Shown here: one piece after another, positions 1 to 64,000 of the stretch | Numbering within the stretch: the stretch's first letter is position 1 | Layout of the letters: each line of letters begins with the position of its first letter | Source of the DNA: Siphonodentalium dalli | Taxonomy: Eukaryota; Mollusca; Scaphopoda; Gadilida; Siphonodentaliidae | Assembly: GCA_032622095.1 (NCBI GenBank) | Contig: CP136067.1 | Location: forward strand, 51,933,899 to 51,997,898 | Reading direction: 5' to 3' | Length of the DNA stretch: 64,000 nt | Position numbers and translations under genes: made by a program | The notes under the pieces: generated by a model | Told to the model about the DNA's origin: nothing | The model's database searches: none | What the model saw: the letters and a program-made list of their open reading frames with translations, nothing else

Positions 1-483
1 TTAAAGATACGGGCGGCGTTGGCTGTGGGTATGCAGTTAAAATATTCACCTCCGTCAAAAACCGCCATGAACAGAAAGAATAGTAAAATGTAGACAGACC
101 TTGTTCTTATACCAATCAGAAATATGGCATAAACAGTATGTTATTGTCAAATGTTTTTCCTTTGTTATGTATACAAAAGCAAAAAACGTTACGGAATCTA
201 GTTTTTGTTTAAATCCGGATATGGTAAACATAAAGAGCGTTATTTATTACTGTTTATTACTATATGGAAATAATAAAGAGCGTTAATATATCATTTGTGT
301 GTGATTAACCAATAGAATTGCGCTGTGTTATGTAAACAGAAGCAAAACTTCTGTAACACAAGCAGGCTCGTGTTTATGTACACATCGTACGTTTATGTAC
401 ACCATCGTATGTCTTGACGACAATATACTATTTAAGCGCTGATTATGTTTGGCATATGAACAAAACTATATATATTTTAATAT
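1..483 (+). mobile_element. Head element of L1 (unit A), 3'-truncated TTAA MITE
   Basis: Homologous to the full element at 6311-6839 from its 5' TTAA through the tatattttaatat motif, where L1-specific sequence replaces the last about 45 bp and the 3' inverted repeat. It carries L1-specific variants (ggctgtgggtatgcag, cctccgtc). It contains a short direct duplication, gtttatgtacac(c)atcgta, near 370-412. It is the junction element between tandem units and a substrate for the exchange that made unit C. Confidence 0.8.
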
Positions 484-508
484 ATGTTAAGTTAGACTGA
501 TAAATAGT

Positions 509-621
509 ATATATGCATATATATATATGCAAGGCTCTCAATGGGAGACTCACATATATAAGAGAACGAACTGGCACATGAACTTTAATGCTGTACCAGC
601 GCAGCTCCAGTCATGAAAGGG
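509..621 (+). mobile_element. Family III MITE, 5'-truncated (unit A)
   Basis: Only the right half survives: a hairpin (gcaaggctctcaatgggaga core), then agctccagtcatgaaaggg, the inverse of the left terminus of the B copy (13747). The missing half went with the about 300-bp deletion that has its endpoint in an AT-repeat (tatatgcatatatatatat). Confidence 0.65.
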
Positions 622-719
622 ATATACAGGGTTTCCACTATGGGGTCAGGAAGTCTCATTTTGAGTAATTCACCCAAGCCATTTTTCCACCAGGCCTGTA
701 ATTATGGTGTCGGACATTT

Positions 720-812
720 GCAGAAAGGGGTCCCCAGAGGGTGATTTTAGTGACACTACCCTGAACAGTGGGCTAGCATCACCGAATTCATCATCCGGGG
801 ACCTCAATCTGC
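720..812. repeat. GCAGAATGAGGTCCCC-type hairpin, L1 copy (unit A)
   Basis: Imperfect inverted repeat of 93 bp: gcagaaaggggtccccagag at the left pairs with the ggggacctcaatctgc side at the right. It belongs to the family found twice in L2 (10209-10300, 10485-10577). A shrunken relative (aatgagg...cctcatt) sits at 974-998. No coding content. Probably a MITE family lacking obvious target duplications. Confidence 0.68.
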
Positions 813-1050
813 TATGGGAGACCTAGACACAGATTTAAGTTCCCAGATGGTGAAGATGGTGCAATGCATTGTGTTGTCTGCCAATTTGGGGATATAGAGA
901 AACTGAACTAAAAAAGAAATAGAATCAAACTAAAAAAGTAGTTAATTTGGTAATAAAGATACTTTCCAGAGATAATGAGGCCTGTGGGGGACCTCATTCT
1001 GAAAATGTCCGGCACCATATTTTCAGGCTGCCTGATCATTGTTAACTAAT

Positions 1051-1133
1051 ACAGTAATGCCCTAAGTAAAGTAATCAACAATGGGCCATAATTCTGCTGT
1101 GGTTAAGGAGTCGATTACTTAGGGCATTAGTGT
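1051..1133. repeat. Compact ACAGTAATGCCCTAA inverted-repeat element (unit A)
   Basis: Short form of the long hairpin at 11367-11560. The ends acagtaatgccctaagtaa and ttacttagggcattagtgt are inverted, with the shared ctgctgtggttaaggagtcg segment inside. A small aag duplication makes it 83 bp here against 78 bp in B. Confidence 0.68.
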
Positions 1134-1786
1134 ACATGTATGTAAGTAGAAATTACTTCAAACTAGCCAGCGGATGAAGGTCTCATGTTAGCATGTGATG
1201 GTAAATCAAGAATATTTCATGGGATAGTATCAGGCATCAACATTAATTTAAAATTATAAAATGTTATTCCCGCTTGAAATAGTAACATTTTCAGCATGAT
1301 TAGTTGGCCCACAATGTCTGTGCCATACAATTTCAACCTATTTTTCTTCAGATTCACGATGTTCAAAACACAGAATTAGGGCCGGGAATCCTTGTCTTAT
1401 TATCATATATTTTGGGATTTAAACGGATGTGACTCATTTGAACCCCAAAATTAGTATACATAATATGGTAAGAGTTATCTCAAAATATACTTACGCGGGA
1501 GATATCTGAACAATTTTTATTTATAAATTTGAGATTGTTTTGTTTGTGCCAGTCCATTTTTGTTCTATCAGTGGTCACATAAAAATTGCACCTGTAGACC
1601 ATAGGAAGAAAATCTAGACCCGTCGTCCCTCTGAAACATTTATGGTGCTACATAATTTTGGTGATAAAAACAAACAGAATGCAATTGAGTGAAATTTTAA
1701 AATAATATCCTGTTATGGTAACCCAATGAACTTTTGCCGGACAGTCAGTTTCCGAATCCAGAATTTCAATGAATACATTTAATGGC
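1134..1786. other. AT-rich intergenic stretch, no gene seen
   Basis: About 650 bp of unique-looking AT-rich DNA between two elements. ORFs are short and run into the adjacent MITE. The B equivalent lacks about 11-20 bp (ccatttttgttctatc region). Nothing functional is recognised. E and F carry copies at +38,662. Confidence 0.6.
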
Positions 1787-2192
1787 TTAACCCTTTCAGT
1801 GCCAGGTCTGATTTTTGTATCAACCCATATACCCTGTGCCAATGCATTCTCTTATATATGCGAGTCGACCATAGGTCGCCTCGCATATATAAGAGAATGC
1901 ATTGGCCTAACAATTTTTCATCATTTGTTATTATTTTTCACAATTTTTTACAATTTTAATAATTTTTTTCTTATATTCTTTAACAGACTTATGTTGTAGG
2001 TTTAGTGCCAGGGAATCTTACGTTTTTCATGGGCATCAAAATTATTACTATGAATACTTGGTGATAGTTTTGAGTTATAACATGCCCCTAAGGTTTTATC
2101 CAGTAAAATAATTAAAAAAAAAAAAAAAAAAACGATTTTACAGATCGTAAATTAGGGCCGGTGAGATCGGCCCCTGGCACTGAAAGGGTTAA
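1787..2192. mobile_element. Family I piggyBac-like MITE (unit A)
   Basis: Non-autonomous DNA element of 406 bp including both target sites. The left end TTAACCCTTTCAGTGCCAGG is perfectly inverted at the right end, finishing in GGGTTAA at 2186-2192. A TTAA target site plus CCC terminus is the piggyBac hallmark. Inside, in order: a 69-bp hairpin (1838-1906), a T-rich stretch, a poly-A run near 2113-2132, and taaaatcg-type sequence. There is no transposase, so mobilisation would have been in trans. Confidence 0.85.
1838..1906. repeat. 69-bp hairpin module inside family I MITE (unit A)
   Basis: Two 33-base arms around a 3-base ATA loop. The arms begin GCCAATGCATTCTCTTATAT and pair along their whole length except one T/C mismatch (gagtcgacc versus ggtcgcctc). 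It is preceded by CCCTGTG. The identical 69 bases occur at 11848-11916 in a MITE with different ends. Confidence 0.9.
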
Positions 2193-2832
2193 TTAAATAT
2201 TTATGTTTGGCTGAAACTTGGAATATACCACTAGATGTCTAATGACAACTGGCTACATCACAACCCTTAGAGGAAACTCTGGTATATTGTAAATAACAAT
2301 GGCAATTAGTTACATACTATTAATTAAACATTCAAATCGTTTATCACATACAACAACAACATGAACATGTCATCAATCCATCAGCTTTCAAAACCTCAGT
2401 TTAACAAAGCTCTCAAATCGCTCAAACCTTTACATGATTATCACTATTGTTAACACATTCAGACGACCATGATTCAATCATAAGTGGGGGAGACAGGCCC
2501 CTAAAAAATTGTGCATAGTTTGTTCACACGAGTATGATGTCGTCGCAGATGAAGATATTGTAGGTTCTTTGTAAGCCATGGTTAATCACGTGATTGACAA
2601 CTCTAAGATCTTTCCATCTACGATTTTTACGTATACACAACTGCGATTACGTCGCAAGTGGAGGATTTCGCATCTAAAATCAAACAGTACTTGATATTAT
2701 TTTTTTACTCGCGATCTTGTCGTGAGCATGCGCAGTCCAACTACCGGTTACTACATACGACAGAAATAATTCAACTTACGATTGAATCAGGGTCATCTGA
2801 ACGTTCACTTACAAAGGCCGAGAAGTGAGAGA
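2193..2832. other. Intergenic stretch with CpG-containing patch, no gene seen
   Basis: AT-rich to about 2500, then a patch with more CpG (tcgtcgcag, acgtcgcaag, tcgcgatcttgtcgtgagca, about 2530-2770). Nothing codes here. B, E and F carry the equivalent DNA. No promoter element is convincing. Confidence 0.5.
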
Positions 2833-3083
2833 GTAACCCTTTCATGGCGGAGCTTCGATGGTGCAGCATTAAAGATCCTGTGCCAGTGCATTCTTATATA
2901 TACATAGGGAGCCTCGCATATATAAGAGAATGCACTGGCTTAGAAGGCCAAGGTTAATATTGTTAGGCCAATGTATTCACTTATATATGCGAGGCTCCAA
3001 TGGGAGACTCAAATATATAAGAGAATGCATTGGCACAGGGTTATTCTCAAAATTTCAGGAAGCTCCAGTCATGGAATGGTTAC
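2833..3083. mobile_element. Family III MITE, degenerate, two hairpins (unit A)
   Basis: Left end GTAACCCTTTCATGGCGGAGCTTC-like (degenerate TTAA) and right end gaagctccagtcatgg...ttac, inverted with mismatches. Two hairpins lie inside at 2882-2939 and 2967-3034, both of the gccaatgcattctc type with gaggctcc...gggagac cores. Short ORFs crossing this element and its flank (to about 3400) are not credible genes. Confidence 0.68.
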
Positions 3084-3993
3084 CTTTTTCTTTACTACAT
3101 GGATTCTCTTGGCAATTATCAATGTATACATTGGAATGGTCCATTGTTCATTTGGAGGGATATTCAGGAAATATAAGCAGACGACAGACAGACAAAATGA
3201 TAATTATAAGATTTCAGAAGTATTGCTATTCATTGGAGGGAAATTTTCAAATAAAAAACTCAACAAACGACAAATGGCCTATGGCCGTATGATGAACTTA
3301 TTTTCTGAACATTTCCTGAGGGAATTTCTCATCAGTGAGTATTTAGTAGAGAAAGGGTTAAATCCAGACAGTTATTTTCAACAGGTTCCAAATTAAAGAT
3401 ATATTATGTACTTATTCAGGTGCGTGAAACTAGTAAGTTGGTATTCAGGCACTATGTCAACTGGAGGAATATAGCATTCTAGTAACATTGCCGAAAATTT
3501 CAAACAAATCGACATTACCACTCCAAAGAAAACATCGTCTGAACTACGCGCAATTGTAAATATTTACTTCTCAATTCAGGACGCAACTATCTGCGATAAG
3601 CTAACAAAAACGATTTCGCCATCGAGAGTCACTGTATTTAATTAATATATAAGAATGGCAGTGTTTGTTTTCAATTTGGATATAATATTTGTAAAAATTA
3701 CTACTTTGAGCAAGATTATTCTCCCTACCGGAGTGTTTCACACCACTTTAAAGATACAAGAATTTCACTTGAAATATTTTTCAAAGGACAAAGTAAACAA
3801 ATCAACTAACAGTTATTTTATATGATATTCCGTTGTGGAATGGCACGCTAATTCAAACAAACTCGTAATTAAACAGGTCTGGCACATTCCAAATTCAACT
3901 ATTATTGTTCAATATGGCTATTTCTATTTAACATGTTCGATAAAAGAGGCATAACCTAAAATCAGATGATACAAATATACCTGAAGAATAGTG
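3084..3993. other. AT-rich intergenic stretch, no gene seen
   Basis: About 900 bp. An ORF of 141 codons runs from 2971 to 3396 and overlaps the MITE. Between A and B it suffers frame-changing differences (caaatggcc versus caatggcc near 3271, and tgatga versus tgttga), so it is not under coding constraint. The rest shows nothing recognisable. Confidence 0.55.
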
Positions 3994-4198
3994 TTAACCC
4001 CTTTCATGACTGGAGCTTACTGAAATTTTGCGAAAACCCTGTGCCAATGCATTCTCTTATATATGTGAGTCGCCCAAAAATACATTGGCCTAACAATATT
4101 TGCCACGACCTAACAAGCCAGTACATTCTCTTATATATACGAGGCTCCCTATGGGAGACTCACATATATAGGAGAATGCAATGGCGCAGGGTATTTAA
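3994..4198 (+). mobile_element. Family III MITE, 3' terminus lost (unit A)
   Basis: Left end TTAACCCCTTTCATGACTGG at 3994, followed by CCCTGTG and two hairpin remnants: a broken one at 4043-4089 (most of the centre gone) and a good one at 4117-4185. The expected inverted terminus is absent. Sequence continues from gcagggtatttaa (TTAA at 4195-4198) into unrelated DNA. Confidence 0.65.
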
Positions 4199-4506
4199 TG
4201 TTGTGGATTGACACGCTAATTCAAACAAACTCTTTGTTTACTTTGTCTATAATCACAGTTGCTACAGTTATGCCGACAGCTATCTCCCATTGGTGAAATA
4301 CTTATAATATAATTTGATGATACTAAATATATAAGGAAGCATAAGCTGCCAAATCAGATTTAACAACATAATCCTAGTGTTATTTCATTTGCTATGTTAA
4401 AAAATAATGAGATTCTAGAAACCCTTTCAACAATGGATATTTTCTATGTCAGCTTTTAATAAGATTGTTAGGGCATGGTAAAATACGCATGTGGTAATTT
4501 CAACAA

Positions 4507-4678
4507 TGGGCCATAACTGAGGTGAAAATTGGCGAGCGGAACCAAAATTCAAACTTGACCTGTATTTTGGGCTATTAAACCCACAAATCAAATTTCAGTC
4601 CATTCAGTTAAGACTTACTAAAGTTATCATCCGGAAAAGAAAAAAAGCGAACAGACGGATGGACGGCTATACAGACCA
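4507..4678 (+). repeat. Dispersed GGCCATAACT...GGATGGACGG repeat (unit A)
   Basis: Reads gggccataactgaggtg, then gcgagcggaaccaaaattc, ending in a (g)acggatggacgg tail. From general knowledge, repeats of this look are common in mollusc genomes, and this is one of the main reasons for the taxonomic guess. No box A/B promoter was confirmed, so it is not called a SINE. Confidence 0.5.
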
Positions 4679-5917
4679 ATAACATAATGCGTTGTTTTTT
4701 TCAACACAGGAGTATATAAATAATCCAAACTGGATTTATTGGTCAAAAGCCCAAAATATTGATGGATGGACAGATTACATAATACAATGTTTATTCCAAC
4801 GGGCATATAAAGAGGGTTTTAGCCATTCTCTAAGTCACTCTGAGTCTTTCGTAATCTCATCGACTTGTCATTCGCAAAAGGCATGAGATCTTATCCCAAT
4901 TTACATCACACTGTCTTAAGTAAATCATTTAGATTGGACTATTTCATCTTAGTGTAAGTTCTGATTGGCAGTAGTTACATGGAATCCCAGGGGTCGTAAA
5001 TAGACTCTCCAAGAGAGGTAATCAGGCCCACTACTGGAATTACCTAACCATAGATGTCAATTTTCCAGATATATAGCAAATCAGATATAATGCTAAATAA
5101 ATAAATATACTGTGTTCTCTGGCACCTCTAACCACTGTAAAGAGATTACTCAAAATTGTATTTGCAGTTTTGACCCAAATTTTCAAAAAGTTCAAAACTC
5201 TTCAGATTCTATAATTTATTCACAATTAGAAATTTAGATAGGTTTCTGACATAATGAGTAAAAGGCGTTGGAGAATAGATTTTATACATTGCTTCGAAAT
5301 TTGTAGGATTTTTTACTAAAAAATTACCCATACATCCATTAATTTCTAGAATTCTTGGGGAACAACTATTAAAAATGAAAACAAATTAGCCTCCCTCCCT
5401 CATCCAGTTTCCCGTAATACTTGACTAAGAAAACAGGTCTAACATATATGTTTGCATTACCTGATAGTGATAAATATTAATCCTTTCTTTAGTCAATAAT
5501 AATTGACAAGTAATTCCCTTGTTCAGATAATAAGTTTAACAAACAGCTGAACTTATTGCAGGAACATTTCCCACCTACTAAAAGAAGTCCTTCTGTATTA
5601 TCTGTTTCTCTGTCTGTTGTCTACTTATGTTTCCTGAACACACCTTCAGATGAATAACAGACCATTCCATGTACGATATTATAACTGATGGAAGAGTCCA
5701 TTTAGTAAAGAAAAGGTTAAAGAGTATTCTAACTTAACTTTTAGGCCCAAACAAAATTATTTGAGTCTCAAAAGAAAAATAATTCTGAAGGGATGATTTT
5801 ATTTTAATTTTTAATGTTTTTTTGTGCACATCGTAAGCATGGATCATGATAGCTTCCACCATGATATCTAGTAATATTTCAGAAAATGTAGAGGGAACTT
5901 TGTTTTGCATACACATT
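4679..5917. other. AT-rich intergenic stretch, no gene seen
   Basis: About 1.2 kb without repeats that I recognise. A 64-codon ORF at 4692-4886 is broken in B by loss of atgg (gatggatggacag versus gatggacag), so it is not a conserved gene. Equivalent DNA lies in B, E and F. Confidence 0.55.
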
Positions 5918-6026
5918 CATAAGCTTTCCGATGAATGGCAAAAGCCATATTTCCGACTAAATCCTGAAAAGTTACCCATAATTCTGCTGTGTTTAAGGAG
6001 TCAATTAGTTAGGACATTACTGTAAC
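5918..6026. repeat. 3' half of the ACAGTAATGCCC inverted-repeat element (unit A)
   Basis: Matches the right half of the long hairpin at 11367-11560 (gccatatttccgactaaatc, ctgctgtg-ttaaggagtc, ending acattactgtaac). The left arm is missing. Confidence 0.65.
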
Positions 6027-6310
6027 AATTACATTGTGCTACCAGTATACCTGTATGACATAGGGATTACCAATAATGTTCTAACGCCCGTGACTATTCA
6101 CAATTGTTATTGTTGTCAATAAATTGACACCTCTCCATTATAACATGTGATCGTAAATTTCCTCCAGTGCCTTTCAATTGTTTTGGAGTTACAATTTATT
6201 TTCCAGACTATGATGATTGGCTAATCATTTTCTTCAATGAAGTCATCTACTTAATGTTCTATGTCACTATGCATATACATGATAGTCAATCTATCAATCA
6301 AAGGGATATG

Positions 6311-6839
6311 TTAAAGATACGGGCGGCGTTGGCGGTGGTTATGCTGTTAAAATATTCAGCTCTGTCAAAAACTGCCATAAACAGAAATAATAGTGAAATA
6401 TAGACAGACTTTGTTCTTATACCAATCAGAAATATGGCATAAACAGTATGTTATTGTCAAATGTTTTTCCTTTGTTATGTAAACAAAAGCAAAAAACGTT
6501 ACAGAACCTGGCTTTTTTTTTTAGATCCGGATATGGTAAACATAAAGAGCATTATTTGTTACTGTTTTCCTGATATGGAAATAATAAAGAGCGTTTATAT
6601 CATTTGTGTGTGATTAACCGATAGAATTGCACAGTGTTAAGTAAACAGAAGCAAAACTTCTGTAACACGAGCAGGCTCTTGTTTACGTACACCATCGTAC
6701 GTCTTGACAAAAATATACTATTTACGCGCTGATTATGTTTGGCATAAGAACAAAACTTTATATATTTTAATATTCCTTCTGTTGATGGCGATTTGAACAA
6801 ATATGAAATTTCTGCAACGAACGCCGCCCGTGCCTTTAA
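6311..6839 (+). mobile_element. Head element of L2 (unit A), full-length TTAA MITE
   Basis: Element of 529 bp bounded by TTAA at 6311-6314 and 6836-6839. The inverted ends match: AGATACGGGCGGCGTT at the left and AACGCCGCCCGTGCCT at the right (14 of 16 bases complementary). The inside is AT-rich with no transposase ORF, so it is non-autonomous. TTAA target sites suggest a piggyBac-like mobiliser. That is inference, since the terminal bases are not the usual CCC. Confidence 0.72.
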
Positions 6840-8620
6840 GAGTTCATGTAAGTTGCAAATAATGCTCAATACATATTATATATGGATGTTGTTTTTTCTG
6901 TCATAATATCATAAATCAAAATAAAACGTCCCATGCTGGCCTGTTATTTCAAAGCAGCGGTGTCCGAGACTCAAATAATATTTTTTATTTGGCTTTAGGC
7001 TTCTTTCCATTTTATTCCACACCCATCGATACGAGGCACATGTATTCAACGGAATACGAGCCATTGAATACATATTAGTGTATACCTCTAGTTGAGTACA
7101 TGCCGGAACTATTCTCGTTGACGTTGTCGCCAAGAAAGATGACGTACATTACGTCAACGATCCTATTCGGGTGATGCCCTGAAAATTACTGGTTATTCAT
7201 CAGTTAAATCACAATAAAGGTAGTGCTAGTATCAATGAAGGTGACAGTAATGGATTTAATTTATATGACACAACGGTCTAGAAGAAATACAGAACACGAC
7301 TTGCATCATAGTCTCGAATCTTTTATCGAACTACCGTACTGACCCGCGTTTAGGCCCAGGGGGGCCTTTGTTTTATTTGAGCTCAAAAATCCAAGTGGGC
7401 TTAAACTCGAATATGACCCTTTGCAAACCAAAAATCCCAAGAAATCGGGAGAGTAAAACTGAAGAAATGGATCCAAAAAATAAAGTCGATCCAACAGAGA
7501 TTCGGGGAAATATACACGGCTTATAGATTAAATAAAGTTAAGTATAAGTTACTTTGAGAAAGTATTTTTTTCATTTTGATGTGTATATTAAAATATTAGC
7601 AACCACAACGCGCAGGCGCGTTGTTGCTTTTCAAGTTTAGGCGTGAATGACGTCATTAATTTTTACAATACCATGAAACAGCATTTCGACGCGATGAAAA
7701 TCCGGACAAGAAACATGGGTTAAAAATCACGTGACTTCCGCTTCGCTTTCGCACAGAATCATGGGAACAATAATATCCCAAAAAGAAACGGTGACACAGA
7801 ATCGGAAGTGGACCAACGGGATTGTTATAAAATTAACAACTTTAGTTTTTCTGAACAATTCCTACGTGATTTTGGCCTATAGATTAGTTTCGTTTGACCA
7901 ATTTCGTTGGTTAGCTGAATAAAATCAGCGAAGACGTCATGACATGGTCCATGACGTCATTTGCGTCATTTGGTGTTGTGGGCTAGAATCCAGAAAAAAT
8001 TGGTCTCCGCAGGAAACACTGATTTCACATCAGTATACTAGACTTGGTTGCATTTATAACCGTTTTCGCAAAAGATATATGCGAAAATAGCACAAGCAAA
8101 CGTGCCTGCTTCAGAATCAAATTACCACAGTTGATTAGCCAAGGATGTACCCTTTCCAACAATGTATAGCACGACATCGTGTGTTGCGCCGATGTTTACT
8201 TATGGTGTTTTGTAATAACGATCCCGCCTTAGCTGCGTGTAATTTTCCTCCGTACAAATTGCTTAGCGAAAAATCCCCCTAATAGGCGGACAACATATTC
8301 AATAAGTTCCCGTCTCGCAACGATTTGGCCTCACAGACATATCAGCCGCTTATCAATTCCTTCGAGATAAATGATTGAACCAATCTACCCTAACAAGGGG
8401 GATTTTTTCACGGTTGTATGTCGCGCGAATAGTATTGGCTGGCTGCCAGGTATTCACACTCAACATCGGAACGCGGCTTATTATTTGAAATCATTTGTGA
8501 GCAGTGGTGGCAGCGGGGAAGTCAAATTATATGTCCATCATAACATGGGTCGCCTTCGTTGGAGAAGTAGGAATTAAGCCTCAACCAAATTTGTTGTCAA
8601 GTTGACGTGGGGGGCTTATA
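6840..8620. other. L2 core: least repetitive part of the unit, no gene seen
   Basis: About 1.8 kb with higher CpG than L1. Seen here: a GC-rich hairpin at 7599-7627 (gcaac...aacgcgc / gcgcgttgttgc), a ggcccaggggggcc palindrome near 7352, two perfect TGACGTCA sites (7648-7655, 7952-7959) with further acgtca half sites, and an inverted pair aaaaatcccccta / aagggggatttttt (about 8269, 8395). ORFs of 60-74 codons on both strands are unconvincing. It is present in all six units, so it is the most amplified segment. A promoter function is only a possibility. Confidence 0.5.
7648..7655. promoter_or_regulatory. CRE-like palindrome TGACGTCA
   Basis: Exact CREB/ATF-type 8-mer, with a second at 7952-7959. 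The second sits in a gacgtcatg...catgacgtc palindrome (7933-7958). No gene start is identifiable nearby, so the function is unproven. The same sites recur in every L2 copy. Confidence 0.25.
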
Positions 8621-8656
8621 TGACCTTGACCTTGACCATAAAACGACCTTGACCTC
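8621..8656. repeat. TGACCTTGACC run
   Basis: Contains tgaccttgaccttgacc and, a few bases on, cgaccttgacctc. These are tandem AGGTCA-type half-sites on the other strand, frequent in mollusc repeats. They also match nuclear-receptor half-sites, but there is no gene context to support that use. It occurs in all L2 copies. Confidence 0.55.
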
Positions 8657-8885
8657 TGTTGAAAGACATCTCACTTAAAGGGCCATTTTGCTAGATATGT
8701 GTTGCGATGTACGCGCTCATGTCAATATTCAGAGGCCTTTTATAGCTATCCTTTAGAAATATACCGGTATCGAGGCTCCTACATACGCGAGTCTGTATGT
8801 GACGAACAGAAACATGGGAGTACGATATCAATTTAAACTTGACCTCCATAAAGAATCTATTATATGTTTGAGGAAAGTTTTGGTC

Positions 8886-9600
8886 TGTGCGTGTGGGTGT
8901 GTGTGTATGTGTGTGTGTGTGTGTGTTTCCGCGATGGAATCGGAAACGGCTAACCGATTTTGACGAAACTTGCTACGGGTATGTAGTTTGACCTGTGGAC
9001 TAACATGGGTATATCCGTTTGCCCGTGCGGCGTCACCTTGACCTTCAAATGACCTTGAACTCAAGTTCTCCGCTGAGCCGATTTTCACCAAATTTGGTAT
9101 GTGTGGGTAGTTTCAGGCGCTGAGCAATTTCGTCACACCCGGATGCCCGTGCGGCGTGAACTTGAGATTTTAAATGACATTGAACTGTATCTGGGTATCC
9201 ACTGGGCCGATTTCCACCATTTTTTGGGGGTGTTGGTGTAGATGGGGATGCCAACAAATTTCGTCTCACCAACATGCCCGTCAGACAGGTACCCAGCTAA
9301 AACCTAATGTATAGTTTGTGACTTTTGTCTGTTAGCTATGGCCGGGAAAACTTCCGGACGGATTTCGACGAAACTTGATACCTAAGTGTACGTTTGTCCG
9401 GGAAGTGTTTTGGACGGGTCAAAGTGTGATGCTTGATCTTCAAAATGGTCGATTCAAGATCAAATCGGGTAATAGTGGCGGATTTCGACGATATTCGATA
9501 GCTAGGGATACTTTTGTCCGGGCAGTGTTTTGGACGGCTTAACTCGTAACCCCGACCTGACATTGACATTCAAAACGGTAAATTCAAGGTCAAATCTGGT
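8886..9600. repeat. GT microsatellite plus about five decayed 120-150-bp tandem repeats (unit A)
   Basis: A (GT)-rich run at 8886-8927 leads into repeats keyed by a (c)cgattt(t/c)(g/c)ac motif whose g sits at 8956, 9080, 9209, 9361 and 9481 (spacings 124, 129, 152, 120). Shared words include gcccgtgcggcgt (twice), ccttgacc/ttgaac, and tttgtccggg(a/c)agtgttttggacgg in the last two copies. ORFs on the reverse strand are products of the repeats. Confidence 0.75.
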
Positions 9601-9662
9601 CAAATTTCGCATAACTAGATCCGACGAAGCACCGCGTGTGGTTGCCCCGTTACGTGTCTGGC

Positions 9663-10062
9663 GGCCATGTTTTTCAACGAATTTCAGTCAAAATAGGAGG
9701 CTCCATCTAGAGGTCATCCTGAAGATCCATATGAAGATTGGTGGTGATCAGATGAGTGACGTGTTCTGTAGGGTGCACCAAAGGATATAGTCATACCATG
9801 AGTAAATTCCAATATGACCACTGGTGGCCACGTTTTTCAACAAATGGCAGTAAAAATAGGAGGCACCAATCAAGAGGTCACTCTGAAGATCCATATAATG
9901 TTTGGTGATAATCAGATGAGGGATGTGGTCTGTAGGTTGTGCCAAAGGATTTAATCATGCAAAGAGTAAAATCAAAGATGGCTGCCGGCATCCATGTTTT
10001 TCATCGATAATTGTTCAAATTTGATAGCTCCCATCTAGAGGTGATTCATGGAGACTTTTACC
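9663..10062. repeat. Three tandem copies of a 163-bp repeat (unit A)
   Basis: Copies start at ccatgttttt 9665, ccacgttttt 9828 and ccatgttttt 9992 (spacing 163 and 164). The third copy is truncated near 10062. Shared words: tttttcaacgaat, ataggagg(c), gaggtca(t/c), gatgagtgacgtg/gatgagggatgtg, gcaccaaaggat. Confidence 0.78.
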
Positions 10063-10208
10063 TTTATCTTTCATTCGCTTACCAGGAATGTGGTACTGCT
10101 ACACCAGCTAACCCCATTTTACAACAATCTTCACCATATCTTATTTTGGATTATGCCCCTTTCATGTATTTCAAATAGACAAGCCTGCAAATAGTGTGTC
10201 TGTCATTT

Positions 10209-10577
10209 GCAGAATGAGGTCCCCAGATGGTGAATTCAGAGACGCTATCCTGGAAGGTGGGCTAGCATCACAAAATTCACCCTCTGAGAACTCAATCTGC
10301 AATGGGACACCTAGGATCAGATTGAATTTCCCCCAGTTGAAGTTGGTGATGTTCACCCATTAGTCAACTCGATTATGGATTTTATCTTCTGCAAATTAGA
10401 GGATACAGAAACTTCCCAGAAGGGTAAAAGTTACTAAAAAACAATCTTAATTTGAGATTATATACTTCCCAGAAGATGAGGCTAGCAGAATGAGGTACAC
10501 AGAGGGTGAATTTGGTGATGCTAGTCCACTCTGAAGGATAGCATCACTAAATTCACCCTCTGGGGACCTCATTCTGC
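10209..10577. repeat. Two GCAGAATGAGGTCCCC hairpins (unit A)
   Basis: First hairpin 10209-10300, second 10485-10577. In the second, gcagaatgaggtacacagag... pairs with ...ctctggggacctcattctgc over about 39 bases per arm. The two share their arms and are separated by 184 bp containing acttcccagaag twice. The same family occurs in L1 at 720-812. Confidence 0.8.
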
Positions 10578-10808
10578 ATATGATCTCCTGTGTTATTCAT
10601 CCGTTTGTACTGAAATTTTGAACAAATTGAGAACATGGTAAATGCGGAACATTGTGGAAGTTAATTACCCCCATGGTTTTCTAACCTTCTTGTGAATGTT
10701 GCTTGATTGAAAATATTACCATTTTTAAAAACCACACATTCAACTTTGACGCTCAACAACGTCGCAGGTTGATGGGTTAACTGGGAGATCAGTGTTTGCT
10801 AAGTGCCC
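10578..10808. other. Short AT-rich spacer, nothing recognised
   Basis: 231 bp between two hairpin families. No ORF or repeat signal beyond homopolymer differences between A and B (tttttaaaaacc versus ttttaaaaaacc). Confidence 0.5.
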
Positions 10809-10950
10809 GATCCACTGCATTCACTCGAAAGGATCTCTGCCCCGTAAGGTGGACCAAGAAAGAAGTACCGCCTTCAATAAATCTATGGTGGTACCTCTTT
10901 CTTGGTCCATCATATGGGGCAGGGATCCTTTCGAGTGAATGCAGTGGATC
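10809..10950. repeat. 142-bp hairpin, arms of about 64 bases (unit A)
   Basis: Left arm starts gatccactgcattcactcga and the right arm ends with its exact inverse. The arms pair, with few mismatches, through ggtggaccaagaaaga / tctttcttggtccatc to a loop of about 14 bases (ttcaataaatctat). Transcribed in either direction it would form a long stem. Confidence 0.88.
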
Positions 10951-11330
10951 AGACATGGGAGTGGTTCAAAATCATGCCCCTTTGTTCCAAAGCAGGTGTC
11001 TTGAATGATGGATGTTTCACCAAATGTGATAAGAAAACTCTACCATATTTCAAGAAACAGTACTGGCTATGGGAAAGATCGCTTCACATAGCCAGTTTCT
11101 TGAAAATGAGTTTTCTTATCCCATTCGGTGAACAAAGCCATTGTATAAGACTTTCCTTACAGATGGAGGTGTTTGGCTCCAACAGATCTAAGGGTTGGTT
11201 TGCCATACAGAGCAAGATTCCATTATCTAGAGTGAAAACAGAGGACCAGATATGGAGGTGGTTCAAAATAATGCCCCAAAATTCCCACAACGTGACAACT
11301 GGTGAATTTGAAGAAAATCCTAAGCAGTAA
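10902..11330 (+). other. 142-codon ORF across hairpins; not called a gene
   Basis: The longest recurring ORF, found in all six L2 copies. It starts in the right arm of the 10809-10950 hairpin and crosses the 11016-11132 hairpin. I recognise no domain, signal peptide or membrane segment. The four A-versus-B differences inside it (11164, 11194, 11211, 11215) all change the amino acid, which argues against protein constraint. Repetition follows from DNA duplication alone. Confidence 0.3.
11016..11132. repeat. 117-bp imperfect hairpin (unit A)
   Basis: ttcaccaaatgtgataagaa at the left pairs with ttcttatcccattcggtgaa at the right. A second paired block tttcaagaaac...ctggctatg / catagccagtttcttgaaaa lies inside. 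Confidence 0.8.
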
Positions 11331-11366
11331 TGAAGCCAGTGACACTTAACCAACACTGATCAACCA

Positions 11367-11560
11367 GTTACAGTAATGCCCTAAATAATTGACTCCATAA
11401 CCACAGAAGAATTATGGCTCATTTTTCAGGATTTAGTCGAACATATGGCTTGAGAGCTTTCCAATGAATGGCAACAAGCCATATTTCCGACTAAATCCTG
11501 AGAAATTACTTATAATTCTGCTGTGGTTAAGGAGTCGATTATTTTGGGCATTACTGTAAC
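11367..11560. mobile_element. 194-bp GTTACAGTAATGCCC inverted-repeat MITE, long hairpin (unit A)
   Basis: The two halves are near-complete inverses, about 87 bases per arm: gttacagtaatgccctaaat at the left, ending gggcattactgtaac at the right, meeting around gcttgagagctttccaatga. Relatives: compact form 1051-1133, half copy 5918-6026. No clear target duplication was found, so the superfamily is left open. Confidence 0.82.
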
Positions 11561-11847
11561 CAATCAACTCGTGATTATGTTGAGCATCAAAGTTGATTTT
11601 TGAAAATGGCAAATTTTCCAATCAAACATTCAGGATAGAAAACCCTCGGAATAATTAACATCGACAATGTGCTGCATTTATCACGCTCTTAATTCGTTCA
11701 AAATATCGATACGATCAGGTGAATAACACACACAGGGTATTACATGAGAGGTGCATAACTCCATCAGAAATGGTTGGACCAGACCCAAGTTCCATCTTCA
11801 CCTGTATCTTCGTGTGATTAACCCTTTACCCAACAGAATGGCCCTGT

Positions 11848-11916
11848 GCCAATGCATTCTCTTATATATGCGAGTCGACCATAGGTCGCCTCGCATATAT
11901 AAGAGAATGCATTGGC
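11848..11916. repeat. 69-bp hairpin module, left copy in family II MITE (unit A)
   Basis: Base-for-base the same as 1838-1906. Preceded by CCCTGTG, followed by ttaacac. Confidence 0.9.
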
Positions 11917-11995
11917 TTAACACATTAAAAATTATAAAATTGTTAAAGAATGTAAGAAAAAATGGTAAAAAGTGTTAATAAACGATTTTATTTAG

Positions 11996-12064
11996 GCCAA
12001 TGCATTCTCTTATATATGCGAGGCGACCTATGGTCGACTCGCATATATAAGAGAATGCATTGGC
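11996..12064. repeat. 69-bp hairpin module, right inverted copy in family II MITE (unit A)
   Basis: Exact reverse complement of 11848-11916, including the single arm mismatch, followed by CACAGGG. The pair therefore forms a hairpin-within-inverted-repeat structure. Confidence 0.9.
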
Positions 12065-12217
12065 ACAGGGCATAACTGTAACTATCACAATGTGGTCAAG
12101 GAGCCGGTTCCAATGATATCCATATTTGTATGGTTCTATTGAGACAGACCGAAGATATTTTAGGCTGTTGAATCTTTATTTGGCCGGTTTTGGCCGGTTT
12201 GTTGGGTAAAGGGTTAA

Positions 12218-12809
12218 AATAAACATGAGCTGCCACACACATACAGCAAACCCATTCAATCGGAGTCAATCCTATTCGATAGTCCCCATATCATCAGATT
12301 CCAACAACAACATTTTTTTAATGCTGCTTCAGTTATCAGAATCGATTAATTTCCAAAAAAATAATGCTAACCAGTCAACTATAGTATAAAATTGCCCAGA
12401 ACGTGTTATTTATCAACATTTTGTTTAACGAATTTGGCTGGATTATCAAATATCTAACACCCAAATCCACTTGATTTTAGAGTTATAAATCCATCTTCAT
12501 CCGCAATTTGATCCGAGTCCATCGGCTTGACAAATATTTGCCAGGCCACCAAAAATTACATATCGGAGAAATAACAAATTTCAAAAATCTATATCTGATC
12601 ACTCTGAGCTTTGATGGGTGGGTTCCTTGAGTCAAATAAAATATTGTTTACCCCCGAAGTCAAAGAAATAGTAATTTGGGAGCATGAATTCGGATTATGC
12701 ATATTACAAACAAAATATGAAAGTTATTGGATAACTATAACTCAAGATATCATCCTGACAACAAAATAATCAGCAAACTCCAAGTCGAAAAGGGTAAGAA
12801 CACTGTTAG
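12218..12809. other. AT-rich stretch, no gene seen
   Basis: About 590 bp. B, C, D and F lack about 40 bp at its start (ataaacatgagctgccacac region), replaced by ggtact. Nothing else is recognised. Confidence 0.5.
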
Positions 12810-13009
12810 AAATGGTCGGACTGGATCCAAATTTGATATTTACCAAGACTTTCTCATAGGAAGACCATAAACCAATCTTGATGAAATTTTGTCAAATAAT
12901 TCTAGGTAAAAATGGTTGAACCAGATCTAAATGCGAACTTGATCAGTACTTTCTCATATGAAGACCATGTACCATATTTGATAAAATTCTGTAAAATATT
13001 ACTCAAGTT
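12810..13009. repeat. Two 100-bp tandem repeats at the unit tail (unit A)
   Basis: aaatggtcggactggatcca at 12810 and aaatggttgaaccagatcta at 12910, each followed by actttctcata(g/t)gaagaccat. A related fragment (agaaatggttggaccagacc) lies at 11766, just before the family II insertion. The unit then ends with a ggacggatggatggacacgg tail of mollusc-repeat type. Confidence 0.72.
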
Positions 13010-13079
13010 ATTATCCTGACAACAATCTTTTTGGACGGATGGATGGACACGGCTTGGTGACCATTTCTATAATCTCACT

Positions 13080-13561
13080 TTAAAGATACGGGCGGCGTTG
13101 GCTGTGGGTATGCAGTTAAAATATTCACCTCCGTCAAAAACCGCCATAAACAGAAAGAATAGTAAAATGTAGACAGACCTTGTTCTTATACCAATCAGAA
13201 ATATGGCATAAACAGTATGTTATTGTCAAATGTTTTCCTTTGTTATGTATACAAAAGCAAAAAACGTTACGGAATCTAGTTTTTGTTTAAATCCGGATAT
13301 GGTAAACATAAAGAGCGTTATTTATTACTGTTTATTACTATATGGAAATAATAAAGAGCGTTAATATATCATTTGTGTGTGATTAACCAATAGAATTGCG
13401 CTGTGTTATGTAAACAGAAGCAAAACTTCTGTAACACGAGCAGGCTCGTGTTTATGTACACATCGTACGTTTATGTACACCATCGTATGTCTTGACGACA
13501 ATATACTATTTAAGCGCTGATTATGTTTGGCATATGAACAAAACTATATATATTTTAATAT
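13080..13561 (+). mobile_element. Head element of L1 (unit B), 3'-truncated
   Basis: Same truncated head as in A. It has A at 13148 (G in A, C, D and E) and one T fewer in the tgttttcc run, which exclude it as the donor of the C and D heads. Confidence 0.78.
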
Positions 13562-13746
13562 ATGTTAAGTTAGACTGATAAATAGTTTATTAAAATAAAC
13601 TTTTCACCCCCAATTTCATTAACAGGCATATATTGATAACAATTCCTCTTGCTTTACAAAATGTTTAATATGCAGATGACATATTTCAAAATAAATATAT
13701 CTAAAACAATTGGAATTCTACACAAAAAGAACATAACACTTAGTAT

Positions 13747-13997
13747 TTAACACTTTCATGACTGGAGCTTTGTGAAAACCCTGTGCCAATGCATTCTCTT
13801 ATATAGGTATCCCATAGGGAGGCTCGCACATATATAAGAGAATATATTGGCCTAACAAGATTTACCTTGACCTTGCAAGCCTGTGCATTCTCTCATATAT
13901 ATATGCAAGGCTCTCAATGGGAGACTCACATATATAAGAGAACGCACTGGCACATTAACTTTAATGCTGTACCAGCGCAGCTCCAGTCATGAAAGGG
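13747..13997 (+). mobile_element. Family III MITE, both ends present (unit B)
   Basis: Left end TTAA then CACTTTCATGACTGGAGCT. The right end AGCTCCAGTCATGAAAGGG is its inverse with one mismatch. Two degenerate hairpins of the 69-bp type lie inside, near 13787 and 13890. The 3' TTAA is decayed (gata). The CCCTTT-type end and TTAA suggest a piggyBac-like non-autonomous element. Confidence 0.75.
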
Positions 13998-14095
13998 ATA
14001 TACAGGGTTTCCACTATGGGGTCAGGAAGTCTCATTTTGAGTAATTCACCCAAGCCAATTTTCCACCAGGCCTGTAATTATGGTGTCGGACATTT

Positions 14096-14188
14096 GCAGA
14101 AAGAGGTCCCCAGAGGGTGATTTTAGTGACACTACCCTGAACAGTGGGCTAGCATCACCGAATTCATCATCCGGGGACCTCAATCTGC
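14096..14188. repeat. GCAGAATGAGGTCCCC-type hairpin, L1 copy (unit B)
   Basis: Counterpart of 720-812 with a single difference in the left arm (gaaagaggtcccc). Confidence 0.66.
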
Positions 14189-14427
14189 TATGGGAGACCT
14201 AGACACAGATTTAAGTTCCCAGATGGTGAAGATGGTGCAATGCATTGTGTTGTCTGCCAATTTGGGGATATAGAGAAACTGAACTAAAAAAGAAATAGAA
14301 TCAAACTAAAAAAGTAGTTAATTTGGTAATAAAGATACTTTCCAGAGATAATGAGGCCTGTGGAGGGACCTCATTCTGAAAATGTCCGGCACCATATTTT
14401 CAGGCTGCCTGATCATTGTTAACTAAT

Positions 14428-14505
14428 ACAGTAATGCCCTAAGTAATCAACAATGGGCCATAATTCTGCTGTGGTTAAGGAGTCGATTACTTAGGGCATT
14501 AGTGT
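14428..14505. repeat. Compact ACAGTAATGCCCTAA inverted-repeat element (unit B)
   Basis: Same element as 1051-1133 without the internal duplication. Confidence 0.66.
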
Positions 14506-15143
14506 ACATGTATGTAAGTAGAAATTACTTCAAACTAGCCAGCGGATGAATGTCTGATGTTAGCATGTGATGGTAAATCAAGAATATTTCATGGGATAGT
14601 ATCAGGCATCAACATTAATTTAAAATTATAAAATGTTATCCCCGCTTGAAATAGTAACATTTTCAGCATGATTAGTTGGCCCACAATGTCTGTGCCATAC
14701 AATTTCAACCTATTTTTTTTCAGATTCACGATGTTCAAAACACATAATTAGGGCCGGGAATCCTTGTCTTATTATCATATATTTTGGGATTTAAACGGAT
14801 GTGACTCATTTGAACCCCAAAATTAGTATACATAATATGGTAAGAGTTATCTCAAAATATACTTACGCGGGAGATATCTGAACAATTTTTTTTTTATAAA
14901 TTTGAGATTGTTTTGTTTGTGCCAGTCAGTGGTCACACAAAAATTGCACCTGTAGACCATAGGAAGAAAATCTAGACCCGTCGTCCCTCTGAAACATTTA
15001 TGGTGCTACATAATTTTGGTGATAAAAACAAACAGAATGCAATGAGTGAAATTTTAAAATAATTTCCTGTTAAGGTAACCCAATGAACTTTTGCCGGACA
15101 GTCAGTTTCCGAATCCAGAATTTCAATGAATACATTTAATGGC

Positions 15144-15547
15144 TTAACCCTTTCAGTGCCAGGTCCGATTTTTGTATCAACCCATATACCCTGTGCCAAT
15201 GCATTCTCTTATATATGCGAGTAGACCATAGGTCGCCTCGCATATATAAGAGAATGCATTGGCCTAACAATTTTTCATCATTTGTTATTATTTTTCACAA
15301 TTTTTTACAATTTTAATAATTTTTTTCTTATATTCTTTAACAGACTTATGTTGTAGGTTAAGTGCCAGGGAATCTTACGTTTTTCATGGGCATCAAAATT
15401 ATTACTATGAATACTTGGTGATAGTTTTGAGTTATAACATGCCCCTAAGGTTTTATCCAGTAAAATTAAAAAAAATTAAAAAAAAGAAGATTTTACAGAC
15501 CGTAAATTAGGGCCGGTGAGATCGGCCCCTGGCACTGAAAGGGTTAA
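15144..15547. mobile_element. Family I piggyBac-like MITE (unit B)
   Basis: Counterpart of 1787-2192 with intact TTAA ends (15144-15147, 15544-15547). The poly-A run is interrupted (aaattaaaaaaaattaaaaa pattern) and there are several substitutions, in line with A-B divergence. Confidence 0.84.
15195..15263. repeat. 69-bp hairpin module (unit B)
   Basis: Same module as 1838-1906 with a C-to-A change in the left arm (gagtagacc), which adds a second mismatch. Confidence 0.88.
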
Positions 15548-16187
15548 CTAAATATTTATGTTTGGCTGAAACTTGGAATATACCACTAGATGTCTAATGA
15601 CAACTGGCTACATCACAACCCTTAGAGGAAACTCTGGTATATTGTAAATAACAATGGCAATTAGTTACATACTATTAATTAAACATTCAAATCGTTTATC
15701 ACATACAACAACAACATGAACATGTCATCAATCCATCAGCTTTCAAAACCTCAGTTTAACAAAGCTCTCAAATCGCTCAAACCTTTACATGATTATCACT
15801 ATTGTTAACACATTCAGATGACCATGATTCAATCATAAGTGGAGGAGACAGGCCCCTAAAAAATTGTGCATAGTTTGTTCACACGAGTATGATGTCGTCG
15901 CAGATGAAGATATTGTAGGTTCTTCGTAAGCCATGGTTAATCACGTGATTGACAACTCTAAGATCTTTCCATCTACGATTTTTACGTATACACAACTGCG
16001 ATTACGTCGCAAGTGGAGGATTTCGCATCTAAAATCAAACAGTACTTGATATTATTTTTTTACTCGCGATCTTGTCGTGAGCATGCGCAGTCCAACTACC
16101 GGTTACTACATACGACAGAAATAATTCAACTTACGATTGAATCAGGGTCATCTGAACGTTCACTTACAAATGCCGAGCAGTGAGAGA

Positions 16188-16415
16188 GTAACCCTTTCAT
16201 GGCGGAGCTTCGATGGTGCAGCATTAAAGATATACATAGGGAGCCTCGCATATATAAGAGAATGCACTGGCTTAGAAGGGCAAGGTTAATATTGTTAGGC
16301 CAATGTATTCACTTATATATGCGAGGCTCCAATGGGAGACTCAAATATATAAGAGAATGCATTGGCACAGGGTTATTCTCAAAATTTCAGGAAGCTCCAG
16401 TCATGGAATGGTTAC
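16188..16415. mobile_element. Family III MITE, first hairpin arm deleted (unit B)
   Basis: Counterpart of 2833-3083 but about 22 bp shorter. After gcattaaagat the left arm of the first hairpin (cctgtgccagtgcattctta) is missing, so only its right arm remains and it can no longer fold. Confidence 0.67.
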
Positions 16416-17324
16416 CTTTTTATTTACTACATGGATTCTCTTGGCAATTATCAATGTATACATTGGAATGGTCCATTATTCATTTGGAGGGATATTCAGG
16501 AAATATAAGCAGACGACAGACAGACAAAATGATAATTATAAGATTTCAGAAGTATTGCTATTCATTGGAGGGAAATTTTCAAATAAAAAACTCAACAAAC
16601 GACAATGGCCTATGGCCGTATGTTGAACTTATTTTCTGAACATTTCCTGAGGGAATTTCTTATCAGTGAGTATTTAGTAGAGAAAGGGTTAAATCCAGAC
16701 AGTTATTTTCAACAGGTTCCAAATTAAAGATATATTATGTACTTATTCAGGTGCGTGAAACTAGTAAGTTGGTATTCAGGCACTATGCCAACTGGAGGAA
16801 TATAGCATTCTAGTAACATTGCCGAAAATTTCAAACAAATCGACATTACCACTCCAAAGAAAACATCGTCTGAACTACGCGCAATTGTAAATATTTACTT
16901 CTCAATTCAGGACGCAACTATCTGCGATAAGCTAACAAAAACGATTTCGCCATCGAGAGTCACTGTATTTAATTAATATATAAGAATGGCAGTGTTTGTT
17001 TTCAATTTGGATATAATATTTGTAAAAATTACTACTTTGAGCAAGATTATTCTCCCTACCGGAGTGTTTCACACCACTTTAAAATTACAAGAATTTCACT
17101 TGAAATATTTTTCAAAGGACAAAGTAAACAAATCAACTAACAGTTATTTTATATGATATTCCGTTGTGGAATGGCACGCTAATTCAAACAAACTCGTAAT
17201 TAAACAGGTCTGGCACATTCCAAATTCAACTATTATTGTTCAATATGGCTATTTCTATTTAACATGTTCGATAAAAGAGGCATAACCTAAAATCAGATGA
17301 TACAAATATACCTGAAGAATAGTG

Positions 17325-17529
17325 TTAACCCCTTTCATGACTGGAGCTTACTGAAATTTTGCGAAAACCCTGTGCCAATGCATTCTCTTATATATGTGAG
17401 TCGCCCAAAAATACATTGGCCTAACAATATTTGCCACGACCTAACAAGCCAGTACATTCTCTTATATATACGAGGCTCCCTATGGGAGACTCACATATAT
17501 AGGAGAATGCAATGGCACAGGATATTTAA
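17325..17529 (+). mobile_element. Family III MITE, 3' terminus lost (unit B)
   Basis: Counterpart of 3994-4198, with ggcacaggatat in place of ggcgcagggtat at the right edge. Confidence 0.64.
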
Positions 17530-17837
17530 TGTTGTGGATTGACACGCTAATTCAAACAAACTCTTTGTTTACTTTGTCTATAATCACAGTTGCTACAGTT
17601 ATGCCGACAGCTATCTCCCATTGGTGAAATACTTATAATATAATTTGATGATACTAAATATATAAGGAAGCATAAGCTGCCAAATCAGATTTAACAACAT
17701 AATCCTAGTGTTATTTCATTTGCTATGTTAAAAAATAATGAGATTCTAGAAACCCTTTCAACAATGGATATTTTCTATGTCAGCTTTTAATAAGATTGTT
17801 AGGGCATGGTAAAATACGCATGTGGTAATTTCAACAA

Positions 17838-18009
17838 TGGGCCATAACTGAGGTGAAAATTGGCGAGCGGAACCAAAATTCAAACTTGACCTGTATTTTG
17901 GGCTATTAAACCCACAAATCAAATTTCAGTCCATTCAGTTAAGACTTACTAAAGTTATCATCCAGAAAAGAAAAAAAGCGAACAGACGGATGGACGGCTA
18001 TACAGACCA
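17838..18009 (+). repeat. Dispersed GGCCATAACT...GGATGGACGG repeat (unit B)
   Basis: Counterpart of 4507-4678. Confidence 0.48.
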
Positions 18010-19245
18010 ATAACATAATGCATTGTTTTTTTCAACACAGGAGTATATAAATAATCCAAACTGGATTTATTGGTCAAAAGCCCAAAATATTGATGGACAG
18101 ATTACATAATACAATGTTTATTCCAACGGGCATATAAAGAGGGTTTTACCCATTCTCTAAGTCACTCTGAGTCTTTCGTAATCTCATCGACTTGTCATTC
18201 GCAAAAGGCATGAGATCTTATCCCAATTTACATCACACTGTCTTAAGTAAATCATTTAGATTGAACTATTTCATCTTAGTGTAAGTTCTGATTGGCTGTA
18301 GTTACATGGAATCCCAGGGGTCGTAAATAGACTCTCCAAGAGAGGTAATCAGGCCCACTACTGGAATTACCTAACCATAGATGTCAATTTTCCAGATATA
18401 TAGCAAATCAGATATAATGCTAAATAAATAAATATACTGTGTTCTCTGGCACCTCTCTAACCACTGTAAAGAGATTACTCAAAATTGTATTTGCAGTTTT
18501 GACCCAAATTTTCAAAAAGTTTAAAACTCTTCAGATTCTATAATTTATTCACAATAAGAAATTTAGATAGGTTTCTGACATGAGTAAAAGGCGTTGGAGA
18601 ATAGATTTTATACATTGCTTCGAAATTTGTAGGATTTTTTACTAAAAAATTACCCATACATCCATTAATTTCTAGAATTCTTGGGGAACAACTATTAAAA
18701 ATGAAAACAAATTAGCCTCCCTCCCTCATCCAGTTTCCCGTAATACTTGACTAAGAAAACAGGTCTAACATATATGTTTGCATTACCTGATAGTGATAAA
18801 TATTAATCCTTTCTTTAGTCAATAATAATTGACAAGTAATTCCCTTGTTCAGATAATAAGTTTAACAAACAGCTGAACTTATTGCAGGAACATTTCCCAC
18901 CTACTAATAGAAGTCCTTCTGTATTATCTGTTTCTCTGTCTGTTGTCTACTTATGTTTCCTGAACACACCTTCGGATGAATAACAGACCATTCCATGTAC
19001 GATATTATAACTGATGGAAGAGTCCATTTAGTAAAGAAAAGGTTGAAGAGTATTCTAACTTAAATTTTAGGCCCAAAAAACATTATTTGAGTCTCAAAAG
19101 AAGAAAAAAATTCTGAAGGGATGACTTTATTTTAATTTTTTATGTTTTTTTGTGCACATCGTAAGCATGGATCATGATAGCTTCCACCATGATATCTAGT
19201 AATATTTCAGAAAATGTAGAGGGAACTTTGTTTTGCATACACACT

Positions 19246-19355
19246 CATAAGCTTTCCGATGAATGGCAACAAGCCATATTTCCGACTAAATCCTGAAAAG
19301 TTACCCATAATTCTGCTGTGTTTAAGGAGTCAATTAGTTAGGACATTACTGTAAC
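19246..19355. repeat. 3' half of the ACAGTAATGCCC inverted-repeat element (unit B)
   Basis: Counterpart of 5918-6026, retaining gcaacaagcc where A has gcaaaagcc. Confidence 0.63.
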
Positions 19356-19639
19356 AATTACATTGTGCTACCAGTATACCTGTATGACATAGGGATTACC
19401 AATAATGTTCTAACGCCCGTGACTATTCACAATTGTTATTGTTGTCAATAAATTGACACCTCTCCATTATAACATGTGATCGTAAATTTCCTCCAGTGCC
19501 TTTCAATTGTTTTGGAGTTACAATTTATTTTCCAGACTATGATGATTGGCTAATCATTTTCTTCAATGAAGTCATCTACTTAATGTTCTATGTCACTATG
19601 CATATACATGATAGTCAATCTATCAATCAAAGGGATATG

Positions 19640-20167
19640 TTAAAGATACGGGCGGCGTTGGCGGTGGTTATGCTGTTAAAATATTCAGCTCTGTCAAAAA
19701 CTGCCATAAACAGAAATAATAGTGAAATATAGACAGACTTTGTTCTTATACCAATCAGAAATATGGCATAAACAGTATGTTATTGTCAAATGTTTTTCCT
19801 TTGTTATGTAAACAAAAGCAAAAAACGTTACAGAACCTGGCTTTTTTTTTTAGATCCGGATATGGTAAACATAAAGAGCATTATTTGTTACTGTTTTCCT
19901 GATATGGAAATAATAAAGAGCGTTTATATCATTTGTGTGTGATTAACCGATAGAATTGCACAGTGTTAAGTAAACAGAAGCAAAACTTCTGTAACACGAG
20001 CAGGCTCTTGTTTACGTACACCATCGTACGTCTTGACAAAAATATACTATTTACGCTCTGATTATGTTTGGCATAGAACAAAACTTTATATATTTTAATA
20101 TTCCTTCTGTTGATGGCGATTTGAACAAATATGAAATTTCTGCAACGAACGCCGCCCGTGCCTTTAA
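19640..20167 (+). mobile_element. Head element of L2 (unit B), full-length
   Basis: Full element with both TTAA ends (19640-19643, 20164-20167). Variants tttacgctct and catagaac distinguish it from the A copy and are shared with C and D, marking it as the parent of the C body. Confidence 0.72.
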
Positions 20168-22213
20168 GAGTTCATGTAAGTTGCAAATAATGCTCAATAC
20201 ATATTATATATGGATGTTGTTTTTTCTGTCATAATATCATAAATCAAAATAAAACGTCCCATGCTGGCCTGTTATTTCAAAGCAGCGGTGTCCGAGACTC
20301 AAATAATATTTTTTATTTGGCTTTAGGCTTCTTTCCATTTTATTCCACACCCATCGATACGAGGCACATGTATTCAACGGAATACGAGCCATTGAATACA
20401 TATTAGTGTATACCTCTAGTTGAGTACATGCCGGAACTATTCTCGTTGACGTTGTCGCCAAGAAAGATGACGTACATTACGTCAACGATCCTATTCGGGT
20501 GATGCCCTGAAAATTACTGGTTATTCATCAGTTAAATCACAATAAAGGTAGTGCTAGTATCAATGAAGGTGACAGTAATGGATTTAATTTATATGACACA
20601 ACGGTCAAGAAGAAATACAGAACACGACTTGCATCATAGTCTCGAATCTTTTATCGAACTACCGTACTGACCCGCGTTTAGGCCCAGGGGGGCCTTTGTT
20701 TTATTTGAGCTCAAAAATCCAAGTGGGCTTAAACTCGAATATGACCCTTTGCAAACCAAAAATCCCAAGAAATCGGGAGAGTAAAACTGAAGAAATGGAT
20801 CCAAAAAATAAAGTCGATCCAACAGAGATTCGGGGAAATATACACGGCTTATAGATTAAATAAAGTTAAGTATAAGTTACTTTGAGAAAGTATTTTTTTC
20901 ATTTTGATGTGTATATTAAAATATTAGCAACCACAACGCGCAGGCGCGTTGTTGCTTTTCAAGTTTAGGCGTGAATGACGTCATTAATTTTTACAATACC
21001 ATGAAACAGCATTTCGACGCGATGAAAATCCGGACAAGAAACATGGGTTAAAAATCACGTGACTTCCGCTTCGCTTTCGCACAGAATCATGGGAACAATA
21101 ATATCCCAAAAAGAAACGGTGACACAGAATCGGAAGTGGACCAACGGGATTGTTATAAAATTAACAACTTTAGTTTTTCTGAACAATTCCTACGTGATTT
21201 TGGCCTATAGATTAGTTTCGTTTGACCAATTTCGTTGGTTAGCTGAATAAAATCAGCGAAGACGTCATGACATGGTCCATGACGTCATTTGCGTCATTTG
21301 GTGTTGTGGGCTAGAATCCAGAAAAAATTGGTCTCCGCAGGAAACACTGATTTCACATCAGTATACTAGACTTGGTTGCATTTATAACCGTTTTCGCAAA
21401 AGATATATGCGAAAATAGCACAAGCAAACGTGCCTGCTTCAGAATCAAATTACCACAGTTGATTAGCCAAGGATGTACCCTTTCCAACAATGTATAGCAC
21501 GACATCGTGTGTTGCGCCGATGTTTACTTATGGTGTTTTGTAATAACGATCCCGCCTTAGCTGCGTGTAATTTTCCTCCGTACAAATTGCTTAGCGAAAA
21601 ATCCCCCTAATAGGCGGACAACATATTCAATAAGTTCCCGTCTCGCAACGATTTGGCCTCACAGACATATCAGCCGCTTATCAATTCCTTCGAGATAAAT
21701 GATTGAACCAATCTACCCTAACAAGGGGGATTTTTTCACGGTTGTATGTCGCGCGAATAGTATTGGCTGGCTGCCAGGTATTCACACTCAACATCGGAAC
21801 GCGGCTTATTATTTGAAATCATTTGTGAGCAGTGGTGGCAGCGGGGAAGTCAAATTATATGTCCATCATAACATGGGTCGCCTTCGTTGGAGAAGTAGGA
21901 ATTAAGCCTCAACCAAATTTGTTGTCAAGTTGACGTGGGGGGCTTATATGACCTTGACCTTGACCATAAAACGACCTTGACCTCTGTTGAAAGACATCTC
22001 ACTTAAAGGGCCATTTTGCTAGATATGTGTTGCGATGTACGCGCTCATGTCAATATTCAGAGGCCTTTTATAGCTATCCTTTAGAAATATACCGGTATCG
22101 AGGCTCCTACATACGCGAGTCTGTATGTGACGAACAGAAACATGGGAGTACGATATCAATTTAAACTTGACCTCCATAAAGAATCTATTATATGTTTGAG
22201 GAAAGTTTTGGTC

Positions 22214-22928
22214 TGTGCGTGTGGGTGTGTGTGTATGTGTGTGTGTGTGTGTGTTTCCGCGATGGAATCGGAAACGGCTAACCGATTTTGACGAAACTTG
22301 CTACGGGTATGTAGTTTGACCTGTGGACTAACATGGGTATATCCGTTTGCCCGTGCGGCGTCACCTTGACCTTCAAATGACCTTGAACTCAAGTTCTCCG
22401 CTGAGCCGATTTTCACCAAATTTGGTATGTGTGGGTAGTTTCAGGCGCTGAGCAATTTCGTCACACCCGGATGCCCGTGCGGCGTGAACTTGAGATTTTA
22501 AATGACATTGAACTGTATCTGGGTATCCACTGGGCCGATTTCCACCATTTTTTGGGGGTGTTGGTGTAGATGGGGATGCCAACAAATTTCGTCTCACCAA
22601 CATGCCCGTCAGACAGGTACCCAGCTAAAACCTAATGTATAGTTTGTGACTTTTGTCTGTTAGCTATGGCCGGGAAAACTTCCGGACGGATTTCGACGAA
22701 ACTTGATACCTAAGTGTACGTTTGTCCGGGAAGTGTTTTGGACGGGTCAAAGTGTGATGCTTGATCTTCAAAATGGTCGATTCAAGATCAAATCGGGTAA
22801 TAGTGGCGGATTTCGACGATATTCGATAGCTAGGGATACTTTTGTCCGGGCAGTGTTTTGGACGGCTTAACTCGTAACCCCGACCTGACATTGACATTCA
22901 AAACGGTAAATTCAAGGTCAAATCTGGT
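22214..22928. repeat. GT run and 120-150-bp tandem repeats (unit B)
   Basis: Counterpart of 8886-9600 at offset 13,328, with the same GT-run length. Confidence 0.73.
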
Positions 22929-22990
22929 CAAATTTCGCATAACTAGATCCGACGAAGCACCGCGTGTGGTTGCCCCGTTACGTGTCTGGC

Positions 22991-23390
22991 GGCCATGTTT
23001 TTCAACGAATTTCAGTCAAAATAGGAGGCTCCATCTAGAGGTCATCCTGAAGATCCATATGAAGATTGGTGGTGATCAGATGAGTGACGTGTTCTGTAGG
23101 GTGCACCAAAGGATATAGTCATACCATGAGTAAATTCCAATATGACCACTGGTGGCCACGTTTTTCAACAAATGGCAGTAAAAATAGGAGGCACCAATCA
23201 AGAGGTCACTCTGAAGATCCATATAATGTTTGGTGATAATCAGATGAGGGATGTGGTCTGTAGGTTGTGCCAAAGGATTTAATCATGCAAAGAGTAAAAT
23301 CAAAGATGGCTGCCGGCATCCATGTTTTTCATCGATAATTGTTCAAATTTGATAGCTCCCATCTAGAGGTGATTCATGGAGACTTTTACC
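22991..23390. repeat. Three 163-bp tandem repeats (unit B)
   Basis: Counterpart of 9663-10062. Confidence 0.76.
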
Positions 23391-23536
23391 TTTATCTTTC
23401 ATTCGCTTACCAGGAATGTGGTACTGCTACACCAGCTAACCCCATTTTACAACAATCTTCACCATATCTTATTTTGGATTATGCCCCTTTCATGTATTTC
23501 AAATAGACAAGCCTGCAAATAGTGTGTCTGTCATTT

Positions 23537-23904
23537 GCAGAATGAGGTCCCCAGATGGTGAATTCAGAGACGCTATCCTGGAAGGTGGGCTAGCATCACA
23601 AAATTCACCCTCTGAGAACTCAATCTGCAATGGGACACCTAGGATCAGATTGAATTTCCCCCAGTTGAAGTTGGTGATGTTCACCCATTAGTCAACTCGA
23701 TTATGGATTTTATCTTCTGCAAATTAGAGGATACAGAAACTTCCCAGAAGGGTAAAAGTTACTAAAAACAATCTTAATTTGAGATTATATACTTCCCAGA
23801 AGATGAGGCTAGCAGAATGAGGTACACAGAGGGTGAATTTGGTGATGCTAGTCCACTCTGAAGGATAGCATCACTAAATTCACCCTCTGGGGACCTCATT
23901 CTGC
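23537..23904. repeat. Two GCAGAATGAGGTCCCC hairpins (unit B)
   Basis: Counterpart of 10209-10577, one A shorter in the spacer. Hairpins at 23537-23628 and 23812-23904. Confidence 0.78.
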
Positions 23905-24135
23905 ATATGATCTCCTGTGTTATTCATCCGTTTGTACTGAAATTTTGAACAAATTGAGAACATGGTAAATGCGGAACATTGTGGAAGTTAATTACCCCCA
24001 TGGTTTTCTAACCTTCTTGTGAATGTTGCTTGATTGAAAATATTACCATTTTAAAAAACCACACATTCAACTTTGACGCTCAACAACGTCGCAGGTTGAT
24101 GGGTTAACTGGGAGATCAGTGTTTGCTAAGTGCCC

Positions 24136-24277
24136 GATCCACTGCATTCACTCGAAAGGATCTCTGCCCCGTAAGGTGGACCAAGAAAGAAGTACCGCCT
24201 TCAATAAATCTATGGTGGTACCTCTTTCTTGGTCCATCATATGGGGCAGGGATCCTTTCGAGTGAATGCAGTGGATC
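24136..24277. repeat. 142-bp hairpin (unit B)
   Basis: Counterpart of 10809-10950. Confidence 0.86.
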
Positions 24278-24342
24278 AGACATGGGAGTGGTTCAAAATC
24301 ATGCCCCTTTGTTCCAAAGCAGGTGTCTTGAATGATGGATGT

Positions 24343-24459
24343 TTCACCAAATGTGATAAGAAAACTCTACCATATTTCAAGAAACAGTACTGGCTATGGG
24401 AAAGATCGCTTCACATAGCCAGTTTCTTGAAAATGAGTTTTCTTATCCCATTCGGTGAA
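24343..24459. repeat. 117-bp imperfect hairpin (unit B)
   Basis: Counterpart of 11016-11132. Confidence 0.78.
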
Positions 24460-24693
24460 CAAAGCCATTGTATAAGACTTTCCTTACAGAGGGAGGTGTT
24501 TGGCTCCAACAGATCTAAGGCTTGGTTTGCCATACAGGGCATGATTCCATTATCTAGAGTGAAAACAGAGGACCAGATATGGAGGTGGTTCAAAATAATG
24601 CCCCAAAATTCCCACAACGTGACAACTGGTGAATTTGAAGAAAATCCTAAGCAGTAATGAAGCCAGTGACACTTAACCAACACTGATTAACCA

Positions 24694-24887
24694 GTTACAG
24701 TAATGCCCTAAATAATTGACTCCATAACCACAGAAGAATTATGGCTCATTTTTCAGGATTTAGTCGGAAATATGGCTTGAGAGCTTTCCAATGAATGGCA
24801 ACAAGCCATATTTCCGACTAAATCCTGAGAAATTACTTATAATTCTGCTGTGGTTAAGGAGTCGATTAGTTTGGGCATTACTGTAAC
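24694..24887. mobile_element. 194-bp GTTACAGTAATGCCC inverted-repeat MITE (unit B)
   Basis: Counterpart of 11367-11560. It has gtcggaaatatgg where A has gtcgaacatatgg. The B form pairs better with the opposite arm, so the A form is probably the mutated one. Confidence 0.8.
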
Positions 24888-25147
24888 CAATCAACTCGTG
24901 ATTCTGTTGAGCATCAAAGTTGATTTTTGAAAATGGCAAATTTTCCAATCAAACAACATTCAGGATAGAAAACCCTCGGAATAATTAACATCGACAATGT
25001 GCTGCATTTATCACGCTCTTAATTCGTTCAAAATATCGATACGATCAGGTGAATAACACACGCAGGGTATTACATGAGAGGTGCATAACTCCATCAGAAA
25101 TGGTTGGACCAGACCCAAGTTCCATCTTCACCTGTATCTTCGTGTGA

Positions 25148-25151
25148 TTAA
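25148..25151. other. Unoccupied TTAA site of the family II MITE (unit B)
   Basis: gtgtgaTTAAaggtact: the left flank is identical to the A insertion site, with only one TTAA and no element. Downstream about 40 bp present in A is missing, so this is not a perfectly clean pre-insertion allele. Equivalent sites: 31489, 37830, 63810. Confidence 0.65.
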
Positions 25152-25710
25152 AGGTACTCAATCGGAGTCAATCCTATTCGATGGTCCCCATATCATCAGA
25201 TTCCAACAACAACATTTTTTTAATGCTGCTTCAGTTATCAGAATCGATTAATTTCCAAAAAATAATGCTAACCAGTCAACTATAGTATAAAATTGCCCAG
25301 AACGTGTTATTTATCAACATTTTGTTTAACGAATTTGGCTGGATTATCAAATATCTAACACCCAAATCCACTTGATTTTAGAGTTATAAATCCATCTTCA
25401 TCCGCAATTTGATCCGAGTCCATCGGCTTGACAAATATTTGCCAGGCCACCAAAAATTACATATCGGAGAAATAACAAATTTCAAAAATCTATATCTGAT
25501 CACTCTGAGCTTTGATGGGTGGGTTCCTTGAGTCAAATAAAATATTGTTTACCCCCGAAGCCAAAGAAATAGTAATTTGGGAGCATGAATTCGGATTATG
25601 CATATTACAAACCAAATATGAAAGTTATTGGATAACTATAACTCAAGATATCATCCTGACAACAAAATAATCAGCAAACTCCAAGTCGAAAAGGGTAAGA
25701 ACACTGTTAG

Positions 25711-25910
25711 AAATGGTCGGACTGGATCCAAATTTGATATTTACCAAGACTTTCTCATAGGAAGACCATAAACCAATCTTGATGAAATTTTGTCAAATAA
25801 TTCTAGGTAAAAATGGTTGAACCAGATCTAAATGCGAACTTGATCAGTACTTTCTCATATGAAGACCATGTACCATATTTGATAAAATTCTGTAAAATAT
25901 TACTCAAGTT
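25711..25910. repeat. Two 100-bp tandem repeats at the unit tail (unit B)
   Basis: Counterpart of 12810-13009. Confidence 0.7.
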
Positions 25911-25980
25911 ATTATCCTGACAACAATCTTTTTGGACGGATGGATGGACACGGCTTGGTGACCATTTCTATAATCTCACT

Positions 25981-26508
25981 TTAAAGATACGGGCGGCGTT
26001 GGCTGTGGGTATGCAGTTAAAATATTCACCTCCGTCAAAAACCGCCATGAACAGAAAGAATAGTAAAATGTAGACAGACCTTGTTCTTATACCAATCAGA
26101 AATATGGCATAAACAGTATGTTATTGTCAAATGTTTTTCCTTTGTTATGTAAACAAAAGCAAAAAACGTTACAGAACCTGGCTTTTTTTTTTAGATCCGG
26201 ATATGGTAAACATAAAGAGCATTATTTGTTACTGTTTTCCTGATATGGAAATAATAAAGAGCGTTTATATCATTTGTGTGTGATTAACCGATAGAATTGC
26301 ACAGTGTTAAGTAAACAGAAGCAAAACTTCTGTAACACGAGCAGGCTCTTGTTTACGTACACCATCGTACGTCTTGACAAAAATATACTATTTACGCTCT
26401 GATTATGTTTGGCATAGAACAAAACTTTATATATTTTAATATTCCTTCTGTTGATGGCGATTTGAACAAATATGAAATTTCTGCAACGAACGCCGCCCGT
26501 GCCTTTAA
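25981..26508 (+). mobile_element. Recombinant head element (unit C)
   Basis: The 5' part has the L1-head sequence and the 3' part the full L2-head sequence, with the crossover between 26081 and 26151. The recombinant regained the 3' inverted repeat that L1 heads lack. Confidence 0.85.
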
Positions 26509-28554
26509 GAGTTCATGTAAGTTGCAAATAATGCTCAATACATATTATATATGGATGTTGTTTTTTCTGTCATAATATCATAAATCAAAATAAAACGTCC
26601 CATGCTGGCCTGTTATTTCAAAGCAGCGGTGTCCGAGACTCAAATAATATTTTTTATTTGGCTTTAGGCTTCTTTCCATTTTATTCCACACCCATCGATA
26701 CGAGGCACATGTATTCAACGGAATACGAGCCATTGAATACATATTAGTGTATACCTCTAGTTGAGTACATGCCGGAACTATTCTCGTTGACGTTGTCGCC
26801 AAGAAAGATGACGTACATTACGTCAACGATCCTATTCGGGTGATGCCCTGAAAATTACTGGTTATTCATCAGTTAAATCACAATAAAGGTAGTGCTAGTA
26901 TCAATGAAGGTGACAGTAATGGATTTAATTTATATGACACAACGGTCAAGAAGAAATACAGAACACGACTTGCATCATAGTCTCGAATCTTTTATCGAAC
27001 TACCGTACTGACCCGCGTTTAGGCCCAGGGGGGCCTTTGTTTTATTTGAGCTCAAAAATCCAAGTGGGCTTAAACTCGAATATGACCCTTTGCAAACCAA
27101 AAATCCCAAGAAATCGGGAGAGTAAAACTGAAGAAATGGATCCAAAAAATAAAGTCGATCCAACAGAGATTCGGGGAAATATACACGGCTTATAGATTAA
27201 ATAAAGTTAAGTATAAGTTACTTTGAGAAAGTATTTTTTTCATTTTGATGTGTATATTAAAATATTAGCAACCACAACGCGCAGGCGCGTTGTTGCTTTT
27301 CAAGTTTAGGCGTGAATGACGTCATTAATTTTTACAATACCATGAAACAGCATTTCGACGCGATGAAAATCCGGACAAGAAACATGGGTTAAAAATCACG
27401 TGACTTCCGCTTCGCTTTCGCACAGAATCATGGGAACAATAATATCCCAAAAAGAAACGGTGACACAGAATCGGAAGTGGACCAACGGGATTGTTATAAA
27501 ATTAACAACTTTAGTTTTTCTGAACAATTCCTACGTGATTTTGGCCTATAGATTAGTTTCGTTTGACCAATTTCGTTGGTTAGCTGAATAAAATCAGCGA
27601 AGACGTCATGACATGGTCCATGACGTCATTTGCGTCATTTGGTGTTGTGGGCTAGAATCCAGAAAAAATTGGTCTCCGCAGGAAACACTGATTTCACATC
27701 AGTATACTAGACTTGGTTGCATTTATAACCGTTTTCGCAAAAGATATATGCGAAAATAGCACAAGCAAACGTGCCTGCTTCAGAATCAAATTACCACAGT
27801 TGATTAGCCAAGGATGTACCCTTTCCAACAATGTATAGCACGACATCGTGTGTTGCGCCGATGTTTACTTATGGTGTTTTGTAATAACGATCCCGCCTTA
27901 GCTGCGTGTAATTTTCCTCCGTACAAATTGCTTAGCGAAAAATCCCCCTAATAGGCGGACAACATATTCAATAAGTTCCCGTCTCGCAACGATTTGGCCT
28001 CACAGACATATCAGCCGCTTATCAATTCCTTCGAGATAAATGATTGAACCAATCTACCCTAACAAGGGGGATTTTTTCACGGTTGTATGTCGCGCGAATA
28101 GTATTGGCTGGCTGCCAGGTATTCACACTCAACATCGGAACGCGGCTTATTATTTGAAATCATTTGTGAGCAGTGGTGGCAGCGGGGAAGTCAAATTATA
28201 TGTCCATCATAACATGGGTCGCCTTCGTTGGAGAAGTAGGAATTAAGCCTCAACCAAATTTGTTGTCAAGTTGACGTGGGGGGCTTATATGACCTTGACC
28301 TTGACCATAAAACGACCTTGACCTCTGTTGAAAGACATCTCACTTAAAGGGCCATTTTGCTAGATATGTGTTGCGATGTACGCGCTCATGTCAATATTCA
28401 GAGGCCTTTTATAGCTATCCTTTAGAAATATACCGGTATCGAGGCTCCTACATACGCGAGTCTGTATGTGACGAACAGAAACATGGGAGTACGATATCAA
28501 TTTAAACTTGACCTCCATAAAGAATCTATTATATGTTTGAGGAAAGTTTTGGTC

Positions 28555-29731
28555 TGTGCGTGTGGGTGTGTGTGTATGTGTGTGTGTGTGTGTGTTTCCG
28601 CGATGGAATCGGAAACGGCTAACCGATTTTGACGAAACTTGCTACGGGTATGTAGTTTGACCTGTGGACTAACATGGGTATATCCGTTTGCCCGTGCGGC
28701 GTCACCTTGACCTTCAAATGACCTTGAACTCAAGTTCTCCGCTGAGCCGATTTTCACCAAATTTGGTATGTGTGGGTAGTTTCAGGCGCTGAGCAATTTC
28801 GTCACACCCGGATGCCCGTGCGGCGTGAACTTGAGATTTTAAATGACATTGAACTGTATCTGGGTATCCACTGGGCCGATTTCCACCATTTTTTGGGGGT
28901 GTTGGTGTAGATGGGGATGCCAACAAATTTCGTCTCACCAACATGCCCGTCAGACAGGTACCCAGCTAAAACCTAATGTATAGTTTGTGACTTTTGTCTG
29001 TTAGCTATGGCCGGGAAAACTTCCGGACGGATTTCGACGAAACTTGATACCTAAGTGTACGTTTGTCCGGGAAGTGTTTTGGACGGGTCAAAGTGTGATG
29101 CTTGATCTTCAAAATGGTCGATTCAAGATCAAATCGGGTAATAGTGGCGGATTTCGACGATATTCGATAGCTAGGGATACTTTTGTCCGGGCAGTGTTTT
29201 GGACGGCTTAACTCGTAACCCCGACCTGACATTGACATTCAAAACGGTAAATTCAAGGTCAAATCTGGTCAAATTTCGCATAACTAGATCCGACGAAGCA
29301 CCGCGTGTGGTTGCCCCGTTACGTGTCTGGCGGCCATGTTTTTCAACGAATTTCAGTCAAAATAGGAGGCTCCATCTAGAGGTCATCCTGAAGATCCATA
29401 TGAAGATTGGTGGTGATCAGATGAGTGACGTGTTCTGTAGGGTGCACCAAAGGATATAGTCATACCATGAGTAAATTCCAATATGACCACTGGTGGCCAC
29501 GTTTTTCAACAAATGGCAGTAAAAATAGGAGGCACCAATCAAGAGGTCACTCTGAAGATCCATATAATGTTTGGTGATAATCAGATGAGGGATGTGGTCT
29601 GTAGGTTGTGCCAAAGGATTTAATCATGCAAAGAGTAAAATCAAAGATGGCTGCCGGCATCCATGTTTTTCATCGATAATTGTTCAAATTTGATAGCTCC
29701 CATCTAGAGGTGATTCATGGAGACTTTTACC
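28555..29731. repeat. Minisatellite block (unit C)
   Basis: GT run 28555-28596, 120-150-bp repeats to 29269, 163-bp repeats 29332-29731. B-type sequence. Confidence 0.73.
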
Positions 29732-29877
29732 TTTATCTTTCATTCGCTTACCAGGAATGTGGTACTGCTACACCAGCTAACCCCATTTTACAACAATCTT
29801 CACCATATCTTATTTTGGATTATGCCCCTTTCATGTATTTCAAATAGACAAGCCTGCAAATAGTGTGTCTGTCATTT

Positions 29878-31228
29878 GCAGAATGAGGTCCCCAGATGGT
29901 GAATTCAGAGACGCTATCCTGGAAGGTGGGCTAGCATCACAAAATTCACCCTCTGAGAACTCAATCTGCAATGGGACACCTAGGATCAGATTGAATTTCC
30001 CCCAGTTGAAGTTGGTGATGTTCACCCATTAGTCAACTCGATTATGGATTTTATCTTCTGCAAATTAGAGGATACAGAAACTTCCCAGAAGGGTAAAAGT
30101 TACTAAAAACAATCTTAATTTGAGATTATATACTTCCCAGAAGATGAGGCTAGCAGAATGAGGTACACAGAGGGTGAATTTGGTGATGCTAGTCCACTCT
30201 GAAGGATAGCATCACTAAATTCACCCTCTGGGGACCTCATTCTGCATATGATCTCCTGTGTTATTCATCCGTTTGTACTGAAATTTTGAACAAATTGAGA
30301 ACATGGTAAATGCGGAACATTGTGGAAGTTAATTACCCCCATGGTTTTCTAACCTTCTTGTGAATGTTGCTTGATTGAAAATATTACCATTTTAAAAAAC
30401 CACACATTCAACTTTGACGCTCAACAACGTCGCAGGTTGATGGGTTAACTGGGAGATCAGTGTTTGCTAAGTGCCCGATCCACTGCATTCACTCGAAAGG
30501 ATCTCTGCCCCGTAAGGTGGACCAAGAAAGAAGTACCGCCTTCAATAAATCTATGGTGGTACCTCTTTCTTGGTCCATCATATGGGGCAGGGATCCTTTC
30601 GAGTGAATGCAGTGGATCAGACATGGGAGTGGTTCAAAATCATGCCCCTTTGTTCCAAAGCAGGTGTCTTGAATGATGGATGTTTCACCAAATGTGATAA
30701 GAAAACTCTACCATATTTCAAGAAACAGTACTGGCTATGGGAAAGATCGCTTCACATAGCCAGTTTCTTGAAAATGAGTTTTCTTATCCCATTCGGTGAA
30801 CAAAGCCATTGTATAAGACTTTCCTTACAGAGGGAGGTGTTTGGCTCCAACAGATCTAAGGCTTGGTTTGCCATACAGGGCATGATTCCATTATCTAGAG
30901 TGAAAACAGAGGACCAGATATGGAGGTGGTTCAAAATAATGCCCCAAAATTCCCACAACGTGACAACTGGTGAATTTGAAGAAAATCCTAAGCAGTAATG
31001 AAGCCAGTGACACTTAACCAACACTGATTAACCAGTTACAGTAATGCCCTAAATAATTGACTCCATAACCACAGAAGAATTATGGCTCATTTTTCAGGAT
31101 TTAGTCGGAAATATGGCTTGAGAGCTTTCCAATGAATGGCAACAAGCCATATTTCCGACTAAATCCTGAGAAATTACTTATAATTCTGCTGTGGTTAAGG
31201 AGTCGATTAGTTTGGGCATTACTGTAAC
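29878..31228. repeat. Hairpin block (unit C)
   Basis: In order: GCAGAATGAGGTCCCC hairpins 29878-29969 and 30153-30245, 142-bp hairpin 30477-30618, 117-bp hairpin 30684-30800, 194-bp MITE 31035-31228. B-type variants throughout, including the four-substitution cluster. Confidence 0.8.
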
Positions 31229-32051
31229 CAATCAACTCGTGATTCTGTTGAGCATCAAAGTTGATTTTTGAAAATGGCAAATTTTCCAATCAAACAACAT
31301 TCAGGATAGAAAACCCTCGGAATAATTAACATCGACAATGTGCTGCATTTATCACGCTCTTAATTCGTTCAAAATATCGATACGATCAGGTGAATAACAC
31401 ACGCAGGGTATTACATGAGAGGTGCATAACTCCATCAGAAATGGTTGGACCAGACCCAAGTTCCATCTTCACCTGTATCTTCGTGTGATTAAAGGTACTC
31501 AATCGGAGTCAATCCTATTCGATGGTCCCCATATCATCAGATTCCAACAACAACATTTTTTTAATGCTGCTTCAGTTATCAGAATCGATTAATTTCCAAA
31601 AAATAATGCTAACCAGTCAACTATAGTATAAAATTGCCCAGAACGTGTTATTTATCAACATTTTGTTTAACGAATTTGGCTGGATTATCAAATATCTAAC
31701 ACCCAAATCCACTTGATTTTAGAGTTATAAATCCATCTTCATCCGCAATTTGATCCGAGTCCATCGGCTTGACAAATATTTGCCAGGCCACCAAAAATTA
31801 CATATCGGAGAAATAACAAATTTCAAAAATCTATATCTGATCACTCTGAGCTTTGATGGGTGGGTTCCTTGAGTCAAATAAAATATTGTTTACCCCCGAA
31901 GCCAAAGAAATAGTAATTTGGGAGCATGAATTCGGATTATGCATATTACAAACCAAATATGAAAGTTATTGGATAACTATAACTCAAGATATCATCCTGA
32001 CAACAAAATAATCAGCAAACTCCAAGTCGAAAAGGGTAAGAACACTGTTAG

Positions 32052-32251
32052 AAATGGTCGGACTGGATCCAAATTTGATATTTACCAAGACTTTCTCATA
32101 GGAAGACCATAAACCAATCTTGATGAAATTTTGTCAAATAATTCTAGGTAAAAATGGTTGAACCAGATCTAAATGCGAACTTGATCAGTACTTTCTCATA
32201 TGAAGACCATGTACCATATTTGATAAAATTCTGTAAAATATTACTCAAGTT
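32052..32251. repeat. Two 100-bp tandem repeats at the unit tail (unit C)
   Basis: Counterpart of 25711-25910. Confidence 0.7.
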
Positions 32252-32321
32252 ATTATCCTGACAACAATCTTTTTGGACGGATGGATGGACACGGCTTGGT
32301 GACCATTTCTATAATCTCACT

Positions 32322-32849
32322 TTAAAGATACGGGCGGCGTTGGCTGTGGGTATGCAGTTAAAATATTCACCTCCGTCAAAAACCGCCATGAACAGAAAGA
32401 ATAGTAAAATGTAGACAGACCTTGTTCTTATACCAATCAGAAATATGGCATAAACAGTATGTTATTGTCAAATGTTTTTCCTTTGTTATGTAAACAAAAG
32501 CAAAAAACGTTACAGAACCTGGCTTTTTTTTTTAGATCCGGATATGGTAAACATAAAGAGCATTATTTGTTACTGTTTTCCTGATATGGAAATAATAAAG
32601 AGCGTTTATATCATTTGTGTGTGATTAACCGATAGAATTGCACAGTGTTAAGTAAACAGAAGCAAAACTTCTGTAACACGAGCAGGCTCTTGTTTACGTA
32701 CACCATCGTACGTCTTGACAAAAATATACTATTTACGCTCTGATTATGTTTGGCATAGAACAAAACTTTATATATTTTAATATTCCTTCTGTTGATGGCG
32801 ATTTGAACAAATATGAAATTTCTGCAACGAACGCCGCCCGTGCCTTTAA
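32322..32849 (+). mobile_element. Recombinant head element (unit D)
   Basis: Copy of the chimeric head in C, with the crossover region at 32422-32492. Confidence 0.83.
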
Positions 32850-34895
32850 GAGTTCATGTAAGTTGCAAATAATGCTCAATACATATTATATATGGATGTT
32901 GTTTTTTCTGTCATAATATCATAAATCAAAATAAAACGTCCCATGCTGGCCTGTTATTTCAAAGCAGCGGTGTCCGAGACTCAAATAATATTTTTTATTT
33001 GGCTTTAGGCTTCTTTCCATTTTATTCCACACCCATCGATACGAGGCACATGTATTCAACGGAATACGAGCCATTGAATACATATTAGTGTATACCTCTA
33101 GTTGAGTACATGCCGGAACTATTCTCGTTGACGTTGTCGCCAAGAAAGATGACGTACATTACGTCAACGATCCTATTCGGGTGATGCCCTGAAAATTACT
33201 GGTTATTCATCAGTTAAATCACAATAAAGGTAGTGCTAGTATCAATGAAGGTGACAGTAATGGATTTAATTTATATGACACAACGGTCAAGAAGAAATAC
33301 AGAACACGACTTGCATCATAGTCTCGAATCTTTTATCGAACTACCGTACTGACCCGCGTTTAGGCCCAGGGGGGCCTTTGTTTTATTTGAGCTCAAAAAT
33401 CCAAGTGGGCTTAAACTCGAATATGACCCTTTGCAAACCAAAAATCCCAAGAAATCGGGAGAGTAAAACTGAAGAAATGGATCCAAAAAATAAAGTCGAT
33501 CCAACAGAGATTCGGGGAAATATACACGGCTTATAGATTAAATAAAGTTAAGTATAAGTTACTTTGAGAAAGTATTTTTTTCATTTTGATGTGTATATTA
33601 AAATATTAGCAACCACAACGCGCAGGCGCGTTGTTGCTTTTCAAGTTTAGGCGTGAATGACGTCATTAATTTTTACAATACCATGAAACAGCATTTCGAC
33701 GCGATGAAAATCCGGACAAGAAACATGGGTTAAAAATCACGTGACTTCCGCTTCGCTTTCGCACAGAATCATGGGAACAATAATATCCCAAAAAGAAACG
33801 GTGACACAGAATCGGAAGTGGACCAACGGGATTGTTATAAAATTAACAACTTTAGTTTTTCTGAACAATTCCTACGTGATTTTGGCCTATAGATTAGTTT
33901 CGTTTGACCAATTTCGTTGGTTAGCTGAATAAAATCAGCGAAGACGTCATGACATGGTCCATGACGTCATTTGCGTCATTTGGTGTTGTGGGCTAGAATC
34001 CAGAAAAAATTGGTCTCCGCAGGAAACACTGATTTCACATCAGTATACTAGACTTGGTTGCATTTATAACCGTTTTCGCAAAAGATATATGCGAAAATAG
34101 CACAAGCAAACGTGCCTGCTTCAGAATCAAATTACCACAGTTGATTAGCCAAGGATGTACCCTTTCCAACAATGTATAGCACGACATCGTGTGTTGCGCC
34201 GATGTTTACTTATGGTGTTTTGTAATAACGATCCCGCCTTAGCTGCGTGTAATTTTCCTCCGTACAAATTGCTTAGCGAAAAATCCCCCTAATAGGCGGA
34301 CAACATATTCAATAAGTTCCCGTCTCGCAACGATTTGGCCTCACAGACATATCAGCCGCTTATCAATTCCTTCGAGATAAATGATTGAACCAATCTACCC
34401 TAACAAGGGGGATTTTTTCACGGTTGTATGTCGCGCGAATAGTATTGGCTGGCTGCCAGGTATTCACACTCAACATCGGAACGCGGCTTATTATTTGAAA
34501 TCATTTGTGAGCAGTGGTGGCAGCGGGGAAGTCAAATTATATGTCCATCATAACATGGGTCGCCTTCGTTGGAGAAGTAGGAATTAAGCCTCAACCAAAT
34601 TTGTTGTCAAGTTGACGTGGGGGGCTTATATGACCTTGACCTTGACCATAAAACGACCTTGACCTCTGTTGAAAGACATCTCACTTAAAGGGCCATTTTG
34701 CTAGATATGTGTTGCGATGTACGCGCTCATGTCAATATTCAGAGGCCTTTTATAGCTATCCTTTAGAAATATACCGGTATCGAGGCTCCTACATACGCGA
34801 GTCTGTATGTGACGAACAGAAACATGGGAGTACGATATCAATTTAAACTTGACCTCCATAAAGAATCTATTATATGTTTGAGGAAAGTTTTGGTC

Positions 34896-36072
34896 TGTGC
34901 GTGTGGGTGTGTGTGTATGTGTGTGTGTGTGTGTGTTTCCGCGATGGAATCGGAAACGGCTAACCGATTTTGACGAAACTTGCTACGGGTATGTAGTTTG
35001 AGCTGTGGACTAACATGGGTATATCCGTTTGCCCGTGCGGCGTCACCTTGACCTTCAAATGACCTTGAACTCAAGTTCTCCGCTGAGCCGATTTTCACCA
35101 AATTTGGTATGTGTGGGTAGTTTCAGGCGCTGAGCAATTTCGTCACACCCGGATGCCCGTGCGGCGTGAACTTGAGATTTTAAATGACATTGAACTGTAT
35201 CTGGGTATCCACTGGGCCGATTTCCACCATTTTTTGGGGGTGTTGGTGTAGATGGGGATGCCAACAAATTTCGTCTCACCAACATGCCCGTCAGACAGGT
35301 ACCCAGCTAAAACCTAATGTATAGTTTGTGACTTTTGTCTGTTAGCTATGGCCGGGAAAACTTCCGGACGGATTTCGACGAAACTTGATACCTAAGTGTA
35401 CGTTTGTCCGGGAAGTGTTTTGGACGGGTCAAAGTGTGATGCTTGATCTTCAAAATGGTCGATTCAAGATCAAATCGGGTAATAGTGGCGGATTTCGACG
35501 ATATTCGATAGCTAGGGATACTTTTGTCCGGGCAGTGTTTTGGACGGCTTAACTCGTAACCCCGACCTGACATTGACATTCAAAACGGTAAATTCAAGGT
35601 CAAATCTGGTCAAATTTCGCATAACTAGATCCGACGAAGCACCGCGTGTGGTTGCCCCGTTACGTGTCTGGCGGCCATGTTTTTCAACGAATTTCAGTCA
35701 AAATAGGAGGCTCCATCTAGAGGTCATCCTGAAGATCCATATGAAGATTGGTGGTGATCAGATGAGTGACGTGTTCTGTAGGGTGCACCAAAGGATATAG
35801 TCATACCATGAGTAAATTCCAATATGACCACTGGTGGCCACGTTTTTCAACAAATGGCAGTAAAAATAGGAGGCACCAATCAAGAGGTCACTCTGAAGAT
35901 CCATATAATGTTTGGTGATAATCAGATGAGGGATGTGGTCTGTAGGTTGTGCCAAAGGATTTAATCATGCAAAGAGTAAAATCAAAGATGGCTGCCGGCA
36001 TCCATGTTTTTCATCGATAATTGTTCAAATTTGATAGCTCCCATCTAGAGGTGATTCATGGAGACTTTTACC
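34896..36072. repeat. Minisatellite block (unit D)
   Basis: Counterpart of 28555-29731. Contains the D-specific G at 35002 in the first 124-bp repeat. Confidence 0.73.
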
Positions 36073-36218
36073 TTTATCTTTCATTCGCTTACCAGGAATG
36101 TGGTACTGCTACACCAGCTAACCCCATTTTACAACAATCTTCACCATATCTTATTTTGGATTATGCCCCTTTCATGTATTTCAAATAGACAAGCCTGCAA
36201 ATAGTGTGTCTGTCATTT

Positions 36219-37569
36219 GCAGAATGAGGTCCCCAGATGGTGAATTCAGAGACGCTATCCTGGAAGGTGGGCTAGCATCACAAAATTCACCCTCTGAGAA
36301 CTCAATCTGCAATGGGACACCTAGGATCAGATTGAATTTCCCCCAGTTGAAGTTGGTGATGTTCACCCATTAGTCAACTCGATTATGGATTTTATCTTCT
36401 GCAAATTAGAGGATACAGAAACTTCCCAGAAGGGTAAAAGTTACTAAAAACAATCTTAATTTGAGATTATATACTTCCCAGAAGATGAGGCTAGCAGAAT
36501 GAGGTACACAGAGGGTGAATTTGGTGATGCTAGTCCACTCTGAAGGATAGCATCACTAAATTCACCCTCTGGGGACCTCATTCTGCATATGATCTCCTGT
36601 GTTATTCATCCGTTTGTACTGAAATTTTGAACAAATTGAGAACATGGTAAATGCGGAACATTGTGGAAGTTAATTACCCCCATGGTTTTCTAACCTTCTT
36701 GTGAATGTTGCTTGATTGAAAATATTACCATTTTAAAAAACCACACATTCAACTTTGACGCTCAACAACGTCGCAGGTTGATGGGTTAACTGGGAGATCA
36801 GTGTTTGCTAAGTGCCCGATCCACTGCATTCACTCGAAAGGATCTCTGCCCCGTAAGGTGGACCAAGAAAGAAGTACCGCCTTCAATAAATCTATGGTGG
36901 TACCTCTTTCTTGGTCCATCATATGGGGCAGGGATCCTTTCGAGTGAATGCAGTGGATCAGACATGGGAGTGGTTCAAAATCATGCCCCTTTGTTCCAAA
37001 GCAGGTGTCTTGAATGATGGATGTTTCACCAAATGTGATAAGAAAACTCTACCATATTTCAAGAAACAGTACTGGCTATGGGAAAGATCGCTTCACATAG
37101 CCAGTTTCTTGAAAATGAGTTTTCTTATCCCATTCGGTGAACAAAGCCATTGTATAAGACTTTCCTTACAGAGGGAGGTGTTTGGCTCCAACAGATCTAA
37201 GGCTTGGTTTGCCATACAGGGCATGATTCCATTATCTAGAGTGAAAACAGAGGACCAGATATGGAGGTGGTTCAAAATAATGCCCCAAAATTCCCACAAC
37301 GTGACAACTGGTGAATTTGAAGAAAATCCTAAGCAGTAATGAAGCCAGTGACACTTAACCAACACTGATTAACCAGTTACAGTAATGCCCTAAATAATTG
37401 ACTCCATAACCACAGAAGAATTATGGCTCATTTTTCAGGATTTAGTCGGAAATATGGCTTGAGAGCTTTCCAATGAATGGCAACAAGCCATATTTCCGAC
37501 TAAATCCTGAGAAATTACTTATAATTCTGCTGTGGTTAAGGAGTCGATTAGTTTGGGCATTACTGTAAC
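36219..37569. repeat. Hairpin block (unit D)
   Basis: GCAGAATGAGGTCCCC hairpins 36219-36310 and 36494-36586, 142-bp hairpin 36818-36959, 117-bp hairpin 37025-37141, 194-bp MITE 37376-37569. Confidence 0.8.
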
Positions 37570-38392
37570 CAATCAACTCGTGATTCTGTTGAGCATCAAA
37601 GTTGATTTTTGAAAATGGCAAATTTTCCAATCAAACAACATTCAGGATAGAAAACCCTCGGAATAATTAACATCGACAATGTGCTGCATTTATCACGCTC
37701 TTAATTCGTTCAAAATATCGATACGATCAGGTGAATAACACACGCAGGGTATTACATGAGAGGTGCATAACTCCATCAGAAATGGTTGGACCAGACCCAA
37801 GTTCCATCTTCACCTGTATCTTCGTGTGATTAAAGGTACTCAATCGGAGTCAATCCTATTCGATGGTCCCCATATCATCAGATTCCAACAACAACATTTT
37901 TTTAATGCTGCTTCAGTTATCAGAATCGATTAATTTCCAAAAAATAATGCTAACCAGTCAACTATAGTATAAAATTGCCCAGAACGTGTTATTTATCAAC
38001 ATTTTGTTTAACGAATTTGGCTGGATTATCAAATATCTAACACCCAAATCCACTTGATTTTAGAGTTATAAATCCATCTTCATCCGCAATTTGATCCGAG
38101 TCCATCGGCTTGACAAATATTTGCCAGGCCACCAAAAATTACATATCGGAGAAATAACAAATTTCAAAAATCTATATCTGATCACTCTGAGCTTTGATGG
38201 GTGGGTTCCTTGAGTCAAATAAAATATTGTTTACCCCCGAAGCCAAAGAAATAGTAATTTGGGAGCATGAATTCGGATTATGCATATTACAAACCAAATA
38301 TGAAAGTTATTGGATAACTATAACTCAAGATATCATCCTGACAACAAAATAATCAGCAAACTCCAAGTCGAAAAGGGTAAGAACACTGTTAG

Positions 38393-38592
38393 AAATGGTC
38401 GGACTGGATCCAAATTTGATATTTACCAAGACTTTCTCATAGGAAGACCATAAACCAATCTTGATGAAATTTTGTCAAATAATTCTAGGTAAAAATGGTT
38501 GAACCAGATCTAAATGCGAACTTGATCAGTACTTTCTCATATGAAGACCATGTACCATATTTGATAAAATTCTGTAAAATATTACTCAAGTT
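38393..38592. repeat. Two 100-bp tandem repeats at the unit tail (unit D)
   Basis: Counterpart of 25711-25910. The copy-1/copy-2 boundary follows 70 bp later. Confidence 0.7.
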
Positions 38593-38662
38593 ATTATCCT
38601 GACAACAATCTTTTTGGACGGATGGATGGACACGGCTTGGTGACCATTTCTATAATCTCACT

Positions 38663-39145
38663 TTAAAGATACGGGCGGCGTTGGCTGTGGGTATGCAGTT
38701 AAAATATTCACCTCCGTCAAAAACCGCCATGAACAGAAAGAATAGTAAAATGTAGACAGACCTTGTTCTTATACCAATCAGAAATATGGCATAAACAGTA
38801 TGTTATTGTCAAATGTTTTTCCTTTGTTATGTATACAAAAGCAAAAAACGTTACGGAATCTAGTTTTTGTTTAAATCCGGATATGGTAAACATAAAGAGC
38901 GTTATTTATTACTGTTTATTACTATATGGAAATAATAAAGAGCGTTAATATATCATTTGTGTGTGATTAACCAATAGAATTGCGCTGTGTTATGTAAACA
39001 GAAGCAAAACTTCTGTAACACAAGCAGGCTCGTGTTTATGTACACATCGTACGTTTATGTACACCATCGTATGTCTTGACGACAATATACTATTTAAGCG
39101 CTGATTATGTTTGGCATATGAACAAAACTATATATATTTTAATAT
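38663..39145 (+). mobile_element. Head element of L1 (unit E), 3'-truncated
   Basis: Copy of 1-483. It is preceded by the usual L2 tail (ataatctcact), showing the normal unit junction that cannot be seen at position 1. Confidence 0.78.
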
Positions 39146-39170
39146 ATGTTAAGTTAGACTGATAAATAGT

Positions 39171-39283
39171 ATATATGCATATATATATATGCAAGGCTCT
39201 CAATGGGAGACTCACATATATAAGAGAACGAACTGGCACATGAACTTTAATGCTGTACCAGCGCAGCTCCAGTCATGAAAGGG
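39171..39283 (+). mobile_element. Family III MITE, 5'-truncated (unit E)
   Basis: Copy of 509-621. Confidence 0.63.
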
Positions 39284-39381
39284 ATATACAGGGTTTCCAC
39301 TATGGGGTCAGGAAGTCTCATTTTGAGTAATTCACCCAAGCCATTTTTCCACCAGGCCTGTAATTATGGTGTCGGACATTT

Positions 39382-39474
39382 GCAGAAAGGGGTCCCCAGA
39401 GGGTGATTTTAGTGACACTACCCTGAACAGTGGGCTAGCATCACCGAATTCATCATCCGGGGACCTCAATCTGC
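39382..39474. repeat. GCAGAATGAGGTCCCC-type hairpin, L1 copy (unit E)
   Basis: Copy of 720-812. Confidence 0.66.
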
Positions 39475-39712
39475 TATGGGAGACCTAGACACAGATTTAA
39501 GTTCCCAGATGGTGAAGATGGTGCAATGCATTGTGTTGTCTGCCAATTTGGGGATATAGAGAAACTGAACTAAAAAAGAAATAGAATCAAACTAAAAAAG
39601 TAGTTAATTTGGTAATAAAGATACTTTCCAGAGATAATGAGGCCTGTGGGGGACCTCATTCTGAAAATGTCCGGCACCATATTTTCAGGCTGCCTGATCA
39701 TTGTTAACTAAT

Positions 39713-39795
39713 ACAGTAATGCCCTAAGTAAAGTAATCAACAATGGGCCATAATTCTGCTGTGGTTAAGGAGTCGATTACTTAGGGCATTAGTGT
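39713..39795. repeat. Compact ACAGTAATGCCCTAA inverted-repeat element (unit E)
   Basis: Copy of 1051-1133. Confidence 0.66.
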
Positions 39796-40448
39796 ACATG
39801 TATGTAAGTAGAAATTACTTCAAACTAGCCAGCGGATGAAGGTCTCATGTTAGCATGTGATGGTAAATCAAGAATATTTCATGGGATAGTATCAGGCATC
39901 AACATTAATTTAAAATTATAAAATGTTATTCCCGCTTGAAATAGTAACATTTTCAGCATGATTAGTTGGCCCACAATGTCTGTGCCATACAATTTCAACC
40001 TATTTTTCTTCAGATTCACGATGTTCAAAACACAGAATTAGGGCCGGGAATCCTTGTCTTATTATCATATATTTTGGGATTTAAACGGATGTGACTCATT
40101 TGAACCCCAAAATTAGTATACATAATATGGTAAGAGTTATCTCAAAATATACTTACGCGGGAGATATCTGAACAATTTTTATTTATAAATTTGAGATTGT
40201 TTTGTTTGTGCCAGTCCATTTTTGTTCTATCAGTGGTCACATAAAAATTGCACCTGTAGACCATAGGAAGAAAATCTAGACCCGTCGTCCCTCTGAAACA
40301 TTTATGGTGCTACATAATTTTGGTGATAAAAACAAACAGAATGCAATTGAGTGAAATTTTAAAATAATATCCTGTTATGGTAACCCAATGAACTTTTGCC
40401 GGACAGTCAGTTTCCGAATCCAGAATTTCAATGAATACATTTAATGGC

Positions 40449-40854
40449 TTAACCCTTTCAGTGCCAGGTCTGATTTTTGTATCAACCCATATACCCTGTG
40501 CCAATGCATTCTCTTATATATGCGAGTCGACCATAGGTCGCCTCGCATATATAAGAGAATGCATTGGCCTAACAATTTTTCATCATTTGTTATTATTTTT
40601 CACAATTTTTTACAATTTTAATAATTTTTTTCTTATATTCTTTAACAGACTTATGTTGTAGGTTTAGTGCCAGGGAATCTTACGTTTTTCATGGGCATCA
40701 AAATTATTACTATGAATACTTGGTGATAGTTTTGAGTTATAACATGCCCCTAAGGTTTTATCCAGTAAAATAATTAAAAAAAAAAAAAAAAAAACGATTT
40801 TACAGATCGTAAATTAGGGCCGGTGAGATCGGCCCCTGGCACTGAAAGGGTTAA
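40449..40854. mobile_element. Family I piggyBac-like MITE (unit E)
   Basis: Copy of 1787-2192, including the same poly-A length. Such runs usually drift fast, so this points to very recent duplication or to assembly copying. Confidence 0.84.
40500..40568. repeat. 69-bp hairpin module (unit E, family I MITE)
   Basis: Copy of 1838-1906. Confidence 0.88.
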
Positions 40855-41494
40855 TTAAATATTTATGTTTGGCTGAAACTTGGAATATACCACTAGATGT
40901 CTAATGACAACTGGCTACATCACAACCCTTAGAGGAAACTCTGGTATATTGTAAATAACAATGGCAATTAGTTACATACTATTAATTAAACATTCAAATC
41001 GTTTATCACATACAACAACAACATGAACATGTCATCAATCCATCAGCTTTCAAAACCTCAGTTTAACAAAGCTCTCAAATCGCTCAAACCTTTACATGAT
41101 TATCACTATTGTTAACACATTCAGACGACCATGATTCAATCATAAGTGGGGGAGACAGGCCCCTAAAAAATTGTGCATAGTTTGTTCACACGAGTATGAT
41201 GTCGTCGCAGATGAAGATATTGTAGGTTCTTTGTAAGCCATGGTTAATCACGTGATTGACAACTCTAAGATCTTTCCATCTACGATTTTTACGTATACAC
41301 AACTGCGATTACGTCGCAAGTGGAGGATTTCGCATCTAAAATCAAACAGTACTTGATATTATTTTTTTACTCGCGATCTTGTCGTGAGCATGCGCAGTCC
41401 AACTACCGGTTACTACATACGACAGAAATAATTCAACTTACGATTGAATCAGGGTCATCTGAACGTTCACTTACAAAGGCCGAGAAGTGAGAGA

Positions 41495-41745
41495 GTAACC
41501 CTTTCATGGCGGAGCTTCGATGGTGCAGCATTAAAGATCCTGTGCCAGTGCATTCTTATATATACATAGGGAGCCTCGCATATATAAGAGAATGCACTGG
41601 CTTAGAAGGCCAAGGTTAATATTGTTAGGCCAATGTATTCACTTATATATGCGAGGCTCCAATGGGAGACTCAAATATATAAGAGAATGCATTGGCACAG
41701 GGTTATTCTCAAAATTTCAGGAAGCTCCAGTCATGGAATGGTTAC
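41495..41745. mobile_element. Family III MITE, degenerate (unit E)
   Basis: Copy of 2833-3083. Confidence 0.66.
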
Positions 41746-42655
41746 CTTTTTCTTTACTACATGGATTCTCTTGGCAATTATCAATGTATACATTGGAATG
41801 GTCCATTGTTCATTTGGAGGGATATTCAGGAAATATAAGCAGACGACAGACAGACAAAATGATAATTATAAGATTTCAGAAGTATTGCTATTCATTGGAG
41901 GGAAATTTTCAAATAAAAAACTCAACAAACGACAAATGGCCTATGGCCGTATGATGAACTTATTTTCTGAACATTTCCTGAGGGAATTTCTCATCAGTGA
42001 GTATTTAGTAGAGAAAGGGTTAAATCCAGACAGTTATTTTCAACAGGTTCCAAATTAAAGATATATTATGTACTTATTCAGGTGCGTGAAACTAGTAAGT
42101 TGGTATTCAGGCACTATGTCAACTGGAGGAATATAGCATTCTAGTAACATTGCCGAAAATTTCAAACAAATCGACATTACCACTCCAAAGAAAACATCGT
42201 CTGAACTACGCGCAATTGTAAATATTTACTTCTCAATTCAGGACGCAACTATCTGCGATAAGCTAACAAAAACGATTTCGCCATCGAGAGTCACTGTATT
42301 TAATTAATATATAAGAATGGCAGTGTTTGTTTTCAATTTGGATATAATATTTGTAAAAATTACTACTTTGAGCAAGATTATTCTCCCTACCGGAGTGTTT
42401 CACACCACTTTAAAGATACAAGAATTTCACTTGAAATATTTTTCAAAGGACAAAGTAAACAAATCAACTAACAGTTATTTTATATGATATTCCGTTGTGG
42501 AATGGCACGCTAATTCAAACAAACTCGTAATTAAACAGGTCTGGCACATTCCAAATTCAACTATTATTGTTCAATATGGCTATTTCTATTTAACATGTTC
42601 GATAAAAGAGGCATAACCTAAAATCAGATGATACAAATATACCTGAAGAATAGTG

Positions 42656-42860
42656 TTAACCCCTTTCATGACTGGAGCTTACTGAAATTTTGCGAAAACC
42701 CTGTGCCAATGCATTCTCTTATATATGTGAGTCGCCCAAAAATACATTGGCCTAACAATATTTGCCACGACCTAACAAGCCAGTACATTCTCTTATATAT
42801 ACGAGGCTCCCTATGGGAGACTCACATATATAGGAGAATGCAATGGCGCAGGGTATTTAA
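42656..42860 (+). mobile_element. Family III MITE, 3' terminus lost (unit E)
   Basis: Copy of 3994-4198. Confidence 0.64.
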
Positions 42861-43168
42861 TGTTGTGGATTGACACGCTAATTCAAACAAACTCTTTGTT
42901 TACTTTGTCTATAATCACAGTTGCTACAGTTATGCCGACAGCTATCTCCCATTGGTGAAATACTTATAATATAATTTGATGATACTAAATATATAAGGAA
43001 GCATAAGCTGCCAAATCAGATTTAACAACATAATCCTAGTGTTATTTCATTTGCTATGTTAAAAAATAATGAGATTCTAGAAACCCTTTCAACAATGGAT
43101 ATTTTCTATGTCAGCTTTTAATAAGATTGTTAGGGCATGGTAAAATACGCATGTGGTAATTTCAACAA

Positions 43169-43340
43169 TGGGCCATAACTGAGGTGAAAATTGGCGAGCG
43201 GAACCAAAATTCAAACTTGACCTGTATTTTGGGCTATTAAACCCACAAATCAAATTTCAGTCCATTCAGTTAAGACTTACTAAAGTTATCATCCGGAAAA
43301 GAAAAAAAGCGAACAGACGGATGGACGGCTATACAGACCA
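43169..43340 (+). repeat. Dispersed GGCCATAACT...GGATGGACGG repeat (unit E)
   Basis: Copy of 4507-4678. Confidence 0.48.
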
Positions 43341-44579
43341 ATAACATAATGCGTTGTTTTTTTCAACACAGGAGTATATAAATAATCCAAACTGGATTTA
43401 TTGGTCAAAAGCCCAAAATATTGATGGATGGACAGATTACATAATACAATGTTTATTCCAACGGGCATATAAAGAGGGTTTTAGCCATTCTCTAAGTCAC
43501 TCTGAGTCTTTCGTAATCTCATCGACTTGTCATTCGCAAAAGGCATGAGATCTTATCCCAATTTACATCACACTGTCTTAAGTAAATCATTTAGATTGGA
43601 CTATTTCATCTTAGTGTAAGTTCTGATTGGCAGTAGTTACATGGAATCCCAGGGGTCGTAAATAGACTCTCCAAGAGAGGTAATCAGGCCCACTACTGGA
43701 ATTACCTAACCATAGATGTCAATTTTCCAGATATATAGCAAATCAGATATAATGCTAAATAAATAAATATACTGTGTTCTCTGGCACCTCTAACCACTGT
43801 AAAGAGATTACTCAAAATTGTATTTGCAGTTTTGACCCAAATTTTCAAAAAGTTCAAAACTCTTCAGATTCTATAATTTATTCACAATTAGAAATTTAGA
43901 TAGGTTTCTGACATAATGAGTAAAAGGCGTTGGAGAATAGATTTTATACATTGCTTCGAAATTTGTAGGATTTTTTACTAAAAAATTACCCATACATCCA
44001 TTAATTTCTAGAATTCTTGGGGAACAACTATTAAAAATGAAAACAAATTAGCCTCCCTCCCTCATCCAGTTTCCCGTAATACTTGACTAAGAAAACAGGT
44101 CTAACATATATGTTTGCATTACCTGATAGTGATAAATATTAATCCTTTCTTTAGTCAATAATAATTGACAAGTAATTCCCTTGTTCAGATAATAAGTTTA
44201 ACAAACAGCTGAACTTATTGCAGGAACATTTCCCACCTACTAAAAGAAGTCCTTCTGTATTATCTGTTTCTCTGTCTGTTGTCTACTTATGTTTCCTGAA
44301 CACACCTTCAGATGAATAACAGACCATTCCATGTACGATATTATAACTGATGGAAGAGTCCATTTAGTAAAGAAAAGGTTAAAGAGTATTCTAACTTAAC
44401 TTTTAGGCCCAAACAAAATTATTTGAGTCTCAAAAGAAAAATAATTCTGAAGGGATGATTTTATTTTAATTTTTAATGTTTTTTTGTGCACATCGTAAGC
44501 ATGGATCATGATAGCTTCCACCATGATATCTAGTAATATTTCAGAAAATGTAGAGGGAACTTTGTTTTGCATACACATT

Positions 44580-44688
44580 CATAAGCTTTCCGATGAATGG
44601 CAAAAGCCATATTTCCGACTAAATCCTGAAAAGTTACCCATAATTCTGCTGTGTTTAAGGAGTCAATTAGTTAGGACATTACTGTAAC
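44580..44688. repeat. 3' half of the ACAGTAATGCCC inverted-repeat element (unit E)
   Basis: Copy of 5918-6026. Confidence 0.63.
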
Positions 44689-44972
44689 AATTACATTGTG
44701 CTACCAGTATACCTGTATGACATAGGGATTACCAATAATGTTCTAACGCCCGTGACTATTCACAATTGTTATTGTTGTCAATAAATTGACACCTCTCCAT
44801 TATAACATGTGATCGTAAATTTCCTCCAGTGCCTTTCAATTGTTTTGGAGTTACAATTTATTTTCCAGACTATGATGATTGGCTAATCATTTTCTTCAAT
44901 GAAGTCATCTACTTAATGTTCTATGTCACTATGCATATACATGATAGTCAATCTATCAATCAAAGGGATATG

Positions 44973-45501
44973 TTAAAGATACGGGCGGCGTTGGCGGTGG
45001 TTATGCTGTTAAAATATTCAGCTCTGTCAAAAACTGCCATAAACAGAAATAATAGTGAAATATAGACAGACTTTGTTCTTATACCAATCAGAAATATGGC
45101 ATAAACAGTATGTTATTGTCAAATGTTTTTCCTTTGTTATGTAAACAAAAGCAAAAAACGTTACAGAACCTGGCTTTTTTTTTTAGATCCGGATATGGTA
45201 AACATAAAGAGCATTATTTGTTACTGTTTTCCTGATATGGAAATAATAAAGAGCGTTTATATCATTTGTGTGTGATTAACCGATAGAATTGCACAGTGTT
45301 AAGTAAACAGAAGCAAAACTTCTGTAACACGAGCAGGCTCTTGTTTACGTACACCATCGTACGTCTTGACAAAAATATACTATTTACGCGCTGATTATGT
45401 TTGGCATAAGAACAAAACTTTATATATTTTAATATTCCTTCTGTTGATGGCGATTTGAACAAATATGAAATTTCTGCAACGAACGCCGCCCGTGCCTTTA
45501 A
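44973..45501 (+). mobile_element. Head element of L2 (unit E), full-length
   Basis: Copy of 6311-6839, A-type variants. Confidence 0.72.
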
Positions 45502-47547
45502 GAGTTCATGTAAGTTGCAAATAATGCTCAATACATATTATATATGGATGTTGTTTTTTCTGTCATAATATCATAAATCAAAATAAAACGTCCCATGCTG
45601 GCCTGTTATTTCAAAGCAGCGGTGTCCGAGACTCAAATAATATTTTTTATTTGGCTTTAGGCTTCTTTCCATTTTATTCCACACCCATCGATACGAGGCA
45701 CATGTATTCAACGGAATACGAGCCATTGAATACATATTAGTGTATACCTCTAGTTGAGTACATGCCGGAACTATTCTCGTTGACGTTGTCGCCAAGAAAG
45801 ATGACGTACATTACGTCAACGATCCTATTCGGGTGATGCCCTGAAAATTACTGGTTATTCATCAGTTAAATCACAATAAAGGTAGTGCTAGTATCAATGA
45901 AGGTGACAGTAATGGATTTAATTTATATGACACAACGGTCTAGAAGAAATACAGAACACGACTTGCATCATAGTCTCGAATCTTTTATCGAACTACCGTA
46001 CTGACCCGCGTTTAGGCCCAGGGGGGCCTTTGTTTTATTTGAGCTCAAAAATCCAAGTGGGCTTAAACTCGAATATGACCCTTTGCAAACCAAAAATCCC
46101 AAGAAATCGGGAGAGTAAAACTGAAGAAATGGATCCAAAAAATAAAGTCGATCCAACAGAGATTCGGGGAAATATACACGGCTTATAGATTAAATAAAGT
46201 TAAGTATAAGTTACTTTGAGAAAGTATTTTTTTCATTTTGATGTGTATATTAAAATATTAGCAACCACAACGCGCAGGCGCGTTGTTGCTTTTCAAGTTT
46301 AGGCGTGAATGACGTCATTAATTTTTACAATACCATGAAACAGCATTTCGACGCGATGAAAATCCGGACAAGAAACATGGGTTAAAAATCACGTGACTTC
46401 CGCTTCGCTTTCGCACAGAATCATGGGAACAATAATATCCCAAAAAGAAACGGTGACACAGAATCGGAAGTGGACCAACGGGATTGTTATAAAATTAACA
46501 ACTTTAGTTTTTCTGAACAATTCCTACGTGATTTTGGCCTATAGATTAGTTTCGTTTGACCAATTTCGTTGGTTAGCTGAATAAAATCAGCGAAGACGTC
46601 ATGACATGGTCCATGACGTCATTTGCGTCATTTGGTGTTGTGGGCTAGAATCCAGAAAAAATTGGTCTCCGCAGGAAACACTGATTTCACATCAGTATAC
46701 TAGACTTGGTTGCATTTATAACCGTTTTCGCAAAAGATATATGCGAAAATAGCACAAGCAAACGTGCCTGCTTCAGAATCAAATTACCACAGTTGATTAG
46801 CCAAGGATGTACCCTTTCCAACAATGTATAGCACGACATCGTGTGTTGCGCCGATGTTTACTTATGGTGTTTTGTAATAACGATCCCGCCTTAGCTGCGT
46901 GTAATTTTCCTCCGTACAAATTGCTTAGCGAAAAATCCCCCTAATAGGCGGACAACATATTCAATAAGTTCCCGTCTCGCAACGATTTGGCCTCACAGAC
47001 ATATCAGCCGCTTATCAATTCCTTCGAGATAAATGATTGAACCAATCTACCCTAACAAGGGGGATTTTTTCACGGTTGTATGTCGCGCGAATAGTATTGG
47101 CTGGCTGCCAGGTATTCACACTCAACATCGGAACGCGGCTTATTATTTGAAATCATTTGTGAGCAGTGGTGGCAGCGGGGAAGTCAAATTATATGTCCAT
47201 CATAACATGGGTCGCCTTCGTTGGAGAAGTAGGAATTAAGCCTCAACCAAATTTGTTGTCAAGTTGACGTGGGGGGCTTATATGACCTTGACCTTGACCA
47301 TAAAACGACCTTGACCTCTGTTGAAAGACATCTCACTTAAAGGGCCATTTTGCTAGATATGTGTTGCGATGTACGCGCTCATGTCAATATTCAGAGGCCT
47401 TTTATAGCTATCCTTTAGAAATATACCGGTATCGAGGCTCCTACATACGCGAGTCTGTATGTGACGAACAGAAACATGGGAGTACGATATCAATTTAAAC
47501 TTGACCTCCATAAAGAATCTATTATATGTTTGAGGAAAGTTTTGGTC

Positions 47548-48724
47548 TGTGCGTGTGGGTGTGTGTGTATGTGTGTGTGTGTGTGTGTTTCCGCGATGGA
47601 ATCGGAAACGGCTAACCGATTTTGACGAAACTTGCTACGGGTATGTAGTTTGACCTGTGGACTAACATGGGTATATCCGTTTGCCCGTGCGGCGTCACCT
47701 TGACCTTCAAATGACCTTGAACTCAAGTTCTCCGCTGAGCCGATTTTCACCAAATTTGGTATGTGTGGGTAGTTTCAGGCGCTGAGCAATTTCGTCACAC
47801 CCGGATGCCCGTGCGGCGTGAACTTGAGATTTTAAATGACATTGAACTGTATCTGGGTATCCACTGGGCCGATTTCCACCATTTTTTGGGGGTGTTGGTG
47901 TAGATGGGGATGCCAACAAATTTCGTCTCACCAACATGCCCGTCAGACAGGTACCCAGCTAAAACCTAATGTATAGTTTGTGACTTTTGTCTGTTAGCTA
48001 TGGCCGGGAAAACTTCCGGACGGATTTCGACGAAACTTGATACCTAAGTGTACGTTTGTCCGGGAAGTGTTTTGGACGGGTCAAAGTGTGATGCTTGATC
48101 TTCAAAATGGTCGATTCAAGATCAAATCGGGTAATAGTGGCGGATTTCGACGATATTCGATAGCTAGGGATACTTTTGTCCGGGCAGTGTTTTGGACGGC
48201 TTAACTCGTAACCCCGACCTGACATTGACATTCAAAACGGTAAATTCAAGGTCAAATCTGGTCAAATTTCGCATAACTAGATCCGACGAAGCACCGCGTG
48301 TGGTTGCCCCGTTACGTGTCTGGCGGCCATGTTTTTCAACGAATTTCAGTCAAAATAGGAGGCTCCATCTAGAGGTCATCCTGAAGATCCATATGAAGAT
48401 TGGTGGTGATCAGATGAGTGACGTGTTCTGTAGGGTGCACCAAAGGATATAGTCATACCATGAGTAAATTCCAATATGACCACTGGTGGCCACGTTTTTC
48501 AACAAATGGCAGTAAAAATAGGAGGCACCAATCAAGAGGTCACTCTGAAGATCCATATAATGTTTGGTGATAATCAGATGAGGGATGTGGTCTGTAGGTT
48601 GTGCCAAAGGATTTAATCATGCAAAGAGTAAAATCAAAGATGGCTGCCGGCATCCATGTTTTTCATCGATAATTGTTCAAATTTGATAGCTCCCATCTAG
48701 AGGTGATTCATGGAGACTTTTACC
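47548..48724. repeat. Minisatellite block (unit E)
   Basis: Copy of 8886-10062. The E-specific A (48739) lies just downstream. Confidence 0.73.
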
Positions 48725-48870
48725 TTTATCTTTCATTCACTTACCAGGAATGTGGTACTGCTACACCAGCTAACCCCATTTTACAACAATCTTCACCATA
48801 TCTTATTTTGGATTATGCCCCTTTCATGTATTTCAAATAGACAAGCCTGCAAATAGTGTGTCTGTCATTT

Positions 48871-50222
48871 GCAGAATGAGGTCCCCAGATGGTGAATTCA
48901 GAGACGCTATCCTGGAAGGTGGGCTAGCATCACAAAATTCACCCTCTGAGAACTCAATCTGCAATGGGACACCTAGGATCAGATTGAATTTCCCCCAGTT
49001 GAAGTTGGTGATGTTCACCCATTAGTCAACTCGATTATGGATTTTATCTTCTGCAAATTAGAGGATACAGAAACTTCCCAGAAGGGTAAAAGTTACTAAA
49101 AAACAATCTTAATTTGAGATTATATACTTCCCAGAAGATGAGGCTAGCAGAATGAGGTACACAGAGGGTGAATTTGGTGATGCTAGTCCACTCTGAAGGA
49201 TAGCATCACTAAATTCACCCTCTGGGGACCTCATTCTGCATATGATCTCCTGTGTTATTCATCCGTTTGTACTGAAATTTTGAACAAATTGAGAACATGG
49301 TAAATGCGGAACATTGTGGAAGTTAATTACCCCCATGGTTTTCTAACCTTCTTGTGAATGTTGCTTGATTGAAAATATTACCATTTTTAAAAACCACACA
49401 TTCAACTTTGACGCTCAACAACGTCGCAGGTTGATGGGTTAACTGGGAGATCAGTGTTTGCTAAGTGCCCGATCCACTGCATTCACTCGAAAGGATCTCT
49501 GCCCCGTAAGGTGGACCAAGAAAGAAGTACCGCCTTCAATAAATCTATGGTGGTACCTCTTTCTTGGTCCATCATATGGGGCAGGGATCCTTTCGAGTGA
49601 ATGCAGTGGATCAGACATGGGAGTGGTTCAAAATCATGCCCCTTTGTTCCAAAGCAGGTGTCTTGAATGATGGATGTTTCACCAAATGTGATAAGAAAAC
49701 TCTACCATATTTCAAGAAACAGTACTGGCTATGGGAAAGATCGCTTCACATAGCCAGTTTCTTGAAAATGAGTTTTCTTATCCCATTCGGTGAACAAAGC
49801 CATTGTATAAGACTTTCCTTACAGATGGAGGTGTTTGGCTCCAACAGATCTAAGGGTTGGTTTGCCATACAGAGCAAGATTCCATTATCTAGAGTGAAAA
49901 CAGAGGACCAGATATGGAGGTGGTTCAAAATAATGCCCCAAAATTCCCACAACGTGACAACTGGTGAATTTGAAGAAAATCCTAAGCAGTAATGAAGCCA
50001 GTGACACTTAACCAACACTGATCAACCAGTTACAGTAATGCCCTAAATAATTGACTCCATAACCACAGAAGAATTATGGCTCATTTTTCAGGATTTAGTC
50101 GAACATATGGCTTGAGAGCTTTCCAATGAATGGCAACAAGCCATATTTCCGACTAAATCCTGAGAAATTACTTATAATTCTGCTGTGGTTAAGGAGTCGA
50201 TTATTTTGGGCATTACTGTAAC
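48871..50222. repeat. Hairpin block (unit E)
   Basis: GCAGAATGAGGTCCCC hairpins 48871-48962 and 49147-49239, 142-bp hairpin 49471-49612, 117-bp hairpin 49678-49794, 194-bp MITE 50029-50222. A-type variants. Confidence 0.8.
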
Positions 50223-50509
50223 CAATCAACTCGTGATTATGTTGAGCATCAAAGTTGATTTTTGAAAATGGCAAATTTTCCAATCAAACATTCAGGATAG
50301 AAAACCCTCGGAATAATTAACATCGACAATGTGCTGCATTTATCACGCTCTTAATTCGTTCAAAATATCGATACGATCAGGTGAATAACACACACAGGGT
50401 ATTACATGAGAGGTGCATAACTCCATCAGAAATGGTTGGACCAGACCCAAGTTCCATCTTCACCTGTATCTTCGTGTGATTAACCCTTTACCCAACAGAA
50501 TGGCCCTGT

Positions 50510-50578
50510 GCCAATGCATTCTCTTATATATGCGAGTCGACCATAGGTCGCCTCGCATATATAAGAGAATGCATTGGC
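50510..50578. repeat. 69-bp hairpin module, left copy (unit E)
   Basis: Copy of 11848-11916. Confidence 0.88.
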
Positions 50579-50657
50579 TTAACACATTAAAAATTATAAA
50601 ATTGTTAAAGAATGTAAGAAAAAATGGTAAAAAGTGTTAATAAACGATTTTATTTAG

Positions 50658-50726
50658 GCCAATGCATTCTCTTATATATGCGAGGCGACCTATGGTCGAC
50701 TCGCATATATAAGAGAATGCATTGGC
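50658..50726. repeat. 69-bp hairpin module, right inverted copy (unit E)
   Basis: Copy of 11996-12064. Confidence 0.88.
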
Positions 50727-51471
50727 ACAGGGCATAACTGTAACTATCACAATGTGGTCAAGGAGCCGGTTCCAATGATATCCATATTTGTATGGTTCTA
50801 TTGAGACAGACCGAAGATATTTTAGGCTGTTGAATCTTTATTTGGCCGGTTTTGGCCGGTTTGTTGGGTAAAGGGTTAAAATAAACATGAGCTGCCACAC
50901 ACATACAGCAAACCCATTCAATCGGAGTCAATCCTATTCGATAGTCCCCATATCATCAGATTCCAACAACAACATTTTTTTAATGCTGCTTCAGTTATCA
51001 GAATCGATTAATTTCCAAAAAAATAATGCTAACCAGTCAACTATAGTATAAAATTGCCCAGAACGTGTTATTTATCAACATTTTGTTTAACGAATTTGGC
51101 TGGATTATCAAATATCTAACACCCAAATCCACTTGATTTTAGAGTTATAAATCCATCTTCATCCGCAATTTGATCCGAGTCCATCGGCTTGACAAATATT
51201 TGCCAGGCCACCAAAAATTACATATCGGAGAAATAACAAATTTCAAAAATCTATATCTGATCACTCTGAGCTTTGATGGGTGGGTTCCTTGAGTCAAATA
51301 AAATATTGTTTACCCCCGAAGTCAAAGAAATAGTAATTTGGGAGCATGAATTCGGATTATGCATATTACAAACAAAATATGAAAGTTATTGGATAACTAT
51401 AACTCAAGATATCATCCTGACAACAAAATAATCAGCAAACTCCAAGTCGAAAAGGGTAAGAACACTGTTAG

Positions 51472-51671
51472 AAATGGTCGGACTGGATCCAAATTTGATA
51501 TTTACCAAGACTTTCTCATAGGAAGACCATAAACCAATCTTGATGAAATTTTGTCAAATAATTCTAGGTAAAAATGGTTGAACCAGATCTAAATGCGAAC
51601 TTGATCAGTACTTTCTCATATGAAGACCATGTACCATATTTGATAAAATTCTGTAAAATATTACTCAAGTT
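51472..51671. repeat. Two 100-bp tandem repeats at the unit tail (unit E)
   Basis: Copy of 12810-13009. Confidence 0.7.
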
Positions 51672-51741
51672 ATTATCCTGACAACAATCTTTTTGGACGG
51701 ATGGATGGACACGGCTTGGTGACCATTTCTATAATCTCACT

Positions 51742-52223
51742 TTAAAGATACGGGCGGCGTTGGCTGTGGGTATGCAGTTAAAATATTCACCTCCGTCAAA
51801 AACCGCCATAAACAGAAAGAATAGTAAAATGTAGACAGACCTTGTTCTTATACCAATCAGAAATATGGCATAAACAGTATGTTATTGTCAAATGTTTTCC
51901 TTTGTTATGTATACAAAAGCAAAAAACGTTACGGAATCTAGTTTTTGTTTAAATCCGGATATGGTAAACATAAAGAGCGTTATTTATTACTGTTTATTAC
52001 TATATGGAAATAATAAAGAGCGTTAATATATCATTTGTGTGTGATTAACCAATAGAATTGCGCTGTGTTATGTAAACAGAAGCAAAACTTCTGTAACACG
52101 AGCAGGCTCGTGTTTATGTACACATCGTACGTTTATGTACACCATCGTATGTCTTGACGACAATATACTATTTAAGCGCTGATTATGTTTGGCATATGAA
52201 CAAAACTATATATATTTTAATAT
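51742..52223 (+). mobile_element. Head element of L1 (unit F), 3'-truncated
   Basis: Copy of 13080-13561, B-type variants. Confidence 0.78.
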
Positions 52224-52408
52224 ATGTTAAGTTAGACTGATAAATAGTTTATTAAAATAAACTTTTCACCCCCAATTTCATTAACAGGCATATATTGATA
52301 ACAATTCCTCTTGCTTTACAAAATGTTTAATATGCAGATGACATATTTCAAAATAAATATATCTAAAACAATTGGAATTCTACACAAAAAGAACATAACA
52401 CTTAGTAT

Positions 52409-52659
52409 TTAACACTTTCATGACTGGAGCTTTGTGAAAACCCTGTGCCAATGCATTCTCTTATATAGGTATCCCATAGGGAGGCTCGCACATATATAAG
52501 AGAATATATTGGCCTAACAAGATTTACCTTGACCTTGCAAGCCTGTGCATTCTCTCATATATATATGCAAGGCTCTCAATGGGAGACTCACATATATAAG
52601 AGAACGCACTGGCACATTAACTTTAATGCTGTACCAGCGCAGCTCCAGTCATGAAAGGG
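52409..52659 (+). mobile_element. Family III MITE, both ends present (unit F)
   Basis: Copy of 13747-13997. Confidence 0.73.
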
Positions 52660-52757
52660 ATATACAGGGTTTCCACTATGGGGTCAGGAAGTCTCATTTT
52701 GAGTAATTCACCCAAGCCAATTTTCCACCAGGCCTGTAATTATGGTGTCGGACATTT

Positions 52758-52850
52758 GCAGAAAGAGGTCCCCAGAGGGTGATTTTAGTGACACTACCCT
52801 GAACAGTGGGCTAGCATCACCGAATTCATCATCCGGGGACCTCAATCTGC
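52758..52850. repeat. GCAGAATGAGGTCCCC-type hairpin, L1 copy (unit F)
   Basis: Copy of 14096-14188. Confidence 0.66.
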
Positions 52851-53089
52851 TATGGGAGACCTAGACACAGATTTAAGTTCCCAGATGGTGAAGATGGTGC
52901 AATGCATTGTGTTGTCTGCCAATTTGGGGATATAGAGAAACTGAACTAAAAAAGAAATAGAATCAAACTAAAAAAGTAGTTAATTTGGTAATAAAGATAC
53001 TTTCCAGAGATAATGAGGCCTGTGGAGGGACCTCATTCTGAAAATGTCCGGCACCATATTTTCAGGCTGCCTGATCATTGTTAACTAAT

Positions 53090-53167
53090 ACAGTAATGCC
53101 CTAAGTAATCAACAATGGGCCATAATTCTGCTGTGGTTAAGGAGTCGATTACTTAGGGCATTAGTGT
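53090..53167. repeat. Compact ACAGTAATGCCCTAA inverted-repeat element (unit F)
   Basis: Copy of 14428-14505. Confidence 0.66.
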
Positions 53168-53805
53168 ACATGTATGTAAGTAGAAATTACTTCAAACTAG
53201 CCAGCGGATGAATGTCTGATGTTAGCATGTGATGGTAAATCAAGAATATTTCATGGGATAGTATCAGGCATCAACATTAATTTAAAATTATAAAATGTTA
53301 TCCCCGCTTGAAATAGTAACATTTTCAGCATGATTAGTTGGCCCACAATGTCTGTGCCATACAATTTCAACCTATTTTTTTTCAGATTCACGATGTTCAA
53401 AACACATAATTAGGGCCGGGAATCCTTGTCTTATTATCATATATTTTGGGATTTAAACGGATGTGACTCATTTGAACCCCAAAATTAGTATACATAATAT
53501 GGTAAGAGTTATCTCAAAATATACTTACGCGGGAGATATCTGAACAATTTTTTTTTTATAAATTTGAGATTGTTTTGTTTGTGCCAGTCAGTGGTCACAC
53601 AAAAATTGCACCTGTAGACCATAGGAAGAAAATCTAGACCCGTCGTCCCTCTGAAACATTTATGGTGCTACATAATTTTGGTGATAAAAACAAACAGAAT
53701 GCAATGAGTGAAATTTTAAAATAATTTCCTGTTAAGGTAACCCAATGAACTTTTGCCGGACAGTCAGTTTCCGAATCCAGAATTTCAATGAATACATTTA
53801 ATGGC

Positions 53806-54209
53806 TTAACCCTTTCAGTGCCAGGTCCGATTTTTGTATCAACCCATATACCCTGTGCCAATGCATTCTCTTATATATGCGAGTAGACCATAGGTCGCCT
53901 CGCATATATAAGAGAATGCATTGGCCTAACAATTTTTCATCATTTGTTATTATTTTTCACAATTTTTTACAATTTTAATAATTTTTTTCTTATATTCTTT
54001 AACAGACTTATGTTGTAGGTTAAGTGCCAGGGAATCTTACGTTTTTCATGGGCATCAAAATTATTACTATGAATACTTGGTGATAGTTTTGAGTTATAAC
54101 ATGCCCCTAAGGTTTTATCCAGTAAAATTAAAAAAAATTAAAAAAAAGAAGATTTTACAGACCGTAAATTAGGGCCGGTGAGATCGGCCCCTGGCACTGA
54201 AAGGGTTAA
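53806..54209. mobile_element. Family I piggyBac-like MITE (unit F)
   Basis: Copy of 15144-15547. Confidence 0.83.
53857..53925. repeat. 69-bp hairpin module (unit F, family I MITE)
   Basis: Copy of 15195-15263. Confidence 0.88.
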
Positions 54210-54849
54210 CTAAATATTTATGTTTGGCTGAAACTTGGAATATACCACTAGATGTCTAATGACAACTGGCTACATCACAACCCTTAGAGGAAACTCTGGT
54301 ATATTGTAAATAACAATGGCAATTAGTTACATACTATTAATTAAACATTCAAATCGTTTATCACATACAACAACAACATGAACATGTCATCAATCCATCA
54401 GCTTTCAAAACCTCAGTTTAACAAAGCTCTCAAATCGCTCAAACCTTTACATGATTATCACTATTGTTAACACATTCAGATGACCATGATTCAATCATAA
54501 GTGGAGGAGACAGGCCCCTAAAAAATTGTGCATAGTTTGTTCACACGAGTATGATGTCGTCGCAGATGAAGATATTGTAGGTTCTTCGTAAGCCATGGTT
54601 AATCACGTGATTGACAACTCTAAGATCTTTCCATCTACGATTTTTACGTATACACAACTGCGATTACGTCGCAAGTGGAGGATTTCGCATCTAAAATCAA
54701 ACAGTACTTGATATTATTTTTTTACTCGCGATCTTGTCGTGAGCATGCGCAGTCCAACTACCGGTTACTACATACGACAGAAATAATTCAACTTACGATT
54801 GAATCAGGGTCATCTGAACGTTCACTTACAAATGCCGAGCAGTGAGAGA

Positions 54850-55077
54850 GTAACCCTTTCATGGCGGAGCTTCGATGGTGCAGCATTAAAGATATACATA
54901 GGGAGCCTCGCATATATAAGAGAATGCACTGGCTTAGAAGGGCAAGGTTAATATTGTTAGGCCAATGTATTCACTTATATATGCGAGGCTCCAATGGGAG
55001 ACTCAAATATATAAGAGAATGCATTGGCACAGGGTTATTCTCAAAATTTCAGGAAGCTCCAGTCATGGAATGGTTAC
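54850..55077. mobile_element. Family III MITE, hairpin arm deleted (unit F)
   Basis: Copy of 16188-16415. Confidence 0.66.
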
Positions 55078-55986
55078 CTTTTTATTTACTACATGGATTC
55101 TCTTGGCAATTATCAATGTATACATTGGAATGGTCCATTATTCATTTGGAGGGATATTCAGGAAATATAAGCAGACGACAGACAGACAAAATGATAATTA
55201 TAAGATTTCAGAAGTATTGCTATTCATTGGAGGGAAATTTTCAAATAAAAAACTCAACAAACGACAATGGCCTATGGCCGTATGTTGAACTTATTTTCTG
55301 AACATTTCCTGAGGGAATTTCTTATCAGTGAGTATTTAGTAGAGAAAGGGTTAAATCCAGACAGTTATTTTCAACAGGTTCCAAATTAAAGATATATTAT
55401 GTACTTATTCAGGTGCGTGAAACTAGTAAGTTGGTATTCAGGCACTATGCCAACTGGAGGAATATAGCATTCTAGTAACATTGCCGAAAATTTCAAACAA
55501 ATCGACATTACCACTCCAAAGAAAACATCGTCTGAACTACGCGCAATTGTAAATATTTACTTCTCAATTCAGGACGCAACTATCTGCGATAAGCTAACAA
55601 AAACGATTTCGCCATCGAGAGTCACTGTATTTAATTAATATATAAGAATGGCAGTGTTTGTTTTCAATTTGGATATAATATTTGTAAAAATTACTACTTT
55701 GAGCAAGATTATTCTCCCTACCGGAGTGTTTCACACCACTTTAAAATTACAAGAATTTCACTTGAAATATTTTTCAAAGGACAAAGTAAACAAATCAACT
55801 AACAGTTATTTTATATGATATTCCGTTGTGGAATGGCACGCTAATTCAAACAAACTCGTAATTAAACAGGTCTGGCACATTCCAAATTCAACTATTATTG
55901 TTCAATATGGCTATTTCTATTTAACATGTTCGATAAAAGAGGCATAACCTAAAATCAGATGATACAAATATACCTGAAGAATAGTG

Positions 55987-56191
55987 TTAACCCCTTTCAT
56001 GACTGGAGCTTACTGAAATTTTGCGAAAACCCTGTGCCAATGCATTCTCTTATATATGTGAGTCGCCCAAAAATACATTGGCCTAACAATATTTGCCACG
56101 ACCTAACAAGCCAGTACATTCTCTTATATATACGAGGCTCCCTATGGGAGACTCACATATATAGGAGAATGCAATGGCACAGGATATTTAA
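55987..56191 (+). mobile_element. Family III MITE, 3' terminus lost (unit F)
   Basis: Copy of 17325-17529. Confidence 0.64.
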
Positions 56192-56499
56192 TGTTGTGGA
56201 TTGACACGCTAATTCAAACAAACTCTTTGTTTACTTTGTCTATAATCACAGTTGCTACAGTTATGCCGACAGCTATCTCCCATTGGTGAAATACTTATAA
56301 TATAATTTGATGATACTAAATATATAAGGAAGCATAAGCTGCCAAATCAGATTTAACAACATAATCCTAGTGTTATTTCATTTGCTATGTTAAAAAATAA
56401 TGAGATTCTAGAAACCCTTTCAACAATGGATATTTTCTATGTCAGCTTTTAATAAGATTGTTAGGGCATGGTAAAATACGCATGTGGTAATTTCAACAA

Positions 56500-56671
56500 T
56501 GGGCCATAACTGAGGTGAAAATTGGCGAGCGGAACCAAAATTCAAACTTGACCTGTATTTTGGGCTATTAAACCCACAAATCAAATTTCAGTCCATTCAG
56601 TTAAGACTTACTAAAGTTATCATCCAGAAAAGAAAAAAAGCGAACAGACGGATGGACGGCTATACAGACCA
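56500..56671 (+). repeat. Dispersed GGCCATAACT...GGATGGACGG repeat (unit F)
   Basis: Copy of 17838-18009. Confidence 0.48.
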
Positions 56672-57907
56672 ATAACATAATGCATTGTTTTTTTCAACAC
56701 AGGAGTATATAAATAATCCAAACTGGATTTATTGGTCAAAAGCCCAAAATATTGATGGACAGATTACATAATACAATGTTTATTCCAACGGGCATATAAA
56801 GAGGGTTTTACCCATTCTCTAAGTCACTCTGAGTCTTTCGTAATCTCATCGACTTGTCATTCGCAAAAGGCATGAGATCTTATCCCAATTTACATCACAC
56901 TGTCTTAAGTAAATCATTTAGATTGAACTATTTCATCTTAGTGTAAGTTCTGATTGGCTGTAGTTACATGGAATCCCAGGGGTCGTAAATAGACTCTCCA
57001 AGAGAGGTAATCAGGCCCACTACTGGAATTACCTAACCATAGATGTCAATTTTCCAGATATATAGCAAATCAGATATAATGCTAAATAAATAAATATACT
57101 GTGTTCTCTGGCACCTCTCTAACCACTGTAAAGAGATTACTCAAAATTGTATTTGCAGTTTTGACCCAAATTTTCAAAAAGTTTAAAACTCTTCAGATTC
57201 TATAATTTATTCACAATAAGAAATTTAGATAGGTTTCTGACATGAGTAAAAGGCGTTGGAGAATAGATTTTATACATTGCTTCGAAATTTGTAGGATTTT
57301 TTACTAAAAAATTACCCATACATCCATTAATTTCTAGAATTCTTGGGGAACAACTATTAAAAATGAAAACAAATTAGCCTCCCTCCCTCATCCAGTTTCC
57401 CGTAATACTTGACTAAGAAAACAGGTCTAACATATATGTTTGCATTACCTGATAGTGATAAATATTAATCCTTTCTTTAGTCAATAATAATTGACAAGTA
57501 ATTCCCTTGTTCAGATAATAAGTTTAACAAACAGCTGAACTTATTGCAGGAACATTTCCCACCTACTAATAGAAGTCCTTCTGTATTATCTGTTTCTCTG
57601 TCTGTTGTCTACTTATGTTTCCTGAACACACCTTCGGATGAATAACAGACCATTCCATGTACGATATTATAACTGATGGAAGAGTCCATTTAGTAAAGAA
57701 AAGGTTGAAGAGTATTCTAACTTAAATTTTAGGCCCAAAAAACATTATTTGAGTCTCAAAAGAAGAAAAAAATTCTGAAGGGATGACTTTATTTTAATTT
57801 TTTATGTTTTTTTGTGCACATCGTAAGCATGGATCATGATAGCTTCCACCATGATATCTAGTAATATTTCAGAAAATGTAGAGGGAACTTTGTTTTGCAT
57901 ACACACT

Positions 57908-58017
57908 CATAAGCTTTCCGATGAATGGCAACAAGCCATATTTCCGACTAAATCCTGAAAAGTTACCCATAATTCTGCTGTGTTTAAGGAGTCAATTAGT
58001 TAGGACATTACTGTAAC
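57908..58017. repeat. 3' half of the ACAGTAATGCCC inverted-repeat element (unit F)
   Basis: Copy of 19246-19355. Confidence 0.63.
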
Positions 58018-58301
58018 AATTACATTGTGCTACCAGTATACCTGTATGACATAGGGATTACCAATAATGTTCTAACGCCCGTGACTATTCACAATTGTTA
58101 TTGTTGTCAATAAATTGACACCTCTCCATTATAACATGTGATCGTAAATTTCCTCCAGTGCCTTTCAATTGTTTTGGAGTTACAATTTATTTTCCAGACT
58201 ATGATGATTGGCTAATCATTTTCTTCAATGAAGTCATCTACTTAATGTTCTATGTCACTATGCATATACATGATAGTCAATCTATCAATCAAAGGGATAT
58301 G

Positions 58302-58829
58302 TTAAAGATACGGGCGGCGTTGGCGGTGGTTATGCTGTTAAAATATTCAGCTCTGTCAAAAACTGCCATAAACAGAAATAATAGTGAAATATAGACAGAC
58401 TTTGTTCTTATACCAATCAGAAATATGGCATAAACAGTATGTTATTGTCAAATGTTTTTCCTTTGTTATGTAAACAAAAGCAAAAAACGTTACAGAACCT
58501 GGCTTTTTTTTTTAGATCCGGATATGGTAAACATAAAGAGCATTATTTGTTACTGTTTTCCTGATATGGAAATAATAAAGAGCGTTTATATCATTTGTGT
58601 GTGATTAACCGATAGAATTGCACAGTGTTAAGTAAACAGAAGCAAAACTTCTGTAACACGAGCAGGCTCTTGTTTACGTACACCATCGTACGTCTTGACA
58701 AAAATATACTATTTACGCTCTGATTATGTTTGGCATAGAACAAAACTTTATATATTTTAATATTCCTTCTGTTGATGGCGATTTGAACAAATATGAAATT
58801 TCTGCAACGAACGCCGCCCGTGCCTTTAA
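58302..58829 (+). mobile_element. Head element of L2 (unit F), full-length
   Basis: Copy of 19640-20167, B-type variants. Confidence 0.72.
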
Positions 58830-60875
58830 GAGTTCATGTAAGTTGCAAATAATGCTCAATACATATTATATATGGATGTTGTTTTTTCTGTCATAATATC
58901 ATAAATCAAAATAAAACGTCCCATGCTGGCCTGTTATTTCAAAGCAGCGGTGTCCGAGACTCAAATAATATTTTTTATTTGGCTTTAGGCTTCTTTCCAT
59001 TTTATTCCACACCCATCGATACGAGGCACATGTATTCAACGGAATACGAGCCATTGAATACATATTAGTGTATACCTCTAGTTGAGTACATGCCGGAACT
59101 ATTCTCGTTGACGTTGTCGCCAAGAAAGATGACGTACATTACGTCAACGATCCTATTCGGGTGATGCCCTGAAAATTACTGGTTATTCATCAGTTAAATC
59201 ACAATAAAGGTAGTGCTAGTATCAATGAAGGTGACAGTAATGGATTTAATTTATATGACACAACGGTCAAGAAGAAATACAGAACACGACTTGCATCATA
59301 GTCTCGAATCTTTTATCGAACTACCGTACTGACCCGCGTTTAGGCCCAGGGGGGCCTTTGTTTTATTTGAGCTCAAAAATCCAAGTGGGCTTAAACTCGA
59401 ATATGACCCTTTGCAAACCAAAAATCCCAAGAAATCGGGAGAGTAAAACTGAAGAAATGGATCCAAAAAATAAAGTCGATCCAACAGAGATTCGGGGAAA
59501 TATACACGGCTTATAGATTAAATAAAGTTAAGTATAAGTTACTTTGAGAAAGTATTTTTTTCATTTTGATGTGTATATTAAAATATTAGCAACCACAACG
59601 CGCAGGCGCGTTGTTGCTTTTCAAGTTTAGGCGTGAATGACGTCATTAATTTTTACAATACCATGAAACAGCATTTCGACGCGATGAAAATCCGGACAAG
59701 AAACATGGGTTAAAAATCACGTGACTTCCGCTTCGCTTTCGCACAGAATCATGGGAACAATAATATCCCAAAAAGAAACGGTGACACAGAATCGGAAGTG
59801 GACCAACGGGATTGTTATAAAATTAACAACTTTAGTTTTTCTGAACAATTCCTACGTGATTTTGGCCTATAGATTAGTTTCGTTTGACCAATTTCGTTGG
59901 TTAGCTGAATAAAATCAGCGAAGACGTCATGACATGGTCCATGACGTCATTTGCGTCATTTGGTGTTGTGGGCTAGAATCCAGAAAAAATTGGTCTCCGC
60001 AGGAAACACTGATTTCACATCAGTATACTAGACTTGGTTGCATTTATAACCGTTTTCGCAAAAGATATATGCGAAAATAGCACAAGCAAACGTGCCTGCT
60101 TCAGAATCAAATTACCACAGTTGATTAGCCAAGGATGTACCCTTTCCAACAATGTATAGCACGACATCGTGTGTTGCGCCGATGTTTACTTATGGTGTTT
60201 TGTAATAACGATCCCGCCTTAGCTGCGTGTAATTTTCCTCCGTACAAATTGCTTAGCGAAAAATCCCCCTAATAGGCGGACAACATATTCAATAAGTTCC
60301 CGTCTCGCAACGATTTGGCCTCACAGACATATCAGCCGCTTATCAATTCCTTCGAGATAAATGATTGAACCAATCTACCCTAACAAGGGGGATTTTTTCA
60401 CGGTTGTATGTCGCGCGAATAGTATTGGCTGGCTGCCAGGTATTCACACTCAACATCGGAACGCGGCTTATTATTTGAAATCATTTGTGAGCAGTGGTGG
60501 CAGCGGGGAAGTCAAATTATATGTCCATCATAACATGGGTCGCCTTCGTTGGAGAAGTAGGAATTAAGCCTCAACCAAATTTGTTGTCAAGTTGACGTGG
60601 GGGGCTTATATGACCTTGACCTTGACCATAAAACGACCTTGACCTCTGTTGAAAGACATCTCACTTAAAGGGCCATTTTGCTAGATATGTGTTGCGATGT
60701 ACGCGCTCATGTCAATATTCAGAGGCCTTTTATAGCTATCCTTTAGAAATATACCGGTATCGAGGCTCCTACATACGCGAGTCTGTATGTGACGAACAGA
60801 AACATGGGAGTACGATATCAATTTAAACTTGACCTCCATAAAGAATCTATTATATGTTTGAGGAAAGTTTTGGTC

Positions 60876-62052
60876 TGTGCGTGTGGGTGTGTGTGTATGT
60901 GTGTGTGTGTGTGTGTTTCCGCGATGGAATCGGAAACGGCTAACCGATTTTGACGAAACTTGCTACGGGTATGTAGTTTGACCTGTGGACTAACATGGGT
61001 ATATCCGTTTGCCCGTGCGGCGTCACCTTGACCTTCAAATGACCTTGAACTCAAGTTCTCCGCTGAGCCGATTTTCACCAAATTTGGTATGTGTGGGTAG
61101 TTTCAGGCGCTGAGCAATTTCGTCACACCCGGATGCCCGTGCGGCGTGAACTTGAGATTTTAAATGACATTGAACTGTATCTGGGTATCCACTGGGCCGA
61201 TTTCCACCATTTTTTGGGGGTGTTGGTGTAGATGGGGATGCCAACAAATTTCGTCTCACCAACATGCCCGTCAGACAGGTACCCAGCTAAAACCTAATGT
61301 ATAGTTTGTGACTTTTGTCTGTTAGCTATGGCCGGGAAAACTTCCGGACGGATTTCGACGAAACTTGATACCTAAGTGTACGTTTGTCCGGGAAGTGTTT
61401 TGGACGGGTCAAAGTGTGATGCTTGATCTTCAAAATGGTCGATTCAAGATCAAATCGGGTAATAGTGGCGGATTTCGACGATATTCGATAGCTAGGGATA
61501 CTTTTGTCCGGGCAGTGTTTTGGACGGCTTAACTCGTAACCCCGACCTGACATTGACATTCAAAACGGTAAATTCAAGGTCAAATCTGGTCAAATTTCGC
61601 ATAACTAGATCCGACGAAGCACCGCGTGTGGTTGCCCCGTTACGTGTCTGGCGGCCATGTTTTTCAACGAATTTCAGTCAAAATAGGAGGCTCCATCTAG
61701 AGGTCATCCTGAAGATCCATATGAAGATTGGTGGTGATCAGATGAGTGACGTGTTCTGTAGGGTGCACCAAAGGATATAGTCATACCATGAGTAAATTCC
61801 AATATGACCACTGGTGGCCACGTTTTTCAACAAATGGCAGTAAAAATAGGAGGCACCAATCAAGAGGTCACTCTGAAGATCCATATAATGTTTGGTGATA
61901 ATCAGATGAGGGATGTGGTCTGTAGGTTGTGCCAAAGGATTTAATCATGCAAAGAGTAAAATCAAAGATGGCTGCCGGCATCCATGTTTTTCATCGATAA
62001 TTGTTCAAATTTGATAGCTCCCATCTAGAGGTGATTCATGGAGACTTTTACC
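60876..62052. repeat. Minisatellite block (unit F)
   Basis: Copy of 22214-23390. Confidence 0.73.
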
Positions 62053-62198
62053 TTTATCTTTCATTCGCTTACCAGGAATGTGGTACTGCTACACCAGCTA
62101 ACCCCATTTTACAACAATCTTCACCATATCTTATTTTGGATTATGCCCCTTTCATGTATTTCAAATAGACAAGCCTGCAAATAGTGTGTCTGTCATTT

Positions 62199-63549
62199 GC
62201 AGAATGAGGTCCCCAGATGGTGAATTCAGAGACGCTATCCTGGAAGGTGGGCTAGCATCACAAAATTCACCCTCTGAGAACTCAATCTGCAATGGGACAC
62301 CTAGGATCAGATTGAATTTCCCCCAGTTGAAGTTGGTGATGTTCACCCATTAGTCAACTCGATTATGGATTTTATCTTCTGCAAATTAGAGGATACAGAA
62401 ACTTCCCAGAAGGGTAAAAGTTACTAAAAACAATCTTAATTTGAGATTATATACTTCCCAGAAGATGAGGCTAGCAGAATGAGGTACACAGAGGGTGAAT
62501 TTGGTGATGCTAGTCCACTCTGAAGGATAGCATCACTAAATTCACCCTCTGGGGACCTCATTCTGCATATGATCTCCTGTGTTATTCATCCGTTTGTACT
62601 GAAATTTTGAACAAATTGAGAACATGGTAAATGCGGAACATTGTGGAAGTTAATTACCCCCATGGTTTTCTAACCTTCTTGTGAATGTTGCTTGATTGAA
62701 AATATTACCATTTTAAAAAACCACACATTCAACTTTGACGCTCAACAACGTCGCAGGTTGATGGGTTAACTGGGAGATCAGTGTTTGCTAAGTGCCCGAT
62801 CCACTGCATTCACTCGAAAGGATCTCTGCCCCGTAAGGTGGACCAAGAAAGAAGTACCGCCTTCAATAAATCTATGGTGGTACCTCTTTCTTGGTCCATC
62901 ATATGGGGCAGGGATCCTTTCGAGTGAATGCAGTGGATCAGACATGGGAGTGGTTCAAAATCATGCCCCTTTGTTCCAAAGCAGGTGTCTTGAATGATGG
63001 ATGTTTCACCAAATGTGATAAGAAAACTCTACCATATTTCAAGAAACAGTACTGGCTATGGGAAAGATCGCTTCACATAGCCAGTTTCTTGAAAATGAGT
63101 TTTCTTATCCCATTCGGTGAACAAAGCCATTGTATAAGACTTTCCTTACAGAGGGAGGTGTTTGGCTCCAACAGATCTAAGGCTTGGTTTGCCATACAGG
63201 GCATGATTCCATTATCTAGAGTGAAAACAGAGGACCAGATATGGAGGTGGTTCAAAATAATGCCCCAAAATTCCCACAACGTGACAACTGGTGAATTTGA
63301 AGAAAATCCTAAGCAGTAATGAAGCCAGTGACACTTAACCAACACTGATTAACCAGTTACAGTAATGCCCTAAATAATTGACTCCATAACCACAGAAGAA
63401 TTATGGCTCATTTTTCAGGATTTAGTCGGAAATATGGCTTGAGAGCTTTCCAATGAATGGCAACAAGCCATATTTCCGACTAAATCCTGAGAAATTACTT
63501 ATAATTCTGCTGTGGTTAAGGAGTCGATTAGTTTGGGCATTACTGTAAC
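62199..63549. repeat. Hairpin block (unit F)
   Basis: GCAGAATGAGGTCCCC hairpins 62199-62290 and 62474-62566, 142-bp hairpin 62798-62939, 117-bp hairpin 63005-63121, 194-bp MITE 63356-63549. B-type variants. Confidence 0.8.
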
Positions 63550-64000
63550 CAATCAACTCGTGATTCTGTTGAGCATCAAAGTTGATTTTTGAAAATGGCA
63601 AATTTTCCAATCAAACAACATTCAGGATAGAAAACCCTCGGAATAATTAACATCGACAATGTGCTGCATTTATCACGCTCTTAATTCGTTCAAAATATCG
63701 ATACGATCAGGTGAATAACACACGCAGGGTATTACATGAGAGGTGCATAACTCCATCAGAAATGGTTGGACCAGACCCAAGTTCCATCTTCACCTGTATC
63801 TTCGTGTGATTAAAGGTACTCAATCGGAGTCAATCCTATTCGATGGTCCCCATATCATCAGATTCCAACAACAACATTTTTTTAATGCTGCTTCAGTTAT
63901 CAGAATCGATTAATTTCCAAAAAATAATGCTAACCAGTCAACTATAGTATAAAATTGCCCAGAACGTGTTATTTATCAACATTTTGTTTAACGAATTTGG

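Follow-up and report, generated by a model that had tools for sequence, protein, structure and literature searches.

Of the systems compared, the human LTR arrays come closest to the array described here; they form a megasatellite of MaLR retrotransposon fragments in which six monomers of ~3.5 kb make up one higher-order unit, and their authors explain the loss of monomers by unequal crossing over (PMC2588610). Those arrays resemble the present one in having large transposon-derived monomers, six per higher-order unit; they differ in that they are composed of LTR retrotransposon pieces in a unit of ~21 kb, whereas the present array has sub-units of 6–7 kb with MITE-like pieces in a unit of ~39 kb, in which one exchange point is placeable to within 71 bp. 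DXZ4, a human macrosatellite, has a 3-kb unit (PMC2588610; see also PMC3018141 and PMC3218863). Macrosatellites of the DXZ4 kind share with the present array the kilobase tandem units, and DXZ4 itself is not obviously protein-coding. Human macrosatellites such as DXZ4 have one unit type, whereas the present array alternates two unit types in a longer pattern.

Among invertebrates, the satellites of the Pacific oyster have been linked to mobile elements, the longest monomer being 3,287 bp (PMC8268682); the present array, some motifs of which may be bivalve-like, would share with these animal satellites the link to mobile elements, its units measuring 6.3 to 13 kb. MITE-derived satellites include BIV160 of bivalves and the oyster HindIII satellite, and unequal crossing over between transposon copies is an established idea for the first step of satellite formation, as stated in the same source (PMC6947457). 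Participation of MITE-type elements in tandem repeat formation is common to these satellites and the present array. MITE-derived satellites repeat the element itself or its internal part, whereas the elements found here bracket 6-kb units and would act as recombination homology. We consider, with a probability of roughly two in three, that the present array is a macrosatellite without recognizable genes, built by unequal exchange between MITE-like elements and then enlarged by block copying; the size of its units is unusually large, and the mechanism is of a known kind.

Periodicity and order of the units

Self-comparison by BLAST of the window, that is, the whole 64-kb stretch of DNA analyzed, revealed an exact period of 38,662 bp, with 25,338 bases aligned ungapped and a single mismatch (G at 10077, A at 48739) as the sole difference between the blocks; the window covers 1.66 periods, and the super-period is thus seen to recur once, incompletely. 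At the control offsets of 38,662 ± 1, as many as 17,829 of 25,339 and 17,828 of 25,337 positions mismatched, and hence the period does not arise by chance. The first-pass annotation had placed unit starts at 1, 13080, 25981, 32322, 38663, and 51742, all of which are correct, and the return it had described after 38,662 bp is borne out by the unit lengths (13,079 + 12,901 + 6,341 + 6,341). Its A-B-C-D order agrees with these starts but is too coarse, because the block consists of six sub-units and A and B are both composite. The order revealed by self-comparison is L1-S1-L2-S2-S3-S4, followed by L1 again, with A = L1 + S1, B = L2 + S2, C = S3, and D = S4; the tail of B (19640–25980) is an S unit of 6,341 bp in its own right, which brings the run of consecutive S units from two to three (Table 1).

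Table 1. Positions of sub-units, elements, and other features in the 64-kb window
Feature	Position	Strand	Remarks
L1 (L half of A), 6,310 bp, 35% GC	1..6310	+	Recurs at 38663-44972
S1 (S half of A), 6,769 bp	6311..13079	+	Recurs at 44973-51741
L2 (L half of B), 6,560 bp	13080..19639	+	Recurs at 51742-58301
S2 (S half of B), 6,341 bp	19640..25980	+	Second copy starts at 58302
S3 (unit C), 6,341 bp	25981..32321	+	11 differences from S2, all within unit positions 24-100
S4 (unit D), 6,341 bp	32322..38662	+	1 mismatch with S3, at unit position 2681
Second block, partial (L1, S1, L2, and 5,699 bp of S2)	38663..64000	+	1 mismatch with the first block
Near-identical A/B tract (unit A coordinates)	5916..11164		3 mismatches in 5,245 columns, vs 1.08% outside
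Element alpha in L1	1..483		Right part with terminal repeat missing; also heads L2 (13080)
Element beta in S1, ~529 bp including both TTAA	6311..6839		Also heads S2 (19640)
Hybrid alpha/beta element in S3 (stretch aligning with alpha)	25981..26442		Also in S4, from 32322
TTAACCC...GGGTTAA element in L1	1787..2192		Nested palindromic element inside
TTAACCC...GGGTTAA element in S1	11818..12217		Inner palindrome at 11841-12071
Palindromic family members	11841-12071; 2834-3082; 13769-14000; 17326-17534
164-bp tandem pair	9658-9970		Copies at 22986, 29327, 35668, 48320, 61648

Divergence among the sub-units

The L and S sub-units have a common start of ~480 bp and otherwise share little beyond short dispersed elements. 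Across 12,593 aligned columns, 82 differences (0.65%) separate units A and B; L1 and L2 differ at 62 of 6,255, and the tails of S1 and S2 differ by about 1%, like L1 and L2, although several of the S1/S2 and L1/L2 mismatches adjoin indels (e.g., 513–516 and 12251–12255) and may be alignment effects. Pairwise comparison of S2, S3, and S4 gives 1 to 12 differences per 6,341 bp. Two larger differences set the copies apart: ~428 bp from ~11820 are specific to S1 and absent from S2–S4, and ~298 bp from ~13597 are specific to L2 and absent from L1. The latter looks like a loss in L1, because, read by eye, L2 contains the left end, and L1 still the right end, of the same element. Within A and B, the near-identical tract gave a log-likelihood gain of 32.3, whereas none of 200 random placements of the mismatches exceeded 10.5; this points to a recent event of exchange or conversion involving both units over 5916–11164.

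Such near-identity bears on the reliability of the assembly. The blocks differ by one base in 25,338 and S2–S4 by zero to one over 6.2 kb after position 100, and reads shorter than ~20–40 kb, a length estimated from the units, would find almost no anchor; it could therefore be that the L-S and S units are real while the exact 38,662-bp return and the S count of three are false, produced by a repeat graph that was walked twice or collapsed. We regard an artefact of this partial kind as unlikely, though a chance to be reckoned with, in view of the fact that the blocks are not letter-identical (10077/48739), a single difference that polishing could nevertheless create, and that long reads of ordinary length should suffice to resolve such local differences as the hybrid start of S3 and S4 (see below), the insertion in S1, and the indels between L1 and L2. 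Whatever the copy number, the hybrid and the types of sub-unit should thus be safe, whereas the copy number and the block order could be assembly errors.

MITE-like elements in the units

The ~480-bp start common to L and S is a copy of a small MITE-like element with inverted repeats and TTAA flanks, present as two variants that run in the same direction and are ~88% identical: alpha, heading the L sub-units, and beta, heading S1 and S2. The layout of beta is TTAA, inverted terminal repeats (AGATACGGGCGGCGTT / AGGCACGGGCGGCGTT), and TTAA. The Kolobok superfamily is characterized by a TTAA site and RR ends, and T2 elements by AGGRR ends (PMC6004289). TTAA occurs at both ends of beta, as in the target site of a Kolobok or T2-type MITE, and the element ends AGATAC and AGGCAC agree with RR, but not with AGGRR. 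Alpha stops short of the right end at an identical place in L1 and L2 (483–520 in L1), and this truncation point could mark where the original 13-kb tandem duplication was joined.

Besides alpha and beta, the units contain elements with the piggyBac-like ends TTAACCC...GGGTTAA, among them one in L1 and one in S1. At the site matching the S1 element, S2 has one TTAA followed by different bases; a clean TTAA insertion of the S1 element was set aside because S1 and S2 do not agree to the right of this site. Variants of the core ATGCATTCTCTTATATATGCGAG mark a palindromic family whose members lie in L and the S1 insertion, some of them being nested in TTAACCC...GGGTTAA elements. The units are a real patchwork of inverted-repeat elements, as had been proposed from the first inspection of the sequence.

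A hybrid element at the head of S3 and S4

To distinguish the two variants, 61 diagnostic columns were used in which the alphas agree with each other, the betas agree with each other, and alpha and beta differ, a 19-base gap being counted as 19 columns. Both S3 and S4 have the alpha state at 10 of 10 columns in positions 24–100 and the beta state at 51 of 51 columns in positions 172–465; the exchange point consequently lies within the intervening 71 bp. To the left, S3 and S4 adjoin the end of an S unit, as do L2 and the L1 copy at 38663, and S1 and S2 adjoin the end of an L unit (the first L1 opens the window and has no left flank in view).

The sources of the two parts of the hybrid may be read from individual sites. 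L1 and L2 have a single difference in their initial 150 bp, at position 69, where S3 and S4 have the L1 base and L2, S1, and S2 have the other; the L1 base is probably the derived one, given that L2 and both betas carry the alternative. At the sites of substitution between S1 and S2, S3 has the S2 base in 20 of 20 cases, and after position 100 there is no difference between S2 and S3 in 6,241 bp. The S3/S4 hybrid would accordingly join an L1-type alpha, a part read from one site, to an S2-type body. Units C and D are, as judged from these sequence comparisons, S2 copies behind a recombinant element rather than independent monomers, and the short units are most simply explained as extra S2 copies arising from unequal exchange between two elements. 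Two simpler origins for S3 were rejected: deletion of L inside a present-day A unit would leave the S1 body (20 sites), and deletion of L inside a present-day B unit would leave the alpha of L2 (one site). Deletion of L1-S1-L2 between two S2 units gives the same junction as duplication by crossover, and a hybrid would likewise result if the first 100 bp had been converted or if replication had switched templates.

Predicted history of the array

We propose that a 13-kb L + S unit was initially present in tandem and that its copies A and B, for which the divergence is observed, then drifted ~1% apart. In the next predicted step, the alpha of an L1 located to the right of S2 would have undergone unequal exchange with the beta heading S2, thereby duplicating S2 and leaving the hybrid at the head of S3. 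A further misaligned exchange may have produced S4, after which the enlarged block L1-S1-L2-S2-S3-S4 was presumably copied whole. Conversion or double exchange, as the putative cause of the near-identical tract, would keep A and B alike over ~5.2 kb.

The predicted order follows the ranking of divergence, by which the L-S tandem would predate both the S duplications and the block copy, which would be young. The mismatch counts are too small to order the S duplications relative to the block copy, but the pattern of the block requires that the S copies precede the block copy. The same ranking bears on a reversed scheme, in which S is the original tandem monomer, L was inserted later beside it, and the hybrid is due to later conversion. 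That three S units stand in a row and that, apart from the element and short dispersed pieces, L and S have little in common would be in agreement with such a scheme, yet S3 and S4 are nearly identical to S2 while L1/L2 and the S1/S2 tails differ by ~1%, so that the pure S stretch looks younger; we hold this reversed order to be highly improbable.

If the order of the units is correct, the array provides a clear case of a satellite gaining a longer period, in which the unit-adding step left behind a hybrid transposon-like element with an exchange point confined to 71 bp, and it puts the model by which satellites grow through unequal crossover to the test on units of kilobase size; the pattern is also one that is easily got wrong by short-range assembly.

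Comparison with higher-order repeats and macrosatellites

In the higher-order repeats of alpha satellite and NBPF, monomers differ by ~18–40% and repeat copies by less than ~5%, according to PMC9584774. The present array shows the second feature, since whole-unit copies are far more alike than monomers (the blocks differ at 1 of 25,338 positions, A and B by 0.65%), even though S3 and S4 of one block, with 1 difference in 6,341, match each other about as closely as the blocks do. Strong divergence among the monomers is not seen, in that A and B differ by 0.65% and S2–S4 by 1 to 12 in 6,341, and L and S are unalike outside the ~480 bp and short elements. The description as a higher-order repeat is therefore to be qualified, the array not being of the classical diverged-monomer type. 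Macrosatellites are defined as tandem units of more than ~500 bp, possibly composite, in one source (PMC12692304), the limit being set at 100 bp in another (PMC13130569), and the units found here are 6.3–13 kb long and arranged head to tail. Since the units are too alike by the divergence criterion, the array is, as far as sequence comparison goes, a composite macrosatellite with a super-period and not a classical higher-order repeat. The earlier remark that units of such length are found in few satellites is fair, yet the published higher-order repeat with transposon-derived monomers of ~3.5 kb (PMC2588610) qualifies it.

Among the matches listed in the literature search, which comprised titles and the beginnings of abstracts, neither this array nor a similar MITE-bracketed one was found, which does not prove its absence; the combination of unit size, MITE brackets, and a mapped exchange point was likewise not found in the literature so sampled. 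It is conceivable, if doubtful, that the array represents a class of macrosatellites in which same-direction MITE copies bracket kilobase cassettes as recurrent exchange points. Were there such a class, the order of the cassettes would change by crossover between MITEs, and new orders would spread as blocks of tens of kilobases.

Coding content and similarity to other sequences

A six-frame Pfam scan with stops read as X, which covered unit A alone, found no family reaching its cut-off, including no transposase family and no replication gene. The six frames together gave a single match, to DUF1496, which at E 0.66 and 10 bits fell short of the cut-off of 20.2, and coding content of unit A was rejected on this basis. 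Neither Rfam RNAs nor tRNAs were detected across the whole window (0 each). Stop-to-stop frames within the first 38,662 bp reach at most 151 codons, compared with a mean maximum of 151.5 in 40 random sequences generated by a first-order Markov model, and 8 frames of at least 100 codons were observed against a random mean of 10.3. The initial view that the repeat is all non-coding is thereby supported within the limits of the Pfam scan of unit A, the Rfam and tRNA searches, and the random-like frame lengths. The proposed explanation calls for no host function.

These searches also bear on whether the window represents not a chromosomal array but an unrolled 38,662-bp circle, such as extrachromosomal circular DNA or a rolling-circle product, for which an exact return and near-identical copies would look alike. 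We consider this improbable, and more so than an assembly artefact: unit A contains no replication gene by the Pfam scan, no similar sequence was found among plasmids for 1–8000 (8,000 of 64,000 bases queried) or among phages for 6300–14200 (7,901 of 64,000), and the graded divergence of the inner tandem copies (A/B 0.65%, S2/S3/S4 nearly none) points to a chromosomal array, although a circle excised from such an array would be compatible with that gradation.

At the level of short patterns, the 25-base element pattern had no exact match in the collection of genome contigs searched, nor had three others (30, 18, and 19 bases) in the viral contigs searched. A 16-base pattern matched 82 stretches in prokaryote contigs; because comparison of all 82 with the first 38,662 bp by BLAST gave nothing at E 1e-3 (best E 0.037), these matches are taken as chance. 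The dinucleotide make-up of the window DNA is 0.78 for CpG and 1.18 for TG, and, with the MITE-like content, points to a probable eukaryotic source. Finally, each of the six S units in view carries a 164-bp tandem pair (1.9 copies, 82% matching), near which further decayed two-copy repeats are found.
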